A stretch of DNA of 64,000 bases from Bryoerythrophyllum caledonicum (lineage: Eukaryota > Streptophyta > Bryopsida > Pottiales > Pottiaceae): contig OZ020514.1 of the NCBI GenBank assembly GCA_963971425.1, positions 27,020,602 to 27,084,601 of the forward strand, read 5' to 3'. Made by a program: the position numbers and the translations under genes. The notes under the pieces were generated by a model. That model was not told where the DNA came from and ran no database searches. It worked only from the letters and a program-made list of their open reading frames with translations. This document shows, in pieces, positions 1-64,000 of the stretch (its first letter is position 1; every line of letters starts with the position of its first letter).

Positions 1-3000
1 CTCCAATCTGTAGTAAAGGTCCTCAAACGACGATCTTCAGGTGCAATTTTAACTTGATTATATCCAGAAAATCCATCTAAAAAAGAATAACATTCATGTC
101 TTGCAACTCCATGTAAGATAGCATTAATAAATGGAAGAGGAAAATGATCCTTTTTTGTGACACTGTTAAATTTCCTAAAATCTAGATAAATTTGTAATTT
201 GCCATTCTTTTTAGGAACAACCACAATAGGTGAAACCCACTCACTATAGGGAACGGGATAGATAAATCTACACTCTAATAGTTTATCAATCTCTTCCTTA
301 ACCATAAGTGAGTATTTGGAATTCATTCTATATTGTCTTTGTCGGACAGGTTTAGTATGAGGTTCTAAAATTATTCTATGTTGAGTGACCTCAAGGGGAA
401 TACCTTTTAAGTCTTTGTAAGTCCATGCAAAAGCACTCTTATGATTTAAAAAGAATTCATGCCATTGTTCCCTTTCCATTAATGTTAATCCTGAACAAAT
501 TTGAATTAATCTTGGTTCATCTAAAGTTCCCAAATTTAAAGATGTAACAGATTCTGAAGAGAAGTAAAAGAAAGTTTAGTATGCAACATATTGTCTACAG
601 GGGGAACATAGGTAAAACTACCTTTTCCTCATATGAGACACAAGTTGAAGAGAGTGATTTTACTACTGATGAAATAAGTGATAGAGAAAGTGAGGATATT
701 CATTGTGTAACTAAGGAAATGCCAATCATAAAAAGGGCGGGTCCGAGAGAATATTTCTTGCCACCCCATCAATTTGAGGTATAAAGGAGAGAACATAGGT
801 AAAACTTTGAATCGTCAATGTTCCTTTTCTCCAATCATCCTTAGCTTTAGCTGTTTTTAACCAAGGTCGACCCAGGAGAATTGGATATGTTGAAAATGAT
901 TCGGTAACTTTAAAGATTATATAGCTAAGGGCAAAGGATAATCCTCCAATTATGGTTGGGACTGCATTTACTTGTCTCAAAGGTGTAACACAACTTTGAT
1001 CTGCCATCCTTAGAATAATTGGTGTTTTTTCAACCTTGTTAATCCCAATTCATCCATGGTATCACGATGCATTAAATTTACACTAGAACCACTATCAACT
1101 TGAGTTCCTTCAATTATTGGGCCATCAATAATTACGTCAATTGTAGGCGCTCCTGGATCTAATGAAATATCATGAACATCTACAATTTTTGGTTTTTTAT
1201 GCACTAACGAAGAACTTAATTCATGGCGGCAACTTGGTGCTATAGCCAATAATTGTCGTAATGAAATTTGTGGCTAAATATTGTCCATATTATGAAGAAT
1301 ATTATAAGGGACAGTTCCCTTTGCCAACTTCATTGTACGCGTAAATTTTTGTTTTTTCACTGTAGGTAGTACCTCTTAGGCTTTCTTTTTAGGATTCTAA
1401 TAAAAAACATCGCAAGGTCAAACTACAAATATATATTGTTTTCTGAATTATTTTCATGATTAAATACTAGATCCATTAATGGTTTATTTCTTTGACTCTC
1501 ACTTAAATTAGGACGTTTTAATATAGTGATTTTAGGATTTACAGATGGAGAGGAAGTAGAAGCTTTATTCTTATTTTCTACATCCTTCTTTTTGGGGTTA
1601 TCTCCAATTTTTCCACCGGTATATTCACTATCAAAGCTATTGTCCTGATCACTTTCTTTAAAACTGACTTGAGCCTTAGCAGCAGATCTGGTTATATAAA
1701 CATCTCTTAAGGGAGAAAGTTGACAATGAGAAATGTGATTAACGTCTCTAGTGTCATCCGTCCTTTGTTGTTTAACAGGAGTAGGGCATTATATTCATTA
1801 GCAGTATGTCCAATTTGTTAGCATCTGCCACAAAGTGGATCATATCCCCCACGACCATTTTTACTTGGTTTACTACTGATCCTAGCTATATGTCTCGGTT
1901 CACCACAATTATAACAAATAATAGATCTTCTATTTCCTTGTTCATTGTTCTCTTTTCCCTTTTCCCATTCACTGGATCTTACAATAGGTTTCTTAGAAAT
2001 TTGAGCATAACTACTCTTACCCTTAGATTCTCCTGTCTGGGACACTACCTAAGTCACTACCCTCACTTCTTTTAAATGCCAACAATGGTAGACTTCATGA
2101 CCTTTCCCTCCACAATAGCTATATGTCAAAGGAATTTTATCATTAGTTGGGGTCGAACATTCAGTTGGTAAATGTCCATGCCCTCCACAATTTGTACACC
2201 AAACATTTGTTCTTTGATTATCAACAGTAGGTCTTTTAACATTTGCATTAGCTACTTCGGCTGCTAAATCTTTTAATTGTTCAGCTAATTTTTGAATTTC
2301 ATTTACTTGGGACGCTTCGGGTGCAAGTAATAATAATGGTAAAGAATTAGTCTTCACCCGTTCCCTATAAGCTAAGGGGGTGGAGTTCATTATCCTTGGT
2401 GGATAATATTCCTTGCCATAACCTCCCATAGGTGCGGCCTAATCCGGAACATTTTCTAACATAAGAGGTGGTGGTGGTTGTCATGCATTCATTGTATAAT
2501 TGGCTCCTATCATAGATTCTTCACAATTTTGTGCACTAATAAAAGCAACTTCTAAATCAACAGGTGATGAAACTCGAACTTGGTATTGAATTTGGGAATT
2601 TGGTATACTATCAATAAAAACATTTATTATAAAAGGGTCAGCCATTCCATGATTAGGCCACTTATGTAATAACAATTTCAATCGAGTATAACCCAAAGAA
2701 ATAGATTCATTGGGCATCTTTTAACAGTAACCATATTGTTGGCTTGGAATCTAACCCATGGTACCAAAAAGGAGCCTCTCCTACTAGATTTCTTGGAAAA
2801 CTGGTCAAATATTTGGTTTCAGGAAGATCATTCGCAGCTGCAACGGTCTGAAATCGATCAATATAGGCATCTGGGTCATCTCCCACAGTTCCATAAAAAT
2901 GGGTGTAAAGAGCTATGTTCAAATGTCTTGAGATAGGTTTTTCTGGAAGTGTCATGTTGTCTAATTCAGGATCAACAAGTGGTGGAGGAGAAGGTGGTGA

Positions 3001-3200
3001 GGGTGGAGATAAAAGTGCAAACGTTTTCAAGCCAGGTGGACTGAAGATGTTTGAACACTATATTCATTAAAATGAGACAACTTGTGAATTTTGAGACTAA
3101 AAGCCTATTATTTCGGAACAATAAACAATGTGTATAGTTATTGCAAACAGTAAAATACAATAAACAACATAAGGAAAAGCATCACGAAGAGGTTCCCCCA
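1..3200 (-). mobile_element. Ty3/Gypsy LTR retrotransposon fossil, cut by window edge
   Basis: On the minus strand, from right to left, there are a gag-like segment (about 2481-3030), CCHC zinc-knuckle segments (about 1818-2429), an aspartic-protease-like segment with a DSGS motif (about 726-1249) and the start of a reverse transcriptase (about 1-545) with the Gypsy-type signature SFLDGFSGYNQ. The order gag, protease, reverse transcriptase fits Ty3/Gypsy. It runs off the left edge, and no LTR pair is visible. The coding region is broken in several places, so it is an old, inactive copy. Confidence 0.85.
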
Positions 3201-4190
3201 ACATTGTAGGGGCAAAATTCTAAATATTTATCTTAGAAGAAAAGGTAATTTATTGAATTTGGGCCAATTATCAACAAGTTAGGGAGTGCCTATATTGGAA
3301 GACACTTCTCTCTGAGTACATACTATTGTGTTTTATTTCAAATAATAACTAAAGACTACATTAAGTTAATTGTTGATTCAAAGTGATATGACATGATAGA
3401 TCTATCCTCGCTACTACTATAAAGAACCAACTATTCACCAAAACAAAATACTCCTGAAAAATGGCAATCTAAAATTAGAAATCACAAGTGACAAAACAAA
3501 GGTATTAGCATGGTAGAAGGCAAAAGCAAGTAAACATGCAATGGTTCCGACTACAAATTATTAATAGTGGAACACCATACAAAAATACATGCATTTAGAA
3601 TAATATGCACAAACGAAATAACACCATATTCGTTATATTGGGAAATTTCCATGATTATGAAGATATATGGTCGTTGAAGTATCAATAAATATTGACATTT
3701 GAAGGTGCAACGCATAAAGACAATGTATCAAGAATACTATATTTCATTCCATGGATGGACCAAAATAGCCGAATGTCCAAAAAAGAGGTAACGGTAAAGG
3801 AAGCATATACCATTAATCCAAGCATTTTTCAAAACTTCATGAAAAAAAGTCACACACAACATTCATTTACCCCGAGGCAAAACACAATTGCCCTATCACT
3901 AATCAAATAGTCTAGGGAGTCCCTCCATAAGCCTCTATACGCGTCTTCAAAAAAGCCCTATGACGTTGCCTAGTCCATGTTGCGCCATTCTCTTGCATTA
4001 ATGGACTCTCAAGAAGACGCTGCAAACCCCGCCTACACACCTTGTCCGTGTTTGATTTGGACAGCAAGTGACGGCGGGAGGAAGCGGAAGGAGAGCATTT
4101 GATTCCAGCAGCATTTTGTGAGAGAATACGGGGGCGGAGACATTTACCAGATGGTTCCTGCACAATAGGCGCCACAAACAATCCAAACAA
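3200..4190. other. Non-coding flank between Gypsy fossil and element A
   Basis: AT-rich sequence with no convincing coding region. It holds no palindromes of the type found from 4193 onward. I could not locate a clear left terminus of element A here. Confidence 0.4.
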
Positions 4191-4762
4191 ATACACTTTA
4201 GGTCGAATACACCTACACGGCACACATGAAAAATTGTATCATCAAGATCCATCCTAGTGCACTTTAGGTCGAATGGAGCTAAAATGCAGAAGGGAAAATT
4301 CACAGAGCAAATTTAACATCCAATGAACAAAAACAAGCTCAAATGAAGCAAAACTACAAGAGTGCAATGTAGCTCATCAACAAACAAAGACTGCCTAGGC
4401 AAGAACGACTCAATAGTGCAATAACTTGGAGGTCAGCGTAACACGCCCCGTGAGCGAGCGTTGGTAAGTAGCATCCCTGAAACCATCATAGTAAATACGC
4501 TTTGCCGGAGTACAATTATCCGGGTTTAGACGCGGAGACCCCAGAACTGAACGAGGCCACTATGGCAAAGGTGAGTTGTTCCTTTCATGAATTGGCTCCC
4601 ACGCAATAGGGCTTTCAACAACTCCGTCGTCCACTGCCATGGTCGAATAATCCATGGTTGACAGCGCGGTTGCAGCAGAGTGCAACAAAAGCCCTTTACT
4701 CTGAAGGGAAAGGGCAAACTCCTATGGGCCCAACAAGGAATCCACGGACGCCCGACAAGCAC
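3912..4762 (-). other. Unassigned short reading frames downstream of the FCP1-like gene
   Basis: Short overlapping minus-strand frames (for example 3912-4223 and 4526-4762) lie on the 3' side of the FCP1-like gene of element A. None matches a family I know, and they do not resemble the minus-strand gene at 21807-22502 downstream of the related gene in element B. They may be decayed 3' exons or chance frames. Two A-type palindromes (4193-4213, 4257-4287) lie inside this stretch. Confidence 0.25.
4193..4287. repeat. A-type palindromes, left group (one half site, one imperfect)
   Basis: At 4193-4213 there is a left half site (CACTTTAGGTCGAA). At 4257-4287 there is an imperfect palindrome with arms GCACTTTAGGTC and GAGCTAAAATGC. 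They mark the leftmost extent of the A-type signal. Confidence 0.7.
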
Positions 4763-4979
4763 AGCCCTGTAGAAATTTCAACAAAAGTGACACTCACATA
4801 TCTCAGAACAATAGATGAAAACTCCAATCTTTAAAAAGAGGACAACATTCCATCAACAGTAGGTATCCAATCCTCACAACAAACACAATGGAGAAACATC
4901 TCCATTTGTATTATCAAAAAATATATATACACAAAACATGGTCCAAAAAAATTTACAAAATGGAGCTGCAGTCAATCAA

Positions 4980-5010
4980 TACAGTTTAGCTCTATTCGAC
5001 CTAAAGTATA
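4980..5010. repeat. A-type palindrome next to the FCP1-like gene stop
   Basis: Arms AGTTTAGCTC and GACCTAAAGT flank a short centre, just downstream of the stop of the FCP1-like reading frame. Its centre (CTCTATTCGAC) resembles the variants near 13.5-15.0 kb, which suggests a terminal or 3'-flank class of sites. Confidence 0.7.
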
Positions 5011-5036
5011 TTAAGGATCTAAGCGTTTCAACGGCA

Positions 5037-6252
5037 TTAGGAGCGGAGATTCTGATAGGTTAGAATTACGTTACAGTTACTCGCAGACTGACCACACGTC
5101 TTCTGATCATTATAGAACATCTCCCGGCCCGAGGGATGTTCAGCACGGTACTGCGCTAGGCCACCCGGAAACAAATGAAGGTCAGAAAGATATGGGAGCA
5201 ATTCCTCCAGCAGTATAGAATCATCTCTCGTGCCATCATGGTTGTACGACCATGCCGGAAGTAGAAGGACATTCTTTGGCAAATTGAGCACATGCTTAAT
5301 TGGGCTATCGTCAATGACAAGCGTATTTGCCGGAGTATACTCACAACCCAACCTATTGAAGAGATGATTCGATAACGTCTTCAAGAAGATGTCCTTCTGA
5401 GTGCCAAATTCCTTCATGTAGATTGTTCTGCTACCGACTCTATGCTCGGGAACCCTATCGCAACTCTCATGACCAAGGAACTTGAGAGGGTACGAAGAAC
5501 TATGCTGAAAAAGATATTGACATATCTCACGTGTTGTAGATTCCATCATTGAACTCCAGATCGTGATGGTGGCAATCTTAGACAACTTCGTAAGGAATTC
5601 AGCACAACCAGGGCGCACCCGAACTAGCTTAGGGCCTACTTCGGCCGGCAGCAAAGCCGAGTAAATGGACGGGATAGAGTTCTTGGATCCCCTGGTGTGC
5701 CACGATGGCTTACACGTGCATAGAATCTCATTTAGGTCCAGCACAACATTCAACCACCTGCCCTCGGAATCTGAAAAGACTCTAGTAATTTCTTCTAAAT
5801 TACTGGCACCACTTATTCATGACTTGCAGACCTGGTTCGGAAACGCCAGGAGAACGAGCAATATTACCAAAGATTCATGAACAACAACAAGTCAACATAA
5901 TGTAGAACTAAAGAGAGCAAATGGGGGGGAAGCGACATGGAGAAGCGCACAGTGTATATAGTGTTAGAAAAGCACCTCGAGAACTTCATCATCTTGGAGC
6001 AATTCGTCTCGGACCCCCATCGATCCCAACGAAACCTGAATGGTGTCAAGGGGTTCCGAGTGCCCCAGAACGATTTGGAGGCACGGTTCCGAGACAAGAA
6101 GAGGTGGCTCCGGGACAGAAGAATCATGATTGATCTCGTCTACGAGCACGGCCGAAGCTTGGACGACATCTTCTATGACTGGGACTGCAGTTTGGACGAC
6201 CTCATCTATTACTGGTTGAGCGATCGCGTCATCACCGAAACTTAGATCTCAA
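5037..6252 (-). CDS. FCP1/NLI-interacting-factor-like HAD domain protein (element A)
   Basis: Two likely exons are visible. An acidic N-terminal exon (about 6252-5973) has a VIDEVVQ / VIEDVVQ repeat and ends at a GAG|GTGCTT donor. The main exon (about 5775-5037) follows a pyrimidine-rich TTTTCAG acceptor. The protein reads WLNVVLDLNEILC (HAD motif I, where the second Asp of DLDET is Asn), then TITIWSSMME (motif II region), then TLVIDDSP (motif III) and a PYLSDL tail, as in FCP1/SCP-type phosphatases. Plant relatives of the DLNG type also have Asn here, so it may bind phosphoprotein rather than hydrolyse it (inference). The main exon has no internal stop. It lies downstream of and on the same strand as the large gene, and could be a separate gene or its last exons. 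A homologue lies at 25188-26000. Confidence 0.7.
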
Positions 6253-6328
6253 AAAAATCAACAACTTCAACCTATTAGCAGATGCGCACATAGGACACTG
6301 ATACAAGTCAGAGTTGTCGGATGTTAAG

Positions 6329-6354
6329 CAGTTTAGCTCAAGTCAAGCTGAAGT
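6329..6354. repeat. A-type palindrome between coiled-coil part and FCP1-like gene
   Basis: Imperfect palindrome with arms CAGTTTAGCTC and AAGCTGAAGTG, in the non-coding gap (about 6253-6457) before the FCP1-like acidic exon. If the FCP1-like part is spliced to the upstream unit, this site is intronic like the others. Confidence 0.65.
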
Positions 6355-6426
6355 GCTCGCTGAGCACTGTAATATTAACAAAAAATACTGGAGTACAAAA
6401 TTGGACATTTACAAAATGTTCTACCT

Positions 6427-7425
6427 CTATACACTCGCAACTACGTTACAGTAACCTGACGATGAGCTGGGGACATCAACGAGAGATACGTCCCGAGCGG
6501 GCGACTTTAGAGGGGAAGAGGGGCGGGTCGGCGGGGACGGGGGATCAGGTAGCAATTGAGCCCCCATGGAGACGGGGGAGAAACCTGCCAGAGACGGCAG
6601 CAGCGAACCGCGAGGCAGACTCCCAATCCCTTCTTCAGCTGAGATGGGAGGCTGGGGGATCATAGTATTCACTACGGGTGTTGTCATGGCGACAAGAGGC
6701 AAAGTAGCCGTCATGAATCTCTGCATCATGAGCATCATGTCGTTATGCCTCAGGTCTTGGTCCCTCTTCATGTCCTCGTCACGCCTTCGCTACCTATCCC
6801 TGAGCTCCTCGTCACGCTCCGCGAGCCGCTGCTCCATCAACCTCATCCGGGTGGCCTCCTCTTTGAGCTTCTTCTTGAGGGCAATAAACCTAATGTCGTC
6901 CTGAGCACTGCTCGCCGTTGCCAACGGAGAGCGGCCGGTCGCGTTGGCGACTTTCCTCTTCTTGGCCACGAGCCGAGCGGACAACTCACCCAAGGTCGGA
7001 GGTGAATGAGGTCTCTCGGAGATATCAAGTGATTCCAACTCCAAGAAATCGAGCCGCTGCCGCGAGGTACCCATTGTCTCTCCCGCTTAAGACCCAGAGC
7101 CACTATGAAGCTCCGACGGAGTGGCGGTATCGAAATCGTCATGGGAATCGGCATCAGGTGTGGCCGTACTGGAGCTCAGGCAAACACCCAGGGGGCTGTG
7201 GACCACATCCTCCTCCTCTTCTTCATCGACGGGATCAATAACCACTTTCTTCTTCCCCTTGGCAACGGCCTCTCCAAGCTCGGGGAAGATCTCCGCGTTG
7301 ACGTGATATGCAACAACATTGAAATCGGCCCGATCCAACGTCAATGCGACCTCCATGGCGTCGTTGAGGTCCTGTTCATCGGTGCCGTGGGATATGCAGA
7401 ATGCCTCCAGATCCAACATCTGCAC
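6427..7425 (-). pseudogene. Acidic / coiled-coil / proline-rich protein of element A
   Basis: Three collinear minus-strand segments (7425-7087, 7074-6790, 6771-6427) are separated by in-frame stops. The first opens at an acceptor-like TGTGCAG|ATGTTGG and carries an acidic run (VDEEEEEDVV). The second is a Lys/Arg/Glu-rich predicted coiled coil (LKKKLKEEATRMRLMEQRLAERDEE, shown here only in outline). The third is Met/Pro/Ser-rich. I recognise no enzyme motif. The matching part of element B (27924-26462) also runs from an acidic low-complexity region into a coiled coil, though sequence identity is weak. A DNA-binding or multimerisation subunit is a guess. Confidence 0.5.
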
Positions 7426-7445
7426 ACCAATGGATTGAACAGGTT

Positions 7446-7691
7446 ACACTTTAGGTCGAATCGAGCTAAAGTGAATACAAAGGAACACTGATACGAAAAC
7501 GCAGCTATTAAAACTTGAAAAGATACGACGTGATTGATGACTGCTAGAAAACCATATAAAAATAAGCTGGCACTTTAGCTCGACTCGAGCTAAAGTGCCA
7601 CGCTACAAAAGCATAAGAGACGACCTCTCTGAAACAATACATGCACAGTCAGAGAGGGTATCAACAGTTTAGCTCGAGTCGAGCTAAACTG
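7446..7691. repeat. Three A-type palindromes in intron 2 of the element A gene
   Basis: Palindromes lie at 7446-7473, 7569-7599 and 7665-7691. The last is a perfect 27-mer with arms CAGTTTAGCTCGA and TCGAGCTAAACTG around one G. All three fall between the donor at about 7702 (GTG|GTAAGTATC) and the acceptor near 7423. Element B has three palindromes in the equivalent intron. Confidence 0.85.
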
Positions 7692-10600
7692 CAGAGATAC
7701 TTACCACACTCGCAGTCAGTAATTTCGTCCCGCCAAACAGCTGGACAACTGAATCCCTCCTCTTGCAGAACAGCTCTAGGACCTTGATGAAGAACTCCAT
7801 CCTCAGCTCGTTCATGTTCATGGAGTACGCCAGCTCGTTGTACTTGCGTAGCTTTGTGTGCAACACATGCTCCGGAGCTACGTAGGTCTTCTTCACGGCC
7901 GGGATCTGCGTAAGCTCCCTCTTGAAGAGAAAGAAGAGGCGAACCGGGTCCAGAGCGTTGTTGGTCTTTGGGGCATATCCCCCCAAGCGCTCGTTCTTGG
8001 AGGGAAGATACTTTGACTGCAGCTCATCGTACGCATGGCACAACGACGGGCCCTCAGCAAACGCTGTCACTTGAAGGTGTGACTGCTCGTCGCCGCAAAT
8101 GAAGAGCCACGCTGAAAGACCGGTGAGGGGAGGCTGCCCTTTCGATGCAAACATCGTCATGAACTCGTCGAAGAAGGGCCTCTCCAACGACGACGTTGCC
8201 TTCCCTGAGAAACCACGGATATTCCAGAAGTCGATGATGTCGAGCTTCACGTTGCAGCCCATGTTACGCATCTGAGGGCCATCCTCTGAGCGAGTTGGTT
8301 GCCACCTTGTATGGACGAAAATGCATGGCCCCATGAGGTGGAACAAACCGCGACCGCACATCGAGGAAGACTCTGAAGAACTCTTTCGCATAGGGAGAGA
8401 GATCCTCACATTTGTAGTTGCGAAATTGCGTCTGCCTCGAATCCTTGTAGTATGAATCCGGTGGACCCCAATCCAAGAGGGCATGCTTTGAGGCCTTGCT
8501 GACGTTGTAGTCCTTCTTAAACTTCCGCCAGTTGGCCCGACTGTACGCTCCAGCGCTGTTGAAGAGGGCAAGCTTCGGCTTGATCAATTGAAGCTCCTTT
8601 CGAGCGACCTCCTTCCTCTTCCTTCAATCGACCCAGTCCCGGGTGCTGTAGCAATCCTCCAGCACAGATTGCGGCTGCTTCACAACCACCTTAGGATAAG
8701 GTAGTTTTCGCGATGGTCCTGATCGATTGAGTATATGCTTACACAGTGTTGCGTGATCAGCCTCGGTCATGTTGCTGAAGAACTTGAAGAACTCGCACGT
8801 CAAAACCCCATCTTTCTCAGGCACCCACGACTTGGCGTCTTTAAACTTTGACAAGGTCGACATTGTTGAATCGACGTTGATGAAGTCGCCTTGCGCCGCC
8901 AAAGAGATGACATCCGACCAGAGCTTGAAGGTCTCATCGGACGAGGTGATAATCTTCACCTCTTTTGTAATCGAGAGCTCCTTCGCCTTTCCGGCTTTCT
9001 TGAGCGCTGCCTGGCTTTTCGCAACGTCGATCATTGCGAAGCGCTCACGAAAAGCATTTAGAAATGGTTGTGTAGAACATTGGCAGGGTTGATTTAGTTT
9101 ATAATCACAGTAGAAAATATACGTGACCAACAGGTCCGGAAAATGCAGGTTAGCTCGAGTCGAGCTAACTTGCAACCGGAGAGTATACACTATAAGCGAT
9201 TGAATCTGTATACACTACTATACTAAAAGTGTGCAAACACACAAGTTAGCTTGAGTCGAGCTAACGTGCACGACCTTGGTTTAGTAATATTACCTCAAAC
9301 TTCTTGTCATTAGCAATCTCAAGTGTTGTTCTCCGACCAGACTTGTGAGACCCGCGAATGCCCGCGGCGGAGTGCTTTGGCATTGGTCTCCCAACTTGGA
9401 TCCACAAAGCACGAGAGCCAAGGATATTTGTTGCCCACGTCGTCTTGAATAGGACCAAGTGATTTACGCGATTATAATATTCAGAAATCTTCCTCAACTT
9501 CTCTCGGTCCTCCGTCCAGACAATGTAACATTGCCATGTTCGAAAGTGCCTTCTCATCACCTCCGAGACGTTGCCGTTTATCATCGACTTTCATGCTGCA
9601 ACGCTGTACTCGCCGTCGATGATATAGAAGTCGCAGTCGCTGAGCTCCTCAACCGTCGTTGGCATATGATCGAGCTTGGGCATGACGCAGAGAGTCTGCT
9701 TCTACGTCTTGTCCGGCATTTCGAGGTAATAATGCTTCAACTCCTCCATACCTCGAGGTTCGAATGCACGGATCGTCCACTCCGATGGTGCATTATGCAG
9801 CCTCATCAAGCTTGATCTTCATCTCTCTATCACCTTGGAATAAGCAGCTCTGACACTCCGTCCAGAATTTCTGGTAAATCTATTGGACGTTGGTGTAGTC
9901 GATTACCTCTCCAAACCCAAGCGCTTGAGGGAGCTCTGACAGTGCAGAGGCCATCAAATTGGCCAACTCCTCCTTTGAAACGAGCTTCGTCTTCTTCCTA
10001 GAAGAGGTCTTCGGCTTCTAGGCAGCTAAGCGCTTCTTGACGGGGGAAGCAGACAGTGCGTTGTGCAGGGTGCTTTGACTTGTTCTTGCACTTGGGGTTC
10101 TAACCGGTACCGACGCTTGACTCATATTTTGACTATCGGTCACGGCCCCAAAAACTACCGAAATTTCTATTGGGCGCCACCCCGCGATTAATTTTTCCTT
10201 CTCAAGAACAGCAAAGGTACTCATTCTGGATAGAATGATGCGGAGTTTATTCGCTACAGCCTTCGCTTTCAATGGCTGACCACTACTAGTCTCCCATTTC
10301 TTTTGTGAGATTTCGTGGTCGACCTGAGCCACTATATCATTAAATTGTGACCCCCTAAGAGAAGTGACTAAATCGTGGATACAGATTAGAGACGAAGTAT
10401 TGTTCACTACAATAGTAAACAAATAAGGATCGACAGACTCAGTGGTTGTCTCACACGACAACTTCACTATATCGTTATCTTCGTGGACTACATCAATAAT
10501 TTTGGTCTTGAAGTCGGTGTGTTGGGGTTCAGTGATATCACCAGCGAAGGTCTGACCAAACACTAGATTATCTGTGTAGGAGGCCCACAACAGCGTCCAC

Positions 10601-10739
10601 TTCATTGTCATTGATGGGTCTTTGAGCTCCCAACAATCCAAGTGATTGTTGTTGTCTCCATCGTCATCATCAATGTCGACAGACTTTGGCTGGAAGAAAT
10701 GCTGCAGCTGAGTAACCATCATGCCCCTCTCAGATCTGC
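7684..10739 (-). pseudogene. Large unknown protein of element A (shared with element B)
   Basis: Likely exon 1 runs from about 10739 (acceptor GTGTGTGCAG; start ATG near 10722, reading MMVTQLQHFFQP) to a GAG|GTAATA donor near 9293. Exon 2 runs from about 9090 to a donor near 7702. Exon 1 has an acidic start (DIDDDDGDNNN), a basic stretch (SSRKKTKLVSKEEL) and a segment with IIDGEYSVAASK followed by WQCYIVWTEDREKLRKISEYYN. Exon 2 has EVKIITSSDETFKLW, YPKVVV and a Lys/Arg-rich WVD-RKRKE region. Each segment aligns with element B. The DG-Q/E-H/Y segment recalls ParB/DGQHR-like folds, but I could not test that. In-frame stops include 10018, about 9881, about 9690, about 9598 and one after WVD near 8624. 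The last replaces an Arg that element B retains (CGA to TGA). Function unknown. Confidence 0.6.
9144..9271. repeat. Two A-type palindromes in intron 1 of the element A gene
   Basis: Palindromes at 9144-9174 (arms TTAGCTCGA / TCGAGCTAA, extended by TGCA at both ends) and 9240-9271 (GTTAGCTTGA / TCGAGCTAAC). Both lie between the exon ending near 9293 and the exon starting near 9090. Element B also has exactly two palindromes in the equivalent intron. Confidence 0.85.
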
Positions 10740-10803
10740 ACACACACAAAACCGAGCACAAATATTTGATTGCTAAATTGATCATCCAATAAAGACGGAG
10801 AGG

Positions 10804-11462
10804 TTACACTTTAGCTCGACTTGAGCTAAAGTGTATCCGAATGCAAAGTATTTTAGTAACACTCTGCAACATAATATAGTCATTTGTAATGTTTTCTTAA
10901 ACCCATTCAATCAATTCATGACATCTTCTTGTTCATCTCCTGAAACTGTGAAAAAGCTTACGAACCGATCCAATCACTCACGAAGCTCACTATATGAGGT
11001 TCTCAAGTGGTTGAAGCAGGACTTAAGCTCATGCACAATTTCTGAGAGGTGAACGAGAAGTGGACATGAGTTGGGTCAATGATATCATCGGTAACCTTTA
11101 CTTTTGGAATGTTTTTAGGTCCGAAAGTAGTGGTGTTTGAGTTGTGGTTTATGTCATTTGTTTTACACTTTAGCTCAATTCGAGGTAAAGTGTGTTGGAT
11201 TTGATGATTAGATAGATAATTTATTTCGATAGGTAGAGTTATCGAGTTGTGAATATTATCAAATGCATCTATGTCCGCACTTTAGCTCGAGTCGAGCTAA
11301 AGTGCCAACAAAGATGCATTGGTCCCGTATAGTTTAGCTCTTGTCGAGCAAAAGTGTACTGGTCTAATGCATCTTTGTCCGCACTTTAGCTCGAGTCGAG
11401 CTAAAGTGTAGCCAACAGTGTGCTATTCTGGCTCCACTTTAGCTCGACTCCAGTTAAAATGT
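10804..11462. repeat. A-type palindromes in the leader intron, four of them spaced about 52 bp
   Basis: Sites at 10804-10834, 11163-11193, 11278-11304 (perfect, CACTTTAGCTCGA / TCGAGCTAAAGTG), 11330-11356 (degenerate), 11382-11408 (perfect) and 11434-11462 (degenerate). The last four have centres at 11291, 11343, 11395 and 11448, so spacing is 52, 52 and 53 bp. The text AATGCATCT-TGTCCG precedes both perfect copies, showing local duplication. All lie upstream of the first coding exon and downstream of a donor-like AAAG|GTATGTG near 12192. Confidence 0.85.
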
Positions 11463-12192
11463 GTTGATTGAAAAGCTTTTGTATTACAATTTCTGCAGGT
11501 TTGTGTTTTGTATAATGATATTCAAGGCATAGGGTATAGGGCTCATGGGTTAGAGTATGGATTTTACCTTTCAGCCATTGATTATGAACTCTAATCCCAG
11601 ACAAATTCTGCTGGAACTAGATGTCGTGCAAGATCAATAACAAACAATCAATCAACGAATCAACCAATCAATCAAACAACCAATCACTCTATCCCAAAAC
11701 CAAAATGCAACATGCAGATAGAAAATACAACCACACATAAGCAATCAGAAAGCAGAACCACAGAAAAACCTAGTCATTCAGCAGTATGTTGAACATTCAA
11801 CACATTGAACGTTTCAACACATTCAACAATGAATACATTCAACATTCAACACATCAAAATCAACACATTGAACACAAAGTAGCACATTCAAAGCAGCACA
11901 TTGAAACTAATTTTCTTTTTTAAAAACGAACTAGCATCAACACTACGACAGAACATAACACCAATTCCACAAAACAACAATCAATACACGCACTCCTAAT
12001 ACAAACAGAGACTAAGAGCAATAAGACACAACAAATGCCTGAAGAAAACAAAAATCATACAATCCCAGCAAACACCACCAAACACCATAATTTCAGCTAA
12101 CAGAAAACTAGAAAACACGAAACATCAGACATAATTCACCAAACCAGAAAAACCATGAAACAATTGTACAAGAACGCGATCTGTACACATAC

Positions 12193-12720
12193 CTTTAAGT
12201 GTCGAAAGTCTTCTTCAGCTTCTTATTCCTCCTTCTTGTTCGAAATTCACGTCAATCCTTCACAGCTTCACGCGTTTCAATCTCTACGTGCTTGAAACCT
12301 CACTCAATTCAAACCCTCACTTCCTGTAGATCCTATCAGCAGAAAACCTAAGCCTACACAATTCGGAGAACGTGTGCAACAAACCCTAACAGAAACTCTA
12401 TTGAAAGTGCTTCTACAAACACGAACTGAGCAATACTCTACACAAACAGACGCGCAACACGAACACGAGCATACCACGAACACAAGCGCAGCACGAGCAC
12501 GAGCAGAAGACAAACACAAACACGATCACAAAACTAACTTAGACAAGCCACAGACACAAAGACGAAGACAAAAGAGAACACGCACACCACAGACACGAAC
12601 ACGAAGACGAAGGAGAACACCCACAGGAGCACGGAAAGGAGAGAGAGAGAGAAAGAGAGCTCGCAGCCCGATTTGAGACCCTGGACGTCTTCAATTCAAA
12701 ACCCTAAGCCGTGAGGACGG
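12193..12720 (-). promoter_or_regulatory. Probable leader exon and promoter side of the element A gene
   Basis: CA/GA-rich low-complexity sequence (acacgaacacgaag-like on the plus strand) ends on its left at a donor-like AAAG|GTATGTGTACAG near 12192. Element B has a similar low-complexity CA-rich zone at about 32200-32650, in the same place relative to its gene. I infer a 5' untranslated exon; no TATA box is clear. Confidence 0.4.
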
Positions 12721-12732
12721 CTCCTATGGCCG

Positions 12733-12838
12733 TGTCGAAACCCTCCGGATACCCTTAGGATACCCTTGGGATCGCCTAGATACCCTCGGGATGCTCCCTC
12801 AGATATTGGGCTAATACCCTCGGGTATTATGGTGGATG
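12733..12838. repeat. GGATACCC-type short repeats upstream of element A gene
   Basis: The units GGATACCCTTAGG, GGATACCCTTGGG, AGATACCCTCGGGATG and AATACCCTCGGGTATT occur within about 100 bp. The last is itself a palindrome with AATACCC / GGGTATT arms. They differ in sequence from both palindrome classes and sit just beyond the leader exon. Confidence 0.6.
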
Positions 12839-13542
12839 CACCAACTTTTTCAGAGATTTTTTTTAAAAATTTACTTTTCGATTTTAAAAAAAAATTACTT
12901 TTCGATTTTAAAAAAATCAGTTTGATTTAGTACTTTTTGCACATTTTCCATTTCATTTTAAAAAAAAGTTAAACCTTCTCATAATTTCAATTTTTTACAC
13001 GTTTACAATTTCTCTACTTGTAAGTTTCCAAGACAATTTCTCTGAGCCTAAAACACTACAAATTTGTAAATTCTCAGGCAATGATCGAGAATCAAAGAAA
13101 ATATAATATTTCCAATTTCAAACGTATGGTTTCATTTAAGATTTATATTTTCAAATATTCTTTATAATATACAAACTTTGATTGCACGGACGTGAACAAC
13201 TTATGTGTTTAGTGTTGAAAATAGGATTAAAGTGCTTGGTTTTTTTTCATGCTTTGAGTGGATTAGTTGGCTTTCACCTGACACAAATTTAATTACTGCA
13301 TTACACAAGGTGTAAATTCATTACCATCGTTATATATAAGTTCCTCCTACACCAGTTATTAGGTGTTGCAGAGGGATGAAGCACATTTAAAAATAGTTCT
13401 AACGATACGATTTAAGATTCTATTACTTTGAATTCCAGTTTTCATTTTTTTTGAGTTTGATATTTTTTACTATGTGAATCAAACAGCCTATTAGTTTGTT
13501 AAGACCACATCTTGCAGTAGTATAATTTTAAAATAAATGCCG

Positions 13543-13645
13543 GTGCATACTTTAGCTCTATTGGAGCTAAAGTGTGCAAATTTGCTTTATAGTTCCCTAC
13601 ATTTAGTGATGGTGCACACTTTAGCTCTAATAGAGCTAAAGGGTG
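13543..13645. repeat. Two palindromes of the 69-bp subterminal class
   Basis: Centres at 13561 (GCTCTATTGGAGC) and 13630 (GCTCTAATAGAGC), 69 bp apart. Each is flanked by TTTA / TAAA and followed by a unit like TAGTTCACTGCACCTAGTGA, which recurs near 14916 and 20958. The core differs from the intronic class (CTCGA-S-TCGAG). Confidence 0.8.
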
Positions 13646-13649
13646 AATT

Positions 13650-14879
13650 TTTTCTTTTTATTTCACTTTATTTTGCTTTAGTATGTTAAGCTTTAGAATA
13701 TTTGCTTTTACTGTAACGATACAAATAGTGTAGTTACAACATCTCCGCCCGTGACGGGAAATTTTCCACACCAACAGGAGACGTGCCCTAGTTTGAGATG
13801 ATGGAAGAGGGGTTACCCTTTCCCTCCCGCACCCGTCCTGGAATTGGCCACTCTAGAGGAAGGTCAGCGCTCGCCGCTGTCGCCTTAGTTGGCGCATTTT
13901 TCTTTAGGTTTCTATTGTGTTTTTAATTCCCTCGTGTTATTACATGATTGGACACATTCTCCGGGACCCTCTGCCTCGGTGGAGATGTTCTTTTTCTAGT
14001 ACACTATTTGTCAACAAGTTGCCAATTAGTTTTAGACGCCATTGTCATTAATACTATCCTTCATTTGTCCACCTACTGCAGTTCATTTTGTAATAGCCCT
14101 CGATCAAAATCCTACCCTAGCACACAAATTTGTTACTTCATAAATAGTGTTAGCTCAGAATCTTCTACCAACCAATCGCCATGCATTTATTCTTCTTGTC
14201 TCATCTTCAACCTCAAATTCTTATCGTCTTATTCAGAACTATTCTCATTATTTTGTCTTGCATTTCTTTTACATTATTTAGGAATATCTACTGAATATTT
14301 AATGTGTAATCATATCTTTAGCCAATAATTAATGACTTTGTAATAATTTTTTATAGAATATTTAATGTCTATTTATATATGTGTAATTTTTATGAACAGT
14401 TAAAGAATATTTAAATATTATTTAATGAATATTTAGAGTTTTAAAAGAATATTTTATGACAGCTTACTTAATATTTGTATATTTGTATATTTAAGGATTA
14501 TTTATAGAATATTTAATGTATTGTTAATGAATAGTTAATGAACAGTGAATAAATTTCAATTGCAAAATCAATGTGTATTCGCATATTCAATGAGTATTTA
14601 ATGAATATTTACTGAATATGTAATGCACATTGAATGCATATGTCATGGATATCTAATGAATATTTTTTTTGTATTTCTATATTTATTGTACGTTTAAGTT
14701 TTTCACTTCTCCAATATTCCTTTCTTTTCTCACTTTCGTTCCCGAAAGAATGTTCTAATTTTTCCAATCTTCTACATGAAATTTCATTTTTCCTTCATAT
14801 GTATATTATACTTTGTCCAATTTTTGAGATTTTCCTTTTGCTTCATACCTATGTCCTATTATTCCCAAGCTCCTTCTAA
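13650..14879. other. AT-rich non-coding stretch interrupting the 69-bp palindrome array
   Basis: No convincing gene. About 14280-14660 is dominated by TTTAATGAATATT-like short repeats. The palindrome array stops at 13645 and resumes at 14880, so about 1.2 kb may have been inserted within it. I found no target duplication. Confidence 0.4.
13700..13735. repeat. CACTA-like terminus similar to the one at 32944
   Basis: Read on the minus strand, the sequence is ACTACACTATTTGTATCGTTACAG, close to CACTACACTA-(7)-TCGTTAC at the right end of element B. The first base of CACTA is changed. It may be the right end of element A, but it lies inside the palindrome zone, so an internal remnant is also possible. 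Confidence 0.4.
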
Positions 14880-14977
14880 TTTAGCTCTAGTAGAGCTAAA
14901 CTGTGCATGTTTTCTTTATAGTTCACTGCACCTAGTGATGGGGCACACGTTAGCACTATTGGAGCTAAAGTGTGTGC
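14880..14977. repeat. Two palindromes of the 69-bp subterminal class (resumed array)
   Basis: Centres at 14890 (GCTCTAGTAGAGC) and 14959 (GCACTATTGGAGC), again 69 bp apart, with the same linker TAGTTCACTGCACCTAGTGA. A further linker copy without a clear palindrome lies near 14988-15015. Confidence 0.8.
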
Positions 14978-15019
14978 ACACACTCCTTTTAGTTCATTCC
15001 ACGTAGTGATGGGGCACTC

Positions 15020-16560
15020 CTCTGCTTAAAACCAAGCGGATGTATGTGCAATGTGTATTTTCATTTCTTCAAACAATCATTTTGAACTCCATACTTCTCT
15101 TTATGGTTAAGTATTTCACAATGTGAAATAAAAATCTTTTGAATTATAAAAGGAATTTCAAATTATGTAAACCTAAACATCCAATAGTAATATTAAAAGC
15201 AAAAAAATATGACAATCTCCTGGTCTTCAATGGATATGAAGTCTAAGTATTTCTGGTACCCTAAATCAATAATATGTGACAATGTGTGAAAATGTATTAA
15301 TTGCGATACAATCTTATTTGTCACTAGAAAAATAACATGTTTTTCCACAATATCAAACATTCTAATATTACTTCTATGTATTGAAAATATCACATTCCAT
15401 AGTGTGTCATAGCATAAGGTTAAAATGTTGCTCGAACTGCCGGCAATCGTGAAGTTTCTCTTTTGGCTAGCATAACTTTTATTGAAGACGTTCAATACAA
15501 AAATAAATTACTTAGTAATATGCCTCATGTTTTTCACCATTCTTGTACAAAAATTTGAGAATTTAAAATATAATTTGTGACCACTTGAACGTGCTAAAAA
15601 CTATTATTCCTTTATTGCATGTATAAATAAATCCAAAATTACTTACATTATTAACATTAAATTATGCTTGATGCACTAAGTGATACTCTTTGTATTAGTT
15701 ATATTTTATATTTTGATTATCCTTAATTTGTCATGAGGAGGTCATTCCATTTCTTGTTTAATCTTTTAATATTGTTCCAGTCTCTATATTTTACAAGTGA
15801 CAGAGTCTTTAATTTCACGTCAAAACATAAAATAAATTGTGCATGGTCAAGAATTCCTCCATCTTTCATGTCATGCTTAGATTGTCACACCCTAAACTCA
15901 TGATAGTACAATGTGAACTCAAGAATAAGATATTTTAATCCAACTATTAGTTTCCGCACATTTTCAGTCTTTGAGTACTTAGTGGATAGTAATCAATTTC
16001 AATTCTAAATCCAGACCGTGGGGACACTTGGGGTTCTTGCGCAAGAATGAACAATCTAAGTTAATTACAAAATAGTAACAATATATTCTTTTAAAAAACC
16101 CCAAAGAAATGATGTCCAAAGCATGTTTGAATACATACTTTTTTGCTCAAAATTACACGTCCACATATAATTTGTTTTTTGTTTTTATAATGCTACTCGT
16201 TTGTAAAGGTCTTTTCTTTCAACTTTAAAGATAAGTCCTATTTGGATTGTAATACAAATTCACTCTAATCATTTCAATATGTTCTCTACATTTCCCTATA
16301 TCTTAGTTGAATGTCAATATCCGGAATATTTGAAGTATTAGCAAATTGAAATGAAATATCATCGGCAAGATAATACCAAAACCAAGGACCCTAAACCTTG
16401 TACTCTAATCCTGAACCTAAATTCTAAACCCTAAACCCTAACCCTGAACCCTAACCCCAAACACTAACCCTAACCTTGAGCGTTATCCTAACCCTGAATC
16501 CCACATTTACGTGTAAATAACTTTCATTTTCGAGTATATTCGAGGTATGTACTCTTCCTT
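15020..16560. other. AT-rich non-coding stretch with interstitial telomere-like repeats
   Basis: No gene supported. Between about 16395 and 16500 there is a run of degenerate CCCTAAA / CCCTAA units, the plant telomere repeat type, interrupted by variants such as CCCTGAA. It is interstitial and decayed. Confidence 0.5.
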
Positions 16561-16574
16561 ATTTTCGTCGACCG

Positions 16575-16700
16575 AGAATTAGTTCATTAAGTTTCCCGCC
16601 AAGATTTCAAATTTGCTTTTTATAAGGGGCTGTGGAAAAGTTTCCTCCCGCTAATTCTAAAGTTTCCTGCCGCCAATTCTGAAACGGTCGTGTGTGCGTG
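16575..16700 (+). promoter_or_regulatory. Candidate promoter of the transposase gene with E2F-like sites
   Basis: A TATA-like TTTTATAAGG lies at about 16617-16626. Around it are TTTCCCGCC (16592-16600), which equals the canonical E2F site, and two near copies (TTTCCTCCCGC near 16640, TTTCCTGCCGCC near 16663). A donor-like ATAAG|GTACACA follows near 16888, so a non-coding first exon and a leader intron to 17805 are plausible. Confidence 0.45.
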
Positions 16701-17117
16701 AGTGACCTCGCCGAACCTCCGCCCATTTTCTTCATTTTTTTCCCTTCTCAGTTTGGTTGTTTCACAAGGTTGTTGGGTAGAGGCTTAGAGGGAGTACAAC
16801 TGTGGGAGGTTGAGGAGGGTATGGGTTGCGCACGGTTGAGTTCGGCGCTTGCGCGACGCAACAAAGCACCGAAAGTCTACTTCATAAGGTACACATTGAT
16901 GTATACTTCTTGTATTCTCCGTGCACTCTAGCAATTAGGATGTGACAGTGAAGGATATTGCTCTAGTTCTAGTTGTCACTGTGATTTTGAAGCGTCACTG
17001 CGACTATGTTGATGACTAACGCAAGAATTTGGGTGCTAGTATACAGACAGGCAGGTTCATAGGCTGAAGAGTTTGTCAATATGAAGACCAAAAATGACGC
17101 CGAGAATCACAGAAGGA

Positions 17118-17520
17118 CACTTTAGCTCGAATCGAGCTAAAGTGCCATACCATATATTCAACGACAGTTTAGCTCGACTCGAGCTGAACTGTCAGAACTA
17201 ACTTTCGACGGCAGTTTAGCTTGACTTGAGCTAAACGGTCCTTGTAAATAAGGTATGACAGTTTAGCTCGAGTCGAGCTAAACTGTCGAACTACAAACAG
17301 TATAACAGTTTAGCTCAAGTCGAGCTAAATTGCCGTCCACAATATGGTATGACAATTTAGCTTGACTCGAGCAAAACTGTCATACCATATTGTCGACGGC
17401 AATTTAGCTCGACTCAATCTAAGCTGTCGTTGTAAATTTGTAATGACTGATTAGCTCAAGTCGAGCTAAACTGTCATATTATTTTTTGTTGGACACTTTA
17501 GCTTGGGTCGAGCTAAAATG
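17118..17520. repeat. Nine A-type palindromes with exact 47-bp spacing
   Basis: Palindrome centres are at 17131, 17178, 17225, 17272, 17319, 17366, 17413, 17460 and 17507, exactly 47 bp apart each time. Each unit is a 27-bp palindrome (CAGTTTAGCTCGA-S-TCGAGCTAAACTG or the CACTTTAG...CTAAAGTG variant) plus a 20-bp linker. The linkers descend from one sequence (near TCATACCATAT-TT-CGACGG) in mixed orientation. The array lies in the presumed leader intron of the transposase gene. Confidence 0.95.
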
Positions 17521-17600
17521 TCATTGTCAAGGGTGCGATTATTTCATAATCGTATTTAGAGTGCTGACATGAAATTGCATTCTTGTCAAATAATTCCATC

Positions 17601-17710
17601 CGAGTTTACCTTGAGTCGAGCTAAAATTGCCATGTACACTATGTCAATTCAGATCAATGCAGGTTATTTTTCAAGCGCTAGAAGTTACCTCAATTCGAGC
17701 TAAATTACCC
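17601..17710. repeat. Two degenerate palindromes between array and start codon
   Basis: Sites near 17601-17632 (TTTACCTTGA / TCGAGCTAAA) and 17684-17710 (TTACCTCAA / TTCGAGCTAA). They are off the 47-bp register and less well conserved. Confidence 0.7.
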
Positions 17711-17805
17711 ACTTCACAAGCTTCTGCATTGATGTCCATTCCTACAAGGTATTCACCCATACTTATTAGAAGGATTATCTAATATTTTTCTCATTGGAAT
17801 GTAGG

Positions 17806-20556
17806 ATGTCTTCCTCTGAGGACGACAATGTTCATGTTGACGCTCCCGTTAACCCAGACCTTCCTGAGTTTGATGTTATTCCTCGCTGTCTGTGGGCTGG
17901 GATGACTGTTTCGCTTTACAATAGTTCGGGTGTTCGCGTTGCGGAGGGGTTGGTTCGCAATGTTCGGTCGAGTGCAATTCTAGGTTCCTCTGGTCCTTTT
18001 GGGGATTCTAATGTTGTAGTATAGGTGTCGAGTACTTTTGTTCAGGAGGAAGCTCCTGATGAATGGAGGTACTCGTTTAAATTGTGGCCAATTCAACAAG
18101 TCTTTTTAAACGGTGTGAGTCTCTTCCATCATTGCCTTAGGGACGTTTACAATGTTTGGTTGGATGAGCGTAACAGACGTCTAGGTGGGAGCTCTTGATG
18201 GTACAACAATTTCCCAAGGAATACACGTCCAACAGTGTCTAGGAATGTTGACTTCCTCATGACCCCTCATTCCATTAACGCAGTTGCGAGCAATAGTTGT
18301 TGCATTCAAAACTGTGTTCAACACTACCCTAGATATACAATAAAAGTCCTCCGTACGCGCTTGTACAGTGAGACCATTGTGCAATTCAGAAATCATATCA
18401 AACTCGACGTTCACAGGCAGTTTCATAGAAACGCTGCGGGTAGGAAGGTTGTGACCCTAGAGGGTGTGGACGTTTGTGCCCATGCCTGGATGAAAATCAT
18501 GGGTGTAAGTTCGAGTACTTTCTATCGGAATGCGAAGGACGTTGCCGCTAGTCATGCGGCTCAACACCATGGGAATACCGGTTTGCGTAAGCCTAGAGGT
18601 CATACGGTTGTGGCTACTGCCGCTCTTGAAGCTATCCTCGATAGACACGCGGACCACATGCCTCACAAGTCTCGTGTTCTCCCATCTGGCGAGAAAGCTG
18701 TGGCAAAGGTCCTCCCTGCAAGTTTTAAGTGGAAGGATCAGATACCGCTTCTTGATGATCACCTCACTAATTGTGGATTGCCGCCAATCTCAACTTCAAG
18801 CTTGCTATGCCAAGAAAGGTGGAGACAACTTTGCCTGTTGTTCTACGTGTGACAAATACCAGGATCAGAAGAAGCTTACTCAACCTGGGACACAAGCATC
18901 ACTGCTATGGCAGAAGAAGATGCAGGTTCACATCGATTCTGCTTTCGCACATCGGGACTTGTACTACCTGAACCGATTTCGATCAAAGTCGTCGCCCTAG
19001 GAGGTTGTAACCATCATGCATGATAAAATGGATCACTCAAAGACCGCCTCCCTAGTTATAATTTCACATAAATCAAAGCACTTAGATGGGCTTTTGAAGT
19101 TGCCTCTTGGAGTCACAGGCATGCTTGCCCATGGTCATGTGGAACAACGTTACGCCCATTACGGCCTTGATTTATACTCCCATGATGCCAATTACACGGT
19201 TGGGTCGTTCGCAAAACTATTGCGTGACGTGGAGGCGCCTCCGAAATCAACCTGCCGGCAACTCTTTCCAGAATCTAGTTCTCATCCATTGTATGCGGCG
19301 GTTTTACAAGGTGCAGATATGTGTTTGGATCCATTAGGGCAGATTCCTAATATCCCAGTTCCAGGGAGGCCTTTGCCTCCAATATTGAACTTGCAAATGG
19401 ACAATGCTGTTGGTGATAACAAAAATAGATTTGTTTTCTGTTTTTGGTCTCTCCTTGTTGCAAAACGCATCGTCCGCAAGGTATTTCTTAATTTCATGCT
19501 AGTTGGTCATATACATGATGATATAGATGCATTATTTGGACGTTGGAGTAAGGCATTGAGGAAGGAGAGTTTTCCAACCATTCCTTTGGTCATGAGGTCG
19601 TTCATGAAAAATGAGAGTGTTCCCACAATCCCGCATCTCATCCAAGAGGTTCCTGACTTTAAGAAGTTTATTGGGGATATGATTGCGGACGGTGAGGAAG
19701 CTTTGCTAGGTCGTACAAAGGCTCATCAGTTCAAGTTTTATGTGGACTCAAGTGGTTGTCTGGTAATGAAGTATAAAATTCTTTGTCATGATGAGGATTG
19801 GCTTCCTAAGGGAGGGGAAGGTAGTGACATTAGATTGTCGAAGGAGAATACTGAAGGGAGAAGTTTATGGCCTCGCGGAGAACCTGATGCATTGAAGCCT
19901 TCTACGATGCGGCATCTCCCTAAGATTGTAAAGAGGCTTTCAGGATTCATCGATCACTGGGAGCAATCATCGCGGGAGTCTGTTGAAGCCAGATCACGTT
20001 TTGAGCCGCTATCGTACTATTGGCGCGACGTTAGACATGCTCTGATTCTTCCGATGGATATGCCGATATGATTGAAAGACGGCTTCTGGCCAACTATGCG
20101 AATTGCCCATGCTATTGAAGATGAGTTCTTAGCGGAGGGTGAGGTTCGCGAGGAGTACCGTGAAGATGAGCATTTTGTTGGCTAGAGACGCGATCGTCCA
20201 CCTCCTTCTTTTAGAGTTGGTCGTGATCTTTATGTTGGCTATTTTGTTGCATTGCGGCCTTGTGATGGAGACGAGCACTTATTTTGAATTGCTCAAGCAA
20301 TTTCAGATCCTAACTCTAACCCGGATATGCCAAACACCGTCCGTATTCAATTCTTCCGCCCTATGTCGCGCGATCGGGATGTTCTGAAATTCTAAAAAGA
20401 TTGGGATACTGATTGCAACCTTCGCTGGACAGTTGAAAAGGGGATAGCCGTAACAAGGAAGAGTACCGATTCAATCTTGCATAGAAACCTAGGTCTTCAA
20501 AAAGGGATGGAGGTCATGTACATGATTCAACTACAAAAATTCCAAAGGGGCAAGTA
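17806..20556 (+). pseudogene. DDE/RNase H-fold transposase-like protein (DUF7869-like)
   Basis: The start at 17806 follows an acceptor-like GTAG and reads MSSSEDDNVHV. A Cys-rich segment (CCIQNCVQHYP) precedes VCAHAWMKIMGVSSSTFYR, as in proteins with the DUF7869 domain. Later come a Cys cluster (CCSTCDKY), MHDKMDHSK, LQMDNAVGDNKNR and VGHIHDDIDALFGRW. These supply the acidic residues and the H-x-D-D-I-D motif expected of a DDE-type RNase H fold. A C-terminal RDLYVGYFVALRP segment resembles an SH3/BAH-like tail. Stops occur at 18022 and after 18195. Coding shifts frame near 18.8 kb, another stop lies near 18998, and the main frame ends at 20071 with homologous-looking sequence continuing to about 20556. 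The copy is inactive. It is not the usual plant CACTA (Tnp2) transposase. Confidence 0.7.
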
Positions 20557-20914
20557 GCGATTATCAAGGCCTCCTTGGAAGCACTTACAAGGGCCGAATC
20601 GTAATAGTGTTAGATAAATGGACTTTCTTTTTCCTAGATTTTGGATTCCGATGCGTGATACTTCATGTAGTATGGTTAGATCCATTGGTGCTGAGATTAT
20701 AGATATTTGTATTTGATTACAATCTGTATGACTATATCTAATGCCAATGATTGCTATGATATATTCTCTCCATTGTTTTTGCGTATCCGTGATAATTTGC
20801 AGTGTGTTTCTGTTTCCTTTTAAAAAAAACAATGTGGTAAATTACTTGTAATCTTGAAATCAATAACACCAATAATTGCCTTCATGGTGGATGGTAGAAA
20901 GTTAATGCTGGTTC

Positions 20915-21088
20915 TCACTTTAGCTCTAGTGGAGCTAAAGTGTCTACAAGTCTTCTTTTTAGTTCAGTGCACTTAGTAATGGTGCGTACTTTAGGTCAAG
21001 TGGAGCTTAAGTGTGTAGAACTGCTTTTTTGAGTTCATTGCACCTCTATGTGATGGAGACACTTTAGTTCGAAGAGAGCTAATGTGTG
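20915..21088. repeat. Three palindromes, right subterminal array
   Basis: Centres near 20929 (GCTCTAGTGGAGC), 21000 (GGTCAAGTGGAGC) and 21073 (GTTCGAAGAGAGC), about 71-73 bp apart, with the AGTTCAGTGCACTTAGTAA linker also seen near 13.6 and 14.9 kb. Further degenerate traces occur at about 21246-21270 and 21535-21565. Confidence 0.75.
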
Positions 21089-21454
21089 TGCAACCTCTTT
21101 CCCACTTCTGAACACTATCATTTGAAACTCGTTATTTTTTTTTTAGCCAATGTGTATTCCATAAGATGAACTGGAATTCTTTTTAATTAAAATAATACTC
21201 ATCAGAATATGTTTAGCTAATTCTCTTAGAAGTGCCTATTTTTCCGTCATTTAGCTCACTTTTAGCTAACTTGGAGCATGGAGTTAATCTGGGTTACTAC
21301 GTTCGAGAGAATTTTGTAACTTCTAAGGCTTCAGTGTGCATATTTAGCTATTCATATTCAATGAACACATGTGGTATTAAAGAAGTATCGACTAATGTGT
21401 TCTTCTTTCCATATTATAGTTAGATTTGTAATGTAATGTTATCCGTAGTACTTA

Positions 21455-21477
21455 TTTTTCTAGGGGTTTTTGTAGTG
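21455..21477. repeat. CACTA-like right end
   Basis: The sequence ends CTAGGGGTTTTTGTAGTG; read on the minus strand it starts CACTACAAAAACCCC, the form of a CACTA terminus. The flanking triplet is AAC. Proposed as the right end of the transposase unit. Confidence 0.4.
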
Positions 21478-21707
21478 AACATTACCTCCCAATTAAATGG
21501 AAACTCATATCCCTCCATAGTGTAGAGTTTAGATGTGCACTTTAGCTCTTATGATCTACATGTGTTAATTTGGAAGTTGCTAAATCTCCCAATATAACGA
21601 ATATGGTGTTAAATGAATCGATTAGAAAATTTAATTTAAAAAATCCAAACAACTCACTTCTGGCTATATACGAAGACAACTTTCCGAATAGATTCTAGTA
21701 GAATCAA

Positions 21708-21765
21708 CCCTATATAACATATATAACATATATAACATATATAACATATATAACATATAGAATCA
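21708..21765. repeat. Microsatellite (about five ATATAACAT-type units)
   Basis: A short tandem array of about 10-bp TATATAACAT units. It separates the transposase unit from the next minus-strand gene. Confidence 0.9.
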
Positions 21766-21806
21766 TCATATAATATTGTGTACTAAATGTATCTACTAGA
21801 TACATT

Positions 21807-22502
21807 TTACTCAAGTCCTAGGGCCTTTAGACGCAATGCCTCTTGCGCTTTAAATTTTGCTTTACCAATCATGATTTCCCTTCTCCGAGAATAAGGTTTA
21901 AAACACCAATCCGGGTCAACTGCCAACACACTCTCAGAAAGAGATGACATAGGACACAGACCACTATGAGCCCCACAACCATCACGAACTCGAGACGGAA
22001 CAGACTCCACTTGATTCGTTAACGGTCCTGAGCTTCGAAGCCTCAGTTATACACCCACACATTGAGTTTGACACCTCACTGAACAACTAAGACAGGTTAT
22101 GTCCTTCATTGCACCTTGAGAACGTGAAGCGGAATACCAGCTTTGCTTAGCGGGCGGCTGTCTACGATCGGAAGAATTAGGCACATCCTCCTTCTCCATG
22201 TTCAGATCGACACCATCTTCTCCGTACAACTTCCGTTGAGGAGTACAATCAGTTCTATCTTGAACAGCAGCGAACATCCGCTTGAGAGGTGAAGGGGATG
22301 CAAGAGGCACTATCCCAGCCCTCCGCTCGGGACGGCTATCTACAACACCATCATCGACCTTATGCTTGGAGAAGTCCATGATAGCAAAGACAGCATCACT
22401 TGCAATGCACATAAGATATGGTTTCGATTGCTGGGGCTGGGAGATGTCACCACCATAAGACCCAGAGTACTCCGGAATGACGCTAACATCCAAGGGCAAC
22501 AT
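21807..22502 (-). pseudogene. Unrecognised minus-strand gene, interrupted upstream by a CACTA insertion
   Basis: One frame runs from ATG at 22502 (MLPLDVSVIPEYSG) to 21807, with a single in-frame TAA near 22047. The predicted protein is about 230 residues with a Ser/Pro/Arg-rich middle, a Cys-rich stretch (CLSCSVRCQTQC) and a basic C-terminus (YSRRREIMIGKAKFKAQEALR). I do not recognise the family. The CACTA element 22504-24842 is inserted immediately before the start codon. The gene lies downstream of the element B genes on the same strand and may belong to B. Confidence 0.45.
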
Positions 22503-22503
22503 A

Positions 22504-24842
22504 TACTATAAGAAACCCGTGTTTTTTGTCACGTCCTGAATCATGTCCCATAAGACATGTAGACATCCGAATTTACATCCCTCTGACGTACCAACGCGTG
22601 TAACACGCTATAACGTGTGGGGACATCACCAAAAACGCGAGGACATCCCTGCGACAGGGACGATTTTCACAGATTTTGGGAGGCTGGAAATGGTGCCAAC
22701 TGGGCGCCACGTAGACGACACCTAAGCGGCACGATGACGGGCAGTGCCACATGGCCGGGAATTTCATCCAATCCAATGGTGACGTGGAATCTGATGTGGC
22801 GTTTGACCTGGACCCGGGAAAGAGTGACGTGGCAGGCCACGTCAGCAGAGAATTGCGTGGTTTTTTTTTCAGATTCGTGTTTGCGGGGACGTCATTGGTA
22901 ACATGGCTGTGTTTTTTAAGACATCCCGGGTTGACGTGGAGATGTCCTGCTCGATGTCTACGTCAACGCTACCTGGATTTTGATGTTGATTTCGTTGAAC
23001 ATCGCCATGCCCTAGAGGACGTGGCCATGGACATGATCACGTCCTCCAATATGTTGCCGACCCATGGTCATCGGCAATGAGGGTGTCATCGTAGACGTCT
23101 CAAAGAACTTATGCGTGTCTGACGTGACATCCCCTGATGCATGGTATTGCTGACGCTGTGTATGTGATGGTGTTTTGGAGGGACATTGAGAGATGTTGTA
23201 CAAGACATGAATACGTTGTACAAGACATGAGTACAAGACATGAATACCTCATCTTACATGTAACATGTACATTCATCCAAATTCATGCTTACTGGCCTAC
23301 TTGCAAATGTGATAATATGATATACACGCAATTTAAAATATGTCTCCATAGACACGGGGATGTTTCAAGAGACGTCCCTGCGTTTCCTAAGTGCTGCGGC
23401 ATAGGTCTTCTACAACATGGTCACGTCTATATGTCGCTCACAGCACATTGCATGTCCAACACTGCACCTCTAACCTCTACACTCTAAACTCTAACCTCTA
23501 CACTCTAAACTCTAACCTCTACACTCTAAATTCTTACCTCTACACTCAAAACTCTAACCTCTACACTCTAAACTCTAACATTCTAACTTGTAAACTCAGT
23601 CTACACTCTAAAACTCCAACCTCTACATTCTAAACTCTAACTACTTGGAGAAATGAAGGCCAAAGTGAGCTTTGTGCAACCTCAAATTCTACTTAAAGGT
23701 CTCATGACCTAACTATGGTTGCAGCAGCTAACCCTAGCCGCCTCATGACCTAACTATGGCTGGAGCAGCTAACCCTCGCCGCCTCTATTCATCCAATGAA
23801 CTTGACGAAATTCATCCTACTTGATGGTTATGTTTTGCAAGACACGATGATGTTTTCCAGGACATGTCGATGTTTTCCAGGACATGTCAATGTTTTGCCA
23901 AACACTGCTGATGTTTTCAGAGACGTCTCTGTGGGATGTCCTCAAAGACATGTAGACATTACTCGAGACATCTTCAATTGGATGTCTCAAGTGACGTGGA
24001 CCTATACACAGAATGACGTGTCACCTTGTCCGACATGGAATTGTGTTTGCCATGTAGATGAAGTGCTGTAAACTACAAAATATATAATATGTCCACATGG
24101 GTAAGCCACCAAGGACTTTACAAAATCACCCTAAATTCCTTATAATTCGGGTTTTGGTAGAAAAGTGGTAATTTAATATTATATTAATTAATAAATATTA
24201 TTTAATATTTAAATATACAGTACTGAATTTAATATGTCCGCTTTAATTACAGAATAATCAGTTTTTATAAAATATTATTATAATATTAATTAATATTTTG
24301 TATTTTTAATATTTAAAATTAAATTTTATTTTGGAAACCATTTTGATACGAAGTGGACAAATCAAAAATTTCAGAGGATCAAAGTTAATAAATATAATCA
24401 GAATATTCTTCAATTTGATATACTTTATTTTTTTTTTTAAACAAAAAAAAATCTAGTTTTATAAGGCTCGTGCCTTTTTTTTTCTCCTCTTGCAGACCAC
24501 TGCCCGTTTCGTTTTTTTTTTAACGTTGGGCTGCTTTCTACCTTGCACAACAGTAACTTCGACATTCTTACCCCAGGTAAAACGCTTGTCCGCTGCCAGC
24601 GTGGCAGTTTTGCGTCACCCAAGATGTCCTCGATGACGTCCTCAGAGACGGGCGCGTTGTTGGAGACATCGTCGCGTCTCTTATTTCGCACGCGCGTTTC
24701 GGGACCCTCCCACCTCCACTATTCATTATTGACGCGTGGACATCCTCACGTTCACGGGAACATTACTGGCTAGCTCCAAGACATCAAAAAAACACGCTGA
24801 CATGATTAAGGACATAACAAAAAACACGGGTTTCTTATAGTG
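22504..24842. mobile_element. Non-autonomous CACTA (EnSpm) transposon
   Basis: The left end reads (T)ACTATAAGAAACCCGTG and the right end its inverse, CACGGGTTTCTTATAGTG. The terminal inverted repeat extends about 45 bp with few mismatches (on through TTTTTTGT-A/C-TGTCC and TCATGTC). The flanking triplets are ATA at 22501-22503 and ATA at 24843-24845, a 3-bp target duplication as expected for CACTA. Inside there is no transposase. Subterminal repeats of GGACATC / GACATGT / GACGTGG type are frequent on both sides. The 2.3-kb element must have relied on a partner element for movement. Confidence 0.92.
23466..23645. repeat. Minisatellite inside the CACTA element
   Basis: Tandem units close to CTCTAACCTCTACACTCTAAA (about 21 bp), around eight copies with variants. 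A separate imperfect duplication of about 45 bp (CTCATGACCTAACTATGG...) lies at about 23699-23787. Confidence 0.9.
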
Positions 24843-24845
24843 ATA

Positions 24846-25187
24846 CTACCAATATTCAGGCATGCGACAAGATCAACACTAGATTTTGAAACCTGAAATA
24901 CATTGGAATAAAGCAAGTAATGAGAGAATGACATGAACACATGCTAAGCAATGAAATTATGCTTGATCCGAAGATAAGTTTATGCCATCATAAGAGGTGA
25001 CAAACACGACAAATATGTAGGAAAAAACAAACGGTTTTATATATTAACTGCTTTCAAAATATATACAAGATTTACAAGTACTTTTTAGCAACAAGTATAT
25101 AACAAAATGTATCCCGCGTACTAAACCTGCATTGAAAACCCCTACATATAAAGTTCCCCTATATCTTGAGTTGAGTTACTCCTACAA
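24846..25187. other. Non-coding flank between CACTA element and FCP1-like gene B
   Basis: AT-rich sequence without a supported gene or palindrome. It is the 3' flank of the FCP1-like gene of element B. Confidence 0.4.
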
Positions 25188-26000
25188 TTATTTAGGAGCT
25201 GATTTAAAAACATTGGGAATCTCGTACGCAGTACCCATGTTCCTTGTCGAGAGCGCCATTCCATCAATAATGTGCTTCATTATGGGACTATTACGCACCA
25301 AAGGAGGTGCCCCTATACGATTACTATCGATGTAATTCTTCAACTGCCCGAAAGGACATTCAGAATGCAAGTAGCGAAGCCACGAAAGAAGGGTCCCGGT
25401 AAGGACATTATCATTTGTATCTCCGCGTCTGCATGGAGGCAGAAAGATGGCATTCCCAACAAAATTACAAACACTCTTCTCTGGGTTGTCGTCATTAAGA
25501 AGAGTGTTGTCGGAGTTAAAGACTACCGAATCATGCCGAAGGCTAAACAATGTTTTTGACAAGGTTTTCAAAAACATTGGCTTCTGCTTATTATCTTTAG
25601 CCATAAGGTACACATTCCGCGGAATTTTTATCTGTGAACATTTCTCTTGACCTAGAACAAGAAAAGGAGGCACCAGATCCTTGAAGAGACAAGCCGTGAT
25701 CGCCTTGACTGTGGATTTCTTCATAGAGCTCCAGATGACGGCAGAGTTCAGAAAGTTTTTGATGACCGATAAGAACTCACGAACACCAGGACGAAAGTAG
25801 ACCGCCTTGGTCTAATCAAGGTAGGAATGGTGGACGAATAATCTGTCCGTTGTGAGCTATGCGCGGTAAGCCTCACAGCAATAGAGACTGAATTCGTCAC
25901 GCATAGAATGCCATTCAAATCCATGACGAGATTTAGCCACTTTGGTGGCCCGGCGCTCTCATCAGCGGATACAAATCTAGGAATAAGGTTCTGGGACAGG
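25188..26000 (-). pseudogene. FCP1/NLI-interacting-factor-like HAD domain protein (element B)
   Basis: It starts with PKWLNLVMDLNGILC (compare GRWLNVVLDLNEILC in element A) near 25950, then a shifted frame with FRPGVREFL near 25800 and VIWSSMKKSTVKAI (compare ITIWSSMMESTTREI). It ends with a region like motif III in which the VIDDSP of A is replaced by LNDDNP. The second Asp of motif I is Asn in both A and B. The reading frame changes between 25950 and 25750, so this copy is broken. It is downstream of and on the same strand as the large gene, exactly as in A. An upstream exon may lie around 26224. Confidence 0.6.
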
Positions 26001-26461
26001 ATCAACACACAATACAGTAAATGGTAGCAATAAGTGGAAGGTACCTTATAAAATGCAGATTGAGTAATATACAATGGAATTGTCACTGATTGCACAAATT
26101 CCCCCCCCCCACATAGCGACTGGGATACAACTATCCCAATTGGAGACTTCAATGCTAGAGGACCGTGGACAATGTCATCCAATCCAATGTGAGAAATAAT
26201 TAAAGAAAATGAATCATTAAACAATTCTTTAAATTATGATAGCATTGTATATACAAAAATTTACACTCCTCGTAAAGTACATCAAAAAGCGTATGGATCC
26301 GACGCCTGCATGGAAATACATCCAAGAAAAAACCTATTGAGTCTGAGGTTGAGCACAGTCATTCCAAAAAATCAAGGCTGCACTTCATGATAAAACGGGA
26401 AAAAACGTATTTAAAAGGTAGCCAACCTTATCCACCTCTGATGACTGTGGTCCGCGAGGCT

Positions 26462-28038
26462 CTAGAGACGGCTCATAGTCGACGCGCTCCTCCATGCACA
26501 CCTCTTCTCCCTCCACCGCAGCTTCCACATGAGACAACTCTTCTCCAAGCTGAGCAGGGACCGATAGAGTCGAACCGCCAGGAAGAGTAGAACCACCAGC
26601 ATGGACATCACGCTCACGAATAGCAGCACCGACCCCTTCTGTCGTAGGCAAAAGGGGAGTTGGATTTGAAGGCTGAGTATCCTTGGGTCGAGGATACTCA
26701 GAAGCCTCGGACAATGCAGAGGGGATATCCCCGAGCAGAACCGGCGCCTCAACCGAAATGGCGGCTTCTCCAGTTGGGTGAGATGAAAAGCAAGGTTACA
26801 ATCTAGTTGAAGGAGGTTGAGGCTCAGCCACAGGCTTATCCTCCGTGCGAGGATAAGTGGAGGGATGAGGCACGACAAAAGTAGCAGTGGGGATGGGAAC
26901 CAAATGTGAGCTTGCTCAGTAAGACGTCGGTTGAGTTCCACCAACATCTGCGCTTGGATCTCCGCACGGATTGACGTCGCCATCTTCTCCTTCTCTTGCT
27001 TAGACTCCGCCCGCTGCTTCTCGAAAGAAGATTCCATCTGAGCCTGTCTTATCTCGGCAGCCTCTAACTGTGCCAAAATTGTCTGCCTCTCCTTCCGCTC
27101 CTGAAGGCGTTGGTTGCGTTGGTGCTGATAAAAGTCAGCACCTGGTTTGTACTACACAGGTAGCCCAGAGGCCGGTGCATATCCAACTGCATTTGCAAAG
27201 GCGGCATCAGGTAGGGAAGCGCCCTCCACAGGCAGCCCAGGGGCCGGAACATGCCCAGTTGGATTTGCGGAGGCGGCATCCGGTAGGGAAGCGTCTTCCA
27301 CATCCATAGTAACCATCATTGTCACCACGGTCGGTGCCACCACATTCTGAGATGTATTGGGACGATCTCCACCTTCATCATCACTGGAGTCGGACAACAG
27401 GATGACATGGATATATCTTACAACGGTACCAACGACGGGAACATCTGCTGCAGGGGCGGTACCAGCGACGGGAATATCTGTTGCAGGGGCGGTACCAACC
27501 AAAGGAGATATGTCAGGACCGCCTTGAACTTCCATATAAACGACTTCGTCGTTCCTCGGAAAGTCTTCGTCCGCGAGCACAGGAGATCGGCGAGGAGGCA
27601 ATCTACTACGAGATCGATATGATGGCTCACCATCATCCAAGCTTAGGATCGAAAGGTCGACGCCGTCATTGCCCCTATATGGATTGACGAGCAAGGAAGA
27701 GGCATCCTGAGGAGGCTGTTCAGTTGGTGCACAGCTACCAGATGCCCTCTGGGTCTCGAGGGAGTCCTGCCGCAATCCAGTATCAGAGCGTTGAGCACGT
27801 TGGCGAACAGGTTCAGCCCTCCGTGGCGAGATTCGGGCCCTTCGAATGCGTTCTGAAGGTGCAGCCTGAGACGTCGATGTAGATGCACCTCCAGCGTTGG
27901 AAGGCATAGGCTAAAGGTAAACACAGTCTTTGTAGATGAAATCTTTCATGTCGAACTGAAAAATGCGCTGCATTTTAGTTTTGTACTGAAGCCGGAAGGA
28001 TTCATCAATGAGTCCATAGAAAGAGGATCCAAACATCT
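26462..28038 (-). pseudogene. Low-complexity plus coiled-coil protein of element B
   Basis: After an acceptor-like CATGCAG near 28039 a short exon reads MFGSSFYGLIDESFR. A long frame 27907-27152 is Ser/Pro/Arg-rich at first (RIRRARISPRRAEP) and then acidic. It ends with two copies of a motif close to VEGASLPDAAFAN-VGYAPASGLP, encoded by a roughly 70-bp tandem duplication at 27170-27300; a second duplication lies at 27420-27500. The next frame, 27076-26462, begins with a Glu/Gln/Lys-rich coiled coil (LEAAEIRQAQMESSFEKQR) and is followed by Pro/Ser-rich sequence in overlapping frames. The parallel in A is 7425-6427. At least one stop separates the parts. Function unknown. Confidence 0.5.
26675..26857. 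repeat. Two B-type palindromes inside reading frames
   Basis: GAGTATCCT...AGGATACTC at 26675-26699 and CTTATCCTC...GAGGATAAG at 26835-26857. Unlike the other B-type sites, both fall in sequence that is open in the coiled-coil unit. Confidence 0.75.
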
Positions 28039-28112
28039 GCATGAGACACGAGAAATTAAGATCAAAAATTGGATAATGGAAAAAATTATAAACTGAAATG
28101 AAATCAATTGAC

Positions 28113-28244
28113 TATCCTCGACTCGAGGATAAACCACTCTGAAACTAATGACAGCAGACGAAAATTTTATATCCTTGACTCGAGGATAGACTGCAATGAT
28201 ATAAACGACAGCATACCGTATGGTATATCCTAGACTCAAGGATA
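28113..28244. repeat. Three B-type palindromes in intron 2 of the element B gene
   Basis: Sites at 28113-28131 (perfect 19-mer, arms TATCCTCGA / TCGAGGATA around C), 28170-28188 and 28226-28244. They lie between the donor near 28272 (AATCTG|GTACGC) and the acceptor near 28039. The exon before it ends KFMLANL, matching KLLTASV at the same donor in element A, whose intron also holds three palindromes. Confidence 0.9.
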
Positions 28245-28272
28245 GACTACAATGATACAAATGAGAGCGTAC

Positions 28273-31198
28273 CAGATTGGCCAGCATAAATTTGGAACCA
28301 TTGAAAACTCCGAAAACCCTCTCCTTTGGGTTGCAGAAGTCCCGGAGTAGCTCCAAGTAAAACTTCATCCGTAATTCCGAACTGTGGACGGAGAAGTCTG
28401 CCTCCAGATACTTATTCTTCTCTTTGTAGAAGAATGTATCTGGTGCAGACTAGAACGGCCTCACTCTGTCAATGAGCACGGAAGCCTGGGGATGACTCTT
28501 CTTCACTAAGAAGAGTAGGTTGACATCTGTAACCTTAGCCCTCAACGTCTCATAATACAGGCGCTCATTGGCTGACGAAAGGTACGCCGAGGAGACGGGC
28601 GAATACCGTGCCATCCGCTTTTCGGCAAACTTTGTAGCTTGCAACGCACGGTTGGCGGAGGAGGTGATCCAGATTCAAACATGAAGAGTACTCATGTTTG
28701 GGGTACTCTTTTGCAACTTCATGGCATTCATGAAGTCTGCGAAGTATGGTTCGTCAAGGGAGTTGTCCTTGGACAACCAACCAGGTACGTCACGGAGGTC
28801 GAGAAGTCCTAGTGTAAACTCCTTAGAATCATCTGGAGCGGTGAAGTAATTAACAAACTCGAGATTCTCCCCATCAAAGTCGCGAAGTTTCACATAACCA
28901 TCGTGCAGGGTGAACACGTTCTTCAAATAAAGAAACTTCTTGAAGAACGGAAAAACGTTCGGGAACTTCTCAAGCAGATGAGATGCTCATTTCAGCTTCC
29001 CGACATTGGTCAACCTCATCAACCAGAACTCCTTGTTGGGTTGACAAAGGAGCATGTTGTAAGTAGCAGAAGACACACGGTGTTTCTCCTTCAACTCCTT
29101 CCACATTGCGTCGTTGATCGACCCATTTGGAAGTAGAAACAATAAAGATGGTTCGATGTGCACCAGCTCTTGCATGACGACGCGCTTCTTCTTCTTTCGA
29201 TCAGCCCACTCCTCGTAGTGGTAGCACGATCCATGTACCACGCCAGTCTTACAAAGCGTGACCTTTGGATAACGTTGCTCGCAATCACTGTCAACCAGGT
29301 AAGTGAACAAATCTCTTAAATCCTGGTCGGACAGATGTCCCAACCTCTTAAAAAATTCACGGTGGATTGGCGAAGGCTTGAAACTCCTAGCGTCCTTGTA
29401 TGGACAAGCTGTGTCCGGGTTTACGATGTCTCTATGGTTGTGCTGACCGAGGAATTCTTTCCACAGGTTAAAAATGTCGTCCGGAAGAGTGATGACCTTA
29501 ATCTCGTTCGTAAGGTCCGATGACTTGTTCACTTGCTTCCCTTCCCTCGTGGGATCGATGTTCTAGAAGCGCGTTACAATCAACTTTGCAAACAACTGCA
29601 ATACAATATAGACAACATTAGAGATATTAATCATGGATACCGTATGAACGAGTATCCTCGGCTCAAGGATACTTTAACAACTAGCAAATGACATATCAAC
29701 TAGCGGATACGCAAAATCGATATTTAAATCATACACGAGATTTGGTACAATGTATACGAGATGTCAAGAGAAAAGGCATGGAAGAGTATCCTCGACTCGA
29801 GGATATTTAAGGAAGTGGAACCATACCAAGTACTTCTCCTGGTCGAAGTTGGCACCATTCATTCGCAAGTCGCCCTTGTCATGTTGGTAGCTTGGTCTAT
29901 CAGAGTTGAGCCAGATTCTCTTGTAGCTTGAAATCTGGTTCCTCCACGTAGGTTGGGCATGATCAAGGTAGTTGGTATCGTTGTAGAACTTTGAAATCCT
30001 TTGAAACTTCAGAGGATCCGTTGTCCACACAACATATGCATCCCAATTGCACAGGTCATGTTTGCGTTGTTCCCCGCATTGTTCAACATGTTGAAGTCTT
30101 CTGGAAGCTTCGACGATGTGTTGTCCATTGATCAACATGAACTTCCCATCCTTGATCTCATCCCAGGAATTGGGCTTCCGCGTTATCGTCTCTCGAGCGT
30201 CATCGATCGGGCAGATGCAAATCTTCTGCCGCTAGTTTACCTCTCCAAGTTGGACCAGAAAGTCCATGGAGTTTCGGACTATGCCCTCCTCCATCCCACA
30301 AATCACGAACTGGGCTTTGGCGGGCACACACTATTCGATATTCACGGTGAATGTGGACTCGAACGGGAAGCAAGACTTGTACTCCTCCCAAAACAATCTT
30401 TGGGACTCCGTTGTCTTCTCGAAGTTTACTTGGGGGTCATTCCGCGATTTCACCGGAGTTGTAGCCCTCGTAACAATCAAGGTCGAACTCCCACCGGCTG
30501 TAGCCGTCTTCTTCCGTTTTGAGGGTTCCTCTAGATTGGAGGCCATCTCAAAAGCCCTCCGTGGAGCACCACGACTCGTGCTTCGAATTGCACTTGTAGC
30601 TTCTGTGGTAACGTCGCCGCTTGTTGCACTCTTCTGCTTAAGCCGACGTCGTGGAGGTGGAGCGACCGGAACCGGGCGGGCCTCAAAGTTTGTCAGGAGT
30701 TGGTGAATACGTCCCAATCTCTGGTTTACCTTCTCAGCATCGTCGTTTGACCACGGACTGTATTTTTCGAACGCTTGATGAAACGCCCCATGCCCATTTT
30801 TATCGGCACTCTCAAGCAATTCGTTGAAGTCAAATTGCCCGGAAGTGTCACCGACTTTCACAACAATCAAGTGAAAGTGCAGTAGGTCTTCCCTAGCTTT
30901 GTCCATGGCCTGGATACCGAGAACGATGTAATCGCGTCGACGCTACTCCATGAACATCACTCTCTCATTTCTGTTAAAAGGAACATATGGAATTTCTTCT
31001 TTCAGTTTGAACGAAAGAAGAACGTTCTTTTCCGACCTGAAGGACTAGCCAATGATGTCGGTGGTAAACGACCACAGCTTCCCGTAGTTCTCGACAACGT
31101 CGTCGATGAAAGGCAGTGGGGCGAAAGGATTTTCGAACTCCGTGATGAAGTATGTTGACCCCGAGTAGTCGTAGTTGTCAACGGGATCCATTGGGATT
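28273..31198 (-). pseudogene. Large unknown protein of element B (homologue of the element A protein)
   Basis: The frame starts near 31171 (MDPVDNYDYSG, or MSQRRSPIP at 31198) and continues collinearly to about 30200 through in-frame TAGs near 31045 and 30946. Segments in order are LLHFHLIVVKVGDTSG, a basic Pro/Arg/Thr-rich stretch, VNFEKTTESQRLFWEEY, then MLINGQHIVEASRRLQ followed by WDAYVVWTTDPLKFQRISKFYND (30138-29764), a donor near 29826, an intron to about 29599, then NEIKVITLPDDIFNLWKEF, YPKVTLCKTG, EWADRKKKKRVV and LLFLVKKSHPQ. The order and many residues match 7684-10739. INGQH / IDGEY is the most enzyme-like motif shared. The protein would exceed 850 residues if intact. I know no family for it; a role in mobilisation or in binding the palindromes is inference. 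Confidence 0.6.
29653..29805. repeat. Two B-type palindromes in intron 1 of the element B gene
   Basis: Sites at 29653-29671 (one arm imperfect) and 29787-29805 (perfect), both inside the intron between about 29599 and 29826. Element A has two palindromes in the equivalent intron. Confidence 0.9.
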
Positions 31199-31250
31199 GG
31201 CGATCTACGTTGAGACATTAGGAAAATGGGTGAGATAGTTAACGTATTAT

Positions 31251-31935
31251 TATCCTCGACTCGAGGATAGATATCAATCGCTTTCAACTTAAATAAATTC
31301 TTTTCGCACATTTATCCTCGACTTAAGGATAAAGACATTATGTAAGCTGTTCATTTAGATGTGTTATCATGACGGAGACCAAATATATTGATTTACCTGC
31401 AATTTACCTAGTGAAATGGACAGAGTTTGGATTGTATCCTCGACTCGAGGATACTGAGAACTCTTTAGAATGAGATTCTCGTCAACTTACTTCATGCATC
31501 TATTACAGATCAATTAAATATTCTGATTTTTAAATAATAATGGTTATTTTCTCGACATTAGATTGGACAAAAGACTACTGGATTGACAAGTATCCTCGAC
31601 TCGAGGATACTTTGATCTACTATGAAAGTGTTATTTGTTATATTACATCATGCATCAGTATAAAACGACCTAGTTATGGTAAGTTTTTGGATGGGTTGAA
31701 TTATCCTAGATTTTAAAATGAGCTGTATGCACAAGGTTGACACTTATCCTAGACTCGAGGATGAGTGGGACTATTATGAAGGGATTATTTGAGCTTTATC
31801 CTTACTTGAAATTATATTTGAATGACTTTTATCCTCGATTCAAGGATAAACTGTAATCAGAAGATTGACTCTTAACCTCGACTCGAGGATAAGGTGCTAG
31901 CCGACGGACTATCTCGTATCCTCTACTCAAGGATA
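31251..31935. repeat. Eight B-type palindromes upstream of the first coding exon
   Basis: Centres near 31260, 31322, 31444, 31600, 31754, 31839, 31881 and 31926; three or four are perfect TATCCTCGA-C-TCGAGGATA and others have one or two changes. Spacing is irregular, unlike the 47-bp array. The position mirrors the six A-type sites at 10804-11462. Confidence 0.9.
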
Positions 31936-32199
31936 AATTGTGATCTCTGTCGAATCTGAAACCCTAGCCCCAGAAATTACGGATTATATTATTTAGATGA
32001 GATTGAATTGAGACTTCCGCATTGCAACTCACATGATATGAGATATGCTCTATGGTGAAATAGTCACGAGATGAAACCCTAAACGTACTAAAAATGTAAT
32101 CCTAGAGGCACCTAAACAATCACATTAACTAACTCCTCACAAAATAACAAAGTTATACGACACCCTAATCAAAACCAAACAAAACTAAAAGAGAAATAA

Positions 32200-32650
32200 A
32201 CTAAACCTCACCAACATAAGACATACACCTCACAAAACCAATATACACACCTCACACCCCACAACACACACAGCTAACAAGACACTCACTTTACAATATT
32301 CACACCTCTCACCTCACACCTCACTACACACACAACTAACAACAAACTCACCTCACACCTCACACCTCACACCTCACACACAACACACACCGCACAATAC
32401 GAAACCAAACTCACAGCTCACAACACGAAACCCCAACTCACACCTCACAACACACACCTCACAACGTACACCTAAGTAAACCTAGTAGACAGAGGAGGTT
32501 GCGCAAAAGAATCACGCAAACAGTGCGCGAAGAGAATAGAAGAGAGCACGGGGAGGGTTTGAAGGGGAAGAGAGAATGAGAGAAAGAGAGAAAAGTTGTG
32601 GGAGTGCGCGGCGAGAAGTGGAAGAGAGAATGGGGAGAGAAGTGAAGGAG
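32200..32650 (-). promoter_or_regulatory. CA-rich leader zone of element B gene
   Basis: Low-complexity CACCTCACA / ACACAC repeats, then a GA-rich block (GAGAGAAAGAGAG-like) to about 32650. It has the same placement and composition as 12193-12720 in element A. I infer a 5' untranslated leader; nothing coding is supported. Confidence 0.4.
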
Positions 32651-32909
32651 TCGCGGTGATTCACCGTGCCGCCAAATGTTGTTTCGGGCAGTGGGCAACA
32701 GGCATGGGAATAGGGTAGCGGGCAACAATAAAACGAGCAGCGGTCAAGAATTTTTTTTTTGTTTTTTTTTTAAACAAGCAAAGGGGACCCTCACTGCAAA
32801 GGGGACTTTTTAATCTCAAAGTTTTACACCACGTCTTGTAAGTGAAAAATATAAAGTCCAAAAAAAAAGTCTCAAATATATGTGGAAAGAATAATTTTGG
32901 TGGTCTTTT

Positions 32910-32944
32910 TGCAGTCTATAGTAACGACAGCTTTTAGTGTAGTG
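32910..32944. repeat. CACTA-like right end of element B
   Basis: The sequence ends GTAACGACAGCTTTTAGTGTAGTG. Read on the minus strand it starts CACTACACTAAAAGCTG and continues TCGTTAC, which resembles the candidate end at 13735. The next triplet is GAC; no left partner was found. Confidence 0.5.
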
Positions 32945-33689
32945 GACACCAAATGCAAATCCATATAAGAATTAAAAAGTTAACCATTAATGGAGTGACA
33001 ATACTTGTAGAGCCTAAATCCTTAAAATAGTTTTTTTCAGTGTAAAAAGGGTTGTAGATATATGGAGAATTAAATAATTAATGATTAAGTTTATATTAAG
33101 TACTTAATTAATTGAAAAATACCTTTTCATATCTAAGATAGAAGGATTAATGGGAAAAGGGTTGAACTCGCACCCTTTGGGAAGGGTGTGCCTTTTCATA
33201 TCTAGATATGAATAGATGTGAGAATTTAGTGGAATTAATCTCAATGGTTAATTATAGGCAAAACCGTTTTTCCAAGAGGTGTGCCTCTTGGATTTGAGTA
33301 GAATGACTAGCTTGAATTTTTAGCATTCTTGGCCATTTCCATAAACATTCCTTGGAAGAAGATTGGAGTGAGCCCTAGCTTAGGTGAAAAAGCTAGCAAT
33401 TGAAGAAATCTCTTATGTTGTAAGAGTATTATGTTGTGTGTGAAATTATTAATACATAATTATTATTGAATTTGCATATGTAAAGTCTTGTGTGTGACTT
33501 AAATAATATGTATAAATTGCAATAATATTAAGTGTTTCATAAAATAAATTTGACATTGTGTTTGTAAATGCAATTATATGCATGAGGTATTAATTGTGAA
33601 TAAATTCCTATGCATAAATGCATTAATTATTTTATTTAGATCTTCATTGTAAAAATTAGGAAACTATCCTAATTAATTATGTGACATGA

Positions 33690-34270
33690 AATTGTGAGTG
33701 TGTTAATGAATTAAATATAATGTATTACATATGAGTGAAATATGAATACTTAAATATTGAAACTTCAAGAGATAAAGTTAGGGAAGATCCTAACTATGTC
33801 AAAGTGACATTGTGAATATTAATGTAATAAATCTAAGTGTATGTAAGGCATTTAGAAATTAATTTGAAGTAAGAAACTTAATGCATTAATGTGAGAAATG
33901 CATAAGTAATTAATGTTAGACTTAAGTTTGAATGTGGAAACTTAAGTATTAAGTCATAAGATGGGAGTCTTGTGCATGTGTAAATAAGTAAACTTAAGTC
34001 TAAAGTGGAATAGAACTTAAGTTTAAGTGATAAAACTTAAGTTTAGATTGAGTAAGAACTTAAGTATAAACGTTAGGACTTAAGTTTGAATGTTAGGACT
34101 TAAGTCTACAATGAGGGAAAACTTAAGTTTGGATGGTAGAACTTAAGTTTGAGTTAGAAAACCTAAGTCATACAAGTATAAGAGTGAAGATACTCTTTTG
34201 GCATTCAAGTGTTAAGGACTAATAGATAGTTAGACTTAAGTCGGGACTTAGTGTAGGATTATTTAGGAAC
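33690..34270. repeat. ACTTAAGT-rich tract
   Basis: More than a dozen copies of the 8-bp palindrome ACTTAAGT or a near variant, set in GGACTTAAGTTTGAATG-like units of irregular spacing, in the AT-rich part of the LTR-type fossil. Confidence 0.8.
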
Positions 34271-36149
34271 TTAATCTAACTTGTATGTTGTTTGAACTTA
34301 ATACTTGTGATGAATGCTTGAGCGGATAGGACGCATGTGAAAAGTAAAGTAAAGTGTATGAGGTAACATTGTAAATTTAAATGGAATTAATTAAGGAACA
34401 AACAATGAGTGCAATGGATAGGATCCATGAGCCGAAGATGGCAAATACTAAGAAACTAACCAACAAGCACATTCATAATTAATTCAAGAGCAAGGCTCTT
34501 TAGAGGAGCAAGGCTCTACCTAAGCATATAAATCCTTGGGATTAATACCTTAAGAGTGAAATGCTGAGTGTGAGGCATTTTAAGGCTTAATTAAGGCCTA
34601 AAAACAAATGCATAAACTTAAGTAATCCACTAAAAGATAACTTTTGACCTACAATTAAAGACAAACTACTTAACGGTTGACGCTAGACCATCCCGAGACG
34701 AAGTACTGGGATCAAGAGTGATTCTCGGGTGTTTTTGGAGAGTGGAATTTTTGGGCTACATTTTTTTGGCGACCATGCTGGGGATGGTACCGCCAAGTGT
34801 TGAGTAGTTTTTAATTAAAAAAAGTTGTCATTATTTAGGTTGAATACTTAAGTAAAATTGTGTATTAAAGTGTAGAAATGAACAAAGAAGTTCATTATAA
34901 AAAATACTAAAATTAGAGGTTTGATCCAAAATGAATTGGACATACCTAATGTGAGAATCCATGGGATTCTTAAGGGGCTTCCTTGAGGAAACGTTTTGAT
35001 AATATAGAGCGACTCGATGAGATTCGAGCACAAGCTTATATGAATATGGAAGCAATTCAAAAGCAACGAAAAACTTACTATGATAGTAAGCTAACTCCAA
35101 AAATATTTAAAGATAATGATCTAGTCTTACTCTATGATAGTAGATTCCAGAAATTCCCAGGGAAATTCAAAATGAGGTGGTTTGGTCCATATCGGATACT
35201 TAAGTCTTATCCTAATGGATCTGTTGAGTTACAAGATTTTGCTAGGAATATCCATGCAACAAGATACAATGGGTACAGATTGAAAAAATATGTAACTTGA
35301 GGGCAAGTTAAGCATTAAAAAGGGGGCAGGACCTTCAAGATGTGACTTTTTATGTGGTCCGGAATGACCCTAAACTACCCAGGTGAAAGTAAGAAATAAT
35401 GGCAAAGTTTTGAAATCTAATTGAGGGTGATTTTTTAACTTTGCATTAAAAAATTTCTTACTTGATGGGATAGGTCACAAGTTGCTAATAAAGTTACTTG
35501 TGTGGTAAATAAAAAATAATTTAATAAAAAAATTTAAAATTTTTTAAAAAAATAAAATAAAAATAAATAAGTTTACATAATAGTGCCTCATGAAGAAAGT
35601 CAAAATTAGAGCAACAAATTGGGAAAGTACCCTCAATGAGTTAATTTTTAAGTGATTAAATGACTCTACATTTCTTGGATGAAAGTGGAAAAATATCTAA
35701 AAGATTTAGAAGCATTAGGAGTTTGAAAAAGTTAAACACTTATGACTTCATAATAAAAACTTTTTTTGGGAATTTAGAAGATTTTTGAGAGATCACTAAA
35801 ATAACCATTTGTTTATGTTAAAAAAATAAAATAAAAAAATAAAATAAAAAAATAAAAAAAATAACTTCTTTACACTATTCGGTAACAAGCAAAAGTTTAC
35901 ATAATAGTGCCTCATGAGGAAAGTGAAAAATAAAATCACAAATTGGGAAAGTACCTTTAATAAGTTAATTTTTGAATGATTGAGAAATGACTCTATTTGG
36001 ATGGGAGTGGAAAAATAGTTAAAAGTTTAAAATTTATTATGATTAGGAATAAGTCAAAATACTTATGACATCATAATAAAAACTTTTCTTAAATGGGATT
36101 TTAGAAGATTTTGGAAGATCACTAAAATAACCATTTGTTTGTGTTAAAA

Positions 36150-37450
36150 ATAAAATTAAAAAATAAAAGGAAATATTTAAGTAAAATTCTCAAATTTGTA
36201 AATGATAAAACTTTTTGGACATGATGGCATAACTATGTACTTGAGTAAAGAAGTAATTATTAAGACGACAAAATAAATGCAAGATTAAAAAGAATTAAGT
36301 AAAGTTTCGACTAACTTAAAAGCTTTAATAAAATAAAGTGAAAAAAATCGTGAGTACAAGATCATGAAGGTTAAGTCATGCATTTAGATTGAGATTATGC
36401 ATGAGGAAATTGGATGAGGTGGACAAAACATTAATGCTAAGGAAGACGAGCTGGACGAAACATTAATGTCAAGGAAGACTAGCTGGAGGTCACTATCGAT
36501 GTGGACAAACACTAGCTGGAACTTGGAAGACGCTGTCCACCTGGACAACAAGAACTGGAAATATTGTCCACCTAGGCGCGAGGCAAGAGCCAAACAGCAA
36601 CATGTACAAAAAATGACCGAAAAATGAAGATCTGATCATGTCACCAAAGAATAGCGCTGGATCCTGAATGTTTTGCCTGATGCGTGATCTGGCGGTTATG
36701 GATCGTCGATGAAGTAATCATGCAGGAGCGGGAAGAAGACAAAGACAGTTTCTTTGTTCATACAGTGAACAATCGCCATAGCTGCAGCTGAAGAAGAGGA
36801 GAGCGATGACGTTGAAGACGAGTAGTGTGAGCAGGTTAGAGGAAACTTGCTTTCGTAATTCAGCACAAAATTCTACATGTTAGGTACGAGACGTTGATGA
36901 GCATCGAAGACATAGCGAGGGAAGGTACGGTGTCTCTTTCAAACCAAGTGCAATAATTTTCGAGGTAAGTCACTGAAACCCTACAGTCTGTGTCGTCGTC
37001 ATGAAATTTTAAAACAAGGTCACATGTGCATGAGGGTTGGGTTCATTGCGAATAAAATGAACAGTCTTGATTTTGTGAATATTAACCTAATTGTGTTAAT
37101 GTCGAGTGGTGTGAAGAAGAGTGTTGATCAGAACTATGTTGCAAATTTCCTAAAACTAAGCTGAAGTTAAAAAGGAACCTAAAGCTGAACGAGTGAGAGT
37201 CACTTGCGATAACAATAGTGAACGATGGACTAACTCATTTGGTTCTTAGTAACGTGCAGAATCAGTTGAAGAGGAAAGCCTGATCTCCGCATACTAGCTG
37301 TAACATGTATGACAGGGAAATGACTTGTGAGGCATGAGATTATTGAGGAAAGTATAATTTCTTCAAAGCATCTGTAGTTCAGTATGATAGAAATAGGTCA
37401 TCATACTCACAAGCACAAGAAAGAGTTTCAGAATAGGGCGAGCAAGATGA
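36150..37450. other. Non-coding stretch, end of LTR-type fossil to hAT remnant
   Basis: No gene supported. A roughly 50-bp imperfect duplication (GGACAAAACATTAATGCTAAGG / GGACGAAACATTAATGTC-AGG type) lies at about 36420-36480. The boundary of the fossil is not visible. Confidence 0.35.
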
Positions 37451-37500
37451 GTAAACCTACTTACAGGTATCAAAAGAATTTATCAACCAGATGTTGTAAG

Positions 37501-38615
37501 TTAACGAATGAGACAAGATAATCTCAGTTGAAATCTCAGTTGAAATCGACGAAAAAGGGCCATGGGCACATGGTGGTTCCGGATATACAATGCAATCTGT
37601 TTCGTCTTCTGGACGAGGTCTGCAAATATGTCTTCCTTTCCCCAGTCCTCGAGGAGGAGGTCCAAAATATGTGGACAACACCCTTGAGTATATATGTGCA
37701 GGTTCTCATCGTTGACCTTCTTCATTGCCCCCAACATGTTTGAAGCATTATCGGTGCACACTTGGACCACATTCAATTGTCCAACCTGACGGATAAAACT
37801 TTTCAATTAGTCCCCTATATATGCCGTAGATTTCTTCATACCCGTGGTGTCTATAGACCCCAAGAAGATATCACCCATTGGACATACGAGCATGATATTC
37901 ATGAGAGGGCAACGTGTAACATTGTCCCACCCGTCCGAGCATATTGTTGCCCCATACTTGGTAATATCTACGTCGGTCTTCTTGCCCACAAGGTCTTTCA
38001 CTTTTTTTTTAGAGGCTCAATGTATGTCGTCCTCATGGCATTGTACGATGGCGGTGTATAATCGAAACCCGCCTTTGACGTTGCGAGGGTGGCCTTGATG
38101 AAGGCCGGATGTCTAACCACGTTGAATGCAACATTTGCTTCATAAAAAAAATGTGCCCATAATTCGTCCAACTCTTTTTGTTTTTCTATTTGGTAAGCCT
38201 CTGGAAAGCTCCGTTGTTGTACAGATCTTGGTGTTGATGATGTTGCTTGGCTTAGAGGATTTGTGGACTGTGTGTTCTCCTCATTTTGAGTTTCCAAGAA
38301 ACTACCTTGTTGGATGGATTGGCTAGAACAAGGTTCAGTGGAACATGTTGCTGGTGCGCTAGGAAGGCCAACGATCACTGCCTTGGTCAGCCTATTAGGA
38401 ATAATATTCCTGCATCTTTTAAAACGGGCCTTAACAATTGTTGGGGCCTTAGTGCACGAAGTCTTCGTCCATTGTGGATACCCATAGTGTGACATGCACC
38501 TCCCACGTTTGTATGCGAACGTGTAATTGCACCAAACACATGTCACTTGATCCTTCTTGTTAAATGTGTACCATGGGGCCTACTCCTTTGTTTGAGCCCT
38601 TTGTTGAGACGACAT
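37501..38615 (-). pseudogene. hAT-superfamily transposase remnant (BED finger plus DUF659-like)
   Basis: The start at 38615 reads MSSQQRAQTKE. A BED-type finger follows (CVWCNYTFAYKRGRCMSHY), then FNVVRHPAFIKA, a DUF659-like core with ATICSDGWDNVTRCPLMNIM, and VQVCTDNASNMLGAM with GCCPHILDLLLEDW, all typical of plant hAT transposases. An early in-frame TAG lies 11 codons in, and the frame changes near 38.0 kb. The C-terminal dimerisation region is missing, so the gene stops short at about 37501. A 12-bp duplication (ATCTCAGTTGAA) lies at its end. A GC-rich array lies just upstream, as for the other genes of family C, which suggests this is that family's transposase. Confidence 0.8.
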
Positions 38616-38799
38616 CACAATAAAATTGGCGCGCAATGTTGTGCCAAAGAGAATTCACCAAAAGTAATAGGAAATTGTGTGTACATAGAAAATGAAGACC
38701 CAAAGGTCACTCACAAACTTGTAGATTCAGGCAAGGAGCCCAATAAGGAGTTCCAGGACACAAAGCTAAGGATGTGAGGTGAGTCAAGCACATCGCATA

Positions 38800-38995
38800 T
38801 GGTTCTTAAATAGTGCAGGAGTAGGAGCATCTGAGGTCGGGCGAGCACAAGGGGGGCCGGGCACATATTCTATGTGGCCGGGCGTGCACGCTGTTGGCTG
38901 AGCGCACACGCTGTGGGCCAAACGCGCACGCTTCCAGCCAAGCGCGCATGCTATGGGGCCGGGCGCGCACAATGTTGGGACGTGCGCACTAATTC
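38800..38995 (+). repeat. Family C GC-rich array upstream of hAT transposase
   Basis: Repeated GGCCGGGCGCGCAC-like units of about 20-24 bp with variable linkers. They read GGCCGGGCGCGC on the plus strand. Confidence 0.85.
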
Positions 38996-39258
38996 GACGG
39001 TATATTGAAACATTGCAACACTTAACATTTTGATATGTAAAACATCTCATAAAAATCCACTAAACATACATGATGCCACTCAATTTACAAGGTTTTATTA
39101 AATATACAAAATATCGCTCAATATTAAATGGCAGTTACAAAATTGTCGAAAGCTCTTGTTCCAAAACGTTTCAACATTGCTCTATGTACATTTCTAGCAC
39201 TATTGTAGTTCTAAACTCCCTTAAAGCCAGTTAAAAATGAAAGAAGATTGTCTTTCTC

Positions 39259-40137
39259 TCAAACTTGTGCCTTCAAGTCTTGAATTTCTTCAAGACATTT
39301 CGCAACTTCATTATCTTTCTCATCGAGATCTTCTCCTAGATCCTCAATTACGTTCAAGCTTTCATTTAGTCGCTTCACAACTCGAAGATAATCGTCACGA
39401 CTCACCCAGTCACCCTCCGTAGACTTTTTTTTATTATCCACGCCTTCCTCAGGTATCACATCCGTCTTCGTGGCATCTCCGTCTTATTGTGAAACCGACG
39501 GTTTAGGGTTCATGCCTGATATGATGGACAATTCTTGTTGCCTACGCACAGACTGATGACATCCAGTATCCGAGTTGGATGATGAAGATGCGGACCACTC
39601 AATTTTTTGATTCGAAGGTTCAACTTCCATGGTTTTCCCGAGACCTTCTCCTGGAAACTTCCGCACAAACGGTATTGTTAATCCAATGACTGGCGCCATC
39701 TTGGAGTGTGTTTGGATTTCCATTGTCCTCCAATCAACTGATACGCCAAGTACCACCTCCGCGTAAACCATTCGTAAAATTGAAATGTTTACCGAGTTGC
39801 GGCGCAATTTCGCCTCGTCATAAATGTGCTGGTACGCTTGGATACAACGCTCTTTGAAGAACTCATTGGTGCAGTACTCCAAGTTGGCCCTATTTGTACG
39901 TCGAATTAGAGGATACCGCGAGTATGGCCAAAGGTGCCCCAAATGACACGATCTAACGTATTTTGCACATTGTGCAAATGTCCATGGAGTTGGAACTGCC
40001 TCCCAACTAGAAAATGCCTTCATCTTCTCATCCATCAACACGTGAAGGCGCTTCTTCTGGTTTGAGCGTGCGTGACGAAAATCACGTTGTCGTCTTCCGT
40101 GGGGACTGCTAGTGGTAGATGGTTGTCCAGAATCCAT
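39259..40137 (-). pseudogene. Family C gene, copy 1 (conserved N-terminal domain plus coiled coil)
   Basis: The start is chosen at 40137 (MDSGQPSTTSS), because copies 2 and 3 begin with similar MDS/MES peptides. A basic region is followed by KKRLHVLMDEKMKAFSSW, VPTPWTFAQCAKYVRSCHLG, RRTNRANLEYCTNEFFKERC and SILRMVYAEVVLGVSVDWRT. An acidic serine-rich stretch and a Glu/Asp-rich coiled coil (about 39459-39259) follow. One in-frame TAA near 39484 separates the last two parts. The N-terminal block is present in four copies in this window. I do not recognise it; a His/Cys-containing DNA-binding domain is possible. Confidence 0.6.
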
Positions 40138-40314
40138 GGTGACGAGGTGGAGGAATACGAAGGTGGCAAAATACCAAGGTGTCAATAGACACCGTAAAAA
40201 ACTTCCCAAAAGTGCCAAGCAAGCAGCCGCCACGTGGCAGTTGCAGGCCAAAGCGTCTAGGAAATGGGGTCCGTAACTTTGAAATCTCAAATTTATAGTA
40301 AATTAGTGACCTAT

Positions 40315-40385
40315 GGTGGGCGCATACGACCAAGAGGCGCGCGTACGCTGGAGGGCTGCACGCGTAAGCGAGAGGGGTGTGCCTT
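40315..40385 (+). repeat. Short GC-rich array upstream of copy 1
   Basis: Three or four decayed GGCGCGCGTACG-like units upstream of the copy 1 start. Farther out (40385-40560) is AT-rich sequence with ACTTATACTT repeats. Confidence 0.6.
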
Positions 40386-40389
40386 GAAA

Positions 40390-41340
40390 TTGTGCCTTGA
40401 ACTTGACATACAATACTTCTACTTACTTATAACCTAGTGCCTTGAATTTATACTTACTTGAACAATACTTATACTTTCACATACAATATTTAATACTTGC
40501 ACTTACTTATACAATACTTATACTTACTTAGGCACACAATACTTATGCTTACTTAATGATTTTTTGGGGAGAGCTAGTACCTTCAATTAGCATGCTCAAT
40601 GATTTGTTCCGCAAACTTATACTCATATTAAGATATAATATGGATAATTTGTATGGTAGAATGCCATTTCTTATCATTTTGAAGGCCGTTGCAATTAGTT
40701 ACATATAATTCAACCAAGAATAATAATGTTGCATCAATATTGGGGATTTTGTTACATTCCGAATCATTTATTATGCAAGAAAGTAACATGATTTTTATTG
40801 TTTAGTCCTATGATTTACATGTTTGAGACAAAAATTTAAGTTTTATTCTTCAACACATGATATAAATTCCACTACAGAAAAATTCTCGATGATACTATAA
40901 ACTATTGTAGTCGGTTATCAAATATTAGACAAAAGTGAATTTAATTTATTGACTGGGGTGCATGAAGTTGTACAATCATGGATGAAGAAGAAGAAGAAGA
41001 AGGGGAACGCCGATTCCCAGAGGGAACCGGTGTAAATAAAGTGTCTGTTCGCACCACCACTAAGACCGTGCCCACTAGGCAGGGAATTAGTACAATCATG
41101 GAAGATCATAACACATTCATCAAATATTTAATTTAAACGTATAGAACATTCACTTTATTACATTGTACAAATTAAAAAACATGCTAAACCATACAAACTT
41201 GATTAACGCCAGAGATAAACAATATTGTTTCAAACTAAAGCCATTTACTAATGAAGTGCAATTTACAAAATTCACAAGGTCTATGATTTCAAAATGTTAC
41301 AAAATTGCCCGTTTATCATTCATGGCACTACTTCCATTGC
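40390..41340. other. AT-rich non-coding spacer
   Basis: Simple ACTTATAC-type repeats at first, then AT-rich sequence with a short GAA run near 40980. No gene, palindrome array or terminus supported. Confidence 0.4.
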
Positions 41341-41349
41341 TATCAAATT

Positions 41350-42303
41350 CTACGACTTTAAAATAAACACCAACTTCACGTATTCCTGGATTTGATTGTC
41401 CTTTTCTTGGAGTACAACGCGTAATTTTTGAAGTTCTTCTTTGTTGCGGTTGGCTTCTTCTACCAAATTCTTGTTTTCCTGTAAACTCTGCTGATATTTA
41501 GCAAGAAGTTGAAGATGAGCCTTTCTTCCAATTGGAACATCATCAGAAGACTCTAGGTTTTCATTGATGTTCTCACATGCAACCGCGTCCATCTCAGTTG
41601 GATCTTCTTCCTTGCCGGAATCTTCTCCAATTGTCGGTGTTTCTTGGAGGGCAGAATCTAGCCACTGGCATTTAATAAAGCCTTCAATCTCCTTGCGATA
41701 AGTTGAGTCACACCCAATATCCGAGTCGTCACTGGAAGTGTCAGACCACACGACTTCTTTGTTTGGAACTTCAACCTCCTTGGCCTTTTTTCCTAGAGCT
41801 TCGCCCAGAAACTTGCGCTCTATTGGTAGTGTCGCCGTGGATACTAGTGTCATCTTGGAGTTTGGTTGTATTTCCATCGTCCTCTAATCGACTACTACTC
41901 CGAGTATAATTTCAGCATACACCATACGTAAAATGGATAGATTCACCTTGTTCCGGTGAACCTTTGCCGTGTTGTAGATGTGCTAGTATGCTTGTATGCA
42001 CCGTTCTTTGATTACTTCATTGGTGCAATAATTTGAATTACCCTTGTCGTATTTCCGAAGTTGCGAATACCGCGAATGCGGCCACATTCATCCCAAATGA
42101 CACCAGGCAATGTACTTTGCACACTATGTAAATGTCTACGGACTTGGTACATCTCCCCAGCCTCGAAATGCCTTCTGCTCACCATCGATGAATATGTGAA
42201 TGTGTTTCTTCTGCTTGTCGTTGCGTTTTCCTCCCGCATCACGCTGTCCTTTCTTCATATTCTTCTCGGAAGCTCGAATCTCTGAAGGCCAACTTGAGTC
42301 CAT
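41350..42303 (-). pseudogene. Family C gene, copy 2
   Basis: Starts at 42303 (MDSSWPSEIRASEK). The whole frame is collinear with copy 1 through KKHIHIFIDGEQKAFRGW, CAKYIAWCHLG, YCTNEVIKERCIQAY and LSILRMVYAEIILG, then MEIQPNSKMTLV, an acidic region and a C-terminal coiled coil (LLAKYQQSLQENKNLVEEA). Five in-frame stops lie in the N-terminal block; four sit where copy 1 has Trp (twice) and Gln (twice), i.e. TGG to TAG and CAG/CAA to TAG. It is a decayed paralogue with the same upstream array. Confidence 0.6.
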
Positions 42304-42469
42304 GCTTGAAACTAGCGTGTAGGGGTGCCGAGAGTAAAAGGGTGTCAATAGACACCGGGACCCACTTTCCAATAGTGCTTAGCAAGCAACCGCCAAGTGG
42401 CAGTTGCAGGCCAAAGCGCCTTGGAAGTGGGCCCATCATGCCATGATTTCCAAACTTATAGCAAAGCGC

Positions 42470-42705
42470 GCATTTCCCCGTAGGCCGCACGCGTACAAGA
42501 TGGGATGATCTCTTGCGTACCAATCATGGTCATGTGCGTACGAACAGAGTGGTCGGGCGCGGGCGCTGTGAGGCCGGGCGCGCTCAAATGGGGGCCGAGC
42601 GCACACAAACAGTGGCAGGGGGCGCGCTCTCAGGCCGGGCGCGCGTGAACAGTGGCCGGGTGCGTGCGTTGTGGGGCCGGGCGCGCGCGAACAGGGACCA
42701 TGGAA
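42470..42705 (+). repeat. Family C GC-rich array upstream of copy 2
   Basis: About eight units of GGCCGGGCGCGCGCGAACAG type on the plus strand, separated by variable linkers. Confidence 0.9.
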
Positions 42706-42709
42706 AGTT

Positions 42710-43245
42710 CAGTTCTTCCAATTTGGATTATCTTAAATGTTACAAACTAATTTCAATGTTTCAAAGGAGATGCAAGAAATGGGTCAATGCTTTAAAGATT
42801 TCCTTATATTTATATTGCATGTGCAAATTTTGCAACATACAAAATGGTTACAAATGCTATGCTTTCATCTTGCATTCTATTTGCCTATACTCCACTTCAT
42901 CACGCATCGGCTCCACTTGGTTCACCACTTCCTGAGGCCCCATCATCCAACAATTTATGAGCCGCTCGCGTCTTCCGGTGAGGCCCATCCGCGTTTACCC
43001 GAGCACATAACATTTCAGAGTTCCGAAGTGCTTTGAGAGTCTTCATAGTCGCCGGACTATGTTCCTCAGGAAGGAAGTCAGTAGCTTCCTCCTTCCAAGT
43101 TTCCTTCCATTGCTATACTTCCCATTGCAACGCATTGCGAAGGTCAAGATCACTGGCCTCTCCCAATTTTGACACCACACGTCCCTAGTGATTCCACAGT
43201 TTCCCATCTAGACGTCGCCCGAATTGTAATAGCTTCCGCCTAGCA
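42710..43245. other. Spacer between array and copy 3 stop
   Basis: AT-rich sequence without a supported gene; it is the 3' flank of the RING-bearing gene copy 3. Confidence 0.4.
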
Positions 43246-43247
43246 TC

Positions 43248-45192
43248 CTAATATCCACCTATGACTTGGTAGAAGAAGTTTCGTTTACCAACATGGTCCG
43301 CGTTGGTTCCCGATATGAGCTTCTTGGCCACTCGTACAATTTCTTCATGGTCATTTTCCCAACCAAATTGCAAGCTTACACTGGACTTATGTAGCTGGTG
43401 GCACTGCGCATGCCAATTCCACACCAAATCTTCTCCCCACTTTTGAGCATAGGCATCCCCAGGCGCATTCTTCGGGTTCAGCTCCCAACTAGGTGGCATG
43501 TAGGTGGTGAGGCCAAACAATTCATACAAGCGCTTATGAAATGGTGCTCTACACTTTGCACAAAACCTACTTGTCAAGATACCACATAGCAGACACATCG
43601 GATGGTATAAACACCGACACGAGCCAAGAGCATATGCACCTTCTGGCTCGAAAGGATTTAAACAAACCGGGCAAGCATCTTCATTTTGCGTGAAGCTTGC
43701 TGGTGTTGGCCATAATTTGCGTGCTGCCACGTTTCCGCTTGGTTGAAGGACATGATAAGACATTGCCTGTGCGTGGTCCCACTCTAACTTTGCTTAGTCA
43801 ATAGATTTACCATCTGGCAACAGAGGCAATTCAGTTGGAAACATCTCGTCGATGTGAGCCCAAGATGTGAGTCCAAAGTCACGGCGCGTATTATTCGTCA
43901 GATATTCGTTGTCAATATTATGGACCTCTATTGCCATTTGCCTCGCACGGTCAACATTCAAGATGCATGCCACCTTCCATTGATAATACTGCTCGCTCAC
44001 CGATCTAATCCTTTTTCAAAGGATGTCGTTTGCAGTGCGAAGCTGAACAAGTTACGTGCTTGGATTCGCAGGGGAAAACAATAGAGAATCCTCGATGCCG
44101 ATGGAATCTACGAATGGTTGCGCTGCTACAGTCGGCGGCGGTAGAAAAACCAACGGACGACTAGCGAAGCGGTGACGCGGTGGTCTTATCAGGGTTTCTA
44201 GCAAACAGCTAGTAATGTTGCCAACCTGATTGTCGAGAATTGTGTCGTCCACACCTCGAGCAACTCCGCCAATATAAGCGTGGCTGGCAACACGTTCTCG
44301 ACGCAACTCTTCTATCTCGGCTGCTTGCTTGGTGATAATATCACCCTTTTTACTGGATTGCAGCTTGAGGTTTTCAATCTCTTCTTGGAGACGTTGAATC
44401 ATCTCATCCTTCAAGCTGATAGTGTCCAATAACTCCTGGTGAGCATCGACGGTAGTACTTCCGGACCCTAATGCTACATGCCTCCTGTTGGAAGTGGTGA
44501 CTACGACATCCATCATTGGCATTTCATCCATAACATGGATGGATTCTTCATCTCCAACACCCTCAAGCCTCACGGCGGGTTCATCATCGCCAACAAGATT
44601 TTCGATTGGTAAATCTAATTGACTCTACTGGAGCTATTTCTTCTGGGCCATCTGTTTTCTGTGGCCCTAATGCCGCAAAATGAAACATTGGATGCTGCTC
44701 CCTAGGCACATCGGCATGCATCCACATCCTCGGCATTTTTGGAGTTTTTCGCACAGTCCTCCAATCCACTCGCTTATTGAGAACAACCTCCGCATATACC
44801 ATGCGAGCGAGATAGAGGGGACAATCATTGCGGGGCATGAATTCGAGCTCGTATAAGTATTGGTGAACTTGGAGGGCACAAGCTCAAAACGCCTCATTGA
44901 TGCAATACTTCAAATTCGCCATGTTTGCGCGACGATTTATTAAATGGCGATGTGGAGGAAACATCTTTGATAGGTGGCACCACTCGATGTAATCCTTGCA
45001 AGTGACGGACGACCATGGCGATGGCTCATCTTGCCAACCCACGAATGCAATCTTGGCTGGATTGTTCAACACGTGCATCCGCTTCTTCTGGAGCTTCCCG
45101 TGCCTTGCCCTATTTCTGTCTTTCTTCCTCTTCCTCTATGCGGTGGACATTGGTGGCTGTTGTTCGGCATCCGACTCACTCTCACTCTCCAT
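43248..45192 (-). pseudogene. Family C gene, copy 3 (N-terminal domain, coiled coil, RING finger)
   Basis: Starts at 45192 (MESESESDAEQQPP). Domain 1 (to about 44584) has KKRMHVLNNPAKIAFVGW, PSPWSSVTCKDYIEWCHLS, NMANLKYCINEAF and YLARMVYAEVVLNKRVDWRT. Domain 2 (44573-44052) is a coiled coil (TISLKDEMIQRLQEEIENLK). Domain 3 (44000-43794) has WAHIDEMFPTELPLLPDG. The last part (43763-43248) carries a complete C3HC4 RING: CPVC, then CLYH, PMC, CLLC and CAKC, with spacing C-x2-C-x16-C-x2-H-x2-C-x2-C-x7-C-x2-C. RINGs of this kind are usually E3 ubiquitin ligases. About three stops or shifts separate the parts, so the copy is inactive. Part of the link between domains 1 and 2 that copy 4 retains is missing here. 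Confidence 0.65.
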
Positions 45193-45454
45193 AGCCGAAC
45201 ACTGTAAAAAAATCTACCAAAATATTTGTTAACTACGCTAAGCTCTATCTAAAAAAAACAAACAAAAATTAAAACCTTGGATTTCAAAATAATACAAGGT
45301 AGCGATGTTAATTAATTCGAACGGTGATCGATGCGGTGATGCAATACGTCGTAGTAATGTGTGCAAATCTGGAGCCCCAATCAAAGATCACGCAATCAGC
45401 CACCTTAAAAAGATAGTTGAAGGCCACAATTTCCAATTGGAGTTTATGAGATGG

Positions 45455-45722
45455 GCTGGGCGTGCGCGACCATTTATACTAGTGGGCCGGGCGCGCACGC
45501 GGCATGGGCATTGGGCGCATGCCGTATGGGGACTAGGCACGTACGCAGGGCTCTCGCGCATACGATTTGGGATCTCAGGCGTAGGGTTTGGGGCCTTGTG
45601 CGTAGGATCCACGGTCGGGCCTGTGCGGAAACGAGCTCGGCGCGAGCGGAAACGGTCGGGCGCGTGCGGGAACAGGCTGTATTCGTGCGGGAACAGGCTA
45701 GGCGCGTTCTAGTCCGGGCGTC
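45455..45722 (+). repeat. Family C GC-rich array upstream of copy 3
   Basis: Ten or more GGCCGGGCGCGCAC-like units on the plus strand. The array abuts directly on a fragment of the kinase gene at about 45721, so the promoter and N-terminal part of that kinase copy are missing. Confidence 0.85.
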
Positions 45723-46226
45723 AAAATATGGATTCCGGACGGACATGGAGCTTGGCNNNNNNNNNNNNNNNNNNNNNNNNNNNNNNNNNNNNNNNNNNNN
45801 NNNNNNNNNNNNNNNNNNNNNNNNNNNNNNNNNNNNNNNNNNNNNNNNNNNNNNNNNNNNNNNNNNNNNNNNNNNNNNNNNNNNNNNNNNNNNNNNNNNN
45901 NNNNNNNNNNNNNNNNNNNNNNNNNNNNNNNNNNNNNNNNNNNNNNNNNNNNNNNNGCATTGGATGTGATGCAGCGGCAACACCAATACACCCAGCTTGC
46001 CGATTCGTACTTTGTTGGGTGGATGGCTAGAGCAATTTGGGAGAAAAAATCTGACTCAACATTCTTCAAATCAACCGTCAACTACGCTGCTTTTCAAGTG
46101 AAGATTGAGAAATTACTGGAGCGAGATCCCCTCAAACGTCCAACACTCTGCAAAGTGGTTGACGAGCTAATGGCTAAACCATTCAATTTTGAAGTTCCAG
46201 ACGCTTGCTTCCGCTATGAGATATAG
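45721..46226 (+). pseudogene. Protein-kinase-like gene, C-terminal fragment (copy C1)
   Basis: Either side of the N gap this matches the C-terminal kinase lobe of the copy at 59705-60640. After the gap the frame reads YFVGWMARAIWEKKSDSTFF and LLERDPLKRPTLCKVVDEL, which fits kinase subdomains IX to XI (the RPT of the last helix), and ends MAKPFNFEVPDACFRYEI with a stop near 46226. An AATAAA signal lies at about 46331-46336. The catalytic part is missing because the fragment begins right after the array. Confidence 0.65.
45757..45956. other. Assembly gap, 200 N
   Basis: Exactly 200 unknown bases. The flanks align with the second kinase copy (60226-60260 on the left, 60333 onward on the right), where only about 70 bp intervene. 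The gap size is probably a placeholder. Confidence 0.95.
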
Positions 46227-46377
46227 ATATTTTGACTTAGCATATTGATAGTGAAGGTTTCGATTGTTGATCATTTTGCAATATGTACTAGCATTGTGAT
46301 GTAACGGTGCTTTTTGCCCATCTCGTGATAAATAAAAGATTAACATTTTTCACGACATGAAGCTCATGCATGTTAAG

Positions 46378-46835
46378 AAGTGAGAGAGCGCGCGCGACCA
46401 CTGAATTCAATACCCGTATGCGCGCAACCTCAAAGGCCACGCGCCCGGCCCAGCCCCCTCCACAAACGCGCGCAGCCCTCCCCCACGAATGCGCGCAGCC
46501 GCTCCACGAACGCGCGCGACCTTCGTCGGACGCGCCAGCCCCTCCAAGTATGCGCCCGACCCTTTACCGCTCGCGCCTAGCCCCTTGTGGTACGTGCGCG
46601 CTCGTCCCTGCACGCGCCCGGCCCGTGACGGTATGCGCCCGGTCCACCTCTGTACGCGCCCGGCCCAACACGGTACGCGCCTGGTCCTCCCTTCTATGCG
46701 CTCGGCCCCTTGAGTGCGCGTCCAACCCTTTCTATATGCGCCCGGCCCATCTCCGTATGTGCCCGCCCCCTTTACGCGCCCGCTTCCCTGTCTGCATGCG
46801 CGCGACCCTGTTGACGACGTGTCAGCCACGTAGTC
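46378..46835 (-). repeat. Family C GC-rich array, right subterminal, inverted orientation
   Basis: Units of TRCGCGCCCGGCCC plus about seven variable bases, mostly 21 bp long, with at least five consecutive 21-bp steps at about 46610-46720. It reads as the reverse complement of the arrays upstream of the genes. Confidence 0.9.
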
Positions 46836-46861
46836 GCCTTCGTGGCAGTGGATAAATTGAT

Positions 46862-46974
46862 TTAGCTCAAGTCATAGTTAAACCAGGGTTGATTCTTATC
46901 AGACGGACAACAGCCTCTACTGGACGGACAGCCGAACGGACAGACACTACCGGACGGACGGCCGAACAACCCTG
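46862..46974. repeat. Right terminus of a family C element (copy C1)
   Basis: GGACGGAC-rich sequence ending CGAACAACCCTG at 46974. The same end occurs at 61336 (AACAACCCTG), after which the two flanks differ (ATCTAATC versus TGAGGAAC). Read inward the end is CAGGGTTGTT, the CAGGG form common in hAT termini. An inverted CAGGGTTG lies about 90 bp inside both copies. Confidence 0.7.
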
Positions 46975-47980
46975 ATCTAATCCTTTTTCGAAGGATTTCA
47001 ATTGCAGTGCGAAGCTGAACTAGTTCCGTGCTTGGATTGGGTGGAGAAAACGACAGAGAATCCTCGGTGCCGATGGAATCTACGAATGGCTGCGTTGCAA
47101 CAGTCACCGGCTGTAGAAAAACCGATGAAGCATTGACGTTGTGGTCGTGGCAGGGTCTCTAGCAAGCAACAAGTAATGTTGCCAACCAGATTGTCAAGAA
47201 CTGTGTCGTCCATATCTCGACCAACACCGCCAATATTAGCCTGGCTCGCAAGAGCTCGATAACGCAACTCTTTTATCTCGAATGCTTGCTTGGTGATGAT
47301 ATCACCCTTTTAACTGGATTGCAGCTTGAGGTTTTCAATCTCTTCCTGGAGACGTTGAATTATCTCATCATTCAAGCTGATAGTGTCCAATAACTCCTGG
47401 TGAGCAACGACGGCCATACTTCTAGACCCTGATGCTACATGCCAAGTGTTAGAAAGTGGTGACTATAGCATCCATCATTGGCAACCCATCCTTAACATGG
47501 ATGGGTTCTTCATCTCCAACACCCCCAAGGCGAGCTATAGGTCCATCATCGCCAACAAGATTTACGATTGATAAATCTTCTTGGCCACCTCCTTGAACCA
47601 TCGCAAGTGATGCTTGACGGAGCTTTACTTGTTGCCATTTTTTTTGTGAAGCATGTGCCACTACAACACTTGATGAACGCCGACTTACATCTCCATCTGA
47701 GTTCAAATAGGTGATGAATTTGACTCTATTGGAGGTACTTCTTTAGGGCCATCCGCGTCCTGTGGCCCTAGTGCCGTAAACAAAAACCTTGGTTGCAACT
47801 CCCTAGGCATATCGAAATGCATCCACACCCTTGGCATTTTTGGAGTTTTCCACACAGTCTTTCAATCCACTCGCTTATTGAGAATGACCTCCGCATATAC
47901 TATCTGAGCCAGATAGAGGAGACAGTCATTGCAAGGCATGAATTCAAGCTCGTATAAGTATTGGTGCGCTTGGAGGGCAC
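46975..47980 (-). pseudogene. Family C gene, copy 4, truncated by insertion of copy C1
   Basis: From right to left: HQYLYELEFMPCNDCLLYLAQ and IVYAEVILNKRVD (47950-47862), a link region with SRRSSSVVVAHASQKKWQQ (about 47706-47449) and a coiled-coil part that follows copy 3 closely. It stops at 46975, exactly where the terminus of C1 joins. In copy 3 the same ATCTAATC site (44003-44010) is uninterrupted. Several stops are present. It belongs with the promoter array and kinase gene to its right. Confidence 0.6.
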
Positions 47981-47984
47981 GATT

Positions 47985-48375
47985 TAGTGCGCGCAAGTAT
48001 TTATACCTATGGGCGGGCACGCACGCGGCATAGGGATTGGGCGCATGGCGTATGGGGACCAAGGGCATACACTGGGGTCTTGCGCGTACAATTTGGCGTC
48101 TCACGCGTAGGATTTGGTGTCTTGCGCGTACGATCTGGGGCCGCGCGCACACACAGGGCGGTCGGGCGTGTGGCTAAGGGAAGGTCCACGCGTGGCGTAG
48201 GGACGAGCACGTCATCAACCCGGGCGGACGCATCCCAATCCGGGCCTTGCGCATAGTGTTGTAGGCGGGCGTGTGCAAATCAGGGCCGAGCGCGTGCCAA
48301 TCTAGGCCGGGGGCGTGGCGTCTGGGGGCGCGCGCTTTTGGGTCAGAGATTTAGGGGTCAGGCGCATGCGGACGC
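47985..48375 (+). repeat. Family C GC-rich array between divergent genes
   Basis: A long array of GGGCGCGTGCG / GGCCGGGCGCGTGCC-like units, lying between gene copy 4 (minus) and the kinase gene (plus), so it occupies a bidirectional promoter position. Confidence 0.85.
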
Positions 48376-48400
48376 ACATGCAAGGGGTTGGTTTATCATT

Positions 48401-48440
48401 TCACTATAAATGGGACAAATTCTATTCTCAAGTCAGATAG
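48401..48440 (+). promoter_or_regulatory. TATA box of the kinase-like gene
   Basis: TCACTATAAATGGG with TATAAA at 48405-48410, just beyond the array and 170 bp before the first ATG (48580). Confidence 0.55.
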
Positions 48441-48579
48441 GCTCCTCTCAAGTGGCTCCTTGTCCTTGTACTATTTGTACTTTGCTAGGAACTAAGAGGG
48501 GGGCCACCACACATTGGAGGTGGGGAGGTTTTGCTTTTTTTTTTAAATTCTAGTTTGTATAGGGTTGCAATTATTGCAA

Positions 48580-49290
48580 TGGCCACTCATTGTAATACTT
48601 GAAAGCGCCTTGCCTATGTTGATTTAGATGCTCTAGATGCATATGAGCTTCCACCTAGAGGCGTTGCAGAGTCGAGCCGCAATCTTTCTGATGAACTGAA
48701 GGCACCGTCCAAGAGAGCAAAGCAAAAAATGTCTGCGCACGAGAAAGATGCGAGTTATCCATTGAAGGAGTATACCACATTTCTTCGAGGTGTGACAATA
48801 CAATGTTACCGTTAGTGCTGTGAAACTCACGTGGTGCGATTCCGTCATGTTTATTTGGAGAAGGGAGAGCCAGGAATCATGTGCCTACAAGCCGACTTCC
48901 AATCAAAATTTGAGCGCACTCTAGAGAGTTTTGAATTGTACAAGGATGCATATGGCATGTACCACTATGCCTCAACATGGAGAGAGTAATCACTCAATGC
49001 ACGAGTAATGCCTTGCATGTATTCAATTGTGAGGTGAAAAAACCTCGAGGGGGCGAGCAACAGCCTCGAGACTTGGAACTCCGCAAGTTCGTCGAAGGTG
49101 TGAAGACCACCATCAGCAGGTTTTCAAGCTCTTGTACAAGAGGCATGCCTTGGAATGAACAAGCAATGAAGTTGGCCATGGAGATGGATATGTTGCACAA
49201 CGTGTAATTCCTCTAGACAATATTGGAGTCTATGGACTTTCTGGATATGACGTCGTTGGTGGATGTCGTACCACGAATTTTAAAAAAAAT
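48580..49290 (+). pseudogene. N-terminal region of the kinase-like gene (copy C5)
   Basis: From ATG at 48580 one frame continues to 48988 with an in-frame TGA at codon 8 and a TAG near 48811: RLAYVDLDALDAYELPPRG, YTTFLRGVTIQCY, LESFELYKDAYGMYHYAS. A shifted frame (48977-49207) continues with FVEGVKTTISRF and AMKLAMEMDMLHN. No domain is recognised here. Homology to the kinase is inferred from position: the kinase domain resumes at 59705, after a fossil and a CACTA element have been removed from consideration. Confidence 0.45.
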
Positions 49291-49299
49291 CTAATTAGT

Positions 49300-52200
49300 T
49301 ACTTAGAAGAAGTAACACCGAACAAACTAACAAGGTTTGGAGTTAGTATACACATGATATTAGCTTATAGGAAGGAATAGGGTAGGAAAGATACAAAGTC
49401 ATTTAATAAGTGCTAAAGAAGATAAGAGGGGGTTCAACACCGGAGCCTAACACCCAAGCCAAGCTGGTAGACCGAGGGCTCAGGGGGGCTCAGGGTGGGG
49501 GGGGGGTGGGGGGGGCTCACCCGACAAGAGCTCGGATGGCCCACCCACACGGATGTTAGGCTACCTCACCTGGAGGAAGCCCGACAACTTCCCAAGCAGG
49601 AATCCAGAAGCTCACTCACCAACAACAAGGAAGCTACCGTAGAACTCCGAGCCAAATATTGGTATAAGGTCCGAGTACAAGGAACAAGACAACAAGCAGG
49701 TCCGAACCGGGGAGCGCTGCACCACCCAAAGAGCGCCGACTACGACAAGAAGCCGGCAGTGAGAGATCCGAGCACGAGCAGCAAGGCAGTGAGAGGTCCG
49801 AGCACGAGTAGCAAGGCACAGGAAGGTTCGAGCCTGGGAGCGCAATAACACCACCACGAGCACAACAACATCACAAGCAAGGGAGCACCACGACGAGGAG
49901 CCAGCCATGGATAAGTCCGAGTACGAGGAGCAAAACAGCAGGCAGGTCCGAGCTGGGGAGCGCTGCACCACCCGAGCCAAGGAGCGCAGTAGCACCACCA
50001 CGAGCAAGAGCAGCAAGGTAGTGAGAGGTCCGAGCCAAAGAGCACAGTAGCACCACCACAAGCACGGCAACACCACGAACAAGGCAACACTACGACAAGG
50101 AGCCAACTGTGGATAGGTCCAAACACAAGCAGCAAGGTGGAGGGAGTAGCAGAGGGAGATCTGAGCCAGGGAGCGCTGCACCACCCGAAGAGCGTTGATC
50201 ACCACAAGGAGCCGGCAGTGAGAGGTCCGAGCACGAGCAGCAAGGTAGAGGAAGGTCTGAGCTAGGGAGCGCTGCACTACCCGAGCCAGGGAGAGCTGCA
50301 CCAGACGAGGAGCGCAGTAGCACCACCCCGAGCAAGGCAACACCACGACAAGGAACCATCCGTGGATAGGTCCGAGCACAAGCAGCAAGGCGGCTCGGAG
50401 GTTCGAGCCAATGAGCGCTGCACCACCACAAGGAGCGCTATACCACCCCGGTGAGCGCTCCACCACAAAGAGCGCTACATGAACACGAGGAGCTGGCAGG
50501 GAGGTCCAAGCACAAGCAGCAAGGCCGACAGTAGAGAGGTCCGAGCTGAGGAACCGGCATGATAGAGGTCCGAGCCCGAGGAGCTTGCTACAGCAGCCAA
50601 GAGAAGAAGAAGGCCAAGAGAGGAGGTCCAAATAAGCAAATACCTAAGGAAGAAACATGATCTCAACGACTTCCACGACAAATGATATCTCTCCTACCAT
50701 TCCAAGGGATCCACTCGAACTTACCAAATTGAAGGAGGACCTTCTTTGAATGGGTTGTCTCTCTCTCCTAGACTTTTGCTGAAGTTTTTATGTGGACTCA
50801 ACTGAGCAGGAGCTACGACATGATCCGCTACTGAACCAGAGGGGGGTAGCATGCGGGCTTGTCCGAACCATTGGATCATGGGAAGATGGCAGGAGGTGTA
50901 CAGTTTTCCACAACAGGGGGCAGGATTGACGAGTTTGAAGGAGTACGCCAAAGGGATTTTTGGCACCAAGGATGCTAAGAATGGTTATGCATTACAAGAT
51001 TGTCGGGATCCTTGGGCCAAGCGGATTTTCTCATTCCTTGTACCAATCTTGCACCCGGAAAAACCTACCTAAGTCACGACCACTCTTGTTAACACCCTGT
51101 ATGGTACCTATCTTGGGGAGAGGATGGTGAACTGGGTCTTAATTATAAAGGAGGTAGTGATCAGGTTGACGAAGAGCGTCAACAGCACGAGATGCTTACC
51201 CATTTGCACTTTCCTCATCCACCTCTATCACTACTTCAAGGAAACCACTCCGGAAGAGGCCATGGCGTATGGCACTCAATTGATGATGAAGAAGTTTGAA
51301 GGGACGGAATCGGAGCCCGAGCTTGGATCAGAAGGAGGGAGTAGCTCATCGCAGTCAGAGGGGGAAGCACTCTTACCTCCCAAGCGTCAAAGACAGAGAC
51401 AAGGAGGAGCACCTTCCACCCGGATTCGAGCAGTCGCCCGTGCAGCCGCTACAAGATTAGCTCAGCTCGGAGGAATGACTTACTGTGCCTTCAAGTTGGT
51501 AGAGGCTCTTCGGGTATATGTGGAGGCTGTGGATAAGACCCTGGGATAGTTAGGCAGCGTGCTTGGCAACCCATCTTATCAAGGACTGGTTGCTGCGGCC
51601 AATGAGAAGATTGGAGGAGTTGGTGACCTCCGCATTATGGAACAGAAGGTCAACTAACTCGCTCTTGATGTGGCAAAGACGAAGAGCCGGGCATTGGAGG
51701 CAGAGAAGAGTTGCAAGGAGACTCTTCTCCAAGCCAATGCCTCGGCATCGGCGTTGCAGCAAGTGGAGGAGGCAGTGCACGTTATGGCGGATGCAGTGAT
51801 GAAAGCCAAGATGTTTGATGCTAGATTGGAGAGGAATGGCCATATTTCTAGCAAGAAGTTGATTGCCTTCATGGTGGAGGAGACCATTAAGATCAAAGAG
51901 GCGTATGCTAACATGAGGTTGTTGGTAGGCAACCTCATCCATATCCTACCAAAGTTTGTAGAGGATTCGGAGAGTTCGGGCAAGGATGGCGACTCTGGTT
52001 TAGAAGCAAATTCGGAGAAGCAAGACTCCGGTGACCAAGGACTTCTAGCAGAGAAGGGTGTGATTGATCTCGATAGTCCTAATCTTCACTCTCGAGCTCC
52101 CTCTATGGGAGTTAACGCTTGTCCTTCCCCTTCAGATATCACTACGTAGGTGCAGAGTGGAAGAAACGATAGCATGGGTGCGACGATGGAGCCTCTGCGC

Positions 52201-54240
52201 ACGACTCTTCCTCGCCAGCTTTTCCTTGGAGACCCCGTTCGTGCAACACCGGATTGTTGCTCCTTTGCAGGGTATGTCTCCTTTTGGAAAGGCCACGAGT
52301 GAGAGTTCGGTTTACTTGCACCTTCCAGTGCGGACTGAGGTCAAGTTAGGATACACCTCCGTATAGGAGGCCTTCATTGAGACTCCGAGCTTGGTACCGG
52401 CCCTTCCGGCCCGGTCCGAGCCCCACCAAAGTACGACTTCCGTGCTATTCACTCTGGGCGGCCCGGATGCCTCTTTGACTTTGACGGAGGCCTTACCACG
52501 GTCATCCATGGCCGGATCGGCACCCTCTTCATCTGTAGATTTGTTATCACCTCTTGTGACGCTCGCGAATGCCGCGGCTAACCCGACTTCAAGCAAGAGC
52601 ACGAAGAAGCAAAAGAGGAGGGAAGAAAAGAGAAGACTTGAGGAGTTGACCCGGAAGTAGGGTCAGAATCTTAGTTTGTAGGTCACTGTTCATTCATGGA
52701 CTAGGCCCCAATTTGAACTTGGATTTGACTTGGTTTTGCCTTGGGATTCGTATAGATGCTTTTTGACTTGGCACGTAGAGTTGGTGGAACGGTGGCTACG
52801 CCGTCAAGGGTAGTTAATGTTGCCATGTTTAGTAGAAGGCATCATTTGCTTTGGACGTTTGAGTGCGTTTGCAGCAGTATAAGTAATGAGCCTTTTGGCA
52901 CCTCTCTTCACTGCTTGATGTGTGTATTTGCTTTCAGTTTAATTCTAAACCTACTCTCTCAAAGCCTTCTATGGTTGGAGAGCTCGGATTCTATACATGG
53001 ATGTGAGTACAACCTCAAGTAGTCCGCTCTTCAGTTCGTTCTAACCTTCTCGTTGTTGATTCCTTGCTCCATCAATTAGAATAGTTAGATAGGGTGGGAA
53101 TAACACGTGAGATAATGGGAGGGTTGGAGAGGCATGAATCTGAAATTAATCATTTTGTGTTGTTTCCTTGTGCCATCACATAGATCTAGTTAAAGTAGGA
53201 TGGGAATAACATGTGAGACAACAAATGTTTAACAAATGACGAGGGGAGAGTGACGGATGATGAAGGAGTCTTGATATGTCTTGTGTAACCTATCGGGGGC
53301 AGGATGTAGCCGGTTGTAAGGGCGTATTCTAGATTCCGGATGCATCAACCTTTCGTCGAATGGTTGATCCATAGGAGCTTGACATTACTTTAGCGTCAAA
53401 TCCGGTTTCAGTCTTGCCCTTTGTGCGGATGTCTATTGGGGAGGACTGAACCCAAGAATATGTGTTAAAGACTGAGTAGGACCTAGTTTGATCCCTTGTG
53501 CGGCTATAACCAAGAACTACTCTAGTAGCTCGGATTATCTTGAGAGAAGAAAAAAGATCCACTTAACCCCTTTGTGCTGATGTCTATTGGAGTAATAAGA
53601 GGAGGACTTTGTTATAAGAAAAGGAGTAAAGTCGGTGTTCCCTTGTGCGGATGTCTATGTGGACCAACTAGATAATACTCTTGTAGCCGTTCCGAGGTAA
53701 AGGACGGACTAACAACTTGGGTAGTAGGTAGGTAAACCACGTGCTTGCCACGCGAATAGTGCTAGTCTTTAAGGCCCAAGCCTTATCTCCCTTACCGAAG
53801 AAGCCTAGTGAAACCACAACCATCCCAAGTGAGTGAATAGTAGTAATCGGAAGAATGCGAGGAAGGATAGTTGTTACTTGTGTGCACGCTAAAATCTCTG
53901 TGAGTCCATGGACCATCGGTTGTGGTGATATATCCTATCCGGGTGCTAACGTACGCCGGACGTCTATAGTGTACATGTGTATAAAGATATAAGATTAGAC
54001 TAACTCAAACCGGGCCAAGTAGGATCCTACCCGAGGAATGCACCTGTATGGAGAGTGGGGTGGTAAGTGTAATTAACGTTCAAACCTTGTGGTCTAAACC
54101 TTTCTTTCTTTCTTTTTATGTATATATAGTGGAATGTTTAGCAATGTATAGATATAGGCTTGTTGTTAGTTGTTGTAGTTCTCGAGGATTCTCTATGGGA
54201 ACAATTACCTTAGGATATCTTTGTGTTGAGATGTAAATAC
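49300..54240 (+). mobile_element. LTR-type (possibly gag-only) element fossil
   Basis: A plus-strand gag-like region covers about 50851-52660, with a conserved N-terminal block (for example GRWQEVYSFPQQGAG), an acidic stretch and a long coiled coil. Before it (49680-50640) is a minisatellite, and after it 1.5 kb of non-coding sequence with direct repeats (GTGCGGATGTCTAT at about 53415, 53570, 53645). No polymerase is present and no LTR pair was matched, so assignment is tentative. It is broken in several places. A related coiled-coil segment lies at 63760-63969. Confidence 0.45.
49680..50640. repeat. Minisatellite of GGTCCGAGCACGAGCAGCAA units
   Basis: Imperfect tandem units of roughly 20 to 60 bp built on GAGGTCCGAGC, ACGAGCAGCAAGG and GGGAGCGCTGCACCACC. 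Long minus-strand reading frames over it are a by-product of the repeat. Confidence 0.85.
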
Positions 54241-54639
54241 TTGCCTACGCGTACTAGGACAGTGGATACACACTACAAGAAAACCAACCCAATGTGATTG
54301 GATGTGACTAAGCGCATATGACTGCGTAGTCACCTCAGTCATTGGTTTAGTCTTAAATCAGTCCTAAGAGGGTCCAGTCATGCACTAGTCATATATGTAG
54401 TCATATTTTTGAGGACCTGGGTGGGAACGGCTACGGGAACGGGACATATGTTCTCTTGCCCGGTTCCCAGAGTCATGCTCTGAGTGCTTACTATGTGTAG
54501 TCATAGTAATGTAATCATATGGTAAGGGTAATTGGTTTATGTATGACTTATTGTAGTAAGAGGGTTGGTTTGGGTGACTATACGCAGTCATGTAGTAAAT
54601 AACCTGACTAGTAGTAGTCATATATGTCAATCAGATGAT

Positions 54640-55690
54640 TTTGAAGTCCTCTACTCGTTGGCTCAATAGGTGAGTGCTGTGAAATTGGAGTAGGTCCATA
54701 ATCTCCACTTACATAATAACTTCCCTGTTCAACACTACTATGTTTGTGCGCCAACATTCTAGGATGTCATTTAAGGGCACCATTCTAGAAACACTTTTAA
54801 ATACACCTTCAAAAATTAGTAACTAATTTGCAAGAGAGTCCAAAAATCATGATTCCACTTGCTCTCTCTTCCTACTTGCTATATCTTCCCACTTGCTTTC
54901 CAGATGCACGAAATTGCCTTGTAGGCTTAACTTTCATATAGATTTCCCATGCTCCCAAAGTCGAAAGCCCTCAAAACTGCCAATAACCCTCAAAACTGCC
55001 CTCTTTCAATGCAAGGTGAAAGTTTTTAACTTTTGACAAATTTTTGAGTATGTAACCGTAAGATCTAGTACCTAACTTGTACATGTACATGCATACTGAA
55101 TCTTAGATTCAAATTCCTCTCCATTTGTGAGATCGTAATGTTCAAAGTTGAAAAAAAAGATTTTTTCCTTGTTGTAGAATGGAAAACTAACGTTTTGGGG
55201 GCCAAAAAAACCAATTTTGAAAGGAAATTTGACATAAGGCTCTTCAAATTCTTGTTCCTATGTCAGTAAGGAATATGTTCATATAATTTTTACCCTCATA
55301 GGACCTATAAAACCTAAGGAAATGCTTAATTTTTCACATGGAGGTATGCTGAAATACAAATACAAATGCCCATTTTCAACAATTAAAAAGGCATGCAAAA
55401 TTATCGGACTAAAAATCCAAACGGTGAGATCATGCTTTACTACCGCTTTTACATGTACGAAAAACAAAATTCGAAAAAGAGTAAAATCTCAATTTTTGGT
55501 GAATTTTTGAAGTTACTGCGATCTAATTGATTTTGGGCAGATTTTGAGAATAAATGAGCATATACCGTAGTTTAGGGCAGATTTCAGCATGCCCTAACAG
55601 TGTTTTCAAACTTTGACCGTGAATATCTTCTAAAGTATGAGGAATTCTGAAGCATGAATGGTTTTCCCATACCTTTAAAAGTTTAAAGGT
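54640..55690. other. Non-coding left arm of the CACTA element
   Basis: AT-rich sequence, no gene supported. A 15-bp inverted repeat around CCTTTAAA (about 55665-55700) reads GTATGGGAAAAC-like on both sides, just before the captured gene. Confidence 0.4.
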
Positions 55691-55849
55691 ATGGGAAAAC
55701 TCTACAACCTTCTGGTCGATTTCGACTTTAGGGGTAAAGTTTTCGAATTGACGGTGGCGGCGGAATCGTACCTCAGTTTTTCAAAATGGCGATTGCAAGG
55801 GCGAACGCACAGCTCCCATGCATCACTGCTGCTGCTGCGTCGAGCGATG

Positions 55850-58800
55850 GCGACGCCCACGAACGCCGCTGAAGCGCCTTCGGCGACTGACGGCGACACC
55901 TCCTCCGGCGAGCAGGTTTTCCACGCATCTGAAGGCTCCGAACGGGAGAAAGGGATTACGAGAGACGAGGAGGCCAAAGTGCCTCAGTACGAGAGGCTGC
56001 GGCAAGAGAACTTGCGCAAGAACTCCCTCAAGCTACACGAGCTCGAAGTCCGGCTGCTGGCAGAATCTTTGAGAGAGTCGAGAACCACCGAAGCGGGGGG
56101 AGGAGAGGGGAAGACCGCGACGAAGAGCACTTGCAGCGCCGGCGCCAGCAGCCTCGAAAACTGCCCCGTGTACGAAACCCTAAACCCTAACTCTGTCCAT
56201 TGAATGCACTGGCCGTTGACGATTGGTTAGCGTACCTCCCCCCTCGCAATCGCATACAAAACCCTATAGCCATCCGACCTACAGCCATTCCAGGTGCTTC
56301 GCAATCGCGGTCCTCCTAACCTCCACAATTTGTTCTGACTTCTTGATTGCTTGAACTGCAGCGACGGTGGGGAACTGGTGTGTCGGAGTTCGCGACTTAA
56401 ACAACCACCACCAAAAGCTGGAAGGTCACGCAAGCGGGGGAAGAAGCAGAAAGACGCGCTCTGTAAGGAATCAAAGGAAACCGTGAGGAGCGTGAAGAGT
56501 AGCTCCGACGAGTGGCACAACGAAGAGGAGAAAACGGAGAGCATTGACATCGAGAATGATGACAAGCGTGGCAATGGCGATGATGAGGTCTCGCCAGTAG
56601 GAGTGCAAAAGCCCCATCGAGGCAAGCAAAAATCTCAGGTGAGTGTACTAACTGAGTATTGGGATTTTTTAACATGCTGATGGGTGCAGAGTTTTCGCTT
56701 GCAAACATCAAACTACCTGGATTCGTTGGGATTAATGCTTCCATCAAAGTACCTTGAATTGGTGTTTGCTTGCCCTGCAACTCCAGTCATCTTTCAAAGC
56801 TCTGTGACTGCTCATAGTCACATGAACGAGATTTGTGACTACAAAACTAGTATGGAGCCCAACAAATCTATACCCTGCAGGTTTCCTTTGCTTCTTGCCT
56901 CGTTCCAAGACTACTTCTCGCTCATCATGTTTACCCAGAACCTGGTGCTACCTGCTGCTAGCATGCACATTCTCTCATGTACAGAGCTGCCACCTCCGCG
57001 CCTTGATTTACTGTACATTACTGATGTGTTGGAGATTACATTCTTCTTTTAAGGAGATGCTATTTTTTGTTAGTTCTCTAGTTTTGCATGTTACAAAATG
57101 GCAGTTTTCAATCTTCAACATCTCGCAAATGGTGAAGATCACCAACTGGTGTGTGTTTTATGATAGAGAATGCTCAATCTCAAATAGCATGAGATCGATA
57201 AATATCATGTGATCGATGCATTTGAGGGTAGTATGAGTAAGTTTAACATCACAAGAGAGTGCTAATGTAGAGGATACGTGGCTCATATTCTGTAGCTCGA
57301 AACTGTTGCAACATTTGCTTGAAACTGTAGCTCATCTTCTGTTTCCTTGCTTGAAACTGCAGTAACGATGCAACAAAGAAACTGAATTCATAGTAGGTGT
57401 TTGAATTTATGGCATGGATTTTGTGTTTGCTTGCCTTGAAACTGCAGTCATGTTTCCAAGGTCTGTGACTTCTCTTAGTCACATGAACGAGAATTTTGAC
57501 CACAAAACTAGTATGAAGCTCAAGGTTTTTGACTGATGTTGTTTTCTGCTTCTTGGCTTGTTACACAACTCCATTTCGTTCATATTGTTTGTGATTCATT
57601 TTTGTGGAACGTAGCCCTGTTCGTGATTAATTTTTTTGGAACTGTAGTCATTGTTGGAACTTCGAGACATCTTAAGTAGCATGTTTGCTTCATTATGCTT
57701 GAAATCGCATTGGGGTGATTGCCACATCGTCATGGTTGCCCAGAAACTGTAGTCATGTTCCGGAGGTCTATGACTGCTCGTAGTCACACGGACAACAATT
57801 CTGACTACTGAAATCATATCGTGCTCAAGATGTAAGACAGATGCTAGTTTCTGCTTCCAGTTCTTGTTACATGACTCCTTGTTGTTCTTACTGTTCGTGA
57901 TTCATTTTTTCTGGAACGTAGCCCTGTTCGTGATTCTTGTTTTCTAGAACTGTAGTCATGGTTGAAACTTAGCTCTACTTCAACAGCATGTTTGCTTCAT
58001 TCTGTTTGTTTCATTCTGTTTGCTATATTCTGAATCTGTGCCTAAGATTTTGTGATTGTTTGCTTGAAAATGCAGTCATGTTTGCTTCCTTGAAACTGCA
58101 GCCATGGTAGGTGTTTGATTGTGTGGTATGGATTTTGTATTTGCTTGCCTTGAAACTGTAGTCATGTTTCCAAGGTCTATGACTGCTCATAGTCACATGA
58201 ATGAGAATTCTGACAACCAAACCCGTATCATGCTCAAGATGTATGACTGAGTTGTTGGTTTTTGCTTGGTGGCTTGTTACATGACTCCTTTTCTATAGGT
58301 TTCATTGATTGCCTCAGTTTGCTTCATTTGCATTGGAGTGATTGATTGCTCAAGTCTGCCAGCGATATGTGTTGAAGTTTTATGTTGAACTTTTGTGTCG
58401 AATGATTCTCCATTTCACTTGTGGTGCTAATTAATAGATTTTCATGCAAACCATTTGTGATAATCGAGTAGTTGATTTTGTAGGCTCATTGAGTGCTTGG
58501 AACCAGTTTGACAATGAATTTGTTGATTGCGTTCAGTCACATGAACTGAATAGATGACTATCAAACTTTGTATATGTTTAGGATTTGTGGCTGGTCCTAG
58601 TCACATGCAGTGCGATAATGACTAACCTTAACATTGACCGTGATTACCGCTGAACGCATTGTGCAGGGCAGAGCACCGACAACCTAGCCATCTGTGTGGG
58701 AGGTGCGTAAGCGAGGTCCAACGGGTTCTGGAATTCCCAAACCCAGGTCAACAAGCCTACGTCCGCAGCAAGCAGCCCAACCTCAACAAAGACAACGTCT

Positions 58801-58870
58801 CAAGATGTCAGAGGATTCACTATCAGGGGAGGCCTTCGACTACTGCAATGATGTTGCAGCTGAGTTTCAA
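55850..58870 (+). pseudogene. Captured host-like gene, three exons, inside the CACTA element
   Basis: Exon 1 (55850-56203) starts MATPTNAAEAPSAT and contains YERLRQENLRKNSLKLHELE, a motif seen in several plant nuclear proteins. Exon 2 (about 56351-56640) has CRSSRLKQPPPKAGRSRKRG and an acidic tail, and ends at CAG|GTGAGTG. Exon 3 starts near 58667 after GCATTGTGCAG with GRAPTT, an in-frame TAG, then VWEVRKRGPTGSG and LKMSEDSLSGEAFDYCND. The intron is about 2 kb and holds repeats. I infer capture of a host gene by the transposon. Function unknown; Arg/Lys-rich stretches suggest a nuclear protein. Confidence 0.5.
56760..58260. repeat. Four dispersed repeats of about 100 bp in the intron
   Basis: Copies near 56760-56860, 57420-57530, 57740-57840 and 58147-58260 share GAAACTGTAGTCATGTTTCC, then GTCTATGACTGCTCATAGTC and ACATGAATGAGAATTCTGAC. 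The TAGTCA/TGACT motifs link them to the subterminal repeats of the element. Confidence 0.85.
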
Positions 58871-58893
58871 ACCACTGCTATATTCTCAAAATA

Positions 58894-59420
58894 CCTCACT
58901 ACAATTAGTCATGTCCATCTCATGATTTTAGCATTGGAGACTATATATAGTCACTTCGATGTGGCTGTACAGAGTCGTATTATTCCAAGTCTATGTATGA
59001 CATAATGCAGTCACCACCACAGTACTATGTGTAGTGATAAAACCGTTGATGTGATCACTAATATCTCACTACAATTCATCATAGCATTCAGAAGCTATTT
59101 CAATATTCGTGACTATGGGTAGTCTAATAGAAGTGACTCCAAAGAGTCCTATTCTCCAAACTCAATGTATGACTCAATGCGTGCAAGATCTCATTACTAT
59201 GCGCAGTGATAAAACCAATGATGTATTAACTGATACCTCACTACATTTATTCATATCATTTGGAAGCTATTTAAGTATTTGTGACTAGGGGTTGCCAAAT
59301 AGATGTGACTCCAAAGAGTCACGTTCTCCCAACTCAATGAATGACTCAATTTAGTCACCATCTCACTGCTATGCGTAGTGATAAAACCAATATTATGTTG
59401 ACTTATACCTCACTAGAAAT
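58894..59420. repeat. Tandem repeat of about 171 bp in the right subterminal zone
   Basis: Units begin CCTCACTACAATTAGTC-like at 58894, 59064, 59236 and 59408 (steps of 170, 172, 172 bp). Each contains several AGTCA / TGACT motifs. Confidence 0.9.
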
Positions 59421-59704
59421 AGTCATTCATTCAGTCACTATTTACATATGGATGACTACGTGTAGTCATACATATATGACTATATAGAGTCATATGGACC
59501 CAAGTCCCACTGCAGGTCCCGTTTTGAGGTCCCAAAACACTGTGGGAACGCAGTATTGGGAACCAGAAGTGTCCGATATGACCCCCAGTCAGATTGTCCG
59601 AAGCGACTAAGTCAAAATGACTAGAAACAGTGCTAGTCACATTTTGGTTTATGCCCAATTGTAGTCATAAAACCTAGTCACATTGGGCTGGTTTTCTTGT
59701 AGTG

Positions 59705-60640
59705 ACGGGAAGGTTCGGAAGGTCCGCATCGTGGATGTGAGAGCCATTTCGGCATACATGGAGTTTGCCGGGAAAATGCCAACGGCGTCTCATCCAATAG
59801 AGAAATTTAGACAACGGTCTCACTAGGCCATGATATGTCATGTTGCACACCCAAGAGTTATAAAGTTTTGGGCGGTGAATATGAAGAATATGGAGGCGTA
59901 CACATTGTGGTGAAATGGTGGTAGCTTGGCCCATTTTAAAACCGTCGATTCAAAGGCAAATCCGGCGGCTTCGAGCTACTCAATCCTTTCAGCTCCATAC
60001 ATTTTGGCGGAGGATACTGAACAAATCTTAGCCTTTTGGAAGAATAGAGCAAGACTTGCTTGGGCTTTGATGTGCACCATGGCCCAAGTCCACAAGCAAA
60101 TGTCATTCACAATGACATCGCTCAGACAAACGTGCTTCTCCACTTTCCTCCAAAGAAACCAGGGTCTGTCTTCATTGGCGTTTGTGATTGGGGAATTGCG
60201 AGCTGAGTATCACACACAGAGCCATCAAAATATGGATTCCGGAGCAACACGGAGCTTGACAATCAACGCCGTAGACGACATTGGGTAGCTCCAGAGTTGT
60301 TTTACAAATTCGACCCACAAAATTTGGAAACGGCATTGGATGCCATGCAACGGCGACACCAATACACCAAAACTGGCCGATTTGTACTTTGTTGGGTGGA
60401 TGGCTAGAGCAATTTGGGAGAAAGAATGTGACTCAACATTCTTTGAATCAATCGTCAACCACGCAGCTTTTCAAGTGAAGATCGACAAGGTACTGGAACG
60501 AGATTGAATCAAACGTCCAACAGTCTCCAAAGTGGTTGACGAGCTAATGGCAAAACCATTCAACTTTGAAGTTCCAAATGCTTGCTTCCACTATGAGATA
60601 CATCAATTTTGGCTTAGTGTTTTGATAGTCAAGGCAAATT
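59705..60640 (+). pseudogene. Protein-kinase-like domain (copy C5), continued after the CACTA insertion
   Basis: N-lobe-like sequence (VRIVDVRAISAYMEF, then HPRVIKFWAVNMKNMEAYTLW and NGGSLAHF) is followed by the catalytic loop HNDIAQTNVLLHF (H at 60108; HRD becomes HND), FIGVCDWGIAS (DFG becomes DWG), RHWVAPELF (the APE motif) and, in a shifted frame, LYFVGWMARAIWE and IKRPTVSKVVDEL. This order is that of a protein kinase. The catalytic Asp, Asn and DWG Asp are present, so the ancestor could have been active. A TGA follows GIAS where an Arg is expected (CGA to TGA); further stops and a shift make this copy dead. Kinases with DWG in place of DFG are, as far as I recall, seen in non-seed plants. 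Confidence 0.7.
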
Positions 60641-60774
60641 GTTGATCCTTTTGCAATATGTACTAGCATTGTGATGTAACGGTGTATTTTGCCCATCTTG
60701 TGATAACTAAAAGATTAACATATTTTACACACATTGCGATATGAAGTTCATGCATGTTAAGCTATCAAGAGCGC

Positions 60775-61175
60775 GTTCAACTCCTAAATCCCATACCCGT
60801 ACGCGCGCACCCCTAGACGCCACGCACCCGGCCCAACCTCCTCCACAAACGTGCCCAACCCTCTTCACAAATGCGCGCTGCCCCTCGACGAACGTGCCCA
60901 ACATTCAGCGCGCACGCCACCTTGGTTGGACGCGCCCTACCTCTCTTGGTTTGTGCCCGGCCCTTTACCGTGCACTCCTAGCCCATTGCGGTACGTATCA
61001 GGTCGCTCTCCATATGCGCCTCGCCCGTCACGGTACGCGTCCAGTCCCTTCTTGTATGCGCCTGGCCCTTAAAGTACGCGCTTGGTCCTTGCTATATGCG
61101 CCCGGACCCTCTCTGTATGTGCCGCCCCTGTCACACGCTCGTCCTCTGTCTGCACGCGCGCGACCTTGTAGTCGA
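60775..61175 (-). repeat. Family C GC-rich array, right subterminal (copy C5)
   Basis: Units of TRCGCGCCCGGCCC type with about 21-bp steps, in the same orientation and position as 46378-46835, but more decayed. Confidence 0.85.
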
Positions 61176-61204
61176 CGTATTAGCCACGTAGTTGCCTTTG
61201 TGGC

Positions 61205-61336
61205 AATCGGTAAATTGATTTACCTTAAGTCACGGACAAATCAGGGTTGACCTTTATTGGACGGACAACAACCTTCATTAAATGGACAGTTTGACGGACG
61301 AACACTACCAAACAGACAGACACCAAAACAACCCTG
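61205..61336. repeat. Right terminus of family C element (copy C5)
   Basis: Parallel to 46862-46974: CAGGGTTG about 90 bp inside, GGACGGACAA repeats, and the end AACAACCCTG at 61336, followed by unrelated sequence (TGAGGAAC). Confidence 0.7.
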
Positions 61337-61369
61337 TGAGGAACTTGGATTGGGAGATAGACCATTCGC

Positions 61370-62690
61370 ATCCTAGTTTGTGATGCCGGCCCTTTGAACA
61401 ACCTCAAAATCATACTCTTGAAGCAACAAAGCGGATTTGGCAAGCTTGCTACTAAACTTGTCAGACTCCATGAGCCACTTCAAAGCCTGATGGTCGGTTA
61501 GCAACGTGAAAAGTTGCCCATATAAATAGGGCATAGAATGAGCTATAGCCCAAACCGCAACCAAAGCCTCCCCCTTATAAGACAAGTAGTTGGACTCTAC
61601 GTTGTTGTTGCATTTAGAAGCAAACGCCATGACATATTCATGTTCCTTATCATCCTTCTGAGTCAATACAACCACCAATTCCAACATATTCCAGTCTATG
61701 TGCAACTGAAAGGTTTTGTAGCATTTGGATGTCTCATAGGCGCTGAACCAAGCTTCAACTTCAAAGTAGCCAACGCCTCCTGTTGCTCCCGTCCCAAGTC
61801 CATGGCTTATCCATCTCCATGTAGAAAGTCAACGGCTTAGGAATCAAGCTAAAGCTCTTGACAAATCAACAATAGTAGTTTGGCAAGCCAAGAAAAGCTC
61901 AAAGTCGTGACACCTTGGTTGGGCCAAGAATCTTCTGCTACGCATCCACCTTGGCATGTTGCACGCCAAGACTCCTTAGAACAATCATATGTCCTAAATA
62001 TGGCAACCAGTCGTGGAAGAACTTGCACTTGCCATGGTGCAAGCTTAATCTCTATCGTTGTATCCTCTAATACATCGCCTGAAGATGCCTCACATGCTCA
62101 TGTACGCTACTACTAAAATTGATGACATCATCAATGTAGCATCGGGTAAACTGTAAACCAATCAACACCTGGTCCATCACCCTCTGGAACTCAACGAGTG
62201 CGTTCTTGAGGCCAAATGGGAGAAACTTCTAATGATGGAGTTGATCTCTCTCATTTTGATCAACTCTCTACAATTTAGTCTCACTCAATCATCCACCATC
62301 AATGGTAACTGGTGATAACCAGACCACAAATCTTGAATACTAAATACTCTAGCATGTTCCATCGCATCAAATAACTTCTCTGGCGTGGGCATTGCATATT
62401 GATCTGAATTGGTCTTGCAATTGACCAGCGTACAATCTCCACACATCCACTTCTCCGTCCAGTTGCCAAAGATACCCTTCTTTGATGGCATAACCATGGT
62501 ACAAGCATACTCGTCATTAGAGAGCTCAATTAAGCTGGCGGGCAACAAGTCCTGACAACGAGTCTCTACCCGAACTTCCTCTAAAAGACTGAGCTTGTAC
62601 GGTCGTTAAGAGATTGGGTGGTCGTCCTCTAACTGAATGTGAATGGACTTGTGAGGGAATCCGTTATGACAAGGTTTCGAATATAGCCTT
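61370..62690 (-). mobile_element. Ty3/Gypsy pol fossil (reverse transcriptase and RNase H)
   Basis: Minus-strand segments match Gypsy reverse transcriptase (about 62600-62290) and RNase H (about 61705-61373, with YSEYD-type features such as LLTDHQALKWLM). No gag, integrase or LTR is present. It is a broken fragment lying next to the terminus of family C element C5. Confidence 0.8.
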
Positions 62691-63760
62691 GGAATCCAGT
62701 AAACAAAAGGGAAAATTGAAAAAAATTAGTGAATGGAGAAGTGTAGAATAGTACAACAACGTAGAAATAAAGAATAAGGATTATGGACCTAATTGGAATC
62801 ATTAAACAAGGTTATCTTAAGCACATATTTGGAAATTGGATGTCCGGAGCATCCAAAAAATATGCGGAATATTCTCGATAACATCCAAATGTGGAAACGA
62901 CATCATGAGCCCGACATCATTGATGGATGTGCGTACAACGTGTCATGAATAAAAGGGGGTCAGAAAAAGGAAGGAGTGTTGCAATTTGTAGAGACAGTAT
63001 TCCTCCGGAATGCACCTAATTGTCACTAAATGCTTCCAAAGTAACTGCTCCGGTTTCGTTCCCACAGAGACCTAATGTTCTTTTCCAAATACTCCTAATA
63101 ACTAAACAACCACACCAATCGTTCAAGGATTAGCTATTCTCTTTACTTATGTATTCTGGATACGGATCCTTCCGGAGTCCGGATTATGTACAACGGCTTC
63201 CGGAAATAGTTTCCGGAAGTCCGGAGGGTAGTTTGATTTGTCTCCGTTCCTCCTTAGAAAGTCTTATGGAGTTTTTAAGCGAGTGGCCAAAGTCTACTGA
63301 TCATGTTTTGTTTAAGTGGCTGGATTTTCCACTGCCTTGTGACTTTAAGTGGCTAGACACGCGCTGCCCGTAACTTATAGCGACCGGACACTACTCTCCC
63401 TACTTTGCTAATCGATGATTTGATTGCTGCTGCTAGACTTAGACTATTACAACACCTGGATGGCCTTTCGGACGCGGTCACACAGAGACAAGTTCGGACT
63501 ACAACGACATTCCATTGGGTACGATTGCGATTCTCCGGAGCGGATGTTACTACTCGCCACGGGTATTCCGTCTAAACCTACGCATTAGGCTTCTTCCTAT
63601 CTTGGGGGAAAACTCCGGCCTTGACCGGAATCCAGGTTAACACGGATTCTTCAATATCTCATCCGTGCTTGGGTTAGGAGATACAATGCCTTCTGCCGGT
63701 GTCCGGGGCAACGGAGTATCGAGGGTCTTCGAATTCACCGAGGTACCCGGAGCTGGAGTT
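62690..63760. other. Non-coding flank with TCCGGA-rich sequence
   Basis: No gene supported. TCCGGA and close variants are frequent, and one inverted repeat (CTTCCGGAAA-TAG-TTTCCGGAAG) lies at 63197-63219. Confidence 0.45.
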
Positions 63761-63969
63761 TACTTGAGCCGTGGTAGTTCCGGAGGGGCCGTGGTCTGTT
63801 CAGGAGTCATGACGTCTTCCGGTACCTGAATCAATTGGTGCTCCGGGTCCGCCGCAGTGATGTTGCTCACCAGCAACTGCATCTGCTCCCAGGTCCGGCC
63901 CATCTTCTCCGCTTGATCAAGGAGAAACCGGATGATGTTGGCCATGGTCACCTTCTTCTCCTTCTTCAC
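63760..63969 (-). other. Gag-like coiled-coil fragment (fossil)
   Basis: A 69-residue frame with NIIRFLLDQAEKMG and WEQMQLLVSNI that resembles the segment IAFMVEETIKIKEAY / MRLLVGNLI in the fossil at about 51850-51950. It continues off the right edge, so only an end of an LTR-type fossil is visible. Confidence 0.4.
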
Positions 63970-64000
63970 CAGTTCAGTGAAGAGCTAGCTCCGGTTGACC

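Follow-up and report, generated by a model that had tools for sequence, protein, structure and literature searches.

Sequence-specific anti-silencing of transposons, with turnover of the recognized motif, is described for the VANDAL elements of Arabidopsis in the parts of two reports on which we draw (PMC5735166, PMC10398659). As set out in those parts, VANC binds in introns, intergenic regions, and terminal non-coding DNA of VANDALs, its motifs are short, tandemly repeated, and different between related elements, the proteins change along with the motifs, and DUF287 is named for VANC (PMC5735166, PMC10398659). The window analysed here (64,000 nucleotides of Bryoerythrophyllum caledonicum, taken as a whole) holds two distantly related plant-type transposons, A and B, which are both dead now and which carry palindromes with different arms around a common core. 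VANC/VANDAL is the closest known mechanism; by analogy, A and B may work like VANC, and we do not class them as VANC. Our preferred reading is that a binding protein encoded by the element would co-evolve with the palindromes and act in anti-silencing as in VANC/VANDAL, a reading for which the case is close to evenly balanced.

Two palindrome classes and the elements that carry them

The core CTCGASTCGAG, with up to one mismatch, was found 23 times in the window, compared to 0.49 expected, and 0 of 100 shuffles reached 23. With the arms included in the scoring, the A type (TTTAGCTCGANTCGAGCTAAA, up to five mismatches) gave 35 matches against a mean of 0.33 in 40 Markov sequences (largest, 3), and the B type (TATCCTCGANTCGAGGATA, up to four mismatches) gave 16 against a background of 0.25 (largest, 2). 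All but one of the A-type matches (34/35) lie within 4197 to 21270, and the remaining one (31872) is a B site; 15 of 16 B-type matches lie within 26678 to 31935, and a four-mismatch match at 24958 was dropped as a chance hit. In this window, the 34 A-type sites are thereby all inside the 18-kb element A, and the 15 retained B-type sites are in the gene B region only. The palindromes are odd and measure 19 to 27 bp. IMG/VR contained neither the exact 21-bp A palindrome nor the B palindrome plus one extra leading G. An earlier note on this DNA had reported the palindromes with their coordinates and counts, and these held in our scans against shuffled and Markov sequences. Its 11-bp core is indeed shared by A and B, but is not the same at every site: CTCTA stands at site 20919 and, as the left core, at the intergenic sites 13551, 13620, and 14880.

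Element A is one 18-kb transposon (3620 to 21610) with two divergent genes. Its terminal inverted repeats (TIRs) of 29 bp (left, 3620 to 3648, plus strand; right, 21582 to 21610, minus strand) match at 28 of 29 positions, compared to 21 to 22 in the five highest of 60 shuffled pairs. The AAAT at 3616 to 3619, repeated at 21611 to 21614, is a candidate 4-bp target site duplication, and with inverted termini and AAAT on both sides the element reads as class II. A TTAA-type reading of the flanks (ATAA on the left, TTAA on the right) is possible and imperfect. The extent of 3.9 to 13.7 kb proposed earlier has to be given up, since the TIRs enclose 3620 to 21610, including a second gene that the earlier note had missed.

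Gene A occupies 3911 to 12192 on the minus strand and is broken by stops and frameshifts. We read a leader intron at ~12191 to 10736, followed by exon 1 (~10720 to 9294), intron 1 (from 9293; the donor end only, with the acceptor not identified), exon 2 (~9043 to 7705), intron 2 (7704 to 7420), exon 3 (7419 to ~6440), a NIF phosphatase-like domain (5816 to 5037), and last exons that in our reading run to ~3911. The second gene (17806 to 20551, plus strand) matches DUF7869 (PF25273; E = 1.4e-38), the only domain matched, and carries seven in-frame stops in two pieces and one frameshift. From a reading of its residues, its product is possibly a transposase. DUF7869 was not mentioned in the literature searched, and the single IMG/VR stretch that matched as a relative of the DUF7869 piece was not confirmed.

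Gene B (21810 to 31218, minus strand) comprises exon 1 (31218 to 29827), intron 1 (29826 to 29596), exon 2 (29595 to 28273), intron 2 (28272 to 28037), exon 3 (from 28036), a NIF-like domain (~25960 to 25188), and last exons (~22505 to 21810). It is split by a CACTA-like insert at 22504 to 24842, with 43-bp inverted ends that are 93% alike and ATA flanks. The span of 25.2 to 32.9 kb assigned to element B earlier is too short, gene B continuing past the insert to ~21.8 kb. Terminal repeats above chance were not found for gene B, and a DUF7869 gene was not found near B within the window; B may be truncated.

Placement of the sites in A and B

The proteins of A and B are related and encoded in the same order, as proposed before: the pieces are colinear at 28 to 39% identity. 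Introns 1 and 2 likewise lie at homologous places, according to GT..AG ends read in the sequence and the in-phase joining of the B exons. Site counts in A and B agree with those given earlier, with two and two in intron 1, three and three in intron 2, and six and eight in the leader. In gene A, these are the leader sites 10810, 11169, 11281, 11333, 11385, and 11438 (10810 to 11458; 52- to 53-bp spacing), 9149 and 9245 in intron 1 (9149 to 9265; arms GTTAG/CTAAC), and 7450, 7574, and 7668 in intron 2 (7450 to 7688). In gene B, they are eight leader sites (31251 to 31935), which are not tandem, 29653 and 29787 in intron 1 (29653 to 29805), and 28113, 28170, and 28226 in intron 2 (28113 to 28244), in 56-bp tandem units; a 56-bp repeat is listed for intron 2 of B, not for that of A.

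Conservation of site positions, as proposed earlier, is seen in the counts for introns 1 and 2 and in the place of the first site downstream of each donor, but later spacings differ. The centers of the first sites lie 38, 26, 30, and 37 bp from the donor in the four introns, a range (26 to 38 bp) with a probability of 0.003 under a uniform model that was chosen after the fact. Counts are equal in these two introns only. Four further sites, decayed and in DNA that we infer to be non-coding, lie in the 3′ half of gene A (6332, 4985, 4263, and 4197; 4197 to 6352), and B has no counterparts to them; instead, B has two degenerate sites (26678 and 26837; 26678 to 26855) in a low-complexity coding stretch inside exon 3. 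Element A has further sites between its divergent genes (13551, 13620, 14880, and 14949; 13551 to 14969), in the second gene's leader (eleven at 17121 to 17704, nine of them at exact 47-bp spacing), and behind that gene (20919, 20990, 21063, and 21250; 20919 to 21270), so that the second gene has 11 sites in front and 4 behind. A-type sites stand just upstream of the inferred coding start in both genes of element A.

As in VANDALs, the motif is concentrated outside coding DNA, namely in introns, between genes, and toward the ends: coding models make up 44% of element A but contain 0 of its 34 sites (binomial, 3e-9), and those of B make up 68% and contain 2 of 15 (binomial, 1.8e-5), the models having been drawn with the sites in view. 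This spread bears on an unlikely alternative, in which the palindromes are transposition sites and the DUF7869 protein or a TnpA-like helper joins the ends, as with the subterminal repeats of CACTA elements. Such a role would fit the sites toward both ends of element A (4197 and 21250), those in the DUF7869 gene's leader, and faint helix-turn-helix hints in the second gene, absent from the A and B proteins (Pfam Xre-like HTH, E = 0.2; a PHROG DNA-binding family, E = 0.15; neither significant). In addition, the subterminal motifs of soybean CACTA elements, presumed targets of TNPA-type proteins, vary between related elements in the part of the study drawn on (PMC2613891). However, 26 of the 34 A sites lie in leaders, introns 1 and 2, or intergenic DNA, at distances of up to ~8 to 10 kb from the termini, and even the outermost sites lie 340 and 577 bp inward of them. 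B has its 15 sites with neither a DUF7869 gene in the window nor detected inverted ends, although its possible truncation tempers this point.

Conservation of the sites and their possible binder

We compared palindromes with the spacers between them in both orientations, since repeat units are also inverted, taking the best orientation, allowing gaps, and using shuffled spacers as controls. Identities of palindromes and spacers were 84.2 and 66.1% for the second gene's leader (nine and eight sequences; shuffled spacers, 56.0), 85.8 and 66.4% in the leader of gene A (four and three; shuffled, 56.9), 91.2 and 57.9% in intron 2 of B (three and two; shuffled, 56.2), and 89.5 and 36.0% in the leader of B (eight and seven; shuffled, 35.1), a contrast that is favored by the choice of sites for motif likeness. 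A one-orientation comparison (81.4/44.9, 83.3/28.7, and 91.2/62.2%) overstated it and was replaced. In the B leader, one palindrome thus recurs between spacers whose likeness does not exceed that of shuffled ones. Furthermore, positions 1, 4, 6 to 9, and 12 from the center keep one letter in 29 to 32 of 32 A sites, in both arms.

Alternatively, once transcribed as part of leaders and introns, the palindromes might work as hairpins that control splicing, bind proteins, or give rise to small RNAs. Most sites are in stretches read as transcribed, the seven sites tested fold (−9.7 to −25.6 kcal/mol), and the first site follows all four donors closely. Outer arms also pair within sites more often than across sites (A, positions 11 to 16, 122/192 versus 96.9, 0 of 5,000 shuffles; B, positions 10 to 14, 32/75 versus 18.9, 10 of 5,000 shuffles). 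However, this excess fades when arms are exchanged within clusters (A, 633, 698, and 1,548 of 10,000; B, 632 and 943 of 10,000, and 314 of 10,000 for positions 10 and 11). Tandem descent therefore explains much of it, and arm covariation was discarded as proof of a hairpin. The base next to the center would stay unpaired in a hairpin, and it hardly varies (A in 30/32 and T in 31/32 A sites), four A sites lie between inferred divergent starts, in DNA that is probably not transcribed, and Rfam gave no family match in 3000 to 34500. Because of the nearly invariant base and the four sites between the starts, we regard hairpins as rather improbable. Of the pair of explanations offered earlier, co-evolution with a binding protein is thus the better and the hairpin the weaker one: in this window the classes stay with their own element, the palindromes exceed their spacers in likeness, and it is the core letters, not just their pairing, that are kept.

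On the other side, all genes of the two elements are broken, and just two lineages were observed. Pfam searches of the A and B proteins to an E value of 10 gave no recognized DNA-binding domain (best, 0.025 and 0.081, unrelated), and nothing credible came from PHROGs (best, 0.046), NCBIfam (0.09), or PDB profiles (best, 0.054 and 0.1). Structure predictions were unusable (mean pLDDT, 34.6 and 31.6), and of 62 IMG/VR stretches matching the pattern for relatives of the exon 1 protein, 0 were confirmed. Two leads found by eye, a ParB-like stretch in exon 1 (INGQHIVEASRRL) and a stretch resembling methyltransferase motif I where exon 2 ends, had no backing from Pfam, PHROGs, NCBIfam, or PDB. Gene B has 8 TAG, 2 TGA, and 0 TAA in-frame stops in 1,283 codons down to 26902, and one TAG of B aligns with a TAG of A. 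We considered that TAG might be recoded to an amino acid but favor decay, since TAA and frame changes are present in both A and the second gene; a bias to TAG and TGA is expected when methylated CAG and CGA undergo C-to-T change. That a host protein binds the palindromes as enhancers or insulators and drives the element genes would suit the leader and first-intron positions and the lack of a recognized binding domain in the A and B proteins, but it is quite improbable, leaving unexplained both the different arms in two related elements of one genome and the sites between and behind genes.

For the element-encoded binder, our model is as follows. With many copies in cis, spread over the leader, the introns, the DNA between genes, and the ends, the protein would accumulate on the element that encodes it and protect that element from silencing chromatin, as VANC does for VANDALs. 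As the protein diverged into lineages, the motif would have changed too, by duplication and turnover, giving different arms around a shared core. Protein binding, the identity of the binder, and anti-silencing over transcriptional activation or transposition are all parts that we infer.

Relation to VANDAL and CACTA elements

Like VANDALs, element A is a multi-gene DNA transposon, its motif comes in tandem units (47 bp, and 56 bp in B; 52- to 53-bp spacing in the A leader), and the motif differs between related elements, here in the arms of A and B. Unlike the palindromes, the VANC motif YAGTATTAY is not palindromic, and VANDAL TIRs are called degenerated in the part of the report drawn on (PMC10398659), whereas those of element A are clear over 29 bp. 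Neither DUF287 nor DUF1985, the domains of VANC proteins, gave a Pfam match to an E value of 10 in the A and B pieces scanned with HMMER filters on. A Mutator-type transposase (VANA) was likewise not matched in the pieces scanned; the second gene resembles DUF7869 proteins only.

With CACTA (En/Spm) elements, element A shares its large size, the combination of a transposase, in A a putative one, with a presumed motif-binding protein, and motifs that vary between related elements, as given in the part of the soybean study drawn on (PMC2613891). In contrast, element A has AACACC termini with 4-bp AAAT flanks, its sites are not mainly subterminal, and a TnpD-type transposase domain was not matched in the pieces scanned. 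CACTA elements have CACTA termini and a 3-bp target duplication.

A more far-reaching proposal, less likely than not, is that A and B represent a transposon lineage unrelated to Mutator/VANDAL with anti-silencing through co-evolving palindromes, in which a predicted DNA-binding protein of an unrecognized kind would be joined to a NIF phosphatase-like domain. If true, element-private address labels arose more than once. A second such system, composed of unrelated genes and using palindromes as its motif, would suggest that private labels serve transposons generally as a way around silencing that spares the host. Since the sequence reveals both the protein and its motif class, co-evolution can be tested family by family.

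Structure of elements A and B

Element A, a transposon, is bounded by a 29-bp inverted repeat (28/29 match; the top five of 60 shuffled pairs reached 21-22) and flanked at both ends by AAAT; it spans 3620-21610, more than the earlier note had assigned to it. Divergent from gene A lies a second gene with a DUF7869 domain (E 1.4e-38), with 2 stops in its first piece, 5 in its second, and a frame change in between. Gene A and its relative, gene B, are both on the minus strand and align piece by piece in the same order, at 28-39% identity. The exons flanking gene B introns 1 (29826-29596, minus) and 2 (28272-28037, minus) join in phase; the gene A intron 1 donor (9293, minus) and intron 2 (7704-7420, minus) lie in the matching places, and a search for the acceptor of gene A intron 1 found none. 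Both genes encode a NIF phosphatase-like domain (PF03031) on the minus strand, at 5037-5816 in gene A (E 2.6e-17) and about 25188-25980 in gene B (E 5.9e-6), after which further exons follow. The usual motif of such domains is DLD; both copies read DLN and, judged by this motif, are perhaps inactive phosphatases.

The 3' part of gene B is split by a CACTA-like insert at 22504-24842, which is flanked by ATA and has 43-bp inverted ends that are 93% alike; the last exons of gene B lie at about 22505-21810 (minus), where the best-matching piece reaches 50% across 32 residues (E 8.6e-5). Over 1283 codons, gene B has 8 TAG, 2 TGA and 0 TAA stops. An in-frame TAG occupies the same aligned place in the A (9702-9704) and B (30232-30234) proteins, which are 29% identical there. 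Neither a second gene nor a terminal repeat was found for B in the window, and therefore, the B region may be truncated.

Distribution and constraint of the palindromes

The core common to both palindrome classes, CTCGASTCGAG, occurs 23 times in the window with at most one mismatch (0.49 expected), far over chance. With the arms scored, the A type gave 35 matches (0.33 expected), 34 within 4197-21270 and the remaining one a B site; the B type gave 16 (0.25 expected), 15 of them within 26678-31935, and the match at 24958, with 4 mismatches, was discarded as chance. This rescoring recovered the sites that the earlier note had named in introns and leaders (the stretches upstream of the inferred coding starts). 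A-type sites lie in the 3' half of gene A (4), its intron 2 (3), intron 1 (2) and leader (6), between the two genes (4), in the second-gene leader (11) and behind the second gene (4). Coding models, drawn with the sites in view, contain 0/34 A sites while making up 44% of element A, and 2/15 B sites while making up 68% of the gene B region; these two (26678-26855) fall in exon 3, within coding sequence of low complexity, one frame of which reads YPRPKD and YPRTED. Unrelated to either class is a tandem array at 33917-34175, with units of ~20 bp around the palindrome AACTTAAGTT. Repeats of the CCCTAAA type suggest a plant-like host. A perfect 16-bp palindrome, GGTGTCAATAGACACC, occurs at 40178-40193 and again at 42341-42356, within two diverged repeats (39559-40268 and 41710-42431, 67% identical).

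Since array units occur in both orientations, each comparison of palindromes or of spacers took whichever orientation matched better and allowed gaps. Choosing sites by motif likeness biases this comparison towards palindromes, which were 84.2% identical (n=9) versus 66.1% for spacers (n=8; shuffled, 56.0%) in the second-gene leader, 85.8% (n=4) versus 66.4% (n=3; shuffled, 56.9%) in the gene A leader, 91.2% (n=3) versus 57.9% (n=2; shuffled, 56.2%) in B intron 2, and 89.5% (n=8) versus 36.0% (n=7; shuffled, 35.1%) in the B leader. The A arrays show a modest contrast and the B leader a strong one, its spacers being no more similar to each other than after shuffling. CpG transitions account for 14/39 mismatches in 25 CTCGA-core A sites (at 4/20 positions) and for 8/18 in 15 B sites (at 4/18 positions), as expected if the sites had been methylated once the copies had died.

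DNA binding or RNA hairpin

Between the two explanations offered earlier, a co-evolving binding protein and an RNA hairpin, letters kept beside the centre favour the former and weaken the latter. Among 32 A sites (4197 and 21250 excluded), letters are kept on both arms at positions 1, 4, 6-9 and 12; the four sites between the divergent genes, like the conserved letter next to the centre, favour DNA binding. Arms also pair within sites, at A position 11, although variable (19 versus 11.5 expected), A position 15 (20 versus 9.2) and B positions 10-11 (20/30). When arms were exchanged inside clusters, little of this excess remained (633-1548 of 10000 for A and 314-943 of 10000 for B), and therefore, much of the pairing is due to shared descent. 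For a hairpin speaks the donor-to-first-site distance of 38 and 26 bp in A introns 1 and 2 and of 30 and 37 bp in B introns 1 and 2, a regularity (0.003 under a uniform model, spotted after the fact) for which DNA binding does not account.

Possible function of the sites

Excerpts of two reports (PMC5735166, PMC10398659) describe VANC, the anti-silencing proteins of Arabidopsis VANDAL transposons, as binding introns, intergenic and terminal non-coding DNA of these elements, at tandemly repeated motifs that are unlike between related elements, and as evolving along with their targets. The site pattern of elements A and B matches this description as far as the excerpts give it. However, the element pieces contain no detected VANC or Mutator domain, and A and B are therefore not classed as VANDAL. 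In the paper collection searched, no earlier description of DUF7869 or of the motif turned up; for the motif letters, two papers matched, both through a single 12-letter half-site term.

It is unlikely, but imaginable, that the palindromes serve the transposition machinery, bound by the DUF7869 protein or a helper. Profile searches recognised no DNA-binding domain in the gene A/B proteins, and the faint, non-significant HTH hints (E 0.2 and E 0.15) sit in the second gene; together with the smaller spacer contrast, these hints shift a little weight from anti-silencing towards transposition. Against this, the B region retains its sites without a DUF7869 gene, and for this reason, the gene A/B product would be the preferred candidate binder; possible truncation of B weakens the argument. 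On the evidence of one window and two lineages, with every copy broken, we tentatively propose, at somewhat less than even confidence, that the palindromes are binding sites of the element's own protein in a VANC-like anti-silencing system.
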